Shown here piece by piece: positions 1-64,000 of a stretch of DNA of 64,000 nucleotides. This DNA comes from Elusimicrobiota bacterium. Its GTDB lineage: Bacteria > Elusimicrobiota > UBA8919. The notes under the pieces were generated by a model. The model worked only from the letters and a program-made list of their open reading frames with translations. It did no database searches and was not told the DNA's origin. The DNA lies in contig JAQUMH010000010.1 of the NCBI GenBank assembly GCA_028718185.1, forward strand, positions 22,763 to 86,762. Reading direction: 5' to 3'. Every line of letters begins with the position of its first letter. Positions within the stretch are counted from its first letter, which is position 1. The position numbers and the translations under genes were made by a program.

Positions 1-19
1 AATAGGAAATAAAGAAAAA

Positions 20-87
20 GTTATAGAGTTCATAGAGTTATAGAGTTTTAGAGTCCGTAGCGTCGTAGACCCTATAACTCTATAACT
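20..87. repeat. TATAGAGTT-type inverted repeat
   Basis: An imperfect palindrome whose arms are built from repeats of the word TATAGAGTT and its complement, centred near position 58. It lies just past the stop of the minus-strand regulator. Read on that strand it ends in a T-rich run, so it could also end that transcript. A second element of the same design lies at 22798-22873, so it is a dispersed repeat rather than a private terminator. Confidence 0.7.
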
Positions 88-106
88 TTTTAAATATTAA
101 TTTATG

Positions 107-889
107 CTATGCTAGCGGAAACTTATGTAGGTGTCCCGGGGTTGTGCCGCTGTATTTACTGAATATTTTACTGAAGTGATGTTCGTTTGCAAAACCTGTT
201 TCTCTGGCAATAACTTTTAACGGCAGATTTGTTGTTAAGATTAATTCTTCCGCCATATCAATACGTAATATTCTTAAATCTTCCATTGGTGTTCGTCCTG
301 TAAGTTTTTCATATTTTTGTAAAAAATGATATTTATTTAAATCAGCATAATTAGCTAATTTCTCCAGGCTAATTTTTTCTTTTATATTATCACGCATAAA
401 ATTTCTTATCTTCCAGATAAATTCCGATGTTCCTTTCTTTATTTTACTTAACCTCAAGCATTCAGCGACTATTGTTTCAATGACTGCTTCTTGAAATTGA
501 ATGTTGTATTTGGAATTAAATTGCCATTCCTGAAAAAGCCATTTTACCAAAAGCCTTATTCTGCCGTCGTTGTCATGTGTTAATACCGGAATTTCTGTTT
601 TTTCTTTATCTTTTCTTTCCCAGTTAATATATATAGCCTCAACCGGATTTATTTTACTCGGTTGTTCTTTGTGTTCTACACCCGCGCTATAAAACAAAAC
701 ATCTTTTGCCTTTGCATTTATATTTTTATTGCCAATCAGGACAGACATTTCTCCGCTGGTAATAATAATCATTTCATGGAAAGCATGAGAATGATTGCGT
801 ATTTTCCACTTTACTTTTGGATCAATTCTACCCACAAAGTGCAATTTTATTTTACTCTTATACATAATATATACCGTCATTCCAATCAC
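107..889 (-). CDS. AraC-family transcriptional regulator with N-terminal cupin domain
   Basis: A one-component transcription factor of about 260 residues, the usual size for the family. Residues 1 to about 100 resemble an AraC-type cupin sensor, with a His-rich strand (RNHSHAFHEM) and a second beta hairpin. Residues about 160-258 form the double helix-turn-helix DNA-binding domain, including the typical LKVIARETGFANEHHFSKIFSKY region of the second HTH. Such regulators usually bind a sugar or related ligand in the cupin and activate carbohydrate-use genes. The 889 start is GTG; ATG codons at 880 and 865 are alternatives, and GGTAG upstream weakly favours 889. It is transcribed away from the exoprotein locus, so it is a plausible but unproven regulator of that locus. 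The ligand cannot be told from sequence. Confidence 0.9.
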   Translation of the reverse strand: MIGMTVYIMYKSKIKLHFVGRIDPKVKWKIRNHSHAFHEMIIITSGEMSVLIGNKNINAKAKDVLFYSAGVEHKEQPSKINPVEAIYINWERKDKEKTEIPVLTHDNDGRIRLLVKWLFQEWQFNSKYNIQFQEAVIETIVAECLRLSKIKKGTSEFIWKIRNFMRDNIKEKISLEKLANYADLNKYHFLQKYEKLTGRTPMEDLRILRIDMAEELILTTNLPLKVIARETGFANEHHFSKIFSKYSGTTPGHLHKFPLA

Positions 890-1136
890 TTAACTACCAT
901 AAAAATATTATACTAAATAGTCTTAAATTTGCAAGATATTTCTTGTTTTTTTGGAAATGACGAGTTTTAGCAATTATAATACAGTGTCTTCGTCGATATG
1001 CTTCTTTTTAGTACCACAATTTTAGATACAACACAACAATTGCAGACATTAAACAATTATATTTACCGAGGGAAAACAGAATTATTGCATAAAAGCTAAA
1101 TATATGATATCACCTACTTTTTGTAATAAAAACATC
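890..1136. other. Intergenic region between divergent transcripts, nothing specific seen
   Basis: AT-rich DNA between the divergently read AraC-type gene and the promoter of the PorV-like gene. It must hold the regulator's own promoter and perhaps AraC operators, but no convincing direct-repeat operator or gene was recognised. Confidence 0.5.
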
Positions 1137-1165
1137 TTGACAAAAAACCATCATGGTGTTATATA
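1137..1165 (+). promoter_or_regulatory. Sigma70-like promoter for the PorV-like gene
   Basis: A perfect TTGACA at 1137-1142 is followed, after a 17-base spacer, by TATATA at 1160-1165. This is an almost ideal housekeeping promoter. It would start transcription near 1172 and give a leader of roughly 585 bases before the gene at 1758, unusually long and rich in structure. Confidence 0.7.
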
Positions 1166-1339
1166 TATGGTGAAGAGCAAGAAGTGATTACAAATAGCAT
1201 ATTGTGAGTATCCATAGAAAATTTACATTTTACGAATAAACAGAAGGAGGAAACAAAAGTAAAATATGTTGTTTTACCCCGCTAACTGCGGGGTTGCATT
1301 CTCGGTCGGTGCAGTAGCTCCGACCTGCGAGTGCTAATC

Positions 1340-1422
1340 CGAAAAGGCTGCTCCTGCGAAAGCGGGATGAGTTCGCAAAACCAAGGGCTAAGATAGTGAA
1401 AGCCAACAGGTTGCCGATAAGC
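1340..1422 (+). promoter_or_regulatory. Candidate GEMM-like (c-di-GMP-I class) riboswitch aptamer
   Basis: Several hallmarks of GEMM RNAs occur in the right order: a stem capped by a GAAA tetraloop (CCTGC 1353-1357, GAAA 1358-1361, GCGGG 1362-1366), CGCAAA at 1374-1379, GGGCTAAG at 1385-1392, and GCCAACAGGTTGCCGA ending at 1417. The match is incomplete. The 5' strand that should pair with GGUUGCC reads GGCUGCUCC instead of the usual GGCAAACC, and there is a small insertion after the tetraloop stem. A second GGTTACCGA lies at 1510-1518. Position supports the call: it lies between a strong promoter and a transcription terminator. An unrelated structured leader remains possible. Confidence 0.4.
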
Positions 1423-1525
1423 GACAAATAATAAGAAAGATCTTAGTAATAAATTGAAATAAAGTAGAAATATAGAGAAATTACTAAGACCAACTATCAA
1501 GCCAGCAAGGTTACCGAAAATCAAA

Positions 1526-1620
1526 GAAGTTAATTAGAAAATTAGTTGATTAGTGAATTAGGTTGAATAAACTTAATTCGCTAAATTAGCCAACTAATAT
1601 CTATTGAACTTCTTTTTTTT
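1526..1620 (+). terminator. Large intrinsic terminator in the leader (attenuator)
   Basis: An outer stem pairs GAAGTT (1526-1531) with AACTTC (1607-1612), followed by eight T residues. The interior folds into a long AT-rich arm (about 1540-1560 with 1575-1598). It lies upstream of the PorV-like coding region, as an attenuation platform would, not after a gene. Another stem, CTTAGTAAT with ATTACTAAG, lies at about 1443-1487 and could compete with it. Confidence 0.7.
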
Positions 1621-1757
1621 AGTGCTCGGAGTTCGGAGCTACTGCACCGAACGAGAACACAATCCCGATTACATATTCCATTATAAATAAGAATCGGGGT
1701 AATCAAATTAGAACACAAGAACAAAAGAATATAAGAACAGTAGTAAAGGGGGTTAAT

Positions 1758-2708
1758 ATGCGTAAGATGTTAAGTTCAGTAATGCTGGCAGTAATGATAG
1801 TCGGTACTATATGTACAGCTAAATTAGAAGCCGGTGCTGGCACAACAGCTATGCAATTCTTGAAAGTAGGAATAGGTGCCAAGCAGGAAGGTATGGGTGG
1901 TGCACAGGTAGCAGTAGCAGAAGATGTCAATAGCGTATACTGGAATCCTGCAGGATTAGGTTCAGTAAGTGCAACCGAACTATCATTTATGCATTTATCA
2001 CTTTATGAAGGAATAAATTACGAATATCTGGCAATAGGACATCCTGTAAACGAGAGCTCCACAATAGGGTTACAAATAATGTACCTTAATTATGGTAGTA
2101 TGGACAAGACATTAGAAGATGTTAACGGTGCATATGATGCGGTAGGCAGTGTAGGCACTTTCGGTGCTAAAGACATTGGTGGCGCGATAAGTTACGGCAA
2201 ACAGGTTGACGATACAATCAATGTAGGTGGTAGTTTAAAGATGGTAAACCAGAAGATAGACACAAACAATGCATCCGGATTTGGGTTAGATTTAGGGGTA
2301 GAGTATGTCCCTGTTAAAGGTGGAATACAATTAGGTTTAGCGATACAAAACATAGGTGGAAAAGTAGGCAGCAGCAGTATGCCGAGCAATATAAAAGCCG
2401 GGCTAGGCAAGAAGTTATCGGCATTTGAAGGCGAGAACAATTTAACGGTAGCAGCAGATGTTAATTATAGATTAGACAATACAGGTATAAAAGAGAATAT
2501 AGGAATGGAATTAATGATTGCTGAGATGATAGGAATCAGAGCAGGTTATAAAATAGGATATGATGAAGAGACCTACACGTTAGGCGGCGGGTTTAAGATA
2601 AATGGTGAAAGTTCTACGTTTAATATAGATTATGCGTTTGTCCCGACAAAAGACTTAGGTGACACACACAGGATATCGTTAGGGATAAGGTTTGGGGCAA
2701 AGGAATAG
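1758..2708 (+). CDS. PorV/UPF0164-family outer-membrane beta-barrel protein
   Basis: A 316-residue secreted protein with an N-terminal signal peptide (cleavage near residue 25) and the family signature GIGAKQEGMGGAQVAVAEDV followed by YWNPAGL. The rest consists of alternating amphipathic strands ending in an aromatic-rich C-terminal strand, as in FadL-like barrels. PorV in type IX secretion is the outer-membrane shuttle that carries proteins with C-terminal sorting domains from the translocon to the surface-attachment complex. Unlike the four PorV-like paralogs further right, it has no TPR tail. A strong AGGGGG ribosome site lies 6 bases before the ATG. It is followed 181 bases later by the giant CTD-bearing protein, likely in the same transcript, as in the exoprotein-PorV pairs elsewhere here. 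Family membership is clear; the shuttle role is inferred. Confidence 0.85.
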   Translation: MRKMLSSVMLAVMIVGTICTAKLEAGAGTTAMQFLKVGIGAKQEGMGGAQVAVAEDVNSVYWNPAGLGSVSATELSFMHLSLYEGINYEYLAIGHPVNESSTIGLQIMYLNYGSMDKTLEDVNGAYDAVGSVGTFGAKDIGGAISYGKQVDDTINVGGSLKMVNQKIDTNNASGFGLDLGVEYVPVKGGIQLGLAIQNIGGKVGSSSMPSNIKAGLGKKLSAFEGENNLTVAADVNYRLDNTGIKENIGMELMIAEMIGIRAGYKIGYDEETYTLGGGFKINGESSTFNIDYAFVPTKDLGDTHRISLGIRFGAKE

Positions 2709-2889
2709 AAACAGAGGCGTCCGAAGTCCAATGTTCGATGTCAAATGTCAAGAAAATTGAAAGATTGAAAGATTAATGATAGAATGTAAAACAAAAATAA
2801 GTCCGAAGTCAAAAAAGATTATAAAATATATGAACACGAGAACATTAGAACATAATAACATAAGAACTGAAGTAAAAGGGGGTAAAGAT

Positions 2890-5800
2890 ATGGGTAAGAT
2901 TATTAGATGGGGTATGATGTTAATAGCAGTAACATTTGTTAGTTGCATGGTTACAAGAAGCTGGGCTGATTTTTATCCAGGGACGGCTGACAACATTTAC
3001 AGAGATTATACTAAAATAGCACAACTTGGCGTTTGTGGAAATCCGGTAACAGCAAGTTGGTTTTTTAAATCTAATGGCGGACAATGTGATCCAACCCCAC
3101 CATCAAACGCTCCGGTTCCGTATACTTTAACCGGCGTTGATATTGCCAACGCAACGAAAGCAGAAGTATATGTAACTTTTTGGGGCGGACACAATAAGGT
3201 AACCGGTCATAAGTTCAACGTAAATGGTGGAACGCAATTTTATTATATGCCACAACTTACCGGTACACCTACTGCTTCTTCTAATTATCTTAAATTTCAA
3301 TATTCCGCAGCACCAACAGCTATTCCTATATCCACGTTAGTTTCAGGAAATAATACTATTGGAGTTACTGCTGAAACTCAGCCTGACGGCGTTCCGTTTT
3401 ACTGGGTATATTCGGTTACAGTACGTGTCTATTATGATAGTTCAAAACTTCATCCTACGGGAACTATATCAGTGACTCCTGGAGCTGATAGTCAAACTTT
3501 CACTGCCAATGTGCCCGCATATACAGGTGGAATAAGGCAAGTAGACTATATCGGGAACTATAAAGATTATAACTGGGAAGGTGATGGCCGTTTTCAAAAC
3601 TGGCATCATACATATAAGAACGGAATACTTGATAAACATATAGGTACTGGTTCCGGTACTTCTTATTCAGCAACATGGGATACCCGCTGGGTACCCGACC
3701 AGGACCAACCAATGAAAGCAGTAGCTCGTATAGTTGGTAACGATGGTATGTGTTATATCACAGATGCTGTTAATCTTAACTTTTCCAGGAACTATTCCAT
3801 AAAATTAATTTCTTCTATTGATGTTCCACAAGGTTTTGGTGTCGCCAGTTATGGTCCAGTTACAAGCTACTGTCATTATAATATTGATACAATGACCAAT
3901 GCAACAGCTGCAAAACTTATTATTCATACTTTTGCCGGTTCAGGAGAGTGTTGGAACAATACAGCAGATGATGCTACTATACGTGAATTGGGAATTAATG
4001 GTACTGTGTTAGCCGGTACACCGGGCACAGGCACACCGGCAAGTATTCCTATTGGTATATCATTAGCGAATGGGGGTAACGCTTTTAATACTTATGATAT
4101 CACAAATCTTAGTTATTTGCATTCCGGCTCAAATGAATTTTTTATCAGGTGCAATACGGCACACCATTGGCTTGAGGTAACTTGGCCGGGACCGGCATTA
4201 TTAGTGAAATATAATACTGTCGGCATGCCTACGGCGAGTATAACAAGTCCGTCTAATAGTGCAACATTTTCAGCACCGGCGAATATAACAATCAATGCAA
4301 CAGCAACTGACAGTGATGGAACAATAACCAAGGTAGAATTTTATCAAGGTACTACTAAGTTAGGTGAAGATACAGTAAGTCCATATAGTTATGCATGGTC
4401 AAATGTCCCGGGAGGTAGTTATACACTTACAGTAAAAGCAACAGATAATAGTGGAAACATAACGACATCAAATCCTGTAAGTATCACCGTGTCAGGAGGT
4501 TCAACAGTAGGCGGTTGGTGGGATACCAATTGGAATTATAGAGTAGGGTTGGATATTCAGGCAGGAGCATATACAAGGACCAATAAACCCGTAGAAAAAG
4601 ATATTAATTTTACAACATTAGTAACCGGTCTTGGAGGAAGTGGAGCATTTGACCCGGGTTCTATCCGTGTAGTAGAAGTACTTGGAGATGGTACAGTAGT
4701 TAATGCAAATGTTCCGTTCCAGTTTAACCAATCAAGCACATATAATGCAACAACAAACGCGTCCGGCACACTTGTGTTTATTATGGATAATACGACAGTA
4801 GCGAATGCAACGAGATATTATCATGTATATTTTAACACAGGGACAAGTATGACAGCTCCCACAGTAACCCCACAGGTAACACTGACAGATAATGTAATGG
4901 TAGAAGGACAATCGAGTTATAAATTAGATACAGCGAATGCGACTTATATGTATCATAAAATAGGTGGTGGTTTTGCCAGTATAATAGACAAACAAAACAA
5001 TGACTGGATATCATACAAGCAAACACCTCATAACAGTTCAGGAGGTTCATTCCGCGGAATACCAAATCTGGGTGTATGTGGTCATCCCGGATATACAGCA
5101 GATGCATATGACCCGACAACTGTTCTTGGCGCCAATTCAACAATAGTAAGTCAGGGTCCTTTAAAAACTACTATTCATTCAATAACAACAGATAACAACT
5201 GGGAATGGACATGGGATTTCTATCCTACTTATGCAAAGATGACATTATTGAAAAGGGACCCTGCAAAAAGTTATTGGTTTTTATATGAAGGCACTCCTGG
5301 TGGGTCATTTGTAGCGGGTAGTGATTATTACTATAGGTCAAGTGATACAAGTCAACAAAGCGGTTCGACGGCTTTTGGTGCGGACATACCATCTCCTGAA
5401 TGGATATATTTTGCAGATGGAACAATAAACAGGAGTTTATTTTTAGTTAATAATACTGATGATTCTTTAACTGATAGCCATCATGCTATGACAGATAGTG
5501 GTGGTAGTATGACAGTATTTGGTTTTGGCAGAGGAACAACAGCAGACCCTTCATCTACAGCAAATTGGCTAACTGCATGTCCTGCATACTTCACAATAGG
5601 ACTTGCAGACAGCAGAGATTATGCAACGACATCAAAGACAATAGAATCAGCGTGGCGAGATTTGGGTATTGTACAGCGAACAGCAGAAAAGAAAGATGGT
5701 AGTATAACACCGCCGCCACCGTCACTAACTCTGTCGTTTAAAGAAGTAACTCTTAATGCTGCCGGATATCTTTATGGGCGGGCAATTGGAGATATAGATG

Positions 5801-8800
5801 GCGATGGTAAAAGCGAGGTAGTGGCAAACGATTGGGCATCATATAGTCTCGGCAGTCACGGACTTGTTTATTTCGATTATCCTGATGCAACAGAAAAAAC
5901 ACTTATATCATTTTCAGGTTATCCTGACTATACCTATTGGCGAAGTGATGACATAAGATTAGCGGACATGAACAAAGATGGTAAATTGGATGTAATAGGC
6001 GGAATATCTGCTACTTATGGAGATAACAATAATTGTATGGTAGAGTTATGGGAGAACATGGGTGGCGGAGTATGGACACGGCATAATTTGGATACAGCAG
6101 CAAATACGTATTACATAAAGAACATAGTAATAGCAGACATAGACAGGGATGGTAAATTAGATGTAGTGATTAGAACTGACCCATATAGCAGTAGTCTAAG
6201 TGCAAACATATGCATATATTTTCAGGATACTTTAAATTCTTGGGTTAAGAAAAGTTTTAATACAGTTATAGATGAAGGTATGGATGTAGGTGATATAGAT
6301 GGTGATGGCTATCCGGATATAGCAATTGGCGGCAGATGGTATAAGACACCAGCGACCGGTCAAAGAACAGGAACATATACTGCCTACGATTTTGCGTCTA
6401 AATGGTTACCCACAAGTCCGGAACAGTCAGGTTTCCCTAGTTGGGCACAAGGCGGCTGCAGAGTAAAGATTGCAGATTTAAACGATGATGGTAAAAATGA
6501 GATACTAGTAAGTCCTGCAGAAGCGCCTACAAAAACTCTTCCGGTAGCATATTATACTTCTAATAATCCGACTGGTGGAGTAAGTGCATGGACTGAACAT
6601 GTCTTAGAGGCAAATATTCAGAATGCGCACACATTAGAAGTAGCGGACTTTGATAAGAACGGTAAATTGGATGTACTCTGTGGCGGTATTGGTCTTAATA
6701 ATTTTGGAGATAATGCTGATAAAGGACTTTGGGTTTATTTACAAAGTCCGGATGGAACTTTTACTCGTTCTAATATAACACAAGCTACCAAAGGTGCTTA
6801 TTGTGCAATAATAGGCGACCTCAATAATGATGGTGATATAGATATAGCAAATGTTAGTAGTTTTACTAATGGTCCTTCTACGGTTTATGAGAATCTAGCT
6901 TCTGCGTTTTCACTTGATAAATGGACATACAAACAAATAGATAATAGTCGTGAAGTATATAGAACTACACCCTGGACTGTTGCGTTTTTTGGTATAACAG
7001 CAGCAGACCTTACTGGTCATAATAATGGATACAAGGATATAGTATCAGGTAAATATTTCTATCGTAATCCCGGTGGCGATATGACAGGCACATGGAATAG
7101 GACTACCTTTCCCGTTAACTGTGACGGTATCCTTGCAGTGGATGTAGATAGCGATGCATATGCTGATGTTATAGCAGAAATGCTTCCGGATGTATATTGG
7201 TTAGAAGCTACTTCACCTGATGGCTCTTCATGGGTGGTGCGGGCAACAATAGGTCAGGTACCGGCTACAGTACATGGATTAGGTCAGGGAGCAGCACTCG
7301 CACAAATAATACCAGGCGGTAAACCCGAGATAGTAATTACAGGTGGCTCTACTGGTAGTGAGACCTATTATTTCCAAATTCCTACTACAAACCCGGAAGC
7401 AGGGAACTGGCCAAGAACACTTGTTACAAGCGCAGGTAGCGATGAAATGATAGGAGTTGGTGACATAGATAAAGATGGAAATTTAGATATAGCCGCAGCG
7501 GACCGCAGTACACCATATCAGGTGGCATGGTGGAAAAATCCCGGTGTTGCCGGACAGGCAAACTGGACTAAATATGTAATAGGAACAATTAACGTAGGAC
7601 CAGCGTCGGGTTTTCCGAACTGTGCGCGTTTAGCAGATATAAATGGCGATGGTAGATTAGATTTGGTAATAAGTGCGGAGGACTATTTGAGTACCGGTCC
7701 CAATTCACCTTCATACTGGTATGAATGTCCGGCTAATCCAACTGCTAATAATTGGATATGTCATACGATAGCTATGGGTAGCGCACTTAACAGTTTGGAT
7801 GTTGCAGATGTAGACAAAGACGGCGACATTGATGTTATGGTAGGCGAGATGAAGACAAACAAGAGACTTTGGATTTATGAGAATAACGGACAAGGCACTC
7901 TTACATCACATTTAGTGGCTAGTGGTTACGAGACCAACGGAGCAAAAATGCTTGATTTGGATGGCGATGGCGATTTGGACATAGTAAGCCCAACTTTTGA
8001 TGCTCCTCAATATCTACATATGTGGCGTAATGATGCTGTTGGCACTGGCACACCCGTTAATACACCACCGACAGTAAACATAAGTGCAATTGATGTTACA
8101 AATGGTAATATAGCACCTGCTACATTAACAATAAAAGTAAACGCATCTGACACTGACGGTATAAAGCAAGTAGATTTTTATAGTAATAGTAACTGGATTG
8201 GAACAGACACTAGTTCACCATATGAGTTTGCATGGACTGTTAACAACCCGGGGGATTACAGTATACAAGCAAAAGCAACCGATAATGGTACTCCCAATGC
8301 TACTGCAATGTCGGCAGCACAAGTAGTGACAATAACAGGTGTTACACCACCGGCAACACAGCAGGCATATCCCGCAGGCGTAGCATGGTTAGTCGGAACA
8401 GGGACAACAACAATACAGTCAGAAGATTACGATATGGTAACAAATGGTGTTGCCGAAGGCGAAGCATACCATGATACAACAACCAGCAACAAGGGTGGCG
8501 GATACAGAACAGCTGAAGGCGTAGATGTGAGAGCAATTACTTCAGATGCAGGTGGTGGCTACCAGGTAGGTTGGACAGTACCCGGCGAGTGGTTAGAATA
8601 CAGTATAAATGTAAATCAAGCCGGTAATTACAAAATAATACTTAGGGGCGCCAATGGAGAGACAAGCGACGGTGGTCCAATGCACATTGAATTCGTCCAA
8701 AATAACGCAACTTATGTTCAAACGACACCTTCAGTAGGCACACCGCCGACAGGTAGTTATGAAACATTTACAGATGTAACACTTTCAGCCGGAGTAACAC

Positions 8801-11800
8801 TTAACGCAGGTAACCAGATAATGAAGTTGGTTATGGACAATAGTTCAGCAGTTGGCAATGGTGATATTAATTATATCCAGTTAGTACTGGTAAGTGCAGA
8901 GACACCTAATACAGTAGCGACACCGACAATAAGTCCGGCAGCAGGGACATATTCAGGTTCTGTTAGTGTAACACTTACGTGTGCAACCGGCGGGGCAGAA
9001 ATAAGATATACAACAAACGGGACAGACCCGACATCATCATCAACGTTATATTCCGCACCGTTTACATTAACTGCGAATGCTACAGTAAAAGCCTGTGCGT
9101 TCAAAACTGCTATGACCGACAGTTCAATAAATAGTGTGGCATATATCATAACAAATACTTCAACTCAGCAGGCATATCCCGCAGGAGTAGCATGGTTGGT
9201 AGGAACAGGGTCAACAACGATACAAGTAGAAGATTACGATATGGTAACAAGTGGTTCCGGTGAAGGTGTAGCATATCATGATACAACACCTGGTCAGGAA
9301 GACGCATCGAACACATACAGACCAACAGAGGGAGTGGACGTAGAGGCATGCACTGACATAGGTGTGGGATATGATATAGGATACACAATCGTAGGTGAAT
9401 GGTTAGAATACAGCGTGAATGTTAATCAGAGCGGCAAATATAAAATAGTATTAAGAACCGCCCGTGGCACTACAGTTGATGATATGGTACATCTTTCATT
9501 CATTCAGAACAGTGCAACATATCTTGTAACACCGTCAGTAAGCTTACCTGGAACAGGCGGCTGGCAGGTATGGGTAGATACAGAAGTCGCAACTGATGTA
9601 ACACTTAATGCGGGTAACCAGATAATGAGATTAGAACTGGATTCCAGCGCTGCGACATATTGCAGTAATTTTAATTACATCAAGTTAATAAGAACAAGTG
9701 CAGAGACAATTAATACAGTAGAAACACCGACAATTAGCCCGAGCGCAGGAACATATTCAAATTCTGTTACAGTAACGTTAGGCTGTGCAACCAGTGGAGC
9801 AGAGATAAGATATACGACAAACGGTACAGACCCGACATCATCGTCAACGCTATATTCCGCACCGTTTACATTAACTGCGAGTGCAACGGTCAGAGCCCGT
9901 GCGTTCAAAGCTGCTATGACCGACAGTTCAGTGAATAGTGTAGCATATACAGTAACAATTGCTTCACCGCAACAGTCATATGGCAATAATGGTAACCCGT
10001 GGCAGATAATAACAGGTACGACAACGATAGAGGTAGAAAATTTCGACACTGTAACAAGCGGTATTGCTGAAGGCGAGGCGTATCATGATATGGATGCCAC
10101 TAACAGGGGTGGAGCATACAGGACAACCGATGGTGTAGATATAGAGGCAGTCACCGGTGCAAGTAACGGCTACGATATCGGGTATGTAGTTCCCGGCGAA
10201 TGGTTAGAATACAGTGTAAATGTAAATCAAGATGGCGACTACAAAATAATAGTAAGCGCAGGCAATGGAGGTACAACTGCAAGTCCGTTCCATGTTGAAT
10301 TTGGTCCGCATAATGCAACAAACATTGTAACACCATCAGTAAGCATACCTAATACAGGCGGATGGACGACCTTTACGGATATAACAGTTGCAAATTCTGT
10401 AACACTTGCCGCCGGCAACCAGATAATGAAGTTAGTAATGGAAACCGGTAGTGCATCTAATAACGGTAATTTTGATTACATCAAATTAATAAGACAAACT
10501 CCTGATACCACACCACCTGTAGTAAGTGCAGTAGTATCGGCAAATATTACCGGCAGTGGATTGGTAATAACATGGACTACCAATGAGCCGGCAAACAGTA
10601 AGATAGAGTATGGATTAACTACAAGTTATGGTAGCGCTACCGTTATAACAGATACCACTGGTGTATATACACACAGTGTTACACTAAGTGGTCTTACTGA
10701 GAAGACAGCCTATCATTACAGGATGGTGTCCGTAGATATGAACGGTAACACGACAATGACCGGAGATTACAGTTTTACAACGACAGCATATGATACTACA
10801 GCACCGGTAATAAGTAATGTATCCGCAGGAGTAACACAAAATAGTGCAGTAATAAAATGGAATACCGATGAGAACTCCGATTCTCAGGTAGGATATGGAA
10901 CTACGACATTGATGGGTACCGCAACTACCTTAGATGCGACATCAACCAGGTTACATAGTGTTTCACTTAGCGGATTACAGAAAGGGAAAACTTATTATTA
11001 CAAGGTTTATAGCAAAGATGCAACCGGCAATCTTGCTACATCATCACAATATAGTTTCAAGACATACAACCTGAAACACAAGATATATACCTATTACTAT
11101 GATGATGGGACAACGACAACTAAAGTAGGTGCAACACCGGCTGTGAGTTTGAAGTTCAAGGTACAGGTATATAATGTAGATGAGAACAGTATTGCAACTG
11201 ACTATACCGGCACTTTAACACTTACAACGAAGAACAGCAAAGGCACTGAACTGGATACAACAGATTCAACATTAGTTACTGCAGATGCAGGTGAGAAGGA
11301 AGTTGCTATCCCGTTCCGTAGTGATATAAATACAGTAGAGTTAAGCGGTGATACGACAGCGCCGGTAGTGATAGGCTTTAATGATATGTATATAGCAAAA
11401 TTAGTTGGCTACCAGGGTGGTTCAATACGTGGCGCCAACGGGTTAAAGATACTTATACCTACAGGAGTCTTGTCTGCGAACAAATATCTTGCATCAATAA
11501 AGACGAGTGCTGCACCGGAAGTAAAGAACACAATGAAATATGTTAATACACTAAATCCGATATGTTACGATTTCGGCGAGTTAACATTCAACAATAATGC
11601 ACCTGTATTGGAAAACCAGACATTCACAAGGGCAGTGAACATAACAATACCATATACAGCAGCGGACATAGGGACATTAAACGAGGATGGACTTAGAATC
11701 TACTACTGGACAGGAACAGATTGGGAATTAGTATCAGGAGTCCAGACAGTAGACAAATCAAACAACACAATAACTGCAACAGTCAAACATTTCTCAACAT

Positions 11801-12114
11801 ACCGGATATTAGGTAGTTATGTATCTGCCGACATGAGTAATGTTAAAGTTTATCCTAATCCTTATAATCCTGACACAGCAGTTCTTGGTAAGCTAAAAAT
11901 TATAAATTTACCAATGAATAGCGTTATGAAGTTGTATAGTGTGGATGGTGAATTAATCAGGGAACTCAAAGAGCTCGACTTTGGTAATCTTGGTTGGCTC
12001 GAGTGGGATGGCAAGAATGGCGATGGTGACAAAGTAGCCAGAGCAGTATATATCTATCACATCGAAGACGCTGCCGGCAACAAGAAGACAGGCAAGATAG
12101 GACTTATAAGATAG
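2890..12114 (+). CDS. Giant surface protein: FG-GAP/VCBS repeats, three CBM6 modules, FlgD-like C-terminal domain
   Basis: The start at 2890 is chosen over an upstream in-frame ATG (2776) because AGGGGG lies just before it and a clean signal peptide follows; this gives 3,074 residues. In order: uncharacterised region (about 25-445), bacterial Ig-like (448-537), uncharacterised beta-rich region starting WWDTNWNYRVGLD (542-935), about twelve FG-GAP/VCBS repeats with DxDxDG calcium-type loops (966-1690), Ig-like (1724-1816), CBM6, chitobiase-C-like, CBM6, chitobiase-C-like, CBM6 (1827-2537), two purple-acid-phosphatase-type Fn3 domains (2539-2727), a ZU5-like region with HFS at 2967-2969, and a FlgD-like Ig domain (2986-3074) beginning YPNPYNP. 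It probably binds polysaccharide outside the cell; no catalytic domain is recognised. The CBM6 and chitobiase-C modules are close internal duplicates. Confidence 0.85.
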   Translation: MGKIIRWGMMLIAVTFVSCMVTRSWADFYPGTADNIYRDYTKIAQLGVCGNPVTASWFFKSNGGQCDPTPPSNAPVPYTLTGVDIANATKAEVYVTFWGGHNKVTGHKFNVNGGTQFYYMPQLTGTPTASSNYLKFQYSAAPTAIPISTLVSGNNTIGVTAETQPDGVPFYWVYSVTVRVYYDSSKLHPTGTISVTPGADSQTFTANVPAYTGGIRQVDYIGNYKDYNWEGDGRFQNWHHTYKNGILDKHIGTGSGTSYSATWDTRWVPDQDQPMKAVARIVGNDGMCYITDAVNLNFSRNYSIKLISSIDVPQGFGVASYGPVTSYCHYNIDTMTNATAAKLIIHTFAGSGECWNNTADDATIRELGINGTVLAGTPGTGTPASIPIGISLANGGNAFNTYDITNLSYLHSGSNEFFIRCNTAHHWLEVTWPGPALLVKYNTVGMPTASITSPSNSATFSAPANITINATATDSDGTITKVEFYQGTTKLGEDTVSPYSYAWSNVPGGSYTLTVKATDNSGNITTSNPVSITVSGGSTVGGWWDTNWNYRVGLDIQAGAYTRTNKPVEKDINFTTLVTGLGGSGAFDPGSIRVVEVLGDGTVVNANVPFQFNQSSTYNATTNASGTLVFIMDNTTVANATRYYHVYFNTGTSMTAPTVTPQVTLTDNVMVEGQSSYKLDTANATYMYHKIGGGFASIIDKQNNDWISYKQTPHNSSGGSFRGIPNLGVCGHPGYTADAYDPTTVLGANSTIVSQGPLKTTIHSITTDNNWEWTWDFYPTYAKMTLLKRDPAKSYWFLYEGTPGGSFVAGSDYYYRSSDTSQQSGSTAFGADIPSPEWIYFADGTINRSLFLVNNTDDSLTDSHHAMTDSGGSMTVFGFGRGTTADPSSTANWLTACPAYFTIGLADSRDYATTSKTIESAWRDLGIVQRTAEKKDGSITPPPPSLTLSFKEVTLNAAGYLYGRAIGDIDGDGKSEVVANDWASYSLGSHGLVYFDYPDATEKTLISFSGYPDYTYWRSDDIRLADMNKDGKLDVIGGISATYGDNNNCMVELWENMGGGVWTRHNLDTAANTYYIKNIVIADIDRDGKLDVVIRTDPYSSSLSANICIYFQDTLNSWVKKSFNTVIDEGMDVGDIDGDGYPDIAIGGRWYKTPATGQRTGTYTAYDFASKWLPTSPEQSGFPSWAQGGCRVKIADLNDDGKNEILVSPAEAPTKTLPVAYYTSNNPTGGVSAWTEHVLEANIQNAHTLEVADFDKNGKLDVLCGGIGLNNFGDNADKGLWVYLQSPDGTFTRSNITQATKGAYCAIIGDLNNDGDIDIANVSSFTNGPSTVYENLASAFSLDKWTYKQIDNSREVYRTTPWTVAFFGITAADLTGHNNGYKDIVSGKYFYRNPGGDMTGTWNRTTFPVNCDGILAVDVDSDAYADVIAEMLPDVYWLEATSPDGSSWVVRATIGQVPATVHGLGQGAALAQIIPGGKPEIVITGGSTGSETYYFQIPTTNPEAGNWPRTLVTSAGSDEMIGVGDIDKDGNLDIAAADRSTPYQVAWWKNPGVAGQANWTKYVIGTINVGPASGFPNCARLADINGDGRLDLVISAEDYLSTGPNSPSYWYECPANPTANNWICHTIAMGSALNSLDVADVDKDGDIDVMVGEMKTNKRLWIYENNGQGTLTSHLVASGYETNGAKMLDLDGDGDLDIVSPTFDAPQYLHMWRNDAVGTGTPVNTPPTVNISAIDVTNGNIAPATLTIKVNASDTDGIKQVDFYSNSNWIGTDTSSPYEFAWTVNNPGDYSIQAKATDNGTPNATAMSAAQVVTITGVTPPATQQAYPAGVAWLVGTGTTTIQSEDYDMVTNGVAEGEAYHDTTTSNKGGGYRTAEGVDVRAITSDAGGGYQVGWTVPGEWLEYSINVNQAGNYKIILRGANGETSDGGPMHIEFVQNNATYVQTTPSVGTPPTGSYETFTDVTLSAGVTLNAGNQIMKLVMDNSSAVGNGDINYIQLVLVSAETPNTVATPTISPAAGTYSGSVSVTLTCATGGAEIRYTTNGTDPTSSSTLYSAPFTLTANATVKACAFKTAMTDSSINSVAYIITNTSTQQAYPAGVAWLVGTGSTTIQVEDYDMVTSGSGEGVAYHDTTPGQEDASNTYRPTEGVDVEACTDIGVGYDIGYTIVGEWLEYSVNVNQSGKYKIVLRTARGTTVDDMVHLSFIQNSATYLVTPSVSLPGTGGWQVWVDTEVATDVTLNAGNQIMRLELDSSAATYCSNFNYIKLIRTSAETINTVETPTISPSAGTYSNSVTVTLGCATSGAEIRYTTNGTDPTSSSTLYSAPFTLTASATVRARAFKAAMTDSSVNSVAYTVTIASPQQSYGNNGNPWQIITGTTTIEVENFDTVTSGIAEGEAYHDMDATNRGGAYRTTDGVDIEAVTGASNGYDIGYVVPGEWLEYSVNVNQDGDYKIIVSAGNGGTTASPFHVEFGPHNATNIVTPSVSIPNTGGWTTFTDITVANSVTLAAGNQIMKLVMETGSASNNGNFDYIKLIRQTPDTTPPVVSAVVSANITGSGLVITWTTNEPANSKIEYGLTTSYGSATVITDTTGVYTHSVTLSGLTEKTAYHYRMVSVDMNGNTTMTGDYSFTTTAYDTTAPVISNVSAGVTQNSAVIKWNTDENSDSQVGYGTTTLMGTATTLDATSTRLHSVSLSGLQKGKTYYYKVYSKDATGNLATSSQYSFKTYNLKHKIYTYYYDDGTTTTKVGATPAVSLKFKVQVYNVDENSIATDYTGTLTLTTKNSKGTELDTTDSTLVTADAGEKEVAIPFRSDINTVELSGDTTAPVVIGFNDMYIAKLVGYQGGSIRGANGLKILIPTGVLSANKYLASIKTSAAPEVKNTMKYVNTLNPICYDFGELTFNNNAPVLENQTFTRAVNITIPYTAADIGTLNEDGLRIYYWTGTDWELVSGVQTVDKSNNTITATVKHFSTYRILGSYVSADMSNVKVYPNPYNPDTAVLGKLKIINLPMNSVMKLYSVDGELIRELKELDFGNLGWLEWDGKNGDGDKVARAVYIYHIEDAAGNKKTGKIGLIR

Positions 12115-12137
12115 TCAAATAGTCCAAAGTCATAGTC

Positions 12138-12160
12138 GTAGTTGCAGAGCTTGCTCTGCT
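12138..12160. repeat. GCAGAGC-TT-GCTCTGC hairpin repeat
   Basis: GTAGTTGCAGAGC followed by its complement gives a perfect 7-base-pair hairpin (12144-12150 with 12153-12159). It is a short member of a family scattered through the gaps between 12 and 36 kb. Confidence 0.7.
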
Positions 12161-12220
12161 GAAGTTACTGTTTGACTCTTGTCTGCCATAACATTAGTGG
12201 AGGAACCATCTTAAAGATAG

Positions 12221-12257
12221 TAGAAAATGCCGAATGAACTTCGGCATTTTCTATTTT
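12221..12257 (+). terminator. Intrinsic terminator after the giant surface protein
   Basis: TAGAAAATGCCGAA pairs perfectly with TTCGGCATTTTCTA around a five-base loop, followed by TTTT. It lies about 105 bases after the stop of the 3,074-residue protein and should end the PorV-exoprotein transcript. Confidence 0.8.
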
Positions 12258-12341
12258 GAAGTAGTTGAGAATTAATTAAAAACCTACTTGAACAACCTTA
12301 CTATTATTGACAATTAGAAAAGAAAGATTAAGATAAGAGCA

Positions 12342-12472
12342 GAATGAATTCTCTTTCAGGTGTCATTGCGAACCCCGTAGGGGGTGTGGCAATCTCAATA
12401 CTTAATTGAGATTACTTCGTCTCGAAGTTTATCCCGACTTTCTTCGGGACTCCTCGCAATAACAACAAAACA
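12342..12472. repeat. CATTGCGA palindromic repeat, copy 1
   Basis: Begins TGTCATTGCGAACCCCG, contains GGCAATCTCAATACTTAATTGAGATT as an inner inverted repeat and CCCGACTTTCTTCGGG as a second hairpin, and ends in CTCGCAATAAC. A close copy lies at 35041-35156. Repeats framed by CATTGCGA and its complement are known from many bacterial genomes. Confidence 0.8.
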
Positions 12473-12480
12473 ACTGATGT

Positions 12481-12535
12481 TGTAGCCGCAGAGCGTCAGC
12501 TCTGCTAAACATTGAAATTCCTGTACACTAAGTTA
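12481..12535. repeat. GTAG/AAGTTA-framed hairpin repeat
   Basis: Head TGTAGCCGCAGAGC, hairpin closed by GCTCTGC, then the shared tail ATTGAAATTCCTGTACACTA ending in AGTTA. Related copies with the same tail but different hairpins lie at 17483-17592, 31275-31328, 33615-33720, 33764-33820 and 36244-36298. Confidence 0.75.
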
Positions 12536-12572
12536 AAGAACACATGGACTTAAGAACAGAATAAAAAAACAT

Positions 12573-12635
12573 CACACTATCGCACTATCGCGCCATCGCA
12601 CTATTTCGTTATTGCACTATTTCGTTATCGCACTG
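12573..12635. repeat. Degenerate tandem repeat of CGCACTAT / TTTCGTTAT words
   Basis: Nine-base words such as TCGCACTAT and TTTCGTTAT recur about seven times right before the ribosome site of the next gene. It is a low-complexity spacer with no open reading frame. Confidence 0.7.
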
Positions 12636-12651
12636 TTTTATTGGAGGTTAA

Positions 12652-15420
12652 ATGTTCAGACAGAAGTTGATAAAAGTTTGTGGTATATTTGCATTAGTTA
12701 TTTTTACGAGCATTAGTTTTTTGTCAGGTGTTTCTGACACCACACCGCCTGCCAAAATAACGTATTTTCTTACAGCATTTCCAACACCAAAAACCATCAC
12801 ACTAGTATGGCGGTCTGTTGGTGATGATGGAAACACAGGCACAGCAACAAAATATGATATCAGATATTCACTCTCTCCGATAACAACAGAAGCTGGATGG
12901 AATTCAGCTACTAAGGTTAAATGTGATTTAACTCCAAATCCTGCAGGTTCTGCAGAATCTTTCATTGTCTTTGGGCTTTCACCTTCAACTAAATACTACT
13001 TTGCAATAAAAGCATGTGACAAAGTTCCTAACTGGTCACCATTATCTAAATCACCGGGTACCACAACACCTGCTATCACAGACACCACACCACCCGGTAA
13101 AATAACAGACCTTACAGCAAGCAACCCGACACCAAAATCAATTATGCTTACTTGGACCGCTCCCGGCAACGATGATAATAGTAAAGGTAAGGCTGCAAGA
13201 TATCTACCACAGGATATTAATCACGAAAACCTAATCCCGCAATCACAATTACCATATCGTCCGGCTGCAAGATATATACCATATGACATAAGATACTCAT
13301 TGACACCTATAACAGATGCTAACTGGGATTCTGCTACTAAAGTTAAAGAAGCACCTGCAGCACAAGAGATATTTAAACAAGAGAAATTTACAATCCCTGG
13401 TCTTTCACCTTCAACAAAATATTACTTTGCAATAAAAACAGCAGATGAAGTTCCTAACTGGTCAAAAGTATCAAATAGCCCTAATGAAACTACAAAACCT
13501 AAGGGCGTAGCTGTTCCATATAAAGGAGTCCCATTTCAGATACCGGGTAAGATAGAAGCTGAAGATTATGATACTGGAGGGGAAGAAACATCATATCACG
13601 ATACAACAACCGGTAATGCAGCTAGTGAAGGAGGAAGTACTTACCGTACAACAGAAGATGTAGATGTTGAACCTTGTACTGATGCAGATGGCGGTTATAA
13701 CGTCGGCTGGGCAGTTGCAGGAGAATGGTTAAAATATACAACAAATATTTCTAATACAGGAATATATATGATAGAAGTGCGAGTAGCATGTGGTGGTAAT
13801 GGAGGAACCTTTCATATAGAGTTTGATGATTTAGATAAGACAGGACCAATGACAGTACCTGACACCGGTGGATGGCAGATTTATCAAACAGTAAGGAAAA
13901 CAGGAGTTAATTTAATTGCCGGAAAACATATAATGAAGCTGGCAATGGATACCAATGGTTATCCAGGAGCTACTGGTAATTTTAATTACATCAACATTAT
14001 ACGTGAAGGTAATCTAGGAAAAACTGATACAGTAGCACCATCAGCAATAGCCAGCTTGGTGATCGGCAATGTAACAGGTAATTCAGTATTGTTAAGTTGG
14101 ACATCACCCGGCAATGATGGGAATAGTGGAACAGCAAGCGTGTATGATATCCGGTATGCAACAATGAAAATAGATAATAGCAACTGGAGTAGTGCAACTC
14201 AATGCGTTGGTGAGCCGACACCACAGATATCCGGCAGTAAACAAACCTACACAGTGCAGCATTTAAGACCTAACACAAAATATTATTTTGCAATTAAGAC
14301 AGCAGACGAAGTTCCGAACTGGTCTCCATTATCAAATTCGCCATGTGCAACAACTTCTCTTTCTGTAACAGTGCCAAATGAAAAGATGCTTTTCTATGAA
14401 GGCTCAATATTCCCAAATCCCAATCTTGCACCCATAAACCCGCCATATCTCATTTCATGGCGAGACGGTCCTGGTGAGCAACCTCATGAAACAGTAAATT
14501 ATTTTGGTTACAAGTGGGCGACTAAATCACAACACGATGAAATGATAGCGAAAGGGAAACTCCCGATACCATTTAGTTACGCTTGCAGAGATGATGCATC
14601 ACAAAAATATAATCAGTGGTATCTTGACACTGAAGAAAAGATGTATAACAACTACTTAAAGATTGCACAGGAAGGATATTATGGTATAGAAATAGACGAA
14701 TATTCTGCATGGGACTCGGATATGCGAGCAAAAAAATCTATAAACGCACTTAGACATGTGAAACAACAATATCCTAATTTGTTCATGGATGCTGCTTTAT
14801 ATGGTGATGGTATGGATGAAATAATAGCAAGTGGAGCCGATATATTAAATCTTTATGAATTGGAGATATATATCTATCCTGGATTCAAGGATTACAGAAC
14901 ATATATCAAGAAATGGACTGACTGGATAAAATACTACGGGCTTGAAGGTAAAACCATAGGTATCCTGGGTGGTGGAGATGACTACAACGGCAATGCACCG
15001 GATGTTGACTTATGGATAAAATACTTACGTGCAGAATCACCCCAGATGGCAGGTCTCGGATTAGGAATATTTAAACTCTACAATTTAACCACTGCTGAAA
15101 GAACAGTATATGACAAGGTGATGGATGATAATTTTTTCAAAATATCACCGTCCGTTTCTATAACTGCACCGACTAAAAATGCAAAATTAAGCGGAACAGT
15201 CAAAATAGCGGTAATCGCTACCAAAAATCCTGAGACAGGCAACCCTGTTGTCTCTTACCGTTATTTCATAGATACCAAACTTGTTAAAATATCATCAAGT
15301 CCTGAGTACTTATGGAACACTACCGGCTATTCAAAAGGCAAACATATAATAACAGTTCACGCAGTAGCAGACGATTATCTTGCCGGTGTGAGTCAGGTAA
15401 ATGTAATGTTAAATAAATAG
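12652..15420 (+). CDS. Secreted Fn3-CBM6 protein with an unassigned glycosidase-like barrel domain (paralog 1)
   Basis: 922 residues, starting 5 bases after GGAGGT. Signal peptide 1-26; Fn3 domains at about 27-142 and 144-284; CBM6 at about 287-453; a third Fn3 at 458-574; a barrel-like domain at about 575-833 beginning FYEGSIFPNPNLAPINPPYL; and a final Ig-like domain (834-922). The barrel domain is shared with the genes at 17682 and 26953. All three keep an Asp-Glu pair (D682-E683 here), a downstream Glu before IYI (E738), SPQMAG-like and MDDNFF motifs. Two acids on strands of a (beta/alpha) barrel fit a retaining glycoside hydrolase, but no known GH family was recognised. It lacks the FlgD-like C-terminal domain, so it may be released or held by other means. 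The nearest relative is the gene at 26953, collinear except for one module. Confidence 0.8.
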   Translation: MFRQKLIKVCGIFALVIFTSISFLSGVSDTTPPAKITYFLTAFPTPKTITLVWRSVGDDGNTGTATKYDIRYSLSPITTEAGWNSATKVKCDLTPNPAGSAESFIVFGLSPSTKYYFAIKACDKVPNWSPLSKSPGTTTPAITDTTPPGKITDLTASNPTPKSIMLTWTAPGNDDNSKGKAARYLPQDINHENLIPQSQLPYRPAARYIPYDIRYSLTPITDANWDSATKVKEAPAAQEIFKQEKFTIPGLSPSTKYYFAIKTADEVPNWSKVSNSPNETTKPKGVAVPYKGVPFQIPGKIEAEDYDTGGEETSYHDTTTGNAASEGGSTYRTTEDVDVEPCTDADGGYNVGWAVAGEWLKYTTNISNTGIYMIEVRVACGGNGGTFHIEFDDLDKTGPMTVPDTGGWQIYQTVRKTGVNLIAGKHIMKLAMDTNGYPGATGNFNYINIIREGNLGKTDTVAPSAIASLVIGNVTGNSVLLSWTSPGNDGNSGTASVYDIRYATMKIDNSNWSSATQCVGEPTPQISGSKQTYTVQHLRPNTKYYFAIKTADEVPNWSPLSNSPCATTSLSVTVPNEKMLFYEGSIFPNPNLAPINPPYLISWRDGPGEQPHETVNYFGYKWATKSQHDEMIAKGKLPIPFSYACRDDASQKYNQWYLDTEEKMYNNYLKIAQEGYYGIEIDEYSAWDSDMRAKKSINALRHVKQQYPNLFMDAALYGDGMDEIIASGADILNLYELEIYIYPGFKDYRTYIKKWTDWIKYYGLEGKTIGILGGGDDYNGNAPDVDLWIKYLRAESPQMAGLGLGIFKLYNLTTAERTVYDKVMDDNFFKISPSVSITAPTKNAKLSGTVKIAVIATKNPETGNPVVSYRYFIDTKLVKISSSPEYLWNTTGYSKGKHIITVHAVADDYLAGVSQVNVMLNK

Positions 15421-15430
15421 TCCAATGTCC

Positions 15431-15463
15431 CTGCCCGCCGAAGGTTTAGTGGTGGGCGAAGTC
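15431..15463. repeat. TGCCCGCC..GGTGGGC hairpin repeat
   Basis: CTGCCCGCC pairs with GGTGGGCG around a short loop just after the stop of the preceding gene. Longer, more complex relatives lie at 26669-26733 and 34898-34967. Confidence 0.6.
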
Positions 15464-15537
15464 CTTAGTCCAGTAGTCGCTTGCCCTTGACAAGCCTAAG
15501 AACATAAGAACGTTGTTCAATTAACGGGAGGTAAGAC

Positions 15538-17310
15538 ATGTTATGTTTTAGAAGAATTAGTTTAGTATTAGTTGCTATTTTTAGTATCATTTTTTTAAGT
15601 GGTATTTGTATAGGTGCTGAGTTATACGAAACATTTTTAGAAAATTCTTTAACTAAAGTGCTAAGGGATAAGACGTATCAAGGGAAAGACAAAGCATTAG
15701 CAATATATTCCGCTAAAGACGAATATGAGAGTGGTCAGATTATAATAATTCCCAAAGGGAAAAACGACTTAAAAAATATAAAGATACAATTTAGTGATTT
15801 AACAGGTAAAGATACTCAAGGAAAGGTAATAAAGATAAGTCCGACCAACTTTGAATATTATCCGGTCGCATGGGCAAAAGGAAGAAATCTTACAGAGGAT
15901 TTGAATAATAGTCTGATTCAACAGTATTTGCCTCCGCGAAAACTTACTCTTGAAGATGTTGCAGCATATCAGCCGACCGCTTTTAGACCTGATACAGTAT
16001 TTGATGCACACCCAGGACAGAATTTTGTAGTTTGGCTCAGTTTTTATATTCCCAAAGATACAATAGCAGGAACTTATACCGGCACAATATCTGTTATACC
16101 GCAGAATGGGAAACGCGAAGATTTAAAAATCAGTTTAACAGTCTGGGATTTTGTGTTAATCGAGAAATGTCCGCTATCTTTTCTTTTTTCATCGGATTTA
16201 AAGGCAGGAGCTAAATGTACCGGTCTGAGTGAATATGAATATGCCAAATACAGTGCTAAACATATGGTAAAACTTCATCGAGGGAATACTTATCTGGACT
16301 GGTCTCCGCCAAGTGAAGGTAGTTATGAAAATTATGATAAACAGATAGAAGAACTTATGAAACTTGGTATGGACAAATTTTTGATTTTTATAGACCAGCG
16401 TTATTTTTATCCTGTAGGACCGCTTCGTATTAAGAACAATGATGACCGTATGGGACCGGAACGACAGGCGATACTTAAAAGATTATATAATCATTTGAAA
16501 GAGAAAGGCTGGTTGGATAATTTTATATTGATGACCTGGGACGAACCTGATTTTACCCAGGAAGGTATTCTTGAGAAGTGGCAGAAGTCACAACAAGAAG
16601 TAAAAGATGCCGGATTTACTAATTTTGAATGTGATTTTACCGGTAGAGCAGAACGTGCACTTGACCAGATGATAGGTTATGCTGGTATATGGTCACCTAA
16701 CCTTCGTAATTTTGATGGAGGGCCTACGGATGAATTTATAAAAGAACGGAAGAAAGCAGGAGATAGGATAGGCTGGTATTGGGGCAGTCCTATACTTGCT
16801 CCAACTAAAAGTAATGATTTGACTTTAATAGAACAACGGACAATAAACTGGCTTGCTTTTAAATACTGTATTGAGTTGTTCGGCGCTTATAATTATGACC
16901 TTGTCTGCAGACAAGGCACAGATAGTCCCTGGCGTACCAATTATGAGCAGGTTACTCCTCAAGGAATTAGTAAGATTTGGAAAAGCAGGGAAGAAGTTAC
17001 CGATGGAAGTTCATATGTATATCCTAACCCGGATATGGATAAGACCAGACCTTTGTTAAGTACAATCAAGGAACATATATTGCGGGATGGCAGAGAAGAT
17101 TATTGCTACCTGTGTATGTTAGGCAAGTTAATAGAGAAACATAAAAAACAGGGAAATACTCAGTTGGCTACCGAAGGACAAAATGCGATTGATAAAAGTT
17201 CAGCTTTGGTATTTAAAAGTATAACAGAATGGTCTGTTAATCCTTCGGATATGTTTCAAGCAAGAAAGATGTTAGCCGAAGCTATTTTGAAACTTTCAAA
17301 TAAAAAATAA
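15538..17310 (+). CDS. Secreted GH123-like / DUF4091 glycoside hydrolase
   Basis: 590 residues with a signal peptide (cleavage near residue 27), starting 6 bases after GGGAGGT. The N-terminal beta-sandwich has the family pattern HPGQNFVVWLSFYIPKDTIAGTYTG (about 160-185) leading into LTVWDF. The C-terminal barrel carries MTWDEPD with the consecutive Asp335-Glu336 expected of GH123 enzymes, which cleave beta-N-acetylgalactosaminides by substrate-assisted catalysis. The C-terminal HILRDGREDYCYLCMLGKL segment is also typical of DUF4091 proteins. No binding module or FlgD-like domain is attached, so it is the simplest enzyme in the block. With the GH20-like protein at 22909 it suggests an amino-sugar-containing glycan as target. 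Substrate is inferred; many DUF4091 proteins are uncharacterised. Confidence 0.8.
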   Translation: MLCFRRISLVLVAIFSIIFLSGICIGAELYETFLENSLTKVLRDKTYQGKDKALAIYSAKDEYESGQIIIIPKGKNDLKNIKIQFSDLTGKDTQGKVIKISPTNFEYYPVAWAKGRNLTEDLNNSLIQQYLPPRKLTLEDVAAYQPTAFRPDTVFDAHPGQNFVVWLSFYIPKDTIAGTYTGTISVIPQNGKREDLKISLTVWDFVLIEKCPLSFLFSSDLKAGAKCTGLSEYEYAKYSAKHMVKLHRGNTYLDWSPPSEGSYENYDKQIEELMKLGMDKFLIFIDQRYFYPVGPLRIKNNDDRMGPERQAILKRLYNHLKEKGWLDNFILMTWDEPDFTQEGILEKWQKSQQEVKDAGFTNFECDFTGRAERALDQMIGYAGIWSPNLRNFDGGPTDEFIKERKKAGDRIGWYWGSPILAPTKSNDLTLIEQRTINWLAFKYCIELFGAYNYDLVCRQGTDSPWRTNYEQVTPQGISKIWKSREEVTDGSSYVYPNPDMDKTRPLLSTIKEHILRDGREDYCYLCMLGKLIEKHKKQGNTQLATEGQNAIDKSSALVFKSITEWSVNPSDMFQARKMLAEAILKLSNKK

Positions 17311-17426
17311 TTTAGTTTTAATTTTATAAAATATCAACCTAATGCCCAATTTCTATAGTCGTTGAGTTTCAGACAATAAATATGAATACGATTTAATGAT
17401 TATGTTTTTTATAAAATATAAATTGC

Positions 17427-17455
17427 TTGACAAAACAGTAAAAGTGTGTTACATA
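17427..17455 (+). promoter_or_regulatory. Possible sigma70-like promoter
   Basis: TTGACA at 17427-17432, a 17-base spacer, then TACATA at 17450-17455. The -35 box is perfect but the -10 is weak. It lies about 225 bases upstream of the 17682 gene and just ahead of a dispersed repeat. Confidence 0.4.
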
Positions 17456-17482
17456 TGTAGTAAAGTAAGATAGAAAACAGAA

Positions 17483-17592
17483 ACTACAAGTTAGGCTTGC
17501 CAAGAGTCTGGCGACAACTACAAACATAGTAATTAAATTGTAGTTTCACGCCCTCGGCGTGATAACATTATAATTCCTATACATCAAGTTAA
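17483..17592. repeat. 105-bp composite repeat, copy 1
   Basis: Starts CTACAAGTTAGGCTTGCCAA, contains AATTAAATTGTAG, a CACGCC-CTC-GGCGTG hairpin and the tail TTCCTATACATCAAGTTA. It is nearly identical to 33615-33720. Both begin and end with AAGTTA, as if two shorter family members were joined. Confidence 0.8.
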
Positions 17593-17681
17593 GATACAAC
17601 AAATTTCCATATATTTACACATAACACATGGAATTTATCCCAGTTCTATCGGGACATTACACAATTTTAAAGAAGGTATCC

Positions 17682-20600
17682 ATGGGTAAACCCATTAAAT
17701 ATTTTTTATCGTTAATAGAAATGGCACTAATCAAACAAAAAAAATATTTCAATCTATATTTTTTTATTTTTTTTATCATTTTGGTAATGACTGTTAGCAG
17801 TACTATAGATGCAGCAGCTGCGACCAAACTCAACTCGATTTTTTACGAAGGTGGTACATATCCAAGTCCAAATCTTGCACCGATAAGCTCACCATATTTT
17901 ATATTTTGGTTCAGGGAAGGTTCGCCGGAAGTTAATACGCAACAACCTCATGTAACTGCGGTGGACTGTAATCAGACACCCAGCGAATCAAGATATAATG
18001 AAATGATAAATCAAGGGAAAATTGCAATGGCAGAAGTGCTTCTGTCTAATATTAGTGAGGATGCAGTTTACAATGAATATAAAACCCAGGCAGATAAAGG
18101 TTTTAATTTCTCAATCGATGAGCTGGGAAGTGGTTACTACTATCAGCAAAATGATCCTGTACGGTATGAGTATGGATACCTCAATTTATGGGCATTTAGA
18201 TCACTCAGAAAATTAAAACAAGAATATCCCAATCTTTTTGTACAAGCATGGACTACGTTTAATTTATCTCCACTTGCTGTCGCAGGAATGGATGTTATAG
18301 ATATATTTTCGCCGGAGCTATATATTAATGGTGCCACTTCGGCAAACTCATATGTTAACGTTGTTCATAATTATGAAACAACAATAGACACGTATGTTTA
18401 TGCAGCGACACTTTACGGAGTTGAGGGAAAAACTGTTATAGGTTTAGATGCAGGATGTTGGTTCAATAATGTTAACACGTTCGGTACAACGGTGCAAGTC
18501 GATGCAAGACTACAATACTTGCGAAGCAAATCTCCTCAAATAGCAAGCAATGGAATATCACTTTTTTGGATTAGTAATACCATTTGCCCTTGTGGAAATC
18601 CATATAGAGCACAGTTTGACGCGTTAATGGATAAGAACTTCTACAAGTTATCTCCGACTGCTTTAATAAATACCCCGGCAAACGGAGCAACAGTCAGTGG
18701 GACCGTCACAATTAATGTTACCGGTAATGTAAATACTACGACAAATAGTCCTGTTACTTCTTATCGTTATTTTGTAGACAACAAGTTAGTTAAGATATCT
18801 TCACTTTCAACATATTCCTGGGATACTGCTGGTTATTCGCCGGGCAATCATATAATAACAGTTCACGCTGTGTCGGCTGATTATATGGGTGGCGCAAAAC
18901 AGATAACCGTGAACATACCTACAGGATTAAATTTAGCATTAAATAAAACAGCAACAGCTTCTTCTAATGTTGCTGACACTGGTAAAGCAGTAGATGGTAA
19001 TTTAGGTTCTAACTGGACATCATCGAGTAGTGACCCGCAATGGCTTTGTGTAGATTTAGGTGGAGAATACAATCTTACAGGAGCTATATTGAAGTGGGGA
19101 ACAAATTATGGTAAAGGTTATCGGATACAAGTATCTACTAATAATATAAATTGGCAAAACATATATATAAAAATAAATAATGGTACAGGTGGAACTGAAA
19201 ATATAATATTAAGTGGAAATGGTAGATATGTCCGTATGTACGGGACATCAAGAGGGACAACCAATGGATACTCCTTAAATGAGTTTGAGATATATGGAAT
19301 TGCTCCTGCTCCCGACACAACCTCACCTGCTACAATAAACACATTAGCGGCAGGAAATGCAACCAGCAACAGTATAGTTCTGGGTTGGACATCAGTAGGT
19401 GATGATGGAAATTCAGGCACAGCAAACGCATATGATATCCGGTATTCAAATGTAAATATAACTGATAGTAATTGGTCAACAACTACACAATGCAGTGGCG
19501 AACCAACTCCATTAGTAGCCGGAAGTAATCAGAGTTATACCGTCCAGGGTTTAAGTGCAGGAATAACCTATTATTTTGCGATGAAAGTAAGAGATGAAGT
19601 ACCAAACTGGTCAGGAATATCCAATGTAGTAAGCAAAGCAACAAATGCACCTGACACGACAGCACCCTCATCAATAAACACATTAGTGACAGGAGTTGCA
19701 ACCAGCAACAGTATAGTGTTGAGTTGGACATCAGTAGGTGATGATGGAAATATTGGTACAGCGAGTGTGTATGATATACGGTATTCAAATGTGAATATAA
19801 CAGATAGCAACTGGGCAACAGCAATACAATGTAGTGGAGAACCAACACCATCGGTTGCCGGAAGTAATCAGAGTTATACTGTCCAGGGCTTAAGTGCAGG
19901 AATAACCTATTATTTTGGTATGAAAGTAGGTGATGAAATACCTAACTGGTCAGGAATATCCAATATAGTAAATGGACAGACAAATAATCAAGGTAACCTC
20001 GCAATAGGAAAAACAGCAACAGCATCATCACTGGAAGGTACGGCAGGCAGAGACGAATCAGCCGCAATAGATGGTAATCAAGCAACCCGGTGGGCGTCAG
20101 ATGTAGGAGACCCGCAGTGGATAAAAATAGATTTAGTTGAGACATATAATATAAATCAAGTCATATTAAGATGGGAAGACGCATATGGAAAGGATTACCA
20201 GCTCCAAGTATCAAGTAACAATATAAACTGGACAACAATATATACAAAGACAGGAGGGACCGGTGGAGTAGAAACTCTCAGTGGTCTTAACGGTAGTGGC
20301 AGGTATATCAGGATGTATGGAACGGCTCGAGGAACAATTTACGGATATTCGTTATGGGAGTTTGAAGTATATGGGACACCTGTGACAACACCTACAAAGA
20401 GTATAACAATAACCTACCCGAATGGCGGTGAAAATTTAATAGCCGGCAGTCAACAAACAGTAACATGGACAAGTGTAGGAATAACAGGGAATGTAACGAT
20501 ACAAATATCCGTAGATGGTGGAACGAACTGGAGTACACTTGCTACAAACATAGCGGATGACGGCAGTGAAGTCGTAACTCTGCCAAACAGTGCAAGTAGT

Positions 20601-22790
20601 AGTTGCTTAATAAGAATTGTAGAAATAATCGGAGGAACAACTGACAGTTCAAATACTAATTTTGCAATAACAGTAACAGGTCAGATGTCATTTGGTAATA
20701 ATGGTAACCCATGGCTGATAGGAACAGGTACAACAACAATAGAGGCAGAAAACTATGACACGGGTGGTGAGGCTGTAGCATACCATGATACGACACCAGG
20801 CAATAGTGGTAACGCATACAGAACAAATGAGGATGTGGATGTGGAGACTTGTATTGATACCGGTGGCGGCTACAATATAGGATTTGCAGTACCAACCGAG
20901 TGGTTAGAATACAGTGTAAATATTAATGAAACTGCTGAGTACAAAATAATAATTAGAGGAGCCATGCAAGGAACAGCAAGTCCCGTACATCTTGAATTTG
21001 GAAACCACAATTTAGTCCCGTATGAGACAACACCATCAGTAGCTATACCCAATACCGGCGGTTGGCAGACATGGCAAGATGTAGAAGTCTCATCCAATAC
21101 CGCACTTACTGCAGGTAACCAGATAATGAAATTAGTCCTGGATACAGGAGCAGGAAGTAGCAACGGTAATTTCAATTATATAAAGATAATAAGATTAACT
21201 GCTGACACAACGCCACCGGTAGTGAGTGCGCCGACACCGGGTAACATAAGTGGCAGTGGAATAGTTATAACCTGGACAACAAATGAGCCGGCAAACAGTA
21301 AGGTAGAGTATGGTTTAACTACAAGTTATGGCAGCGCAACACCGGTAACAGATACTGGTGGAGTATATTCGCATAGTGTTACACTAAGTAATCTTACTGA
21401 GAACACAGTCTATCATTACAGGATGGTGTCCGTAGATATGAATGGTAACCCGACAACGACCGCTGATTATAGTTTTACAACAACTGCAAATGACACTACT
21501 CCGCCAGTGATAAGCAATATATCTGCAGGTGTAACACAAAACAGTGCCATTATAACATGGAATACCGATGAGGACTCAGATTCGCAAGTAGCGTATGGAC
21601 TAACATCAGTGCTTGGCAGTACAACCACATTAGATACAACCGCAACAAAATTACATAGTGTCTCACTAAACGCGTTACTGAAAGGTAAAACCTATTATTA
21701 TAAGGTTTTAAGTAAAGATACATCTGGTAACCTTACAATATCAACACAAAACAGTTTTAAAACATGTAACATAAAATACAGGATATATACATATTACTAT
21801 GATGAGGTGACAACACCTGCAAGCCTGAAGTTCAAATTACAGGTATATAATTTAGATGAAGGTAGTTTAGCAACCGATTACACAAGTACATTAACCCTTA
21901 CGACTAAGAACAGTAATAATAGTATTCTGGATACAACAGATTCAACACTAACTGTATCAGATTCAGGCGAGAAGGATGTTTCAATCCCATTCCGTAGTGA
22001 TATAACTACAGTGGAGTTAACAGGTGACGTAACAGCGCCGGTAGTTGTAAATTTCAATGATATGTATACAGCAAAGTTAGTAGGTTACCAGGGCGGAACA
22101 ATACGGGGAGCCAACGGGTTAAAGATAATAATACCGACAGGAGTCTTATCTGCAAACAAATATCTTGCAGCAATAAGGACAAGTATACCTCCTGCAGCAA
22201 ACAACACAACAAAATATGTTAACACAGTTAATCCGATATGTTATGATTTTGGTGAGCTGACATTTGGTGAAAGTGCACCGGTATTGGAAAATCAGGTATT
22301 TACAAGAGCAGTAAACATAACAATACCATATACAGCATCAGATGTAGGAACATTGAACGAAGCTGGACTTAGAATCTACTATTGGACCGGTACAGATTGG
22401 GATTTGGTGACAGGAGTCCAGACAGTAGACAAAGTAAACAATACAGTAACCGCAACAGTCAGACATTTCTCAACATATCGTATATTGGGTAGTTATGTTT
22501 CTACTGATTTAAACGACATTAAAATATATCCTAACCCATATAATCCTGATACAGCAGCGCAAGGTAAGTTAAAAGTAATAAACCTGCCAACAAACAGCGT
22601 TATGAAATTATATAGTGTTGATGGTGAATTAATCAGGGAACTCAAAGAGCTCGACTTTGGTAATCTTGGCTGGCTCGAGTGGGACGGCAAGAACGCCGAT
22701 GGTGACAAAGTAGCCAGAGCAGTATATATTTACCAGATAGAAGATACTGCCGGAGGTAAGAAAACAGGCAAGATTGGACTAGTGAAATAA
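17682..22790 (+). CDS. Secreted barrel-domain protein (paralog 2) with F5/8C, Fn3, CBM6 and FlgD-like C-terminal domain
   Basis: The start at 17682 is chosen because GAAGG lies 5 bases upstream; an in-frame ATG at 17628 lacks a site. 1,702 residues. Signal segment 1-48; the unassigned barrel domain at about 50-325 (D146-E147 and E212 match the acids of the 12652 and 26953 proteins); Ig-like 326-415; F5/8C (CBM32-like) 418-540; two near-identical Fn3 domains 545-766; second F5/8C 772-898; Kre9-like PNGGE domain 906-997; CBM6 1002-1173; two phosphatase-type Fn3 domains 1175-1362; ZU5-like region with HFS at 1595-1597; FlgD-like domain 1612-1702. Compared with its paralogs the barrel sits at the front and the binding modules follow. 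It is probably a surface-anchored enzyme acting on a complex glycan. Confidence 0.8.
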   Translation: MGKPIKYFLSLIEMALIKQKKYFNLYFFIFFIILVMTVSSTIDAAAATKLNSIFYEGGTYPSPNLAPISSPYFIFWFREGSPEVNTQQPHVTAVDCNQTPSESRYNEMINQGKIAMAEVLLSNISEDAVYNEYKTQADKGFNFSIDELGSGYYYQQNDPVRYEYGYLNLWAFRSLRKLKQEYPNLFVQAWTTFNLSPLAVAGMDVIDIFSPELYINGATSANSYVNVVHNYETTIDTYVYAATLYGVEGKTVIGLDAGCWFNNVNTFGTTVQVDARLQYLRSKSPQIASNGISLFWISNTICPCGNPYRAQFDALMDKNFYKLSPTALINTPANGATVSGTVTINVTGNVNTTTNSPVTSYRYFVDNKLVKISSLSTYSWDTAGYSPGNHIITVHAVSADYMGGAKQITVNIPTGLNLALNKTATASSNVADTGKAVDGNLGSNWTSSSSDPQWLCVDLGGEYNLTGAILKWGTNYGKGYRIQVSTNNINWQNIYIKINNGTGGTENIILSGNGRYVRMYGTSRGTTNGYSLNEFEIYGIAPAPDTTSPATINTLAAGNATSNSIVLGWTSVGDDGNSGTANAYDIRYSNVNITDSNWSTTTQCSGEPTPLVAGSNQSYTVQGLSAGITYYFAMKVRDEVPNWSGISNVVSKATNAPDTTAPSSINTLVTGVATSNSIVLSWTSVGDDGNIGTASVYDIRYSNVNITDSNWATAIQCSGEPTPSVAGSNQSYTVQGLSAGITYYFGMKVGDEIPNWSGISNIVNGQTNNQGNLAIGKTATASSLEGTAGRDESAAIDGNQATRWASDVGDPQWIKIDLVETYNINQVILRWEDAYGKDYQLQVSSNNINWTTIYTKTGGTGGVETLSGLNGSGRYIRMYGTARGTIYGYSLWEFEVYGTPVTTPTKSITITYPNGGENLIAGSQQTVTWTSVGITGNVTIQISVDGGTNWSTLATNIADDGSEVVTLPNSASSSCLIRIVEIIGGTTDSSNTNFAITVTGQMSFGNNGNPWLIGTGTTTIEAENYDTGGEAVAYHDTTPGNSGNAYRTNEDVDVETCIDTGGGYNIGFAVPTEWLEYSVNINETAEYKIIIRGAMQGTASPVHLEFGNHNLVPYETTPSVAIPNTGGWQTWQDVEVSSNTALTAGNQIMKLVLDTGAGSSNGNFNYIKIIRLTADTTPPVVSAPTPGNISGSGIVITWTTNEPANSKVEYGLTTSYGSATPVTDTGGVYSHSVTLSNLTENTVYHYRMVSVDMNGNPTTTADYSFTTTANDTTPPVISNISAGVTQNSAIITWNTDEDSDSQVAYGLTSVLGSTTTLDTTATKLHSVSLNALLKGKTYYYKVLSKDTSGNLTISTQNSFKTCNIKYRIYTYYYDEVTTPASLKFKLQVYNLDEGSLATDYTSTLTLTTKNSNNSILDTTDSTLTVSDSGEKDVSIPFRSDITTVELTGDVTAPVVVNFNDMYTAKLVGYQGGTIRGANGLKIIIPTGVLSANKYLAAIRTSIPPAANNTTKYVNTVNPICYDFGELTFGESAPVLENQVFTRAVNITIPYTASDVGTLNEAGLRIYYWTGTDWDLVTGVQTVDKVNNTVTATVRHFSTYRILGSYVSTDLNDIKIYPNPYNPDTAAQGKLKVINLPTNSVMKLYSVDGELIRELKELDFGNLGWLEWDGKNADGDKVARAVYIYQIEDTAGGKKTGKIGLVK

Positions 22791-22797
22791 GATAAGC

Positions 22798-22873
22798 GTT
22801 ATAGAGTTCGTAGGGTCATAGAGTTATAGGGTCTACGACTCTACAAACTCTATGAACTCTAAAACTCTATAAC
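22798..22873. repeat. TATAGAGTT-type inverted repeat, copy 2
   Basis: GTTATAGAGTTCGTAGGGTC and its approximate complement ending CTCTATAAC fold into a long hairpin in the short gap between two exoprotein genes. It is the same design as 20-87. Confidence 0.75.
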
Positions 22874-22908
22874 AGACATCACTCATAACACATTTTATTG
22901 AAGGAACT

Positions 22909-25900
22909 ATGAAAATAAAAAGAATGATGTTATTATTTATTATTAGTTTTCTTTTTATTGGACAGATGGTTTATGCTGCGGCCCAATTAAAAGGTAGCTG
23001 GATTAATTTTGGAGATTATGATAGCATCAAAAGAATAATCAGCGGATTGTTCCCACTGTATGGATGTAATATTGCAATCGTCAGAGTATGGGATCAATAT
23101 GATTATGTAGGATATCCTATTCACGGTACTTGGTATAACGCAGCCAAAGCGCTGGAACTTGGAAATTTAGGTAGAGCAAATGGTATAAAAGTTATTCCTG
23201 AGGTGCAGTTTTTTGGTCACCAGGCGTCTAGAGTAGCCGATGGTGATGTTAAAGGAAATTTTTTACTGGCATATCCGCAATATGATGAAAACAGAGGAGG
23301 TCAGCCGGTAAATGACTCGCGTAGTTTATGTCCTAATGCACCCGGTATTGCGGCGATTGTATGCGGCATGGCAGAGGAAATAGCATTAGCTTTTGGGAAT
23401 CATGCAATTTGTATCGGGTTTGATGAAGTTTATAATATTAACGTATGTTCTCTTTGTAAGGCGACCGGTAGAACCAATGGCCAACAATTTGTTTATTGGC
23501 TGAACATTATAAATAATTATCTTCAGAGTAAAGGCATAGAAGTATATATGTATGGTGATATGTTAATACCTGGTACAGTCGGACTGCCCTATGACCAGCA
23601 GTTTTATCCGACTACACATTGGACGGCATCTCCGGATGATACGTGGCAGCACATAGATGAAATAGAACACAAAGAAAATATAACTATTAACGATTGGCAT
23701 TATGATGATTTGGCTTCTTATCCGTCCATCCCATATTTTGGAAAGAAAGGTTTTAAGGTAAACCTAAGCCCGGGTTATGATGGGGGTGGTACGCCATCTT
23801 TTGTTAATTTTGCATTGAATTCTAAAGGACCGAAATATTATAATACAGCAGGTATAGTTTTTTGGGGCATGAATCCATCCGACGTCAATTATCTTTTAGA
23901 TGGCACAGGGGCAGCTTCAGGATTCGCTTTAGCTTTTAAGTGGGCAATGAACAATGTGAATGGATATTACAAACCGCTGACAGGTTCTCAACCGGTTATA
24001 TCTGCAGTAACATCGAATGTAGCTGGTAATTCAGCAACGATAACATGGACAACTGATGTTCCTTGTGATTCTCAGGTTCAATATTCACAGGAGCGTAACA
24101 CTTATAACAATTTAATAACCACTTATACTAATATCACAACTCTTGATACAAATTTGGTAACCAGCCACAGCGTCCCGATTACCGGTTTACAATCAGGAAA
24201 AACATATCATTTTAATGTAATTACTAAAAATGTAACAGGTTATGCTGTTTCTCCTGATAATACATTTGGTGCAAGTATAACCGTAACATACCCAAATGGC
24301 GGAGAAAATTTATTAATTAACAGTCAACAAACAGTAACATGGGGAAGTGTAGGTGTAGCAGGTAATGTAAAAATAGAATTATCAGTTGATGGAGGAACGA
24401 CATGGAGTACTCTTGTAGCTAATACAGCAAATGATGGCAGCGAAGTAGTTACTCTGCCGAACAGTCCCAGTAGTACCTGTTTAATAAGATTGTCAGCAAT
24501 AAGCGGTGGAACAACCGACAGTTCAGATGCAAACTTTTCAATAGTAATATCAAATCAGATAACATATGGAAACAATGGAAACCTCTGGCAGATATCGTCA
24601 GTTTTATTAAGTGCAACAACAATACAAGCAGAGAACTATGACACAGGCGGTGAAGGTGTGGCATACCATGATACAACAGCCGGCAACAGTGGTAATGCCT
24701 ATAGAATAAGTGAGGATGTAGATATAGAAAATTGTAATGATATCGGTGGTGGGTATGATGTAGGGTGGACAAAAGCAGGAGAGTGGCTGGAATACAGTAT
24801 AAATGTAAATGAGGGTGGCGAATACCAAATAATACTAAGAACAGCCCGCCAACCGGCAGTCAATGATATAGTACACTTTGAATTCACTCAGAACGATGTG
24901 GTTTATTTCATAACACCGTCAGTAAGCTTGCCGGCAACAGGTGGCTGGGGAATTTGGACAGATACAGAAGTCGTAAACTCGGTAACACTTCTCCCAGGCA
25001 ACCAGATAATGAAGTTAGTTTTTGACCCCAGTGCGGCGACTGATTGCAGTAATGTCAATTACATTAAAATAATAAAACTAACGGCCGATACAACACCACC
25101 GGAAGTAAGTGCAATATCAACAACAAGTATAACCGGCAGTGGAGCGGTAGTAACATGGACAACTAATGAGGCTGCAAACAGTAAAGTTCAATACGGTACA
25201 ACGCTGCCATATAGCAGTACAACAACATTAGCAAATTTTGTAACCAGCCACAGTGTCCCTATAACTGGTCTTACCGAAAAGACATTATATCATTACAGGA
25301 TAATAACAGCAGATATAAGTAATAACCCGACAACAACCGGTGATTATATTTTTACAACAACTGCAAATGATCCTGATGCACCGGTAATAAGTAATGTTCA
25401 TGCCGGCGTAACAGTAAATAGTGCAGCAATAACATGGACAACCAATGAGCCGTCAGATTCACAGGTAGCATATGGACTCACAACAGCTCTGGGTAGTACA
25501 ACTACACTAATTACAACACTTGTAACCGACCACAGCGTCCCAATTAGTAATTTAGAGAAAGGAAAGACATATTATTACACGATTTACAGCCGGGATGCAG
25601 CCACAAATCTTGCAACATCCGCACTTTACCAATTTAGTACGTATAACTTACAACACAGAATATATACATATTTCTACGATGATTCAACCACACCGGCAAA
25701 TTTGCAGTTCTTATTGCAGGTGTATAATGATGAGAATATTTTAGTAACGGATTACGGAGGAACACTGACCATTAAGACAAAAGATTCCAATGGTGCTGTA
25801 TTAGATACGATTAATTCAACATTTATTAAAGCAGATTCAGGTGAGAAAGATGTTTCAATTCCGTTCAGCAAAAATGTAGATACTATCGAATTAACCGGTG

Positions 25901-26664
25901 ATACCACAACGACGATAGTAATAAATTTTAGCGATCTGTATATATCTAAGTTAGTTGGCAGTAAGGGCGGAACAATAAAAGGAATAAATGGGATAAAAAT
26001 AGTCGTACCATCAGGAGTCCTATCAACTAACAAGTATCTTGCAACAAAAAGGACAAGTGTACCGCCAGTTGTAGGTAATACATTGAAATATGTTAACACA
26101 GTTAATCCAATATGTTATGATTTTGGCGAACTAACATTTAACAATAATGCTCCAACGCTGCAAAACCAGGTATTCACAAGAGCAGTAAACATAACAATAC
26201 CATATACAGCAGCGGATATAGGAACATTAAACGAGGATGGACTTAGAATATATTACTGGACCGGCACAGATTGGGATTTAGTGACAGGAGTCCAGACAGT
26301 AGACAAAGTAAACAATACAGTTACTGCAATAGTAAAACACTTTTCAACATACCGAATATTGGGCAGTTATGTATCTGTTGATTTAAGCAAAATTAAAATA
26401 TATCCTAACCCATTTAATCCTAACACAGCAATTAACGGTATGTTAAAAGTAATAAACCTGCCAATTAACTGTGTTATGAAATTGTATAGTGTAAATGGTG
26501 AATTAATCAGGGAACTCAAAGAGCTCGACTTTGGCAATTTAGGCTGGCTCGAGTGGGACGGTAAAAATGCCGATGGTGACAAGGTAGCCAGAGCAGTATA
26601 TATTTACCAGATAGAAGACACTGCCGGTGGCAGAAAGACTGGCAAGATAGGATTAGTCAAATAG
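22909..26664 (+). CDS. Secreted GH20-like hexosaminidase-type protein with CBM6 and FlgD-like C-terminal domain
   Basis: 1,251 residues; GAAGGA lies 5 bases before the ATG. Signal peptide 1-24. The barrel at about 25-357 has a GH20 look: KVIPEVQFFGHQ on one strand and CIGFDEVYN further on, where D172-E173 fit the Asp-Glu pair that GH20 beta-N-acetylhexosaminidases use with the substrate acetamido group. The gap between barrel motifs contains a CSLC pair. Then Fn3 (358-456), Kre9-like PNGGE (456-548), CBM6 (550-724), two phosphatase-type Fn3 domains (726-911), ZU5-like region with HFS at 1144-1146, and FlgD-like domain (1160-1251). The whole C-terminal half is a close copy of that of the 17682 protein, so the two differ mainly in the enzyme part. 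Confidence 0.78.
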   Translation: MKIKRMMLLFIISFLFIGQMVYAAAQLKGSWINFGDYDSIKRIISGLFPLYGCNIAIVRVWDQYDYVGYPIHGTWYNAAKALELGNLGRANGIKVIPEVQFFGHQASRVADGDVKGNFLLAYPQYDENRGGQPVNDSRSLCPNAPGIAAIVCGMAEEIALAFGNHAICIGFDEVYNINVCSLCKATGRTNGQQFVYWLNIINNYLQSKGIEVYMYGDMLIPGTVGLPYDQQFYPTTHWTASPDDTWQHIDEIEHKENITINDWHYDDLASYPSIPYFGKKGFKVNLSPGYDGGGTPSFVNFALNSKGPKYYNTAGIVFWGMNPSDVNYLLDGTGAASGFALAFKWAMNNVNGYYKPLTGSQPVISAVTSNVAGNSATITWTTDVPCDSQVQYSQERNTYNNLITTYTNITTLDTNLVTSHSVPITGLQSGKTYHFNVITKNVTGYAVSPDNTFGASITVTYPNGGENLLINSQQTVTWGSVGVAGNVKIELSVDGGTTWSTLVANTANDGSEVVTLPNSPSSTCLIRLSAISGGTTDSSDANFSIVISNQITYGNNGNLWQISSVLLSATTIQAENYDTGGEGVAYHDTTAGNSGNAYRISEDVDIENCNDIGGGYDVGWTKAGEWLEYSINVNEGGEYQIILRTARQPAVNDIVHFEFTQNDVVYFITPSVSLPATGGWGIWTDTEVVNSVTLLPGNQIMKLVFDPSAATDCSNVNYIKIIKLTADTTPPEVSAISTTSITGSGAVVTWTTNEAANSKVQYGTTLPYSSTTTLANFVTSHSVPITGLTEKTLYHYRIITADISNNPTTTGDYIFTTTANDPDAPVISNVHAGVTVNSAAITWTTNEPSDSQVAYGLTTALGSTTTLITTLVTDHSVPISNLEKGKTYYYTIYSRDAATNLATSALYQFSTYNLQHRIYTYFYDDSTTPANLQFLLQVYNDENILVTDYGGTLTIKTKDSNGAVLDTINSTFIKADSGEKDVSIPFSKNVDTIELTGDTTTTIVINFSDLYISKLVGSKGGTIKGINGIKIVVPSGVLSTNKYLATKRTSVPPVVGNTLKYVNTVNPICYDFGELTFNNNAPTLQNQVFTRAVNITIPYTAADIGTLNEDGLRIYYWTGTDWDLVTGVQTVDKVNNTVTAIVKHFSTYRILGSYVSVDLSKIKIYPNPFNPNTAINGMLKVINLPINCVMKLYSVNGELIRELKELDFGNLGWLEWDGKNADGDKVARAVYIYQIEDTAGGRKTGKIGLVK

Positions 26665-26668
26665 TCCT

Positions 26669-26756
26669 TGCCCGCCATCGGTTTCTTGCCCGCCAAAGAT
26701 TCAGTGGAGGGAGTGGTGGGCGATGTCCAATGTCGTAGTTGCAGAGCTTGCTCTGC
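26669..26756. repeat. TGCCCGCC and GCAGAGC repeat cluster
   Basis: TTGCCCGCCATCGG and a partner ending GGTGGGCGATGTCC form one imperfect inverted repeat (26669-26733). GTAGTTGCAGAGCTTGCTCTGC (26735-26756) follows. A copy of the first part lies at 34898-34967. Confidence 0.7.
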
Positions 26757-26843
26757 TTCTGTGAAAGCTGTTTGATGTTGTAGTGGTTTGCTCTTGGCAA
26801 ACCCAAACAAAGCTGATAATTTCATTACACTCTACATACATTC

Positions 26844-26888
26844 AAAAAAGGAATCTTTACCTGACGGTTGATAAAGATTCCTTTTTTT
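26844..26888 (+). terminator. Strong intrinsic terminator after the GH20-like gene
   Basis: AAGGAATCTTTA (26848-26859) pairs perfectly with TAAAGATTCCTT (26872-26883), followed by a T run. It should end the transcript of the two CTD-bearing enzymes and separate them from the next gene. Confidence 0.85.
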
Positions 26889-26952
26889 ATTGATATTTAT
26901 TTTTAATTTTATATAATCGTATTACTTTAATTTATTTAAGGAGTTGTTTACT

Positions 26953-29637
26953 ATGCCTAAAAAATATTTGATAAGATTATGTGTTATGTTTGTTCTTGGT
27001 ATATTCACGAACGTTTGTATTTTGTCAGGTATTTCCGACACAACACCACCTGCCAAAATAACATATTTCCTGACCGCATTCCCGACATCTAAAACCATCA
27101 CACTTGTATGGCGGTCTGTCGGTGATGATGGCAATTTCGGAACAGCAACAAAATACGATATCAGGTATTCTCTGTCGCCTATTATCACAGAAGCAGAATG
27201 GAATGCTGCTAATAAAGCTAAATGTGATTTAACTCCAAATCCTGCAGGTTCTGCGGAATCGTTTATAATTTTTGGTCTTTCACCTTCAACCAAATACTAC
27301 TTTGCAATTAAAGCAGGTGACAAAGTTCCTAACTGGTCACTATTATCAAAATCACCAAGTGCTACGACACTTGCTCTCACAGACATTATACCACCTGTTA
27401 AAATAACAAACCTTGCAACAAGTAACCCGGCACCGGAATCAATTACTCTTACATGGACTGCTCCCGGCGATAATGGCGTTACAAGTAAAACTAAAATGTG
27501 GGAACAATATAAGGTAAGATACTCTACTACAGGTCTGGTTGCAAAGTATATACCATATGATATAAGATACTCACTTTCACCTATAACAGATGCAAACTGG
27601 GATTCAGCAACTAAAATCCAAGATACACCGGCAGCACAAGAAGTAGCTAATGAAGAGAGATTCACAGTCGTTGGACTTTCACCTTCAACAAAATATTATT
27701 TTGCGATAAAGACAGCAGATGAAGTTCCTAACTGGTCTGTTGTATCAAACAGTCCTAATGGCACTACAAAACCTATGGGTATAAACATTCCATTCAAGGG
27801 AGTACCATTTCAGATACCATGCAAGCTAGAAGTAGAAGATTTTGATAACGGCGGACAGGATATATCATATTACGATACATCAAAAGGTAACTCAACATAT
27901 CGCGATATACCCACAGGTGAGCCGGAAAATGCGTACAGGAAAAAAACAGATGTTGATGTTGAACCAAGTAATGATGCAAGCGGGGGTAATGATGTTGGCT
28001 GGGTCATGGCGGGAGAATGGTTAAAATATACAATAAATGTTATGACAGCAGGAACATATACATTAGAAGTACGGGTAGCATGTGGTGGTAATGGCGGTAA
28101 TTTTCACATAGAGTTTGATGACATAGATAAAACCGGACAAATGACAGTTCCTAATACCGGCGGGTTTCAGAATTGGCAAACACTAAAGAAGACAGGAGTA
28201 AGTTTAAGTGCAGGTAAACACATTATGAAGTTGGTAATGGATACTACCGGTACTGAAGCAACCGGTAATTTTGATTATATAAATATAATGAGTGAAGGGC
28301 AATTAAAACCGGGTATAACAGTAATAGTTCCTAATGGCGGAGAAAATTGGGTTGCAGGTAACCGGAAGACAGTAAGTTGGGCAAGTCAAGGTACAGTAGG
28401 AAATGTAAATATAGATTTATCAACGGATGGGGGAACAAACTGGACAACTGTAGTCCCAAATACAGCAAACGATGGTATTGAGTCTTTTATAGTTCCAAAT
28501 AAAGCAAGCGGTAATTGTATGATACGCGTACAAGATATAGCAGGTATTCCAAGTGATATATCAAATAATAATTTTACAATTTCTCTTACTCCACCAAATG
28601 ACAAGTTGTTTTTCCATGAAGGAGCAGTATTCCCAAATCCCAATCTTGCACCCATAAATCCGCCATATATTATTTCGTGGTTTGCCGGTGATAGCGAGCA
28701 GCCTCATGAAACCACGAATTTTTCTTCATTTAAATATGCTGACAAGTCATGGCACGATAGAATGGTATCCAAAGGAAAACTTCCGATACCATATAGTCCT
28801 GCCCAGAGAGATGATGCGTCAAAGGCTGCGGATCCGGATTATCTTGACACTGAAGAGAAGATGTATAATAACTATTTAAGGGTTGCAAAGGAAGGATATT
28901 ATGGTATATCCATTGACGAATGGGTTGCATGGGAAGGTGACAATCGGGTAAAGGAATCTATTAGTGCGCTAAGACGTGTGAAAAAACAATATCCGGATTT
29001 TTTAATGGGTGCTGCTTATTATGGTGATGGTTTTGATGATGTAATGGCAAATGCAAGTGATATAATTGATCTTTATGAACCGGAAATATATATCTATCCC
29101 GGAGTTAAGGATTACAGAACATATATCAAGAAATGGACTGATTGGATAAAATACTATGGACTTGAAGGTAAGAATATAGGTATCTTGAGCGGAGGAGACG
29201 AATTTAACGGAAATGCACCTGATATAGACTTATGGATAAAATACTTTAGAGCAGAATCACCCCAGATGGCTGGTCTTGGATTATTAATATTTAACCTTAA
29301 CAATTTATCTGTCACAGAATTAGCAGAACACGATAAGGTAATGGATGATAATTTTTTTAAACTATCGCCGACTGTTTCCATAACTGCACCTGATAAAAAC
29401 GCAAAATTAAGCGGAACAGTAAAAATTACAGCTATTGCTACTAAGAATCCTGAGACAGAAAACCCAATTGTATCTTATCGTTATTTCATAGACAACAAAC
29501 TCGTTAAAATATCATCAACTCCTGAGTACTTATGGAACACTACCGGTTATCCAAAAGGTAATCATATAATAACAGTCCATGCAGTAGCAGATGATTATCT
29601 TACCGGTGTAAGCCAGGTAAATGTAACTATAAAATAG
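26953..29637 (+). CDS. Secreted Fn3-CBM6 protein with unassigned barrel domain (paralog 3)
   Basis: The ATG at 26953 follows AAGGAG by 9 bases; an in-frame TTG at 26944 abuts the site and is rejected. 894 residues: signal peptide, two Fn3 domains (about 26-278), CBM6 (279-450), Kre9-like PNGGE domain (454-545), the unassigned barrel domain (548-808; D655-E656 and E711), and a terminal Ig-like domain (809-894). It parallels the 12652 protein almost module by module, except that the third Fn3 is replaced by a PNGGE domain. Like that protein, it has no FlgD-like C-terminal domain. It lies behind a strong terminator, so it is expressed on its own or with the small metabolic genes that follow. Substrate unknown. 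Confidence 0.8.
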   Translation: MPKKYLIRLCVMFVLGIFTNVCILSGISDTTPPAKITYFLTAFPTSKTITLVWRSVGDDGNFGTATKYDIRYSLSPIITEAEWNAANKAKCDLTPNPAGSAESFIIFGLSPSTKYYFAIKAGDKVPNWSLLSKSPSATTLALTDIIPPVKITNLATSNPAPESITLTWTAPGDNGVTSKTKMWEQYKVRYSTTGLVAKYIPYDIRYSLSPITDANWDSATKIQDTPAAQEVANEERFTVVGLSPSTKYYFAIKTADEVPNWSVVSNSPNGTTKPMGINIPFKGVPFQIPCKLEVEDFDNGGQDISYYDTSKGNSTYRDIPTGEPENAYRKKTDVDVEPSNDASGGNDVGWVMAGEWLKYTINVMTAGTYTLEVRVACGGNGGNFHIEFDDIDKTGQMTVPNTGGFQNWQTLKKTGVSLSAGKHIMKLVMDTTGTEATGNFDYINIMSEGQLKPGITVIVPNGGENWVAGNRKTVSWASQGTVGNVNIDLSTDGGTNWTTVVPNTANDGIESFIVPNKASGNCMIRVQDIAGIPSDISNNNFTISLTPPNDKLFFHEGAVFPNPNLAPINPPYIISWFAGDSEQPHETTNFSSFKYADKSWHDRMVSKGKLPIPYSPAQRDDASKAADPDYLDTEEKMYNNYLRVAKEGYYGISIDEWVAWEGDNRVKESISALRRVKKQYPDFLMGAAYYGDGFDDVMANASDIIDLYEPEIYIYPGVKDYRTYIKKWTDWIKYYGLEGKNIGILSGGDEFNGNAPDIDLWIKYFRAESPQMAGLGLLIFNLNNLSVTELAEHDKVMDDNFFKLSPTVSITAPDKNAKLSGTVKITAIATKNPETENPIVSYRYFIDNKLVKISSTPEYLWNTTGYPKGNHIITVHAVADDYLTGVSQVNVTIK

Positions 29638-29656
29638 TCAAATGTCCAGGTCCAAC

Positions 29657-29707
29657 GTAGCTGCAGAGTCCCGCACAACAAATATGCGAGATAAACTCCG
29701 CTCTGCT
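29657..29707. repeat. Interrupted GCAGAG..CTCTGC repeat
   Basis: GTAGCTGCAGAG and CTCTGC flank about 30 unrelated bases, as if a hairpin repeat had received an insert. It lies between the paralog 3 gene and the HAD gene. Confidence 0.5.
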
Positions 29708-29739
29708 TTAGTTTAGCCAAATTTTTCTCATCAGCATCT

Positions 29740-30402
29740 ATGAATAAAGAAACATTAAAAGCATTTATTTTTGATATGGATGGTGTAATCATTGATAGTG
29801 AACCAATTTACTTAGAAGTTAACAAAAAAACATTTAAAAAATTAAAAATAAATATTTCCCCAAAAAAGTATTTGCAATTCATAGGTGTTTCAAATCAAGA
29901 AATGTGGTATTATCTTAAGAAAAAATATAATCTGAATCAATCGGTAAAAGAATTGGTTAATTTGCAGGTTGAAGGTGCTTTGGGAAAAATCGAGAAACAC
30001 AATATGGAACCAATTGATGGTATCCCTGAACTTTTAAGGGATTTAAAAAAAAACAATATAATAATGGCAGTAGCTTCATCCTCGTCAATAAAAAGCATTA
30101 AAACAATTTTAAAAAAACTAAATATTCAGAACTATTTCTTAACTCTTGTAAGTGGAGAAGAAATGAAAAATGGCAAACCAGCGCCGGACATTTTTCTTGA
30201 AGCTGCAAAACGATTGAAAGTAGAACCAAAAAATTGTATAGTTATAGAAGATTCAGAAAAAGGTGTCCGGGCAGCAAAATCCGCAGGCATGAAATGTATC
30301 GGGTTTCAAAATCTTAATTCTTATAACCAAAATTTATCAAAAGCAGACAAGATAGTTGATACTATAAAAGAAATAAATTTAAAAGAATTTATAAAACTGT
30401 AA
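29740..30402 (+). CDS. HAD-superfamily phosphatase/phosphomutase (beta-phosphoglucomutase-like)
   Basis: 220 residues, typical of subfamily IA HAD enzymes. Motif I is FDMDGV with D12 (nucleophile) and D14; motif II is in AVASSSS; the motif III lysine is in NGKPAPDIF; motif IV is VIEDSEKGV. A helical cap lies between motifs I and II. Family members hydrolyse or isomerise small sugar phosphates in the cytoplasm, e.g. beta-phosphoglucomutase or 2-deoxyglucose-6-phosphatase; the exact substrate cannot be read from sequence. It is 20 bases from a sugar-isomerase-like gene, so the two are probably cotranscribed and may process sugars freed by the upstream glycosidases. No strong ribosome site precedes the ATG. 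Confidence 0.85.
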   Translation: MNKETLKAFIFDMDGVIIDSEPIYLEVNKKTFKKLKINISPKKYLQFIGVSNQEMWYYLKKKYNLNQSVKELVNLQVEGALGKIEKHNMEPIDGIPELLRDLKKNNIIMAVASSSSIKSIKTILKKLNIQNYFLTLVSGEEMKNGKPAPDIFLEAAKRLKVEPKNCIVIEDSEKGVRAAKSAGMKCIGFQNLNSYNQNLSKADKIVDTIKEINLKEFIKL

Positions 30403-30422
30403 AAGAAGGAGGGATTTTTACT

Positions 30423-31238
30423 GTGAAACAGAAAATTGGACTGATAACCGGTGTTAGTGAAAAAATTAGGGAAAACTTTGAAAGGGTAACAAAACTTGGG
30501 TTTAATATTTGCCAGGTTTCATCTACAGCAGAATTTATGATAGATAAATTAAAACCTAAAGAAGTAATAGGAACGGCAAAAGAACTTGGCGTTGAAATAG
30601 ATTCTTTCTTCTTGCTTTTTGAAGGACAGGTGTGGGATAGATTTAAAGGTCCTCCAACAATGGGTTTTGTTCCTGAAAGCACCCGTGTTAAACGATTAGA
30701 CCTGGCAAAAAAGTTTTCTGATATGGTTTGCGAAATGAAAGTAAAAAATATTCTTTCACATGTCGGTTTCATACCTAACGACCCGAAAGATTCTCAGTAT
30801 GCAGGCTTTATTAATACAGTTAGAATATTCGCTGAACACTGCAAAAAGAACAATCAGACATTTTGTTTTGAAACAGGACAGGAATTACCGTCAACGCTAA
30901 AAAGAACAATTCTTGATATTGGACTTGATAATATCGGTATTAATCTTGACCCTGCAAACATCATTCTTTACGGTATGGCTTATCCGTTAGATGCGATAGA
31001 AATTTTAGGTAAATATATTAAAGGGTTGCATGCTAAAGACGGATTATGGCCTAATCGCGAAGATGGACTTGGAATTGAAACCCCAATCGGCGAAGGAAGC
31101 GTTAATTTCCCTTTAATGATTTCCAAATTAAAAGAAAACGGATTTAACGGTCCGGTTTTTATAGAACGGGAAATATCCGGAGAACAGCAAAAAATTGACA
31201 TCCTAAAAGCAAAAACATTTTTAGAAAAATATTTATAG
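30423..31238 (+). CDS. Sugar phosphate isomerase/epimerase-like TIM-barrel protein
   Basis: 271 residues beginning at GTG, which is well placed 11 bases after GGAGGG. The sequence runs through the AP-endonuclease-2-like (xylose-isomerase-like) TIM barrel: CFETGQELPSTLKRTI (strand with metal-ligand Glu), GINLDPANIILYGM (Asp and Asn typical of the metal site), KGLHAKDGLWP (His/Asp), and FIEREISGEQQKIDILKAKTFLEKYL (terminal Glu and helix). Such proteins isomerise or epimerise sugars, inositols or hydroxypyruvate in the cytoplasm. It sits directly behind the HAD gene and probably shares its transcript. Substrate not assignable. Confidence 0.85.
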   Translation: MKQKIGLITGVSEKIRENFERVTKLGFNICQVSSTAEFMIDKLKPKEVIGTAKELGVEIDSFFLLFEGQVWDRFKGPPTMGFVPESTRVKRLDLAKKFSDMVCEMKVKNILSHVGFIPNDPKDSQYAGFINTVRIFAEHCKKNNQTFCFETGQELPSTLKRTILDIGLDNIGINLDPANIILYGMAYPLDAIEILGKYIKGLHAKDGLWPNREDGLGIETPIGEGSVNFPLMISKLKENGFNGPVFIEREISGEQQKIDILKAKTFLEKYL

Positions 31239-31248
31239 CAAATTAATA

Positions 31249-31328
31249 CCCCGATGGACATCGGGGCCAATATTGTAGTAGCAGAGCAAGCTCTGCCTGT
31301 TTCTTTCAAATTCCTATACAACAAGTTA
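31249..31328. repeat. CCCCGATG hairpin plus GTAG/AAGTTA-framed repeat
   Basis: A perfect CCCCGATG-GA-CATCGGGG hairpin (31249-31266) follows the isomerase-like gene and could slow or stop transcription. Directly after it comes TTGTAGTAGCAGAGCAAGCT ending in the shared tail TTCCTATACAACAAGTTA. Confidence 0.7.
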
Positions 31329-31359
31329 GATATCCACTAAAAAATAATTTGAGGTATTT

Positions 31360-32598
31360 ATGGACAAAACAAACAAAGAAGATATTCAAATCCTTAGGGA
31401 CTTAGCAAAGCAATACGCGGAAATTTCAGCAAATCCAACACAGGAAGAAAGACGTAAACTATGGAGCGACCATTTCAGTTTAAAAAAAACCCGTCCGCCT
31501 ATATTGGTTTCTTGCGGAATGTCCAGCCTTTGGTGCAGGGAAGTTTTTTCTGATAAAGCAATGAAATGCAAGGATTCTTTTTATCGCGATTATGAAAGAA
31601 TGTTTCGTTTGCGATTTTTTCACGATTCCATAGGAGATGATTGTATTTTTGAACCTTGGATTACACTTGATGCTTCCGTCCAAGGAAATGGGGAAGCTAA
31701 CTGGGGAGTAGACCTGGGTCGTCACGATTCTGTAGCTAGCGGTGCCCGTAGATATGATCCTCCGATAAAAGATTGGAGCGATGTTAAAAAACTTAAAGTG
31801 ATACATCACCAAGTTGATGAAAAAGACACAAAGTTAAGATATTCAAAACTTTACGATGCAATTGGCGATATTTTAACTATTGATATAATTAGATGTCCAG
31901 TTTATTTTAGTTTTGGAGCAGATATTTCTACTGATTTAGGTAAATTACGCGGTATTGAAACATTTATGCTGGATATGTATGAAAACCCCAAGGAATTACA
32001 TAATCTTTTAGCTTTTATGCAAGATGGAATTTTAACTAACAACCAGGAAGCAGAAGATGCAAGTCATTATACTTTAACTCTGCATAATAATCAGGCTATG
32101 CCATATGTAAATGAATTGTCATGGCCAAAACCTAATACACCATGCAAGCGAAAAGACCTTTGGGGTTTCGTTGCAGCACAGGAATTTACACTTGTATCCC
32201 CGGAATTTCATGATGAATTTTTATTTAAGTATCAAATACCTATTATGGAGAAATACGGTCTTGTTCATTATGGTTGTTGTGAAGACCTGACCAGAAAGAT
32301 AGATATACTCAGAAAATTAAAGAACCTGCGAAGTATTGCCGTAACTCCTGTCGCTAATCTTAATAAATGTGTTGAGCAAATAGGCAGCGATTACGTAGTA
32401 TCGTGGCGACCAAATCCAGCTGAGATGGTTTGTGTAAGTTGGGATAAAAACCGCATAAAAAGGATTATAGGTGATGCGAAAGAATCCTGTAAAAACAGCA
32501 TTTATCATATTCGCCTGAAAGATGTACATACAGTGCAGGGAGAACCGGATAGATTAGCCCGCTGGGTAAAAATAGTCAGAGATATTATTGAAAAGTAG
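31360..32598 (+). CDS. Uroporphyrinogen-decarboxylase-fold protein of unknown substrate
   Basis: 412 residues; GAGG lies 7 bases before the ATG. The C-terminal half has the barrel pattern of URO-D/MtaA/CmuA-like proteins: YGLVHYGCCEDLTRKIDIL with adjacent cysteines, then a strand RSIAVTPVANLNK, SDYVVSWRPNPAEMV, and NSIYHIRLKDVHTVQGEPDRLARWVKIV. This fold serves tetrapyrrole decarboxylases and corrinoid-dependent methyltransferases, but many members in plant- or gut-associated bacteria are uncharacterised and sit near sugar genes, as here. True HemE hallmarks (RQAGR) are absent, so haem synthesis is unlikely. No corrinoid protein gene is nearby. Fold call fairly sure, function open. Confidence 0.65.
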   Translation: MDKTNKEDIQILRDLAKQYAEISANPTQEERRKLWSDHFSLKKTRPPILVSCGMSSLWCREVFSDKAMKCKDSFYRDYERMFRLRFFHDSIGDDCIFEPWITLDASVQGNGEANWGVDLGRHDSVASGARRYDPPIKDWSDVKKLKVIHHQVDEKDTKLRYSKLYDAIGDILTIDIIRCPVYFSFGADISTDLGKLRGIETFMLDMYENPKELHNLLAFMQDGILTNNQEAEDASHYTLTLHNNQAMPYVNELSWPKPNTPCKRKDLWGFVAAQEFTLVSPEFHDEFLFKYQIPIMEKYGLVHYGCCEDLTRKIDILRKLKNLRSIAVTPVANLNKCVEQIGSDYVVSWRPNPAEMVCVSWDKNRIKRIIGDAKESCKNSIYHIRLKDVHTVQGEPDRLARWVKIVRDIIEK

Positions 32599-32620
32599 TA
32601 TTTTAAAATTTAAATAATAA

Positions 32621-32695
32621 TGTAGCCGCAAAGCAAAGCTTTGCTTCCTTAAAGACAATCTAATGTCCAAAAATGTAGTAGCTTGCCCTTGGCAA
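32621..32695. repeat. Two hairpin repeats of the GTAG family
   Basis: GTAGCCGCAAAGCAAAGCTTTGC (32622-32645 region) is a variant in which the usual GCAGAGC arm has become GCAAAGC with a matching change in the other arm. A second hairpin, GCTTGCCCTTGGCAAGC, lies near 32676-32693. The paired changes suggest selection for the fold. Confidence 0.6.
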
Positions 32696-32771
32696 GCACA
32701 CACATAATCGATAATTTCATAACACATTACACATCACGCTTTATACAATTTTAAAACAGGAGCTCTTAATC

Positions 32772-33614
32772 ATGGAGATATTTTTTTTAGGTACCGGAGC
32801 AGGTGAGTTTTTTCCTTCCATATTTTGTAATTGTCCAATTTGTAAACAATCAAGAAAAAATGGCCGGAAAAGTCTTTCATTTGGTTGTTCTATTTTGATA
32901 GACAATCAATATCTTGTAGACGCACCGACAGGCTTATGTTTAAACATGGCATTGTTCAAGATTAAAATAAAATTTCCTTTTTATATATTTATATCACATT
33001 CTCACCAGGACCATTTTGACCCGCAGGAAATAATATCCTCGCAAAACGATAAAAAAATCAAAACACATCTTTACATAAATAAAACCATATTTAAACTTCT
33101 AAAACATTATACAAAGTTCAACCGTTTTTTTAATTTCGATAAATTCAAGAACTACTATGTCCATATAATCAAGCCGTTTAAGTTATTAAACCTTAACAAA
33201 GATGCTGTTGTTATTCCGGTACTTGCTCATCACGATAAAACATACAACGAAGAAAACCTTAATTACATAATGAAAATCAAAGGAAAAACAATTCTTTACG
33301 CTTGTGATACGGGCTGGTATTTTGAAAAAACATGGGAAGAAATTGAAAAACATCATTATGACGCTGTTATACTTGAATGTAGTGTACCTAACAATAATAA
33401 ACCTATGCAAAATGTCGATTTAATGAAATGGGGACATATGACACTATGGGCTTTTCTAAAATTTCATGAACGTATAACAAAAAAGGGATTACTTAAACCC
33501 GGCGGGAAATTTATAGCAACACATGTCGCTCATATAGATACACACATTTTAAAAAATAAATTATCCAAACATAATATTCAACTTGCTTATGACGGTTTAA
33601 AAATAAAAATCTAA
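32772..33614 (+). CDS. PhnP-like metallo-beta-lactamase-fold hydrolase, cytoplasmic paralog
   Basis: 280 residues with no signal peptide; AGGAG lies 10 bases upstream. The metal-binding motif SHSHQDH (about 76-82) is complete, followed by a His-Asp at AHHDKT, CDTGWY and a C-terminal THVAH. Near the N-terminus C19, C21 and C24 form CxCxxC, the structural-zinc motif of PhnP, a cyclic phosphodiesterase of phosphonate breakdown. Fold and metal sites are clear; the substrate is not, and no phn genes are near. First of three tandem paralogs that share FLGTG.GEF, CPIC and GHMTLW-type motifs but differ at the N-terminus. Confidence 0.85.
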   Translation: MEIFFLGTGAGEFFPSIFCNCPICKQSRKNGRKSLSFGCSILIDNQYLVDAPTGLCLNMALFKIKIKFPFYIFISHSHQDHFDPQEIISSQNDKKIKTHLYINKTIFKLLKHYTKFNRFFNFDKFKNYYVHIIKPFKLLNLNKDAVVIPVLAHHDKTYNEENLNYIMKIKGKTILYACDTGWYFEKTWEEIEKHHYDAVILECSVPNNNKPMQNVDLMKWGHMTLWAFLKFHERITKKGLLKPGGKFIATHVAHIDTHILKNKLSKHNIQLAYDGLKIKI

Positions 33615-33720
33615 CCAAGTTAGGCTTGCCAAGGGTCTGGCGACAACTACAAAACTATAATTAAATTGTAGTCTCACGCCCTCGGCGTGATAACATTGAA
33701 ATTCCTATACATCAAGTTAG
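33615..33720. repeat. 105-bp composite repeat, copy 2
   Basis: CAAGTTAGGCTTGCCAAGGG through a CACGCC-CTC-GGCGTG hairpin to TTCCTATACATCAAGTTA. Nearly identical to 17483-17592, about 16 kb away, though the flanking genes are unrelated. Confidence 0.8.
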
Positions 33721-33763
33721 TCCCGCCACTGAACCGTTGGCGGGCAGATACAGACCAGTTTAT

Positions 33764-33886
33764 ATTGTAGCCGCAGAGCGTCAGCTCTGCTAAACATTGA
33801 AATACCAATACGTCAAGTAAATGTCCCAATGTACATCCAGTTACATTATTGTAGTGGCAGAGCTTGCTCTGCCTGCATCTTTCAAT
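33764..33886. repeat. Two GCAGAGC-type hairpin repeats in tandem
   Basis: The first (33764-33820) has head TTGTAGCCGCAGAGC, arm GCTCTGC and a diverged tail ATTGAAATACCAATACGTCA. The second (33850-33886) has TTGTAGTGGCAGAGC-TT-GCTCTGC. Together with 33615-33720 they fill the gap between the first two MBL genes. Confidence 0.7.
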
Positions 33887-33910
33887 AAAAGAAAATGAAG
33901 GAGTGTATTT

Positions 33911-34855
33911 ATGTCAAAAAGAACATGGTTTTTAATATCGTTGCTTTTAATACTAATTTTAATAAAATTTAATATTTTCTCATATATACTACCAAAAGGA
34001 GAAAAGAAAGATATGGAAATACTTTTTCTTGGTACGGGCGGTGGCGAATTTCATCCTTCTATTTTTTGTAATTGTCCAATCTGCAATAATGCAAGGATAG
34101 GTGGTCGACAAAACCTTTGGTTTAATTCTTCAATACTGATAGACAATCAATACCTTGTAGATGCACCGACAGGATTATCCTTAAACATGGCATTATTTAA
34201 GATTAACGTAAAATTTCCTTTCTATATATTTATATCGCATTCTCACCAGGACCATTTTGACCCGCAGGAAATAATAGGTCACAGGGATGATAACACCCGC
34301 AAGATATACCTATATATAAACAAAACTATATTTGAACTTTTAAAAAATTACACAAAATTTAATCGTTTCTTTAATTTTGATAAACAAAAAAATTGTTTTG
34401 TAAATATAGTAAAACCGTTTGAATTATTAAAAATTAATGAAGAAGCCACTGTTATGCCGGTACTTGCTAATCATGACAGGACATATAACGAAGAAAATCT
34501 TAATTACATATTAAACATTAAAGGACGCACAATTCTTTACGCATCTGATACCGGCTGGTATTCTGAAAAAACATGGGAAGAAATAGAAAAACACCATTAT
34601 GACGTTATCATACTTGAATGTACCGGATGGAAAAACAATGAACCGATACCGGATGCCAAATTATCATGGATGGGACATATGACATTATGGTCTTTTTTAA
34701 AGTTCCATGAACGGATAACAAAAAAAGGATTGCTTAAACCAAGCGGGAAATTTTTCGCAACACATGTCGCTCACTTAAATAAAAGTAAACTAGTAAAAAC
34801 ACTATCCAAGTATAAAATCCAAGTTGCCTATGACGGCTTAAAAATAAAAATTTAA
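33911..34855 (+). CDS. PhnP-like MBL-fold hydrolase, N-terminally membrane-anchored or exported paralog
   Basis: 314 residues; GGAG lies 9 bases before the ATG. It is about 34 residues longer than the preceding paralog because of an N-terminal hydrophobic segment (MSKRTWFLISLLLILILIKF) that should insert in or cross the inner membrane. No obvious cleavage site follows, so an uncleaved anchor is more likely. The rest aligns throughout with the first paralog: CxCxxC zinc motif, SHSHQDH (about 109-115), ANHD, SDTGWY (Ser replaces Cys), THVAH. An internal ATG at 34014 corresponds to the start of the shorter paralog, so a second cytoplasmic product is conceivable. Confidence 0.85.
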   Translation: MSKRTWFLISLLLILILIKFNIFSYILPKGEKKDMEILFLGTGGGEFHPSIFCNCPICNNARIGGRQNLWFNSSILIDNQYLVDAPTGLSLNMALFKINVKFPFYIFISHSHQDHFDPQEIIGHRDDNTRKIYLYINKTIFELLKNYTKFNRFFNFDKQKNCFVNIVKPFELLKINEEATVMPVLANHDRTYNEENLNYILNIKGRTILYASDTGWYSEKTWEEIEKHHYDVIILECTGWKNNEPIPDAKLSWMGHMTLWSFLKFHERITKKGLLKPSGKFFATHVAHLNKSKLVKTLSKYKIQVAYDGLKIKI

Positions 34856-34897
34856 AGAAGGGAAATAAAAAAGGTTGTTTGTCATGCTGAATAATAG

Positions 34898-34967
34898 TGC
34901 TTGCCCACCTACGGTTTTTTGTCCGCCAAAGATTCAGTAGAGGAACTGGTGGAAAGCATCTCGTCTT
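34898..34967. repeat. TGCCCACC/GTCCGCC repeat, copy of 26669 element
   Basis: TTGCCCACCTACGG...CCGCCAAAGATTCAGTAGAGG aligns with the repeat at 26669-26733 (shared CCGCCAAAGATTCAGT). The inverted arms have decayed here. Confidence 0.6.
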
Positions 34968-35040
34968 AAAATTTTAGTTAAGATTCAAGAATGACAACAT
35001 GAAATAAATGTCCCTGTGGTAAAAAATCTTTTGAAACTTT

Positions 35041-35156
35041 TGAATTCTCTTTCGATGTCATTGCGAACTCCGTAGGGGTGTGGCAATCTCAACACTTAAT
35101 TGAGATTACTTCGTCGCGGAGTTTATCCCGACTTTCGTCGGGATTCCTAGTAATGG
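35041..35156. repeat. CATTGCGA palindromic repeat, copy 2
   Basis: Same architecture as 12342-12472, starting with the same GAATTCTCTTTC lead-in, then ATGTCATTGCGAACTCCG and inner inverted repeats, and ending CGGGATTCCTAGTAATGG. The final CTCGCAATG arm is mutated. Confidence 0.8.
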
Positions 35157-35214
35157 TATTGTTTACCTTGTGGCAAGCCACGCTGAATTAACAAGTTAAA
35201 GAGGTAAAGAAAAC

Positions 35215-36183
35215 ATGAAAAAGATTATACTGATTATTTTTTTAGCATCATCGTTTGCATTAAACCAAAAACTTGCAGCAGAACCAACAGGTGTGGAAAT
35301 AATTTTCCTAGGTACCGGTGCCGGGGAATTTTGGCCTTCTGCTTTTTGTGATTGTCCAATTTGCAAAAAAACAAAGAAAGATGGTTGGAAAGAATTTTGG
35401 TTTTATTCTTCTATATTGATAGATAGAACTGTTTTGGTAGATGCACCGCCGGCAGTCGGTATATCAGCATCATTGAATAATATAAGTTTAAGTACTGTGA
35501 AAAATGTATTTATTACACATTCGCATCCTGACCACTTGGATTTAAACCAGCTTACATCTAAGGTAAGATCGATAAAAACACCTGAAGAAATAAACCAGTC
35601 AAGTCCTACGTCAAAAGTAGAAAATGCACCCGTTATTAATGTTTACTGTAATGAAATAGTGGATAATCTTGCGAAAAGTTATCATAATTTTAACCGGTTT
35701 TGGCGACTTGATTCAATAAACCTTAAATTTAACGTTGTTGAGCCTTTTGAAAAGTTAGAAGTTGACGGAATGATTGTTATTCCGTTACTGGCAAATCACG
35801 ACACCGCTAATGATGAAAAACCGCTTAATTATATATTTCAAAAAAATGATAAAACAATACTTTACGCCTGCGATACGGGCTGGTATCATGAACAGACATG
35901 GAAAGAAATTCAAAAATATCATTATGATGTTATTATACTTGAATGCACTATGTGGAATAACAATGAAGCTATGCAAAACCGCAGCTTATTAAAAGAGACA
36001 CACATGACCTTGTGGTCTTTTTTAAAGTTCCACAACTACATTATGGAAAAGGGTTTATTAAAACCCGGCGGGAAATTTATTGCAACGCACGTCGCTCATT
36101 TAGATAAAAGTATTTTGAAGAAAATATTATCTAAACATAATATCCAACTTGCATATAATGGATTAAACGTAATACTAAAATAG
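35215..36183 (+). CDS. PhnP-like MBL-fold hydrolase, exported paralog
   Basis: 322 residues with a conventional signal peptide (MKKIILIIFLASSFALNQ.., cleavage near residue 22), so the mature enzyme is probably periplasmic. It has CxCxxC in FCDCPIC, metal motif THSHPDH (about 101-107), ANHD, CDTGWY and THVAH. It carries an insertion of about 20 residues after the HxHxDH motif (SIKTPEEINQSSPTSKVENA) absent from the other two copies and is the most diverged of the three. GAGG lies 11 bases before the ATG. A zinc-dependent phosphodiesterase- or phosphatase-like activity is inferred from the fold only. Confidence 0.85.
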   Translation: MKKIILIIFLASSFALNQKLAAEPTGVEIIFLGTGAGEFWPSAFCDCPICKKTKKDGWKEFWFYSSILIDRTVLVDAPPAVGISASLNNISLSTVKNVFITHSHPDHLDLNQLTSKVRSIKTPEEINQSSPTSKVENAPVINVYCNEIVDNLAKSYHNFNRFWRLDSINLKFNVVEPFEKLEVDGMIVIPLLANHDTANDEKPLNYIFQKNDKTILYACDTGWYHEQTWKEIQKYHYDVIILECTMWNNNEAMQNRSLLKETHMTLWSFLKFHNYIMEKGLLKPGGKFIATHVAHLDKSILKKILSKHNIQLAYNGLNVILK

Positions 36184-36243
36184 TGATTGTTTTTTATTAT
36201 AAAGTTAGGTAAAGCTTCGCTTTGCATCTACAAACAAATCGAC

Positions 36244-36400
36244 ATTGTAGCCGCAGAGCGTTAGCTCTGCTAAATATTGAAATTTCTGTACATCAAAATA
36301 GATTCCCGCTTTCGTGGGAATTACATGCTGGGCAGAAACGACACCCCATTAATGAAAGATTGTCATTCCCGAGTGCCTTAATCGGAAATCTACAACACTG
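36244..36400. repeat. GTAG-type hairpin repeat and CATTCCCG-type repeat
   Basis: TTGTAGCCGCAGAGC-GTTA-GCTCTGC with tail ATTGAAATTTCTGTACATCA spans 36244-36298. A TTCCCGCTTTCGTGGGAA hairpin (36303-36320) follows. Then TGTCATTCCCGAGTGCC...AATCGGAAATCTAC resembles a widespread bacterial dispersed repeat. The remainder up to 36523 shows nothing specific. Confidence 0.65.
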
Positions 36401-36523
36401 AATTTTCTATACTAAATTATTAAGATTGCTGATTAGTTTATAAAAATTTACATAATTCGGACAATATCTTATCGTATAGGTCATATCTCTTAAAAATAAA
36501 AAAGCTGAAAGTAAAAAAAGTAC

Positions 36524-36551
36524 TTGACAAGGTTTTTTTTATTACTATACT
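36524..36551 (+). promoter_or_regulatory. Strong sigma70-like promoter for the exoprotein/PorV array
   Basis: TTGACA at 36524-36529, a 16-base spacer, then TATACT at 36546-36551; an overlapping TATAAT lies at 36551-36556. It is about 80 bases before the first LamG/Fn3 exoprotein. From here to the right edge genes are co-directional with short gaps, so this may drive a very long operon. A small hairpin (AAGTTTGC..GTAAACTT) lies between it and the start codon. Confidence 0.7.
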
Positions 36552-36630
36552 ATAATACTAAGTAGTAATTATAAATAAATAAATTCTAACGGAAGTTTGC
36601 TAGTAGCGAGACGTGCAACTGTAAACTTAA

Positions 36631-39600
36631 ATGGAAATATTCGTAAAGTTAAAAAAGGTATCTTTTGTCTTTCTAATAATACTTTCTTCAACACTTCTTC
36701 ATTCTGCGGCACCCACAGTACCTGTCCTTTATTCACCTTCTACGGCAACATGGACAAATGTCAATATGTTTGACTGGTCTTCATCTACCACTACAACAGG
36801 TGATGCTATTTTTTACGATATAGCAGTAGATAATGCAGAAGATTTTGCAACAGTTGTTTCATCAGCTTATAATATATATAGGTCTTCCTGTTTAATATCC
36901 GAATTAGACAACACGTTAAGTGAGAATACTCAATATTGGTGGCATGTCAGGGCTAGCACTTCTACATCAGGAGAATATTCAGCATGGAGTTCTACCCGTA
37001 CATTTAAGTTAGATACAACAGATGCTGTATTTAGTAACATGCTAGTAAAGACATCTACGGGAGGATGGGCAGCGAATACTGTATATGTTAACGTATCAAC
37101 ACCACAAATACGAATTAATGTTCAAGACGTCAATTCGGGATTGAGTGTAGGACAGACCGAAACTTTAGCGAGTAGTGGTTGTGTTCTCTTGATGCATTTG
37201 AATGGGAATGCCAATGATAGTTCAGGATATGGGAATGATGGAACGATAACAGGCGCCGCATGGACAAATACACCTACATGGAAGTCAGTTGGTGGTAGTG
37301 AGAGTATTTTATTTTTTGATGGAAATGGTGATTATGTAGATTGTGGTAATAATGAAAGTTTAGATGTTACAACTGAATTTACATTATCAGCATGGATAAA
37401 CCCTACAGATGTTGTTGGTTATAACGGTATTATAGGAAGAAAACCTGGTTATAGTAGTTATTATGGGTATGCTATGGGACACGAAGGCGATGGCATACAT
37501 GTTAATGTAGGAGGTGGCACAAACTCAGGTCCTGCTTATTCTATTGGGGGTAATATTAAAGCAGGTATTTGGCAGATGGTAACTGCGACATATAAAAGCG
37601 GTAATTATGGCGGTGGTAAATATGGTAAAATTGATTATTATTACAATGGAAGCTGGTTTGATTATGATTTAATTGTAACTAGCTCAATTGTATCAGGAAC
37701 TGATAAATTGGGAATAGGTTGTGGAGATGCAACTAACCGTCCGTATATTTTCCAGGGTTATTTAGATGAAGCAGGGGTATGGAATAGGGCGTTAAGTGCG
37801 GAAGAGATAGCGGTTATGTATAATTCCTGTGCAGTAAAATACTCAACAAATGCATGGACAAGTTCTGCCATAATTACATCAACAGATACAATGTTTACGA
37901 CAGGTACCGACGGAACTACAGCAATACAATTTTCAACAGCAACAGAGGTACCGTTAAAAAATGGTACTGATAACAGGATACAGTTTTTAGCCAGAGATGC
38001 AGCCGGTAATTTATCTGAGTCAGCCAGTTACACAATAAATGTGGATACTGTTGCACCGTCAGACATAACAACACTTGCAGGAAGTAGTATTGATAATATT
38101 AGCAATATTGATGCACATTTATCGTGGTTAGCGCCTGGTTCGGATGCACAGACAGGAACTATAAATGACGGTCAATTCAAAATACGACGTGCAACTTGGT
38201 CAGTCACTCCTGAAAGTATGTGGGGAACTGGTTATGATGCTAAGCCGGCAGTAATAGAGCAGGAAGTAACTATAGATACAACTTCCGTAACACCTCTATC
38301 TTATCAAACAACAACATTTTATACTTTAGCAAATAATACATCACACTACTTTAGAATATGGACAAGGGACATAGTGGGTAACTGGTCAAACATATCCAAT
38401 GGTTGTACTGTATATCTTTCTCCGCCACCTCCGCCTGGCAGTTTTTCAGGTGTAGCACTTTCTACATATTCCATACAATGGTCTTGGACTGATGTTGCCG
38501 GCGAGACAGGATATCGTGTACGATATTCAACAAAAGCATCTCCTTCGGATGCACCTGCTTCACCGTCGTTACCTACTAATCAGATTACATGGACTGAATC
38601 CGGACTTATGGCGAATACGTCATATTACAGGGTTGTTGTATCTACTAATAGTCAGGGAGAAAGTGGTCTTTCAAACGCAGCAACAACTTACACACTTGCA
38701 AGCCCGCCGCTTGTACCCATAGTATTTTCTAATGTAGGGCAATCAAGTGCTACACTAACTTGGACAGCAAGTACAGATAATCCGGCATGGACAAGATATG
38801 GAGTGATAACTTCTACAAGTTCTGATTTTGCCGGAACAGCTGTCAGCACAACAGTCGCGTTTGCTGATAATCTTACAACTAACACAAAATCTGTTATTTC
38901 ATTAGGTACTGATACCACTTATTATTTTAGAATATTAGCATATAATGAAAGTCAAATTCAGACAGCATCCATAGAATCCAGTACAAAAACAAAGGAAGGA
39001 ATTCCTGATAGACCAAGAAATTTGAAAATTTCGGCGTTGTTAGGTACTACATCTATCTACTGGCAGTTTGATGACAATTCTACAAACGAGACAGAATTAT
39101 ATGTTTCCAGTAACATGGATATAACGGCAAGACTATCGACTAATTTAGCGAACACAGCATCTAAAGGTACTACTTATTGGTTAGAATTAGGACTTTCTAC
39201 TAACACACTATACACTAGATATGTTGAAGCAACTAATATTTATGGTTCTACTTGGTCAGTTGTAATTACAAGCTACACTATGGCGGCTGCACCTTTAAAC
39301 ATAACTTTTTCGAACGTCGGTTTTTCAAGTGTAACAGTTCCAATCCAGTGGGATGCAAATACTAATCCTGCAGGGACAAGGTTTGGTGTTTCACGTTCAG
39401 CAAATAGTACATTCAGTGCCACGGTAAGCACCTTTGTAGTTTATTCAAATAATTTAACTACCAATTCGACAACCGCAACCGGACTTACTGCAAGCACAAC
39501 ATATTATTTCCGTGTTTGGGCATATAACGGTAACCAGACTACAACATTATATACAACTTCTGTTTCCACAATAACAAATGAAGCACCACCCAATAAACCA

Positions 39601-41427
39601 TCAAATTTAAAAATATCGACATCAACATCATTAGGAACTACCTCAATATACTGGCAATTTGACGATAATTCCACTAATGAGACGGGATTATATATTTCCA
39701 GCGGTACAAACATAGCGGGAAGACTATCAACTAATTTAGCCAACACAGCAACAACAGGCACTACTTATTGGTTGGAAATAGGTCTTTCTACCAATACTTC
39801 ATATACAAGATATGCCGAAGCAATTAATGCCTCCGGATATAGTGTTTGGTCAACTCTAATTACAAGCTATACAGCTGCTGATGTACCTTCAAATCTTACT
39901 TTCCCTAATGTTTATACATCAAGTGCAACGCTAACTTGGTCTGCTAGCACTAACCCTACTGGTACAAGGTATGGGATAATAACTTCAAGCAGTTCTGATT
40001 TTTATGGAGCTTCCATAAGCACGACAGTCACTTATGCAAATAATCTTACTGCTAATACAACACCTGTAACTTCTCTAATTGCTGAAACAACATATTATTT
40101 TAGAGTAATAGCATTTAATGGTAATCAAATCCAAACATCATCTTTTGTTCAGTCCAGCACAATGACAAAATCAGGTGCTTATATACCTAATTTGCCGAAA
40201 AATTTAAAAATTGTATCATTCGGAACTACTTCTATTTACTGGCAGTTTGATGATAATTCTACTAATGAGACAGGGTTATATCTTTCCAGCGGTACAAATA
40301 TAACAATGCGATTATCTTCTAACTTAGCTAATACGGCAACAACAGGTACTACTTACTGGTTAGAAATAGGACTTTCAACTAATACAGCATACACAAGATA
40401 TGCCGAAGCGTATACTTTAGCAGGTTCTTCGTGGTCAGTTGCGATTACAAGTTACACTGCTGCTGCGGTACCTTCCAGTATTACCTTTTCTAATATTGGT
40501 ACGTCAAGTGCAACTTTAACATGGTCTGCTAATAATAATCCTAATACTACAAGGTATGCAGTAGAACGTTCATCAGATAATATTGTTTGGGATTGGAAAC
40601 AACTATTAGCTGACAACCTTACAGCAGTAACTTACATAGATTCTACTTTAGTTCCTAATACTACATTTTATTACAGGGTAACAGCATATAACGGCAATGG
40701 AACTGCCACGAGTGCATCGACAATATACAATGTTTGCACTAAAGCAGATATTGAACCACCCGCTGCTCCTGTCATTACTATTACTTTGTCTAACGCTCAA
40801 ACAACAATAAAAACCGGCGATAAAATGACATTAACAGGTACTGCTGAATTGGGTTCAAGTATTTATAGTATAACTATAAAGGATTTAGACGGGAACATAT
40901 TAGCACAATGGATAGACCCTGAAAGCTTAACTTCCGACACCATAAATAATATAACTTTAAAATCTGCTTCATCTAGTTCTAATGGTACTGTGGATATCAT
41001 AACATCATCTATCACGCTGGGTAATATCGCGGCAAAGTTTCCGATGGTGGGCGGAATAACGATAGGGATTGTTGTTCAGGACAGCGCCGGGAATAAATCG
41101 CAGACGGGAACTTCAGATGCTATTATGTTATCGGCAGAGACAAATAAGATAACGCTTTACAATAATTTATTTAATCCGGTGAAAGGCGATAAAATGACAA
41201 TTCGTTATGAAACAGTTCAACCGGGTAAGATAACAATAGATGTCTACACGCTAAATGGGGATAAAGTAACAACATTGGTAAATGAAACTACTACTTCATC
41301 TGTTCCACATTGGGCTACTTGGGATGGCAAAGATGATAACGGTAGTTTTGTTGCCAGCGATATTTATTTAATATACATAAAAGGACCCGGATTAAAAGAC
41401 ACTAAAAAGGTTTGTGTAATAAAGTAG
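36631..41427 (+). CDS. LamG/Fn3-array exoprotein with FlgD-like C-terminal domain (module 1 cargo)
   Basis: 1,598 residues. Signal peptide 1-26; an Fn3-like front domain (28-135); a LamG/concanavalin-A-like domain (about 179-400) with WINPTD..GIIGR and FQGYLDEAGVWNRALSAEEI; a beta-sandwich (402-480); and then about nine Fn3 domains to residue 1375. In the Fn3 array two types alternate; three copies carry TTSIYWQFDDNSTNET at about 200-residue intervals. An Ig-like domain (1380-1500) leads to the FlgD-like domain (1504-1598: YNNLFNPVKGDK..TWDGKDDNG..IYLIYIKG..KKVCVIK). No enzyme is recognised; it looks like a glycan-binding adhesin or matrix protein. No Shine-Dalgarno site is visible. The PorV-TPR gene starts 57 bases later. 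Confidence 0.85.
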   Translation: MEIFVKLKKVSFVFLIILSSTLLHSAAPTVPVLYSPSTATWTNVNMFDWSSSTTTTGDAIFYDIAVDNAEDFATVVSSAYNIYRSSCLISELDNTLSENTQYWWHVRASTSTSGEYSAWSSTRTFKLDTTDAVFSNMLVKTSTGGWAANTVYVNVSTPQIRINVQDVNSGLSVGQTETLASSGCVLLMHLNGNANDSSGYGNDGTITGAAWTNTPTWKSVGGSESILFFDGNGDYVDCGNNESLDVTTEFTLSAWINPTDVVGYNGIIGRKPGYSSYYGYAMGHEGDGIHVNVGGGTNSGPAYSIGGNIKAGIWQMVTATYKSGNYGGGKYGKIDYYYNGSWFDYDLIVTSSIVSGTDKLGIGCGDATNRPYIFQGYLDEAGVWNRALSAEEIAVMYNSCAVKYSTNAWTSSAIITSTDTMFTTGTDGTTAIQFSTATEVPLKNGTDNRIQFLARDAAGNLSESASYTINVDTVAPSDITTLAGSSIDNISNIDAHLSWLAPGSDAQTGTINDGQFKIRRATWSVTPESMWGTGYDAKPAVIEQEVTIDTTSVTPLSYQTTTFYTLANNTSHYFRIWTRDIVGNWSNISNGCTVYLSPPPPPGSFSGVALSTYSIQWSWTDVAGETGYRVRYSTKASPSDAPASPSLPTNQITWTESGLMANTSYYRVVVSTNSQGESGLSNAATTYTLASPPLVPIVFSNVGQSSATLTWTASTDNPAWTRYGVITSTSSDFAGTAVSTTVAFADNLTTNTKSVISLGTDTTYYFRILAYNESQIQTASIESSTKTKEGIPDRPRNLKISALLGTTSIYWQFDDNSTNETELYVSSNMDITARLSTNLANTASKGTTYWLELGLSTNTLYTRYVEATNIYGSTWSVVITSYTMAAAPLNITFSNVGFSSVTVPIQWDANTNPAGTRFGVSRSANSTFSATVSTFVVYSNNLTTNSTTATGLTASTTYYFRVWAYNGNQTTTLYTTSVSTITNEAPPNKPSNLKISTSTSLGTTSIYWQFDDNSTNETGLYISSGTNIAGRLSTNLANTATTGTTYWLEIGLSTNTSYTRYAEAINASGYSVWSTLITSYTAADVPSNLTFPNVYTSSATLTWSASTNPTGTRYGIITSSSSDFYGASISTTVTYANNLTANTTPVTSLIAETTYYFRVIAFNGNQIQTSSFVQSSTMTKSGAYIPNLPKNLKIVSFGTTSIYWQFDDNSTNETGLYLSSGTNITMRLSSNLANTATTGTTYWLEIGLSTNTAYTRYAEAYTLAGSSWSVAITSYTAAAVPSSITFSNIGTSSATLTWSANNNPNTTRYAVERSSDNIVWDWKQLLADNLTAVTYIDSTLVPNTTFYYRVTAYNGNGTATSASTIYNVCTKADIEPPAAPVITITLSNAQTTIKTGDKMTLTGTAELGSSIYSITIKDLDGNILAQWIDPESLTSDTINNITLKSASSSSNGTVDIITSSITLGNIAAKFPMVGGITIGIVVQDSAGNKSQTGTSDAIMLSAETNKITLYNNLFNPVKGDKMTIRYETVQPGKITIDVYTLNGDKVTTLVNETTTSSVPHWATWDGKDDNGSFVASDIYLIYIKGPGLKDTKKVCVIK

Positions 41428-41435
41428 CGGGTAAG

Positions 41436-41460
41436 CCACAAGCATGTAAACTGCTTGTGG
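41436..41460 (+). other. Intercistronic hairpin
   Basis: CCACAAGC and GCTTGTGG pair perfectly around a nine-base loop in the gap between cargo 1 and its PorV. No T run follows, so it is more likely an RNA stability or translation element than a terminator. Confidence 0.55.
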
Positions 41461-41484
41461 TGAGCAGGTAAAATTGAGACTGAT

Positions 41485-42849
41485 ATGAGAAGATTTATTA
41501 TAACAATTTTGTTTTTCACATTAACAATATATAACTGTTATGCTGCAGGTCCTTGGACTAACGGGGCGTCTATATTAAGACAAGGGGTTGGAGCAAGACC
41601 TTTAGGTATGGGCGAAGCGTTTGTAGGTTTAGCTGACGATATAAATACTCTTCAGTTTAATCCTGCAGGGTTAAGTAATCTTTCTAATAATGAATTAGGA
41701 GCTGTATATTCAAAAGGGTTAGCGGATACAAGTTATAGTAATATGGCATATGCCCAACCATTAGGTGAGAAGGGTTATATTGGCGGTTCTTTCTTGTTAT
41801 TTCAGGGTGGAGACATTGAGATAAACTGGTGGGACTCAGTAAACGGGGTAAGAACTGAAACGAGGAATGCAAAAAAAGATTATGTTTTAACATTAGGATA
41901 TGCTCAGGATTTTATGAGCGAAGGTGAATTATCTGCAGGTGCTAATCTTAAATACGTTAGTAGTAAATTAGCCGAAGAATCTACAGCGTCCAGTATTGCT
42001 GTAGATTTAGGCGGGTTATATCGGTTATTAGATAATAAATTATCTTTAGGTCTGTCAATCCAGAATATAGGAACTGCGTTAAAATACAAAGGCGGTATAT
42101 CAAGCGGTTCGGAAGCCGACCCACTGCCTTTAGGAATAAGAGTAGGCGGTGCTTATGTTTTTATATCTGACGATTCCAAAGAACTTACAGGTGTTTTAGA
42201 TATTAATAAATATTCAAACACTGATATGCAGCTTAATTTAGGATTAGAGTGCTGGTTAAAAGAAATGATAGCGTTACGGGCCGGTTATGAAATAGGATAT
42301 GATTTAGCTTCTATTACGGCGGGTTTAGGGTTTAAAGTTAAGAATTGCCAGTTGGATTACGGATTTAGTCCTATGAGCGAAATAAACGCTATTCATAAAG
42401 TTTCCTTTATATTAAGGTTTGGCGAATCATCTGAAGAATCTGATGAGGAAGAGGCAGTTGCAGCTCCGGTTAAAAAATCCAAGCCTTCAAATATAAAACC
42501 TGACGTTTCAATAAAAAAATCTAAACCTTCGGATGCAAAAAGCAGCAGCAAAGCAGAACAAAAATATCAGAGAGGACTAATATATTTTAATGCAGAAGAA
42601 TATGAACTTGCTATTGCTGAATTTGAGGGTACTATTGCACTGAATCCGGACAACCAGGAAGCTACTGCGAAAATAGCGGAAGCTACTGAAAAATTAAAAG
42701 AACAAACTTATCAGCAAGGATTGGAATATTTCAATAAAGGTAAATATAAAAATGCAAAAGTTCAGTTTGAAAAAGTCATTGATATAGATCCTTCTAATCA
42801 GGAAGCCCAGCAGAAATTAAATGAAATTAAAGATTTGTTGAAAAAATAA
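41485..42849 (+). CDS. PorV/UPF0164-family barrel fused to TPRs (module 1)
   Basis: 454 residues. Signal peptide 1-21, then the PorV signature GVGARPLGMGEAFVGLADDI with FNPAGL, and a barrel to about residue 315 ending in an aromatic strand (ILRFGES). A charged linker with repeated KSKPS words (about 318-352) leads to TPRs (353-454) with typical KYQRGLIYFNAEEYELAIAEF helices. Classical PorV has no TPR tail; the tail would lie in the periplasm, where it could hold cargo or contact the translocon. The gene is almost identical over long stretches to the one at 57512, pointing to recent duplication or gene conversion. It sits between cargo 1 and cargo 2. Confidence 0.85.
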   Translation: MRRFIITILFFTLTIYNCYAAGPWTNGASILRQGVGARPLGMGEAFVGLADDINTLQFNPAGLSNLSNNELGAVYSKGLADTSYSNMAYAQPLGEKGYIGGSFLLFQGGDIEINWWDSVNGVRTETRNAKKDYVLTLGYAQDFMSEGELSAGANLKYVSSKLAEESTASSIAVDLGGLYRLLDNKLSLGLSIQNIGTALKYKGGISSGSEADPLPLGIRVGGAYVFISDDSKELTGVLDINKYSNTDMQLNLGLECWLKEMIALRAGYEIGYDLASITAGLGFKVKNCQLDYGFSPMSEINAIHKVSFILRFGESSEESDEEEAVAAPVKKSKPSNIKPDVSIKKSKPSDAKSSSKAEQKYQRGLIYFNAEEYELAIAEFEGTIALNPDNQEATAKIAEATEKLKEQTYQQGLEYFNKGKYKNAKVQFEKVIDIDPSNQEAQQKLNEIKDLLKK

Positions 42850-42900
42850 TAGTCTTTATGTCATCGTCTTGTTTTATAATGTATACCAAAGAAAATATAA

Positions 42901-45900
42901 ATGAAAGACTTTCTCAAACCAAAAAACATAGTTTTTGTCTTTTTAGTTATATTTTTTCTTACTAACCTTTATTCAGCACCTCCTTCAGTACCTAATCTTT
43001 ATGTACCTTCCACAGCAACATGGACTAATATTAATACAATAGATTGGTCTACCTCAACTGCTCCAACAAATGATGTCGTTTTTTATGATTTACAGATAGG
43101 TAATTCAGAAGATATTTCAACAATAATAGCATCAAGCTATACAATATACAGGTCTTCCTGTTTAGTATCTGATTTGAATGGTAACTTAACCCAGGGTACT
43201 AAATATTGGTGGCATGTAAGAGCTAGTACTTCTACTACAGGAGAATATTCAGCATATAGTTCAACCCGTTCATTCAAGTTAGATACAACAGATGCAGTAT
43301 TTAGTAATCCTCAGGTAAAGACATCCACAGGAGGTTGGGCAGCAAATAACGCATATGTAAATGTATCAACGCCGCAGATACAGGTAAGTGTTCAGGATAC
43401 AAATTCCGGATTGAGGGTAGGGATGACTGAGACAATAGCGAGTAGTGGCTGTGTCGGATTGTGGCATTTAAATGGTAATGCTGTAGATAGTTCAGGTTAT
43501 GGTAATGATGGAACAATAAATTCAGCACAATGGGATAGTATTACTACGTGGAAAACAACAGGCGGCAGTGAAAATATGTTATTTTTTGATGGTAGTGGTG
43601 ATTACGTAAATTGTGGTAACGCAGCGAGTTTTGGAAATTTAGTTAACAAAATAACTATATCCTTGTGGTCATATCAGATAACAGCACAAGGTGGTACTAT
43701 TAAGATAGCGGTAGGCAGATCCAGCGATTGGGAATTTGGCGATTGTGGTAATGGCACTGATTGGGGTTTTTATTCATCTGCGTTATCAGGGGGTGGTTGG
43801 GTTTCTGGTGGTGTGGTAACAACACGTAACGCGTGGCATCACATGGTATTTACATATGATGGCGCAGCAGGGAGGATATATAAAGACGGAGTATTAGCAG
43901 TCGAGAAAGCGAGGGTAGGTAATTTAAATGTAACTGCCAATATATTGATTGGTCAATTGGGCAGTAGTAATTTTTACTTTGATGGATATTTAGATGAAGT
44001 AGGAATATGGGATCGGGCATTAAGTCCGGAAGAGATAGCAGTGATGTATAATTCCTGTGCAATAAAGTACTCAACAAATGCTTGGACAAATTCAGAAATA
44101 ATAACATCAACATCAACTGAACCGATAGTGCGGACAACAGGCAACGATGGAACAACGGCATTACAGGTGTCAACAGCTACAGCGATACAATTTAAACATG
44201 GTACAAATAACAGGATACAGTTTTTAACCCGTGACGAAGCTGGTAATCTTGCCGAGTCAGTTAGTTACACAATAAATGTAGATACAGTCCCGCCGTCAGC
44301 TATAACATCGCTTTCAGGTCTTGCTAACGGTAGTAATATAAACCTATCATGGATATCGCCCGGTACGGATGGAATAACTGGTGCAATAGATAATGGACAA
44401 TTCTTAATCCGGCGAGCTACATGGTCAGTAACACCAAGTTTATGGGGAACAGGATATGATAGCAAACCATCAGTAATAGCACAGGAAATAACAATAGATA
44501 CAGGCACGACGTCTTCACTGCCTGCATTATCACTTTGTTCAACTACATTTAGCGATTTAGATAACAATGCAACACATTATTTTAGGATATGGACAAGAGA
44601 TACAGCAGGCAACTGGTCAAGTTTATCCACAAATGGCTGTACTGTATATATACTATCACCACCAACACTATACTATCCGTCAACAACGACATGGACCAAT
44701 GCAAATATATGTGATTGGAGTGATGTTCCAGGAACAATAGGATATTATTTAGAAATAGATGATGACATAAATTTTGGTTCGCCGGTTGGAGGTTTTGGGG
44801 ATGTTACTACATCATCGGCAGCGATAACTTCTTTATCGGAAAATACAAAATATTATTGGCGGGTAAAAACTAAATATAGTGCTAATAATTATGGTGCATG
44901 GAGTTCTACCCGTTCGTTTAAGTTAGATACAACAGATGCAGTATTTAGTAATCCTCAGGTAAAGACATCCACTGGAGGTTGGACAGCAAATACAGCATAT
45001 GTAAACGTATCAACGCCGCAGATACAGGTAAGTGTTCAGGATACAAATTCCGGGTTGAGGGTAGGAATGACTGAGACAATAGCGAGTAGTGGTTGTGTCC
45101 TATTGATGCATTTAAATGGGAACACATTGGATAGTTCAGGTTATCGTAATGATGGAACAATAACTGGAAATCCTGAGTGGAAAAATATTTCTTCATGGAA
45201 GTCAGAATCTAACACTGAGAGCATGTTATATTTTGATGGTTTTAATAATGAATATGTTAATTGTGGTAACGGATCTGGACTTAATGAATTAACTAACAGT
45301 ATGTCAATATCAATATGGGTAAAATGGATACGGTCCATTTGGGAGGTCCAGCAAATAGCGGTTGGAAGGACCGGTGGCGGCGGCTGGCGATTTGGTGCTG
45401 GGACAAACAGTTTAAATTGGGGTTTTTATGGGAATGGTACATATGGTGGTGGAGGAACGTGGGCACCTGATCCTGTTGTACCAGTATCACAAAACGTATG
45501 GCATCATATGGTATATACATATGATGGCGATACAGCAAAGATATATAAAGACGGGCTATTAGCAGCGCAGAAAAGTGTGTCCGGTGCTTTACTTGCTACG
45601 GACAATATATATATTGGTGCAATACAACCTACAACGTTTTATTTTGGAGGATTTATAGATGAAGTAGGTATCTGGAAACGTGCATTAAGTGCGGAAGAGA
45701 TAGCAGTGATGTATAATTCCTGTGCTATAAAATACTCGACAAATGCATGGACAAATTCAACAATAATAGTATCAACATTAACGGAACCGACAGTACGGAC
45801 AACAGGTAGCGATGGAACTACGACATTACAGATATCAACAGCAACAGCAATACAATTCATACATGGTACAGATAACAGGATACAGTTTTTAGCTCTGGAT

Positions 45901-47550
45901 GAAGCAGGTAATCTTGCCGAGTCAGTTAGCTACACTATAAATGTAGATACTATAGTACCATCTGCAATAACATCGCTTACAGGTCTTGTCAGTGGTAGTA
46001 ATATAAACCTGTCCTGGATATCGCCCGGTACAGATGGGACGATTGGTGCAATAGATAACGGGCAATTCTTAATCCGGCGTGCTACATGGTCAGTTACCCC
46101 TGAAAGCATGTGGGGATATGGATATGATACTAAGCCAACAGTAATAGCACAGCAAATAACAATAGACGTAGGAACACCTTCTTCGTTACCTGCATTATCA
46201 CAATGCACAACTACTTTTTATAATTTATCATCTGCAACACATTATTTTAGGATATGGACAAGAGATACAGCCGGTAATTGGTCTAGTATTTCAAATGGTT
46301 GTACAGTATATCTAATAGCACCACCTGCTAATTTTAAAGGTGTAGCACTTTCAACATATTCTATACAATGGTCATGGGATGATGTCGCCGGCGAGAGTGG
46401 GTATCGTGTCCGGTATTCAACATCATCTTCTCCTTCAGCAACCGCAGCATCACCTTCACTTAGTGCCAATACCATTAATTGGACTGAATCCGGACTTATG
46501 GCAAACACATCATATTACAGGGTTGTAGTATCTACTGACAGCCAAGGTGAGAGTGCTCTGTCAAACACAGCAACAACCTACACGCTTGCAAGTCCGCCTA
46601 TTGCTCCTATAGTGTTTTCCAATGTAGGACCCTCAAGTGCAACACTAACTTGGACAGCAAATACAGATAATCCTGCGTGGACAAGGTACGGAGTAATAAC
46701 TTCAATAAGTTCTGATTTTGCCGGAACATCAGTCAGCACGATAGTCTCGTTTGCTAATAATCTTACTGATACCACAACATCTGCCCCGTCATTAACTTCT
46801 GATACTACATATTATTTCAGAGTAATAGCATACAACGAGGATCAGATATCAACTACATACATACAATCAAGCACCATAACAAAACATGGTTCTCCGCCTG
46901 CTGCTCCTGCTATTACTGTTATATTACCTAATACGCAAACAACAATAAAATCCGGAGATAAATTAATATTATCAGGTACTGCTGAAGCAAGTTCAACCCT
47001 ATACAGTATAACCGTAAAAGATTTAGATGGAAATACATTAGCAGAGTGGTTAGACCCTGCAAAATTAACATCTAATACAAAAAACGGTATAACATTAGAA
47101 TCTGCTATTGAAAGTTCGGGTAATATAACAGCAAATATCACAATTGGCAATATAACAGCAAAATATCCAATGTTAAGAGGTATAACAGTAGAAATTATTG
47201 TTCAAGATAATGCCAGAAAATCACAACCCGGCACATCACAACCTATTTTACTATCCGCAGAAACAAATAAAATAACACTTTATAACAACTTGTTTAACCC
47301 GACTAAAGGTGATAAAACAACAATTCGCTATGAGACAACCAGACCCGGCAGGATAACAATAAAAGTATACACATTACATGGAAATAAAGTAACAACATTA
47401 GTAGACGAAACTACGACTTCTACTGTTCCATACTGGGCAACGTGGGACGGTAAAGATGATAATGGCGACTTTGTTGCCAGCGGGATATATTTAATATACA
47501 TAAAAGGTCCCGGCTTAAAGGACACAAAAAAGGTTTGTGTGATCAAATAA
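42901..47550 (+). CDS. Double-LamG/Fn3 exoprotein with FlgD-like C-terminal domain (module 2 cargo)
   Basis: 1,549 residues. Signal peptide 1-25; front Fn3-like domain; LamG 1 (181-386); beta-sandwich and Fn3-like (388-580). A second front-type domain (587-680) then begins a repeat of the whole set with LamG 2 (729-940), beta-sandwich and Fn3-like (942-1135). Two more Fn3 domains (1141-1330), an Ig-like domain (1335-1455) and the FlgD-like domain (1454-1549) follow. It differs from cargo 1 and 3 by duplicating the LamG unit while shortening the Fn3 array. The last 100 residues are nearly the same as in cargo 1 and 3. It starts after an AT-rich leader AAATATAAATG without a ribosome site. Glycan-binding surface role inferred. 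Confidence 0.85.
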   Translation: MKDFLKPKNIVFVFLVIFFLTNLYSAPPSVPNLYVPSTATWTNINTIDWSTSTAPTNDVVFYDLQIGNSEDISTIIASSYTIYRSSCLVSDLNGNLTQGTKYWWHVRASTSTTGEYSAYSSTRSFKLDTTDAVFSNPQVKTSTGGWAANNAYVNVSTPQIQVSVQDTNSGLRVGMTETIASSGCVGLWHLNGNAVDSSGYGNDGTINSAQWDSITTWKTTGGSENMLFFDGSGDYVNCGNAASFGNLVNKITISLWSYQITAQGGTIKIAVGRSSDWEFGDCGNGTDWGFYSSALSGGGWVSGGVVTTRNAWHHMVFTYDGAAGRIYKDGVLAVEKARVGNLNVTANILIGQLGSSNFYFDGYLDEVGIWDRALSPEEIAVMYNSCAIKYSTNAWTNSEIITSTSTEPIVRTTGNDGTTALQVSTATAIQFKHGTNNRIQFLTRDEAGNLAESVSYTINVDTVPPSAITSLSGLANGSNINLSWISPGTDGITGAIDNGQFLIRRATWSVTPSLWGTGYDSKPSVIAQEITIDTGTTSSLPALSLCSTTFSDLDNNATHYFRIWTRDTAGNWSSLSTNGCTVYILSPPTLYYPSTTTWTNANICDWSDVPGTIGYYLEIDDDINFGSPVGGFGDVTTSSAAITSLSENTKYYWRVKTKYSANNYGAWSSTRSFKLDTTDAVFSNPQVKTSTGGWTANTAYVNVSTPQIQVSVQDTNSGLRVGMTETIASSGCVLLMHLNGNTLDSSGYRNDGTITGNPEWKNISSWKSESNTESMLYFDGFNNEYVNCGNGSGLNELTNSMSISIWVKWIRSIWEVQQIAVGRTGGGGWRFGAGTNSLNWGFYGNGTYGGGGTWAPDPVVPVSQNVWHHMVYTYDGDTAKIYKDGLLAAQKSVSGALLATDNIYIGAIQPTTFYFGGFIDEVGIWKRALSAEEIAVMYNSCAIKYSTNAWTNSTIIVSTLTEPTVRTTGSDGTTTLQISTATAIQFIHGTDNRIQFLALDEAGNLAESVSYTINVDTIVPSAITSLTGLVSGSNINLSWISPGTDGTIGAIDNGQFLIRRATWSVTPESMWGYGYDTKPTVIAQQITIDVGTPSSLPALSQCTTTFYNLSSATHYFRIWTRDTAGNWSSISNGCTVYLIAPPANFKGVALSTYSIQWSWDDVAGESGYRVRYSTSSSPSATAASPSLSANTINWTESGLMANTSYYRVVVSTDSQGESALSNTATTYTLASPPIAPIVFSNVGPSSATLTWTANTDNPAWTRYGVITSISSDFAGTSVSTIVSFANNLTDTTTSAPSLTSDTTYYFRVIAYNEDQISTTYIQSSTITKHGSPPAAPAITVILPNTQTTIKSGDKLILSGTAEASSTLYSITVKDLDGNTLAEWLDPAKLTSNTKNGITLESAIESSGNITANITIGNITAKYPMLRGITVEIIVQDNARKSQPGTSQPILLSAETNKITLYNNLFNPTKGDKTTIRYETTRPGRITIKVYTLHGNKVTTLVDETTTSTVPYWATWDGKDDNGDFVASGIYLIYIKGPGLKDTKKVCVIK

Positions 47551-47596
47551 CGGATAAGCGGATGGGCGGGTGAGCGGGTAAGATTGAGACAGATAT

Positions 47597-49309
47597 ATGA
47601 GAAAATTTATCACAACAATTGCATTTTTCACGTTATTGATATATAAATGTTATGCTGCAGGTCCCTGGACTAATGGTGCAGATATATTAACACGAGGAGT
47701 TGGAGCAAGACCTTTAGGTATGGGAGAAGCGTTTGTGGGTTTAGCTGATGATATAAATACCCTTCAATTTAATCCTGCGGGCTTAAGTAATATTTCCTGT
47801 AAAGAATTAGGGGCAATATATTCAAAAGAATTAGTGGATACTGGTTATAGCAATATAACATACTCTCAACCATTGAAAAATAGAGGATATATTGGCGGTT
47901 CTTTCCTGTTATTTCAGGGTGGTGACATAGAGATAAATTGGTGGGATGCAGTAAACGGGGTAAGAACTGAAACGAGGAATGCAGAACAAGATTATGTTTT
48001 AACATTTGGATATGCTAGGAATTTAATGAGTGATGGCGAATTATCAATAGGTGCTAATCTTAAATACATTAGCAGTAAATTAGCTGAAGAATCGACCGCT
48101 TCCAGTATAGCTGTAGATTTAGGTTTTCTTACCCGCTTATCCGCTTATCCGCTATCTGTTGGTTTGTCAATCCAGAATTTAGGGACTGCACTAAAATACA
48201 AAGGTGGTATAGCCAGTGGTTCAGAAAGTGATCCGCTGCCGATGGCTATAAGAGTCGGTGGTGCTTATAAGTTTATATCTGAAGATATGAAAAAACTCAC
48301 AGGTGTTTTAGATATCAACAAATATACAAACACTGATATGCAGATAAATTTAGGATTAGAATGCTGGTTAAAAGAAATGATAACGTTACGGGCTGGTTAT
48401 AAAACAGGAAATGATTTAGCTTCTATTACAGCAGGGGTAGGGTTTAGATTTAAGAGTTCTCAGTTGGATTACGGGTTCAGTCCTATGAGCGAAATAAATG
48501 CTGTTCATAAAATTTCGTTTGTGTTGAGATTTGGAGAATCGTCAGGTTCATTAGATAAAAAAACAGAGGACACTGCTGCTGAACAGCACTATCAAAGAGG
48601 ATTAATATATTTTAACGCAGAAAAATATGAACTTGCTATTCAAGAGTTTCGGGACGCACTTGCGACGGACCCAAACCATAAAAAATCTATAATAAAATTA
48701 AAAGAAGCTACTGAAAAACCAATAGAACAAACTTTCCTGCGGGGATTGGAATATTTTGATAAAGGTCAGTATGATAACGCAAAAGTTCAATTAGGAAAAG
48801 TCCTTGAAATGGATCCTTCTCATAAAAAAGCTCAGCAAAAATTAAAAGAAATAACGCTTCTGGAGAGAGCGAGACAAACTGAAGAAGCATTACGTAACGC
48901 GGAAGAAAAACTAAAAGAAACATCTGTTACTGTTCCTAAAAAATTACCAATCGAACCCGCACCTGCAGAAACGGAGAACACTTTAAAAAATACAATTCTT
49001 TTTGAATTAAATAGTTCTTCTATAACACCATCCGGTCTGCGTATAATTGATAACGTAGCTAAAACATTAAGTGTTTTTCCACTTCAGAAGGTAAGCATAG
49101 AAGGACATTCGGATATCAATGAAGCTAATTCTGAAGAGATTTCCAGGAAAAGGGCCGAAATAGTTCGTGATTTTCTTATCAAAGAATATAATATTTCACC
49201 TGAAAGGATAAACATGACAACTTTTGGTACTAGTAAACCGGTTGCTGATTCTTCTGACGCAGATGGACAGACAAAGAATCGAAGGGTTGAAATAACTATT
49301 GTTGAATGA
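47597..49309 (+). CDS. PorV-family barrel with TPRs and C-terminal OmpA-like domain (module 2)
   Basis: 570 residues. Signal peptide 1-21 and PorV barrel (to about 316) with GVGARPLGMGEAFVGLADDI. TPRs (about 328-420), a short coiled coil rich in Glu/Arg/Ala (420-445), then an OmpA-like peptidoglycan-binding domain (about 465-570): FELNSSSITPSG, VSIEGHSDINEANSEEISRKRA and TKNRRVEI. This fusion would tie a PorV barrel to the cell wall; no other PorV homologue in the window has it. Inside the barrel, 48131-48154 is a run of CCGCTTAT words coding TRLSAYPLS in place of the YRLLDNKLS seen in paralogs, with the frame kept. It starts 46 bases after cargo 2. The PorV function is inferred. Confidence 0.85.
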   Translation: MRKFITTIAFFTLLIYKCYAAGPWTNGADILTRGVGARPLGMGEAFVGLADDINTLQFNPAGLSNISCKELGAIYSKELVDTGYSNITYSQPLKNRGYIGGSFLLFQGGDIEINWWDAVNGVRTETRNAEQDYVLTFGYARNLMSDGELSIGANLKYISSKLAEESTASSIAVDLGFLTRLSAYPLSVGLSIQNLGTALKYKGGIASGSESDPLPMAIRVGGAYKFISEDMKKLTGVLDINKYTNTDMQINLGLECWLKEMITLRAGYKTGNDLASITAGVGFRFKSSQLDYGFSPMSEINAVHKISFVLRFGESSGSLDKKTEDTAAEQHYQRGLIYFNAEKYELAIQEFRDALATDPNHKKSIIKLKEATEKPIEQTFLRGLEYFDKGQYDNAKVQLGKVLEMDPSHKKAQQKLKEITLLERARQTEEALRNAEEKLKETSVTVPKKLPIEPAPAETENTLKNTILFELNSSSITPSGLRIIDNVAKTLSVFPLQKVSIEGHSDINEANSEEISRKRAEIVRDFLIKEYNISPERINMTTFGTSKPVADSSDADGQTKNRRVEITIVE

Positions 49310-49312
49310 GAG

Positions 49313-49374
49313 AAAGTCGCCTTGACGAAACAAGAAACTTTTAAAAGTCGCCTTGACGAAACAAGAAACTTTTA
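49313..49374. repeat. Perfect 31-bp tandem duplication
   Basis: Two exact adjacent copies (49313-49343 and 49344-49374) of a unit containing GTCGCCTTGACGAAACAAGA. They lie between the OmpA-fused PorV gene and the receiver gene. TTGACG inside each copy resembles a -35 box, but no convincing -10 follows. Confidence 0.9.
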
Positions 49375-49402
49375 ATACAATATCGTTTAATCGGAGATGA
49401 AA

Positions 49403-49774
49403 ATGAAAAAAATATTAGTTGTTGATGATGATCTTAATATTTGTGAGATGCTAAGATTTATTCTTGAGTCACAGGGTTACGTGGTTTCTACAATTAATGA
49501 TGGTAAAGAAGCACTAAATAGTGTTAAGGAAGACAAACCGGAATTGGTACTTTTAGATATAGTATTACCAAGTATGAATGGAATTGAAGTATTGCGTAAT
49601 ATCAAAGAAATTGATGAGAATATAAAAGTGATTATGATTACTGCTTACTCAAATTATGGCGAAAAAATAGTAGAGGCTTTCAGGCTAGGAGCATGTGATT
49701 GCATTTTTAAACCATTCAACATTGAATATCTTAAAGAGAGTATTTTAGAAGTGATTGCCCCTATTAAGCCTTAA
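49403..49774 (+). CDS. Single-domain response regulator (receiver only)
   Basis: About 123 residues starting at the ATG at 49403, which lies 6 bases after GGAGA; an earlier ATG at 49397 overlaps that site. The protein is one complete receiver domain: acidic pocket VDDD, phosphoacceptor Asp52 in LVLLDIVLPS, the conserved MITAYS threonine, and the KPF lysine. No output domain follows. Such lone receivers pass signals by protein contact or act as phosphate sinks in phosphorelays. It is followed by a histidine kinase and a receiver-GGDEF protein, so the three genes probably form one pathway. Confidence 0.92.
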   Translation: MKKILVVDDDLNICEMLRFILESQGYVVSTINDGKEALNSVKEDKPELVLLDIVLPSMNGIEVLRNIKEIDENIKVIMITAYSNYGEKIVEAFRLGACDCIFKPFNIEYLKESILEVIAPIKP

Positions 49775-49810
49775 TTAGGTATAGTGTTCTGCAACTGTGG
49801 ATGTTTTAAC

Positions 49811-49880
49811 GCGAATAAACATGAATATTCGTAGTAAATTCGTGAGGCATTATGAAATTCGTGATTATTCGTGTATATTA
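49811..49880. repeat. Degenerate ATTCGTG repeat
   Basis: The words ATTCGTG/ATTCGTA occur five times in about 70 bases (GAATATTCGTAGTAAATTCG...AAATTCGTGATTATTCGTG). They fill the gap between the receiver and kinase genes; no hairpin or gene. Confidence 0.6.
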
Positions 49881-49899
49881 GCAAAGTGAGTACTGTTTT

Positions 49900-51744
49900 A
49901 TGGTTAAGAAGAGAAGAAGCAAATTATTATATAAATTACTTGTTCTTTTTGTAGGGATTGCAATTATTCCCTTATTTGCAGTCAGAACAATAGTTCTTAA
50001 TGTCGGGCAACAATCTATGAAGAAAGAAAGTATTAATGTTCAATTAGAGATTGCTCACCGTTCAGCAGATACTGTTTATTCTTTTATTGAAGATATAAAA
50101 AACATACTTTTTGTAATTCAGAAACCGAAAGAGTTTGTTACAATGGATATACCTAAACAAAGAATAATTTTGGAAAATTTAATTAAGTCTTATCCGGCTT
50201 TTATGAAGATTGTGGTTTTAGATGCTTCCGGAAGGATAAGATTAAAAATTCCCCGATTTGGAAAAATAGAGGTTGAACCATTGACCAAACGCTCTAAGGA
50301 GCCATTCTTTCTTCAGGCGATTGAAAAAGGAGGATATGTATCTAATCTTTATCGTTCTCAAGAGAATTATCCGTTCGTCCTTATTTCTGTTCCGATAGAA
50401 ACCTCTACCGGTAAGCCTGTCGGGGTTTTAATGGGAGAAGTTAACCTGATTGCTATAAGTAATTTAATTGCTCAGATTAAAATTGGGGAAAAAGGATTTT
50501 CCTTTGTAGTTGATGAAAAAGGCAGTCCAATTGCTCACCCGAACCAGAAAATAGTTTTACAGGCAAAAAACCTGAGCGATATTCCTCTTGTTTCTGAAGC
50601 ACTAAAAAGAAAGGAAGAAGGAGGATATGAATTCAAATATAAAGGAGAGAATTTTCTCGGCACTTATGTTCCGGTCAGGGAATTAGGATGGAGAGTAATT
50701 GTTCAGCAACCTTTAAGTGTTGCTTATCTGCCGGCAACTAAAATGAAAAGACAGGTAGATATATTTTTAATCGGTGCTTTAATAATTACTGTATCAATCG
50801 GCATTTTTTTCTCTTATAAACTTGTTAAACCTATCAAGATTCTCCAAAAAGAAACAGAAAAAGTTGCAGCAGGTGATTTCGATACAGATATAAATGTTCA
50901 AAGCAGGGACGAAATAGGAGTGTTGGCTGAGAAATTTGCTTCTATGGCAGGTTCGTTAAAAAAAATGACAGGTGAATTAAAACAGGCGAATGAAGAATTA
51001 GATAAATGGAATAAAGAATTAGAAGACAGAGTTGAAGAAAGAACCCGCCAGTTAAGAGAGTCCCAGGAAAAATTAGTTCAGTCTGAACGTCTGGCTGCCG
51101 TTGGTCAGATGGCTAATGTCATCGGTCATGAGATGCGCAATCCATTAGCCGGAATCAAATCTGCGGCTTATCTTATTAAAGAGATAGCTCCTGCTGATAC
51201 TGAAATTGAAAAATGCCTGGCAGTAATTAACAGGGAAATAAATGCATCTACTAAAATTGCTGAAGACCTTTTAGGGTTTTCCAGGACAAGAGAACCTGTT
51301 TTTAGCATGGTAAACATTAGTAATCTTTTAGAAGAAACTCTGACTGTTATTGTTCCTCCGGAAAGCATAAAAGTATTTAAGGAATTTGCTGCCTCGCTGC
51401 CTCAAGCTAAAATTGACAGGGATGAAATTCGCCAGGTTTTTGTCAATCTGACTAAAAATGCTTTTGAGATAATGACAGAAAAAATGAACGGAGGGGAACT
51501 TCATATAAAAACCGGGAAAGTTGACAACATGATTCAAGTAGAGTTTAACGATACAGGTCCCGGTATTTCTAAAGAGAATATGAAAAAAATGTTTACTCCT
51601 TTCTTTTCCACAAAGGCAAAAGGGACAGGTTTAGGTTTAGCGGCTTGTCAAAGGATTATTGAAAGGATTAAAGGAAAAATATGGGTGGAAAGCGAGGGGG
51701 AAGGAAAGGGTTCTACGTTTTTTGTTAGATTACCTGTTGCATAG
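49900..51744 (+). CDS. Membrane sensor histidine kinase (Cache-HAMP-HisKA-HATPase)
   Basis: 614 residues. TM helix 1 at about 8-32, a periplasmic Cache-like sensor to about 280, TM helix 2 at about 284-307, HAMP 308-360, a coiled coil to about 395, HisKA with the phospho-accepting His410 in VIGHEMRNPLAG, and HATPase with the N box (NLTKNAFEIM), G1 (DTGPGIS) and G2 (GTGLGLA). All catalytic motifs are intact. It should sense a small molecule outside the cytoplasm and phosphorylate one or both neighbouring receivers. The next gene begins 14 bases after its stop, indicating cotranscription. The ligand is unknown; Cache domains often bind small organic acids, amino acids or similar metabolites. 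Confidence 0.92.
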   Translation: MVKKRRSKLLYKLLVLFVGIAIIPLFAVRTIVLNVGQQSMKKESINVQLEIAHRSADTVYSFIEDIKNILFVIQKPKEFVTMDIPKQRIILENLIKSYPAFMKIVVLDASGRIRLKIPRFGKIEVEPLTKRSKEPFFLQAIEKGGYVSNLYRSQENYPFVLISVPIETSTGKPVGVLMGEVNLIAISNLIAQIKIGEKGFSFVVDEKGSPIAHPNQKIVLQAKNLSDIPLVSEALKRKEEGGYEFKYKGENFLGTYVPVRELGWRVIVQQPLSVAYLPATKMKRQVDIFLIGALIITVSIGIFFSYKLVKPIKILQKETEKVAAGDFDTDINVQSRDEIGVLAEKFASMAGSLKKMTGELKQANEELDKWNKELEDRVEERTRQLRESQEKLVQSERLAAVGQMANVIGHEMRNPLAGIKSAAYLIKEIAPADTEIEKCLAVINREINASTKIAEDLLGFSRTREPVFSMVNISNLLEETLTVIVPPESIKVFKEFAASLPQAKIDRDEIRQVFVNLTKNAFEIMTEKMNGGELHIKTGKVDNMIQVEFNDTGPGISKENMKKMFTPFFSTKAKGTGLGLAACQRIIERIKGKIWVESEGEGKGSTFFVRLPVA

Positions 51745-51758
51745 TAGAGAAAAATAAA

Positions 51759-52703
51759 ATGGACGAAAAAAAGATAAATTTACTGGTAGTTGATGATGAT
51801 GACAGCATAAGAGAAATGCTCAGTACTATTCTTAAGAGAGCAGGCTACGAGGTATTCAGTTCTGCAAATGGTTCTTCTGCTATCAAGGAAGCGAGAAATT
51901 GTTTTATAAATTTAGCTGTTTGTGACTATAATTTACCGGATATAACCGGTCTTCAAATAGCAAAAGAATTAAAAGTAATTAATTCAGATACAAATATAAT
52001 TCTAATGACCGGTCAAGCTACGCTGGAGATGGCTATAGAGGCAATAAGGGGAGATGTTGATGAATATCTGATAAAACCTATAGATCCGGGATTACTGAAG
52101 CGGGCAATAAAAAGTTCTTTGGAAAAACAATGGTTGGTCATAGAAAACAGAAGACTTTTAAAAGAACTAAAAGATGCCAATCCGTTAACCGGTTTACCCG
52201 GTAATCTTGTGATAATGAACAAAATAGAAGAAAAAATTAAAAAACAGATACCATGTGCAATTCTCTATCTTGACATTGATAATTTTAAATCTTATAATGA
52301 TTACTACGGTTATATAAAAGGAGATGAAGCAATTGGATCTTTTAGCAATATCCTGAAGGATTGTATAGAAAACGAAGATTTTATCGGGCATATAGGAGGT
52401 GATGATTTCATTATAGTCACAACACCGGGTAATTATGAAAAACTTTGCAATGAAATCATCAAACGATTTGACAATTTAGTGCCTTCCTTTTATGATGAAG
52501 AAGCTCGCAAAAAAGGTTATATACTGACACCTAATCGGAAAGGCGAAGAAGAAAAATTTCCCCTTATGTCGATATCTATCGCTGTCGTTGATACTTCTAT
52601 GCGTACTTACTCTCATCTTGGCGAAATAAGCAAGATTGGTGCAGAATTAAAAAAATATGCTAAAACTTTTTCTGGCAGCATTTGGGTAAAAGATAAAAGA
52701 TGA
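51759..52703 (+). CDS. Response regulator with receiver and GGDEF-type domain (GGDDF variant)
   Basis: 314 residues. The receiver (1 to about 125) has the VDDDD pocket, Asp56 in VCDYNLPD, MTGQA and KPI. The output domain (about 135-314) is GGDEF-like: NPLTGLPGN, ILYLDIDNFKSYNDYYGYIKGDEAI, and GHIGGDDF (213-217), where GGDDF replaces GGDEF. It keeps a terminal extension with GYILTPNRKG and PLMSISIAVVD. GGDDF with this extension recurs in a GGDEF subfamily, as I recall, so it need not be dead, but cyclase activity is not assured. If active it makes c-di-GMP in response to the kinase upstream, which would connect to the GEMM-like leader at 1340 and to surface adhesion. It lies 32 bases before cargo 3. 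Confidence 0.88.
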   Translation: MDEKKINLLVVDDDDSIREMLSTILKRAGYEVFSSANGSSAIKEARNCFINLAVCDYNLPDITGLQIAKELKVINSDTNIILMTGQATLEMAIEAIRGDVDEYLIKPIDPGLLKRAIKSSLEKQWLVIENRRLLKELKDANPLTGLPGNLVIMNKIEEKIKKQIPCAILYLDIDNFKSYNDYYGYIKGDEAIGSFSNILKDCIENEDFIGHIGGDDFIIVTTPGNYEKLCNEIIKRFDNLVPSFYDEEARKKGYILTPNRKGEEEKFPLMSISIAVVDTSMRTYSHLGEISKIGAELKKYAKTFSGSIWVKDKR

Positions 52704-52735
52704 AAGATGAACATGATTATAATCAAAAAATATAA

Positions 52736-55700
52736 ATGAAAACTTTTTTTAAATCAAAAAACATAGTTTTTGTCTTTTTTGTTATATTTTTTTCTTCCAT
52801 TCTTAATGCAGCGCCTCCTACAGTACCTAATCTTTATTCACCATCAACAATGACATGGACTAATATTAACACAATAGACTGGTCTACATCAACTGCTCTG
52901 GCAGGACAAACTGTCTTTTACGATTTAGAAATTGATGATGCTCAAGATTTTGTATCGGTAGTTGCATCAAGTTATACAATATACAGGTCTTCTTGTTTAA
53001 TATCTAATTTGAACGGTTCATTAAGTGAGAATACCCAATATTGGTGGCATGTCAGGGCTAGCACTTCTACATCCGGGGAATATTCAGCGTGGAGTTCAAC
53101 CCGTTCATTTAAGTTAGATACAACTAAAACCGTATTTAGTTATCCACAAGTTAAATTATCCACAGGAACATGGGCAGCAGCAAATACTGCATATGTAAAT
53201 GTTTCAACACCTCAAGTGCGAGTAAATGTTCAGGATATAAATTCCGGGTTGATGGCAGGTAAGACAGAGATAGTGGCAAGTAGTGGTTGTGTTGGATTGT
53301 GGCATTTGAATGAGGGTTCTGGTGCTACTGTTTATGATGCAAGTGGTTATGGGAATAATGGAACAATAACTCAAGCTACCTGGCAAAATATGACTTCATG
53401 GAAGTCAACAACTAAAACTGAAAAAACGTTATATTTTCTTGATGATAATGATAATGTGGATTGTGGTAGCGGAGCGAGTTTTGCAAATTTACTTAACAAA
53501 ATAACGCTATCAGTATGGGCAAGACGTACAGGAGGTCTATTGCAGCCATTAGCGGTTGCGAGGATTGGTGACTGGCGATTTGGCTGTGAAACCTCAGCTG
53601 GAAATTGGAATTTTTATACGGCTGCATGGACATGGGTATTTCCTACTGGTGTACCGGTAGCAGCGAATGAATGGCATCATATGGTATTTACATATGATGG
53701 AGCAACGGCAAAGATATATAAAGACGGAGCATTAGCAGTACAGAAAGCTGCTTCAGGTAATTTGACTACAAATGGAAATGTAGCTATTGGCGGATGGGCT
53801 ACGGTATGTTTTACAGGATACTTGGATGAAGTGGGAATATGGGATAGGGTATTGGATCCGGAAGAGATAGCAGTCTTGTATAATTCCTGTGCAGTAAAGT
53901 TTTCATCAAATACAGTTAGCGGTTATTCAGGAATAATTACATCAACATCAACAGAACCAACAGTGCTTACAACCGGCAGCGACGGAACTACAACATTACA
54001 ATTTTCAACCGCCACCGCTGTGAATTTTCTGCCTGGGTCAAATAACAGTATACAGTTTTTAGCCCGTGACAGTGCAGGTAATCTTTCCATGTCAGGTGTT
54101 TACACAATAAATGTAGATACTATATCACCATCAGCAATAACCTCACTTACTGGTCTTACTAGTAGTAGTAATATAAATCTATCATGGATATCACCAGGCA
54201 CAGATGGTACAGTTGGTGCGATAGATAATGGGCAATTTTTAATACGGCGAGCCACATGGTCAGTCACTCCTGAAAGCATGTGGGGAAATGGATATGACAC
54301 CAAACCTGCAGTAATAGAACAGGAAATAATAATAGATACGACTTCACTGCCTGCATTATCTAATTGCACAACTACATTTTATGATTTACAAACATCTGTA
54401 ATACATTATTTTAGGATATGGTCAAGAGACACCGCCGGGAACTGGTCAAGTATATCTAACGGGTGTACGGTGTATTTTAATCTACCGACAGCACCTACTA
54501 ATTTTACAGGTGTAACTCTCTCAACATATTCAATACAATGGTCATGGAATGATGTTAGTGATGAGAGCGGCTATCGTGTCCGTTATTCTACAGCGTCATC
54601 TTCATCGGAAGTAGCAGTATCATCTTCATTACCTGCCAATCAAGTTAGTTGGACAGAGTATGGATTAACCGCGAACACATCATATTATAGGGTTGTAGTA
54701 TCTACTAATGCCAGTGGAGAAAGTAATCTTTCAAATGCAGCTACTACCTACACGTTTGCAAATCCGCCTCTTGCACCTGTAGTATTTTCTAATGTTGGGT
54801 ATTCATCAGTTACAGTGCAATGGACTGCCACAGATAATCCGTCATGGACAAAATACGGTATAATATTGTCAAGTAATCCGGAATGTTATGGAGCAACAGT
54901 AAGCACAGCAGTTACTTTTGCTAATAATCTTACTAATAACACAACATCTGTCTTTTCACTAAATTCTGAAACCACGTATTATTTTAGAATAATAGCGTTT
55001 AATAATGAGCAAATTCAGACAACATACATTCAATCCAGCACTACAACAAAAACAGGACCACCTGCTGCACCTTCAAACATAAAAATATCAGCACTGTTAG
55101 GTCCTACGTCAATTTACTGGCAGTTTGATGATAACTCGACAAACGAGACAGGGTTATTCCTTTCCAGTGGAACAGATATAACGATGCGATTATCGCCTAA
55201 CTTAGCAAATACCGCAACCACAGGCACAACTTACTGGATAGAATTAGACCTTTCAACAAACACACAATACACCAGATATGCTGAAGCGGTTAATGCAACA
55301 GATTCCAGTTGGTCAGTTGTAATTACAAGTTACACCGCTGCTTATGTTCCTTCTAATCTTACACTTTCTAATGTTTATTCATCAAGTGCAACATTAACAT
55401 GGTCTGCCAACACCAATCCTAATGGTACAAGATATGGTGTAATATCATCAAGTAATCCTGAATGTTATGGGGCAACAGTAAGCACGGCAGTCACTTTTGC
55501 TAACAATCTTACTGCTAACACAACATCTGTCCTTTCGTTAAATTCTGATACTACATATTATTTTAGAGTAATTGCATTTAATGGAAATCAAATTCAATCA
55601 TCATCATATGTTCAGTCCAGCACAACGACAAAATCAAGTGTTGTAATACCTAATCGACCAATCAATTTAAAATCAGCGTCATTAGGAACTACCTCAATTT

Positions 55701-57460
55701 ACTGGCAGTTTGATGACAATTCAACTAACGAGACAGGGCTGTACTTTTCCAGTGGAACAAACATAACGATGAGATTATCACCTAACTTAGCAAATACTAC
55801 GACCACAGGCACTACTTACTGGTTAGAATTAGGACTTTCTACAAACACACAATACACCAGATATGCTGAAGCATATAATACCGCTGGTTCCAGTTGGTCA
55901 GTTATAATTACAAGTTATACAGCAGCTTATGTTCCTTCTAATCTTACGCTTTCCAATGTTTGCTCATCAAGTGCGACCCTTACTTGGTCTGCTAACACCA
56001 ATCCTAACGGTACAAGATATGGTGTAATATTATCAAGTAACCCGGAATGTTATGGAGCAACAGTAAGCACAGCAGTCACTTTTGCTAATAATCTTACTGC
56101 TAACACAACACCTGTATCTTCATTAAGTTCTGAAACCATATATTATTTTAGAGTAATCGCATACAATGGAGATCAAATTCAGACAGCATACATCCAATCC
56201 AGTACAATAACAAAACCATCTGCTGCTCCTGCCACTCCAACAAACTTAAAAGTATCAACATTATTAGGTCCTACATCAATCTACTGGCAGTTTAACGATA
56301 ACTCAACAAATGAGACAGGACTATACCTTTCCAGTGGAACCAATATAACGATGCGATTATCACCTAACTTAGCTAACACGGCAACAACAGGCACTACCTA
56401 CTGGTTAGAATTAGGACTTTCAGCTAATACTTTGTATACCAGATATGCTGAAGCTGTTAATGCGGCAGGTTCAGCTTGGTCAGTTGTCATTGCCAGTTAC
56501 ACTGCTGCCAGTGTTCCCTCTAACATAACATTCGCTAATGTTCACTCATCAAGCGTAACTCTAAGCTGGTCTGCTAATACTAATCCTAACGGAACAAGAT
56601 ACGGTGTTGCTAAATCCACTAATAGTGAATTCACCGGCACAGAAGTAAGCAGTATAACCTATTCAAACAATTTAACTCTTACAACAACTACTTTTTATTC
56701 ACTATCATTAAACACATCATATTACTTCCGTGTTTGGGCATATAATGGAAATCAGATACCTACTACATATGTTCAAACCAGCACAATAACAAAATCCGGA
56801 GCACCGCCAAATGCACCTGTTATTTCTGTTATATTGCCCGGCGAACAAACAACAATAAAAGTTGGAGATACAATCACATTAGCAGCTGCTATTGAAACAA
56901 GTGCAACTCTCTATAAAATAACCGTAAAAGACTTAGATGGAAATACATTGGCGGAATGGTTGGATCCTGCAGGCTTAACATCTAACACAATAAATGGTAT
57001 AACATTAGATTCTGCTACTGAAAATCCTGATAATATAATAGCAGATATCACGATAGGTAATATTACAGCAAAATACCCTATGTTAAAAGGGATAACAGTA
57101 GAAATTATTGTTCAGGACAATTCAGGAATATCACAACCCGGTATATCAGAACCTATTTTAATATCAGCAGAGACAAACAAAATAACACTTTACAACAACT
57201 TATTTAATCCGGTAAAAGGCGATAAAACAACAATCCGTTATGAGACAAAAAGACCGGGCAGGATAACAATAGAAGTATATACTATAAACGGAGATAAAGT
57301 AATAACACTGGTAAACGAAACTACTACTTCGGCTGTTCCTTACTGGGCGACATGGGATGGTAAGGACAGTAATGGTGACCTTGTCTCAAGTGGAATATAT
57401 TTAGTACATATAGAAGGACCCGGATTAAAGGACACTAAAAAGGTTTGTGTGATTAAATAG
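52736..57460 (+). CDS. LamG/Fn3-array exoprotein with FlgD-like C-terminal domain (module 3 cargo)
   Basis: 1,574 residues. Signal peptide 1-25; front Fn3-like domain; LamG (182-386) with CVGLWHLNEGSGATVYDASG and GYLDEVGIWDRVLDPEEI; beta-sandwich and Fn3-like (388-580); then a long Fn3 array (about 586-1356) in which two Fn3 types alternate. The pair repeats three times at about 580-base spacing, with strong DNA similarity between copies. An Ig-like domain and the FlgD-like domain (1478-1574) close the protein. Overall order matches cargo 1. The leader AAATATAAATGAAA is shared with cargo 2; no ribosome site is visible. Likely a surface-displayed adhesin; ligand unknown. Confidence 0.85.
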   Translation: MKTFFKSKNIVFVFFVIFFSSILNAAPPTVPNLYSPSTMTWTNINTIDWSTSTALAGQTVFYDLEIDDAQDFVSVVASSYTIYRSSCLISNLNGSLSENTQYWWHVRASTSTSGEYSAWSSTRSFKLDTTKTVFSYPQVKLSTGTWAAANTAYVNVSTPQVRVNVQDINSGLMAGKTEIVASSGCVGLWHLNEGSGATVYDASGYGNNGTITQATWQNMTSWKSTTKTEKTLYFLDDNDNVDCGSGASFANLLNKITLSVWARRTGGLLQPLAVARIGDWRFGCETSAGNWNFYTAAWTWVFPTGVPVAANEWHHMVFTYDGATAKIYKDGALAVQKAASGNLTTNGNVAIGGWATVCFTGYLDEVGIWDRVLDPEEIAVLYNSCAVKFSSNTVSGYSGIITSTSTEPTVLTTGSDGTTTLQFSTATAVNFLPGSNNSIQFLARDSAGNLSMSGVYTINVDTISPSAITSLTGLTSSSNINLSWISPGTDGTVGAIDNGQFLIRRATWSVTPESMWGNGYDTKPAVIEQEIIIDTTSLPALSNCTTTFYDLQTSVIHYFRIWSRDTAGNWSSISNGCTVYFNLPTAPTNFTGVTLSTYSIQWSWNDVSDESGYRVRYSTASSSSEVAVSSSLPANQVSWTEYGLTANTSYYRVVVSTNASGESNLSNAATTYTFANPPLAPVVFSNVGYSSVTVQWTATDNPSWTKYGIILSSNPECYGATVSTAVTFANNLTNNTTSVFSLNSETTYYFRIIAFNNEQIQTTYIQSSTTTKTGPPAAPSNIKISALLGPTSIYWQFDDNSTNETGLFLSSGTDITMRLSPNLANTATTGTTYWIELDLSTNTQYTRYAEAVNATDSSWSVVITSYTAAYVPSNLTLSNVYSSSATLTWSANTNPNGTRYGVISSSNPECYGATVSTAVTFANNLTANTTSVLSLNSDTTYYFRVIAFNGNQIQSSSYVQSSTTTKSSVVIPNRPINLKSASLGTTSIYWQFDDNSTNETGLYFSSGTNITMRLSPNLANTTTTGTTYWLELGLSTNTQYTRYAEAYNTAGSSWSVIITSYTAAYVPSNLTLSNVCSSSATLTWSANTNPNGTRYGVILSSNPECYGATVSTAVTFANNLTANTTPVSSLSSETIYYFRVIAYNGDQIQTAYIQSSTITKPSAAPATPTNLKVSTLLGPTSIYWQFNDNSTNETGLYLSSGTNITMRLSPNLANTATTGTTYWLELGLSANTLYTRYAEAVNAAGSAWSVVIASYTAASVPSNITFANVHSSSVTLSWSANTNPNGTRYGVAKSTNSEFTGTEVSSITYSNNLTLTTTTFYSLSLNTSYYFRVWAYNGNQIPTTYVQTSTITKSGAPPNAPVISVILPGEQTTIKVGDTITLAAAIETSATLYKITVKDLDGNTLAEWLDPAGLTSNTINGITLDSATENPDNIIADITIGNITAKYPMLKGITVEIIVQDNSGISQPGISEPILISAETNKITLYNNLFNPVKGDKTTIRYETKRPGRITIEVYTINGDKVITLVNETTTSAVPYWATWDGKDSNGDLVSSGIYLVHIEGPGLKDTKKVCVIK

Positions 57461-57511
57461 TTTTTTGTGAAACAAAAAACTATCCTGGTGTAAATCGGGA
57501 ACTACCATATT

Positions 57512-58867
57512 ATGAAAAAGATTGTAATAATTTTGTTTTTCACATTATCAACATATATCTGTCATGCTACAGGTCCCTGGACTAACGGGGCATCTATATT
57601 AAGACAAGGAATTGGAGCAAGACCCTTGGGTATGGGAGAAGCATTTGTAGGTTTAGCAGATGATATAAATACACTTCAGTTTAATCCTGCAGGGTTAAGT
57701 AATATTTCAAATAAAGAATCAGGAGCTACATATTCAAAAGAATTAGTTGATATGAGTTATAGTAATATAGCATATGCCCAACCATTAGGTGAGAAAGGAT
57801 ATATTGGCGGTTCTTTCCTGTTATTTCAAGGTGGGGACATAGAGATAAACTGGTGGGACTCAGTAAACGGGGTAAGAACTGAAACGAGGAATGCAGAACA
57901 AGATTATGTTTTAACATTAGGATATGCTCAGGATTTTATGAGCGAAGGTGAATTATCTGCAGGTGCTAATCTTAAATACGTTAGTAGTAAATTAGCCGAA
58001 GAATCTACAGCGTCCAGTATTGCTGTAGATTTAGGCGGGTTATACCGGTTATTGGATAATAAATTATCTTTGGGTCTGTCAATCCTGAATATAGGAACTG
58101 CGTTAAAATACAAAGGCGGTATATCAAGCGGTTCGGAAGATGACCCGCTGCCTTTAGGAATAAGAGTAGGCGGTGCTTATGTTTTTATTTCTGAAGACAT
58201 GAAAAAACTTACAGGTGTTTTAGATATTAATAAATATTCAAACACTGATATGCAGCTTAATTTAGGATTAGAGTGCTGGTTAAAAGAAATGATAGCGTTA
58301 CGGACTGGTTACGAGATAGGATATGATTTAGCTTCTATTACAGCCGGTTTAGGGTTTAAAGTTAAGAATTGCCAGTTGGATTACGGGTTCAGTCCTATGA
58401 GTAAAATAAACGCTATTCATAAAGTTTCGTTTATATTAAGGTTTGGCGAATCATCTGAAGAATCAGATAAAACAGTTACAGCTACGATGAAAAAATCTAA
58501 GCCTTCAAATGAAAAAACTAACAGTTCGGTGAAAAAATCTAAGCTTTCGGATTTGAAAAGCAGCAGTAAGGCTGAACAAAAATACAAAAGAGGGTTAATG
58601 TACTTTAATACAGAAGAATATGAACTTGCTATTGCTGAATTTCAGGGTGCGATTGAGTTGAATCCTGACAATCAGGAAGCCACTGCAAAGATAGCTGAAG
58701 CTACTGAAAAACTAAAAGAACAAACATACCAGCAAGGATTAGAATTTTTTAATAAAAAACAATATGCAAAAGCTAAAGTTCAGTTTGGTAAAGTACTTGA
58801 AATGGATCCTTCTAATCAGGAAGCTAAACAAAAATTAATAGATATTGAAAATTTGTTAAAAAAATAG
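57512..58867 (+). CDS. PorV/UPF0164-family barrel fused to TPRs (module 3)
   Basis: 451 residues with signal peptide, PorV signature (GIGARPLGMGEAFVGLADDI, FNPAGL), barrel to about 315, a linker with repeated KKSK words, and TPRs (351-451). Over several hundred bases in the middle of the barrel it is nearly identical to the gene at 41485, including at silent positions, whereas the gene at 47597 has diverged more. It follows its cargo by 51 bases. Same proposed role: outer-membrane partner of the adjacent CTD-bearing exoprotein. Confidence 0.85.
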   Translation: MKKIVIILFFTLSTYICHATGPWTNGASILRQGIGARPLGMGEAFVGLADDINTLQFNPAGLSNISNKESGATYSKELVDMSYSNIAYAQPLGEKGYIGGSFLLFQGGDIEINWWDSVNGVRTETRNAEQDYVLTLGYAQDFMSEGELSAGANLKYVSSKLAEESTASSIAVDLGGLYRLLDNKLSLGLSILNIGTALKYKGGISSGSEDDPLPLGIRVGGAYVFISEDMKKLTGVLDINKYSNTDMQLNLGLECWLKEMIALRTGYEIGYDLASITAGLGFKVKNCQLDYGFSPMSKINAIHKVSFILRFGESSEESDKTVTATMKKSKPSNEKTNSSVKKSKLSDLKSSSKAEQKYKRGLMYFNTEEYELAIAEFQGAIELNPDNQEATAKIAEATEKLKEQTYQQGLEFFNKKQYAKAKVQFGKVLEMDPSNQEAKQKLIDIENLLKK

Positions 58868-58968
58868 AAAAAAAAGAAAATGTGTTTAAAAAATGGCACA
58901 TGGCAATAAAATTGCTACAAAGTGTTAAAGGAAGTTAAAGTAATTAAAATTGAACATTGAAGAAAAAA

Positions 58969-61338
58969 ATGAAAAAAAGCGTATCAATATTTATTCTGAT
59001 ATGTAGTTGTTGTATAAATCTTGTTTTTGCTAACACTTGGAGTCAAACGTCTTACGATGATTTCAATGCCGGTTACCTTGATAATACATCACCTGTGGGA
59101 ATAGGTAATGGCGCAACTATATATCTTAGTCGTGCCAATTGGTATAATGAAAATTGGGCTTATAGAATACCTATAACTATATATAATTCAACTTCAACAC
59201 TTAACAGTTTTCAGGTATTCATAAGCACGAAAGACATGGGTTCATCTACCCTCGCAGCAATAAGAACTGCTGGCAAAACCAATAGTGACTATAGCGACAT
59301 AATTTTTGTAGATGGTTCTAATAACAAAATAAATAACTATTGGATAACTCCTAGTACAATTAATCCAAACGGTGTCTGGTTGAAAATACCCACAATATCC
59401 ACAGGTACCAGTACAGTATTTATGTATTATGGTAACACAAGTGCTACTACTCCTACTTCCAACATTGATAACACTCTGCAAAAGGTATCTACTATTACAG
59501 CGTTTGGCACATATGACGCTCGCTTAGGTGCTTTATATAATTTTGACGAAGGCAGTGGACCGACTGTTAGTGATTTGTCGGCTAATGGTAACGATGGAAC
59601 TCTAAACGGCGGTATTATATGGGCAGGAAGTGATGGCGGTACAATCGGTAACGTAAGTACTTCTACAATCAAATTCTCCGGTAACGCATTAAATTTTGAT
59701 GGAATAGATGACTATGTAAGCTGCGGTAATACTGGTTTGGGTTCTACTAGTACAGTATCTATAGTAGCATGGATATATATTGACCCAGCAAAAAACAATA
59801 CTGCCAATATAGTAACTAAAAACGGCGGTTATTACCAAAATCAATATTCAATGATGTGGAGTAATAATGATAAGCGTATATCTTCTGGATTTAATGGTAA
59901 ATATTGGCTTGGAAGTTCAGCTACTAACTCAGTTTATGTAGCCAATTGGTATCAAGTAGCAATGACATATGGTAAAAATTACATTAATTATTACGTTAAT
60001 GGCGCTGCTTCCGGTAGTTCGTATTCACTTAGCATAGCTACACTTGCTTACACAACTAATATAATAAGAATAGGCAGAGTTTTCGGTGGTGGCGACGATA
60101 GCTTCCAAGGTACAATAGATGATGTAGCAATATATACTGAGGTGATATCTTCAGGTGAAATTAAAGCACAATATGAGCGCCGAAAGTATGCTGATCCCGA
60201 ACCTACAGTTGCTCTTGGTTCGGAGGTCCCCTATTCTTCTATAAGCGGCGCATATGTGTCAAACGGTAGTTTTACTTCTTCTTCTAATGATAGCAGTTCT
60301 GTTGCCGGGGTAAGTTGGGATTCGATATTATGGTCTCCTACCAACCAACCTGTCGGTACAAGCTTAAAATTCCAGATAGCTACGAGTAATGATAATAAAA
60401 CATGGGTCTTTCGCGGTCCTGATGGAGCTTTAACTACTTATTACACAACAGCGAGTGGTCAGTCAATATGGACAGGTCATACAGGCGACCGTTATTTAAA
60501 ATACAAAATATATTTTTCAGGCGATGGAATATTTACGCCTGAAGTTCATTACGTAACAATAAGCTACACACCGGTTGCTACTGAAATATCAGGAGTTGTT
60601 GATTCAGGCAAAGCAGATGATTCTCTGGATATATATTATGCCAAGTTGTCCATACCTGCAAATACAATTACTCGTAATGTTGAATATACTATTACTAAGC
60701 GTTCAGAACCGTCAATTTCTGTATTAACTGCCCCGATGAAACCGATATTGTCATATGATATCGAAGCAAAAGATTCTGTAAGCAATGAGTTACTTAGCAC
60801 GTTAGGTGGTGCAATTACACTTACCATGCGTTGTAAAGCTACTAAAGGTTCCGATGGTATATATTATGTAGATAATACTTACCCGGCACTGCCGTTATCT
60901 GAAGCGTCCAAATTAGCTATTCATTATTGGGATGGCGCGAGATGGCAATTGGTAGGCGGCACTGTAAGTGTTGATGAAAACACGGTGACGATAACAACTA
61001 AAATAAGTCATCTTGCAGAATATAGCATTGCAGTAAAATCGACAATAGTATCATCAAAAAGACTTACAGTTACATACAATATTTTTACACCTTCAGGGCC
61101 TGATAGCAGGTATGGTGAAGCAAGATTTGTGTTTGCAAACGAAAATAGTGAGGTTGCGGAATTAAAAATATATAGCATTTCAGCAAAATTAATCCGTACA
61201 GTAACTGCAACAGAGCCGGGTATCTCATGGGATGGTAGAAACGAGAGTGGTGATATCTGCGAAAGTGGAGTATATATATACCAGTTAAAGTTAGGCACTA
61301 CAATGCTGGGTAAAGGTACGGTAGTTTTAGCGAAGTAG
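58969..61338 (+). CDS. DUF2341-LamG exoprotein with FlgD-like C-terminal domain (module 4 cargo)
   Basis: ATG at 58969 (789 residues) is preferred to an in-frame TTG at 58957. Signal peptide 1-21; DUF2341-type domain from about 59 (NENWAYRIPITI..FMYYGNTSA) to 165; LamG (183-407) with LYNFDEGSG and FQGTIDDVAIYTEVISSGEI; a beta-sandwich (428-535); a ZU5-like region (536-690) in which the HFSTY seen in the left-block proteins reads HLAEY (H681-L682-A683); and a FlgD-like domain (695-789) ending ISWDGRNESGD..YIYQLKLG. DUF2341 next to LamG is a common pairing in bacterial surface proteins. It is shorter than the other cargos and has no Fn3 array. The PorV-TPR gene follows after 33 bases. Confidence 0.85.
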   Translation: MKKSVSIFILICSCCINLVFANTWSQTSYDDFNAGYLDNTSPVGIGNGATIYLSRANWYNENWAYRIPITIYNSTSTLNSFQVFISTKDMGSSTLAAIRTAGKTNSDYSDIIFVDGSNNKINNYWITPSTINPNGVWLKIPTISTGTSTVFMYYGNTSATTPTSNIDNTLQKVSTITAFGTYDARLGALYNFDEGSGPTVSDLSANGNDGTLNGGIIWAGSDGGTIGNVSTSTIKFSGNALNFDGIDDYVSCGNTGLGSTSTVSIVAWIYIDPAKNNTANIVTKNGGYYQNQYSMMWSNNDKRISSGFNGKYWLGSSATNSVYVANWYQVAMTYGKNYINYYVNGAASGSSYSLSIATLAYTTNIIRIGRVFGGGDDSFQGTIDDVAIYTEVISSGEIKAQYERRKYADPEPTVALGSEVPYSSISGAYVSNGSFTSSSNDSSSVAGVSWDSILWSPTNQPVGTSLKFQIATSNDNKTWVFRGPDGALTTYYTTASGQSIWTGHTGDRYLKYKIYFSGDGIFTPEVHYVTISYTPVATEISGVVDSGKADDSLDIYYAKLSIPANTITRNVEYTITKRSEPSISVLTAPMKPILSYDIEAKDSVSNELLSTLGGAITLTMRCKATKGSDGIYYVDNTYPALPLSEASKLAIHYWDGARWQLVGGTVSVDENTVTITTKISHLAEYSIAVKSTIVSSKRLTVTYNIFTPSGPDSRYGEARFVFANENSEVAELKIYSISAKLIRTVTATEPGISWDGRNESGDICESGVYIYQLKLGTTMLGKGTVVLAK

Positions 61339-61371
61339 TTGTTTATTGGATTTATTAATTTATAACAGATT

Positions 61372-62751
61372 ATGAAACAAAACAAAAGACAGTTTTTCTT
61401 ATTTATAATAGCAGCATTGACGTTATTCTTTAGAAACGAGCTTTATTCGGCGTTTGTAGATTTAGGTGCTGGCGCTCGTCCTTTAGGTATGGGTGGTGCG
61501 TTTGTAGCAGTAGCAGACGACGCAAATACAATAATGTACAACGCGGCAGGTGTAACACAATTAGATAGAGAAGAACTAACCGCTACCTATACTAAATTAT
61601 ATACCGGAATAGATGGTTTAAGCAATAATTTCGTAGCATATGTGTATCCAATGGGTGAGAAGCTTGGTGCACTCGGGTTTGGATGGTACAATTTTACAAC
61701 GAAAGATCTTTATAATGAAAATACTGTTATTCTTTCATATGGAAGTCAATTTAGTCCCATGTTATCTGCAGGATTAAATCTAAAATATCTGTCTAAACAA
61801 TATATAACTAATGAATGGACCGAATCAAACCCGGTATTTAGCAATGGTAATAGTGCAAGCGGTATATCTTTAGATTTAGGAGTTTTATATAGTGCGAGTG
61901 ATGTTTTATCATTAGGTTTTTCAGCTGAGAATTTTAATAGTCCGGATATAGGTCTAAAGAGCACCGATAAGGTACCTGCAAATATTTGTTTAGGTGCGGC
62001 ATATTATTTAACTGAACATGTTTCTACTGCGTTAGACATAGCATTTCGTAATGATTTAGTTAATGTAAATATTGGTTGTGAAAGTAAAGTATTAAATGAC
62101 AATCTAGCACTAAGGTTTGGTTATGGTAACAATGCTTTAACGGTTGGTGCTGGTTGTTTAGTAAATATAAAACAGACTCTGGAAGGTCAGATTGATTATG
62201 CATTTAACAGTCCGTTAAAATTTGTAGATGGTGGCGGCGGCAGTCATCAAATATCGTTAAGTATGCGTTTTGGTGAACCAAAAGCAACCGCAGAAGAAGC
62301 AGCAGCGGAAGAAACGACAACAGAAGCAGCAGTAGAGACACCAAAGGCAACAGAAGAAACAGAAACACCAAAGGCAGAGGGACAGGAAGCTGAAAAAACA
62401 GCTGCGCCTGCGAGCGGAGACATAAAAGAAAATATTGCTGCAGGCATAGAGTTCTATAAATTAGGTAAATATCTAAAAGCATTAGACGAATTTAATAAGG
62501 CTTTGGAAACGGATGATAAAAACAAACAATGTTTAAAATATTTAAAAAAGATGACAGCAAACATGGAGAAAATGAAAAAGACTTTTAGAACAGAAGCGGA
62601 GTTAGTATATGCAAAAGGTTATTTGTATTATGCTAATAATGAAACAATAAAAGCAGTTGCACAATGGGATAGGTTAATAACAATTGAGCCCGATAATGAT
62701 GAAGTAAAGGAGTATTTGGATAAATTAAAAAATGATGGTGAAGCAAAATGA
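61372..62751 (+). CDS. PorV/UPF0164-family barrel with Ala/Glu/Thr-rich linker and TPRs (module 4)
   Basis: 459 residues. Signal peptide 1-26; signature GAGARPLGMGGAFVAVADDA with YNAAGV; barrel to about 300 ending SLSMRFGEP; an alanine/glutamate/threonine-rich linker (about 302-350); then TPR-type helices (357-459) including FYKLGKYLKALDEFNKALE. It is the most diverged TPR-bearing PorV here, matching its diverged cargo, as expected if each pair evolves together. The last bases overlap the start of the next exoprotein gene (ATGA), so translation is probably coupled. Confidence 0.85.
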   Translation: MKQNKRQFFLFIIAALTLFFRNELYSAFVDLGAGARPLGMGGAFVAVADDANTIMYNAAGVTQLDREELTATYTKLYTGIDGLSNNFVAYVYPMGEKLGALGFGWYNFTTKDLYNENTVILSYGSQFSPMLSAGLNLKYLSKQYITNEWTESNPVFSNGNSASGISLDLGVLYSASDVLSLGFSAENFNSPDIGLKSTDKVPANICLGAAYYLTEHVSTALDIAFRNDLVNVNIGCESKVLNDNLALRFGYGNNALTVGAGCLVNIKQTLEGQIDYAFNSPLKFVDGGGGSHQISLSMRFGEPKATAEEAAAEETTTEAAVETPKATEETETPKAEGQEAEKTAAPASGDIKENIAAGIEFYKLGKYLKALDEFNKALETDDKNKQCLKYLKKMTANMEKMKKTFRTEAELVYAKGYLYYANNETIKAVAQWDRLITIEPDNDEVKEYLDKLKNDGEAK

Positions 62752-64000
62752 AAAAAAGAATAGTTAAAATCTGTAGTTTATATTTATTAATATTTACCTT
62801 AGTATGTTTTTTCAGTGCTGATATAGCAGTAGCAAAAGTAACACCACAACCTAACACTGATTCGATATTTACTAACGCTACTTTGGTATATAAATCAAAA
62901 GAATATACCGCTAATTCGGAAGAAATGAAAGAGAATCCTCTTCTTCCTGCATCTCTATTAGGGAACGACTGGCCTGTTGCGTGGGCAGATATAGCACCTT
63001 ACATTACTGCAGTTCATAGAGCGCAGGGTTTTATAGATATTTTACTTACAGTAGATATGACGCCTCGGGTAACAGGTCTTACGCCGACGGTGGCTATCTA
63101 TGCTGATTCTGATAATCGCGCGGATAATGATTTTATGGCATCTTGTGATGGTGCTCTATATGATATGATAGATACTGATTGCAAAGGTCAGTGGGAAACC
63201 TTTATGCTCAATCAAAATGTAAACATGGAAAATGATAATTATGTAACATTAAGATTCGCGGTCCCGCAAGAAGTAACTAATTATTACAAGTTATTTTTAG
63301 GTCAAAGAAACATCCGTCCATATAAACTATATTCAACAACATCTACGGCAGGTTCCTATTCTGATTTTTACCAGGTGAAGTTATACACACCGGCACTTAC
63401 GGCTGGACCGTATGCATGTCCTGATGTAAAGGTTCCAAAAAGATTCAAAAGCGAATATGATCCCAATAGACGTGTTTTCCCGATTCCTTCTATGTCCCGA
63501 ACTGTTGTAGAAGATATGCCTGTTACGTTTGACGGTTCAAAGTCACTGGACACTTCCGGTGCTACTATAACCAAGTATGAATGGGATTTTGATAGTGATG
63601 GAATATATGATGCTGAAGGAGTTTCACCGACTCATATTTATACAATTCCCGGCACATATACTGTCACCCTTAGAATAACTAATAGTGATAATCTGAAATC
63701 AGCATCTAATGGCAGTGTGCGCTCGGCATTTTCTTCAGCTCCTCTACCATTAGTTATAAATGTAGTAGCTGCATCACCCGAAAACAAACTTTACCAGAAC
63801 GGTCCAAACCCACTCATACCATCAAAAAATGCTTTAAAAACAATCATCAATTATGACCTGAAAGAAAGTGTTTCTGTTTCATTGAAAGTTTATACAGTTT
63901 CCGGTGAATTAATAAAAACGTTGGTAGATGAACCTAAGCCTGCCGGGACATGGTCAACTGAATGGGATGGGACGAATGAGAGCGGCGAGAAGGTAGCGAG
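62748..64000 (+). CDS. PKD-domain exoprotein with FlgD-like C-terminal domain, cut by the window edge
   Basis: Starts at the ATG overlapping the previous stop and stays open to the end of the window (over 417 codons, incomplete). Signal peptide about 1-27 (KKRIVKICSLYLLIFTLVCF..). An uncharacterised beta-rich region (about 28-225) contains DWPVAWADIAPYITAVHRAQ, followed by a PKD-like domain (about 255-340) with TFDGSKSLDTSG and KYEWDFDSDG, then a FlgD-like domain from about 345 (YQNGPNPLIPSK..VYTVSGELIKTL..STEWDGTNESGEKVA). By comparison with paralogs only some 15-25 residues are missing. Fifth FlgD-like-tailed protein of the right block; a further PorV gene may follow outside the window. Confidence 0.85.
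   Translation, partial: MKKRIVKICSLYLLIFTLVCFFSADIAVAKVTPQPNTDSIFTNATLVYKSKEYTANSEEMKENPLLPASLLGNDWPVAWADIAPYITAVHRAQGFIDILLTVDMTPRVTGLTPTVAIYADSDNRADNDFMASCDGALYDMIDTDCKGQWETFMLNQNVNMENDNYVTLRFAVPQEVTNYYKLFLGQRNIRPYKLYSTTSTAGSYSDFYQVKLYTPALTAGPYACPDVKVPKRFKSEYDPNRRVFPIPSMSRTVVEDMPVTFDGSKSLDTSGATITKYEWDFDSDGIYDAEGVSPTHIYTIPGTYTVTLRITNSDNLKSASNGSVRSAFSSAPLPLVINVVAASPENKLYQNGPNPLIPSKNALKTIINYDLKESVSVSLKVYTVSGELIKTLVDEPKPAGTWSTEWDGTNESGEKVA

Follow-up and report, generated by a model that had tools for sequence, protein, structure and literature searches.

Genes for surface exoproteins paired with PorV-family barrel genes in an Elusimicrobiota genome: candidate cargo-plus-carrier modules of an SprA-type system

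Since genes for large exoproteins with FlgD-like tails stand repeatedly beside genes for PorV-like barrels in this Elusimicrobiota genome, the locus raises the question of whether each barrel serves only its neighbour or whether carriers are shared among cargos. The window, the whole stretch of 64,000 nucleotides that was analysed, corresponds to C10:22763-86762 of a 3.03 Mb assembly in 27 contigs and ends at the contig end (86762). As listed in Table 1, it contains four cargo-barrel pairs, all on the plus strand, with intergenic gaps of 57, 46, 51 and 33 bp where the initial annotation had given 33-101 bp. The pairs themselves were found as described, but they are not strictly consecutive, as a three-gene set (49397-52703) lies between modules 2 and 3; from its translations this set was named as a response regulator, a histidine kinase and a regulator whose end resembles a diguanylate cyclase. 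The fifth cargo reported behind the last pair is present with its CTD, but it is incomplete at the contig end. The opposite layout also occurs in the window, where a PorV-family gene precedes the giant cargo gene. Promoter-like sites (77 vs 74.5 in shuffles) and terminator-like sites (12 vs 10.2) showed no excess.

Table 1. Cargo and barrel genes of the window, in window positions
Feature	Position	Strand	Description
Cargo 1	36631..41427	+	Lectin-like (Laminin_G_3) + fn3 exoprotein, class A CTD
Barrel of cargo 1	41485..42849	+	PorV family, TPR tail
Cargo 2	42901..47550	+	Laminin_G_3 + fn3 exoprotein, class A CTD
Barrel of cargo 2	47597..49309	+	PorV family, TPR + OmpA tail
Cargo 3	52736..57460	+	Laminin_G_3 + fn3 exoprotein, class A CTD
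Barrel of cargo 3	57512..58867	+	PorV family, TPR tail
Cargo 4	58957..61338	+	DUF2341 + Laminin_G_3 exoprotein, class A CTD
Barrel of cargo 4	61372..62751	+	PorV family (84.6 vs 90 bits), TPR tail; 4 bp overlap with next gene
Cargo 5	62748..63998	+	PKD domain + FlgD-like CTD; truncated by contig end
Tail-less barrel ahead of giant cargo	1758..2708	+	PorV family, clade B1
Giant cargo, B1 CTD	2776..12114	+	Starts 67 bp after the preceding PorV gene (1758..2708)
Cargo, B1 CTD	17628..22790	+	PorV neighbour absent
Cargo, B1 CTD	22909..26664	+	PorV neighbour absent

In the translations, leader-like hydrophobic stretches were seen at the start of both cargos and barrels, and the cargos of the window combine Laminin_G_3 domains (most with fn3) or a PKD domain with a CTD. 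The FlgD-like tail ascribed to the exoproteins was borne out, since a CTD lies at the end of all four paired cargos. The type A CTD model TIGR04183 exceeded its cut-off in the window at 47218-47547 and 57128-57457, and the CTD of cargo 1, which no public CTD model matched, was seen by a home-made profile built from 61 terminal CTDs. The barrels of cargos 1 to 3 scored 183-186 bits against the PorV-family model (cut-off 90), and TPRs were found in all four paired barrels, followed by an OmpA domain in the second; the barrel of cargo 4 falls slightly below the family cut-off. Of the 5 window barrels, 4 exceeded the cut-off of the wider PorV/PorQ family model, and none reached that of the PorV equivalog NF033710 (21-90 vs 250 bits).

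The AlphaFold model of the barrel of cargo 2 had the PorV chains 8gl6_F and 6h3i_F as its best solved matches, with members of the FadL family next. FadL/Toluene_X was also tried as a barrel model; it gave three weak matches in the genome, none over cut-off, and was set aside as the wrong model. The CTD of cargo 3 was modelled as a seven-strand sandwich, and the CTD profile matched PorZ (E 3.2e-10), FlgD (E 3.1e-6) and PorU (E 4.5e-4). The CTD model also resembled complement proteins, glycanases and C5a peptidase, but these hits were rejected as common sandwich folds.

Counting PorV paralogs against CTD proteins in the host genome, as had been proposed, gave 52 PorV-family genes (53 model matches, 44 over cut-off) and 77 genes with a terminal CTD. 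The public CTD models accounted for 34 FlgD_ig and 55 TIGR04183 matches (most of the latter over cut-off), merged to 67 places; the figure of 77, obtained with the home-made profile in the ~860 kb around the hits, is a minimum that leaves uncounted whatever the public models missed elsewhere. With a link defined as PorV and CTD neighbours within 450 bp, 25 cargo-then-PorV links, one of them (on C6) with a 124-aa ORF in between, and 21 PorV-then-cargo links were found, which involve 42 of the 52 PorVs and 43 of the 77 CTD genes. Three of the 10 unlinked PorVs precede an ORF running off the contig, one is separated from a CTD cargo by a single small ORF, and the remaining 6 stand alone or next to a protein without a recognised CTD. 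When only the public models were used, 23/52 PorVs had a same-strand CTD ending within 450 bp upstream, compared to a mean of 0.33 and a maximum of 4 in 2000 random placements. The pairing of cargo and PorV is real, genome-wide and far above chance, and the observation holds more strongly than first reported, although strict one-to-one specificity is not supported. Many CTD exoproteins lacking an adjacent PorV, which the initial annotation would have counted against its proposal, do exist (34/77), but 28 of them belong to two near-uniform CTD classes, B1 and B2.

A class rule based on C-terminal letters misfiled two B1 CTDs as A and, in another form, two B2 CTDs; it was dropped, and the classes were therefore set from the CTD tree, which gave 35 B1 genes, 9 B2 genes and 33 genes in class A (the rest). 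The B1 CTDs have a mean identity of 77%, and class A is diverse, with mean identities of 29% for CTDs and 27% for barrels, the class A and B2 identity figures resting on the letter-based rule with two B2 genes inside A. Gene order follows the classes, the cargo-then-PorV layout being found for 25/33 class A genes vs 0/44 of B1 and B2 (Fisher p 1.2e-13). The PorV-then-cargo layout was found for 12/35 B1 and 4/9 B2 genes (16/44 together) and for 5/33 class A genes, 3 of these five being the tandem modules of the window. Orphans are common among the B1 and B2 cargos (28/44 unlinked), and such cargos could share carriers. A PorV lies within 450 bp of 27/33 class A cargos; among the six others, two form a tandem with a linked gene that follows them, one is truncated by a contig end, one is separated from its PorV by a 132-aa ORF and another by two intervening genes, and for the last (C1_912872) the stretch examined contains no PorV. 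Among the B1 cargos of the window there are also two similar large exoproteins (12652-15420 and 26944-29637) in which a CTD was not recognised, and their likeness suggests a duplicated gene set.

The barrels sort in the same manner. The PorV tree contains a B1 clade (n=15, support 1.0) and a B2 clade (n=7, support 0.998), and the PorV clade equals the CTD class in 16/16 of the PorV-first B pairs, in which the CTD starts 2,752-10,356 bp from the PorV stop (median 7,481). Likewise, a CTD clade of four (cargo 4 of the window, C3_57446, C9_19450 and C9_15581; support 0.99) has barrels that form one clade (0.988). In this clade 3/4 CTDs matched the type B model at 24-34 vs 35 bits, one reaching 35.5 in the genome search, and 3/4 barrels matched the PorP/SprF model below its cut-off (36-47 vs 90.55 bits); the window member matched neither, cargo 4 giving no match at E 0.1. 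The type B CTD model (TIGR04131) had 3 matches in the genome and none in the window. From these profile scores, a known type B/PorP-type pairing seems to be nested in the same genome. PorV and CTD distances were correlated across 41 pairs (Mantel r 0.52; 0/5000 shuffles), with lower values for class A alone (r 0.30; 65/5000) and for 21 deep pairs (r 0.24; 223/5000). Nearest neighbours agreed in 9/25 pairs, the short CTDs giving poorly resolved trees; this limited agreement and the lower correlations in class A and in the deep pairs weigh against a strong one-to-one coevolution.

Modules 1 to 3 of the window are duplicates, with barrels 80-91% and CTDs 82-86% identical. When compared by blocks, cargo bodies were 15-81%, barrels 73-98% and TPR regions 48-86% identical, so that the greatest divergence lies in the cargo body and the tail. 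Judging by this likeness, modules 1 to 3 would probably exchange carriers. Barrels and CTDs stay alike while the cargo bodies diverge, and strict cargo specificity of the three duplicates is not supported. Closely related modules (the window copies, B1 and B2) are probably interchangeable, and specificity would therefore lie with the CTD class rather than with the single gene.

A C-terminal extension (barrels of at least 390 aa) is present in 20/30 class A barrels vs 0/22 B barrels. Pfam models over these 20 long barrels gave TPR over cut-off in 10 (one with OmpA and one with LysM), LysM without TPR in 1 and CsgG/LpoB-like domains in 2; weak matches were to TPR in 2 and to CsgG in 1, and the tails of the other 4 held no domain that was recognised. 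A database search with the barrel of cargo 2 returned 77 relatives, some with TPR, LysM, SLH or CsgG domains. Peptidoglycan binding by OmpA and LysM domains is established from well-studied proteins. The tail set suggests wall anchors, and we infer that the barrels gained wall-facing domains more than once. The TPR tails, for which a role as periplasmic cargo-holding arms had been considered, belong to this wider set (OmpA, LysM, CsgG/LpoB-like), which fits periplasmic anchors. Four PorV-like proteins from other lineages (P0049, P0051, P0057 and P0069) carry fused S-layer homology domains, a wall-binding module, and one protein of 929 aa (L050:10724-13513) has a PorV-like start and a long unexplained remainder without a Pfam match at E 0.01.

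The initial annotation had asked for the translocon beyond the window. SprA_N exceeded its cut-off in the host genome, outside the window, and was also matched in 11/30 relatives. A profile of the SprA homologs of nine relatives matched the solved SprA with E 2.6e-31, and TIGR04189 matched 9/9 relatives, the member shown being below its cut-off; 1434 residues of the host SprA, used as a single query sequence, gave no match among solved structures. Judged by these profiles, an SprA translocon homolog is present in the host. Among the 80 loci listed, SprA homologs came mainly from Elusimicrobia/Endomicrobia records, with some from other phyla. In the host and 4/5 relatives (5/6 genomes), a PorV(TraF_2-like)-cargo-PorV set and two further genes, which we take to be lptF/lptG-like, adjoin sprA; in the sixth genome (G004) the contig stops ~900 bp past the two genes and is hence uninformative. 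The cargo of this set carries a CTD; both of the proteins scanned matched M6 peptidase, and HExxH is kept in 5/5. Such a CTD-bearing metalloprotease of the M6 type is flanked by two PorV-family genes near sprA at L048:11349-16658 and in L172, L173, L174 and L176. A PorU-like action of this protein on exported tags is speculative. GldL/GldM (the PorL/PorM motor) and Peptidase_C25 (the PorU sortase) gave zero matches in the host genome and none in the control genomes either; three relatives each had a single weak match to GldL or GldM, which was disregarded.

PorV matches numbered 12-50 per genome in the family of the host and 1-26 elsewhere in the phylum. Among 70 PorVs listed from 10 relative genomes, 44 were preceded by a type A CTD at a distance of at most 450 bp, where ~0.17 were expected, and 1 had such a CTD downstream. 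T9SS was described as exclusive to Bacteroidota (PMC12618676), was found by a genome survey in 60/97 Bacteroidetes genomes and in no other clade (PMC4793230), and was placed in the Fibrobacteres-Bacteroidetes-Chlorobi group (PMC11205867). No report of T9SS in Elusimicrobiota was found in the open-licence literature, and in the available parts of four papers in which both words occur (PMC7031533, PMC8542988, PMC8857248 and PMC12204202) it is unreported. PorV is stated to recognise every type A CTD, whereas each type B CTD is paired with a cognate PorP/SprF-like shuttle, the gene of which commonly follows directly, and three orphan type B cargos use one common shuttle (PMC12618676). The modules described here resemble the SprB-SprF type B pairs of Flavobacterium johnsoniae in having a putative carrier barrel of their own directly after the cargo gene, in orphans that could share a carrier, and in wall anchoring proposed via a TPR/OmpA protein (PMC12618676, PMC9143113). 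They differ in that the CTDs are mostly type A-like (TIGR04183), the barrels are of the PorV family, the tail is fused to the barrel and the phylum is another, the exception being one clade with three modules outside the window that combine type B-like CTDs with PorP-leaning barrels. With the PorV/type A system of Bacteroidota they share a PorV-family barrel, a type A-like CTD and an SprA homolog; however, one PorV is said to serve all type A cargos there (PMC12618676), while the present genome has 52 PorV-family genes, many of which have tails and a neighbour of their own. PorE, a peptidoglycan-binding T9SS lipoprotein with TPR, beta-propeller and OmpA-type domains (PMC7463736), has TPR and OmpA-type domains in common with the barrel of cargo 2, but PorE is a lipoprotein in its own right and has additional domains, whereas here both domains are part of the barrel protein.

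Pairing, two layouts, matching CTD and PorV clades, tails, and an SprA homolog linked to a module can all be read from the sequence. We consider it reasonably probable that the pairs are cargo-plus-carrier modules of an SprA-type (type IX-like) system in which the tail of the barrel grips the wall. The cargo would exit via the SprA homolog and be taken up through its CTD by the neighbouring PorV-family barrel; CTD and barrel would meet inside the SprA pore, by analogy with published structures in which CTDs are bound to PorV loops and SprA within the pore (PMC10994853). The cargo would then stay at the surface since the barrel tail is predicted to grip the cell wall, the TPR, OmpA and LysM tails serving as anchors by analogy with the type B/PorP/PorE model, in which cargo anchoring via PorP and PorE was proposed (PMC9143113, PMC12618676). 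What looks new is that the carrier-pair principle of type B/PorP-SprF is played mainly by type A-like CTDs and PorV-family barrels. A possible variant of T9SS, as had been suggested, is consistent with the class A pairing that recurs in relatives and with the SprA homolog, though not in its strict one-to-one form.

The same pairing would also arise if carriers were shared, with any PorV of the right clade serving any cargo and neighbours kept together by joint duplication and co-expression. The three window copies, ~80-90% alike in barrel and CTD, the many unlinked B1/B2 cargos, the weak co-variation in class A and the published orphan type B cargos with one common shuttle (PMC12618676) all point this way. 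Class A pairs, however, are divergent in CTD and barrel and yet 27/33 class A cargos retain a PorV within 450 bp, and the clade of the barrel matches the CTD class in every B pair; we regard general sharing as possible, though on the unlikely side. Another reading makes the barrels fixed anchors or PorQ-like docking parts, so that a single common shuttle exports the cargos and the neighbouring barrel captures them. The family model does cover both PorV and PorQ, both equivalogs were missed (PorV 90/250 bits, PorQ 82/220), and wall-facing tails are compatible with such a role, but none of the 52 PorVs stands out as a common shuttle, the PorV beside sprA is itself part of a cargo module, and the modelled barrel matched PorV best in a comparison without PorQ, which together make this reading quite improbable. 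A link to type IX secretion would be missing altogether if the barrels were outer-membrane proteins of the FadL kind and the FlgD-like domain of the adjacent exoproteins served in the wall or in assembly, as the FadL matches of the barrel and the FlgD match of the CTD profile might indicate. Since PorV outranks FadL for the barrel, PorZ outranks FlgD for the CTD, and the genome has an SprA homolog that is linked to a module, we think this highly improbable.

Taking the cargo-plus-carrier reading further, we propose tentatively, and as something rather doubtful, that Elusimicrobiota possess a stripped-down SprA system without the GldLM motor and PorU, in which the single shared type A shuttle known from Bacteroidota has given way to dozens of class-specific PorV carriers that also act as wall anchors, and the CTD-bearing M6-type metalloprotease beside sprA replaces the sortase. 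If cargos and carriers are matched as the preferred reading holds, carrier choice would be modular, each divergent sorting tag having its own barrel, and SprA-PorV-CTD export would extend to a phylum for which no prior report was found in the open-licence literature. One genome would then offer ~25 natural pairs, with two shared-carrier classes as internal controls, in which recognition between tag and carrier is testable.

Several CTD/PorV modules stop at contig ends (the window end at 64000, the end of L035, and L032), as if the assembly had been broken by repeated modules. Upstream of module 1, three similar metallo-hydrolase-like genes stand in tandem (32772-36183), as judged from their translations, which carry a motif of the HSHxDH type.
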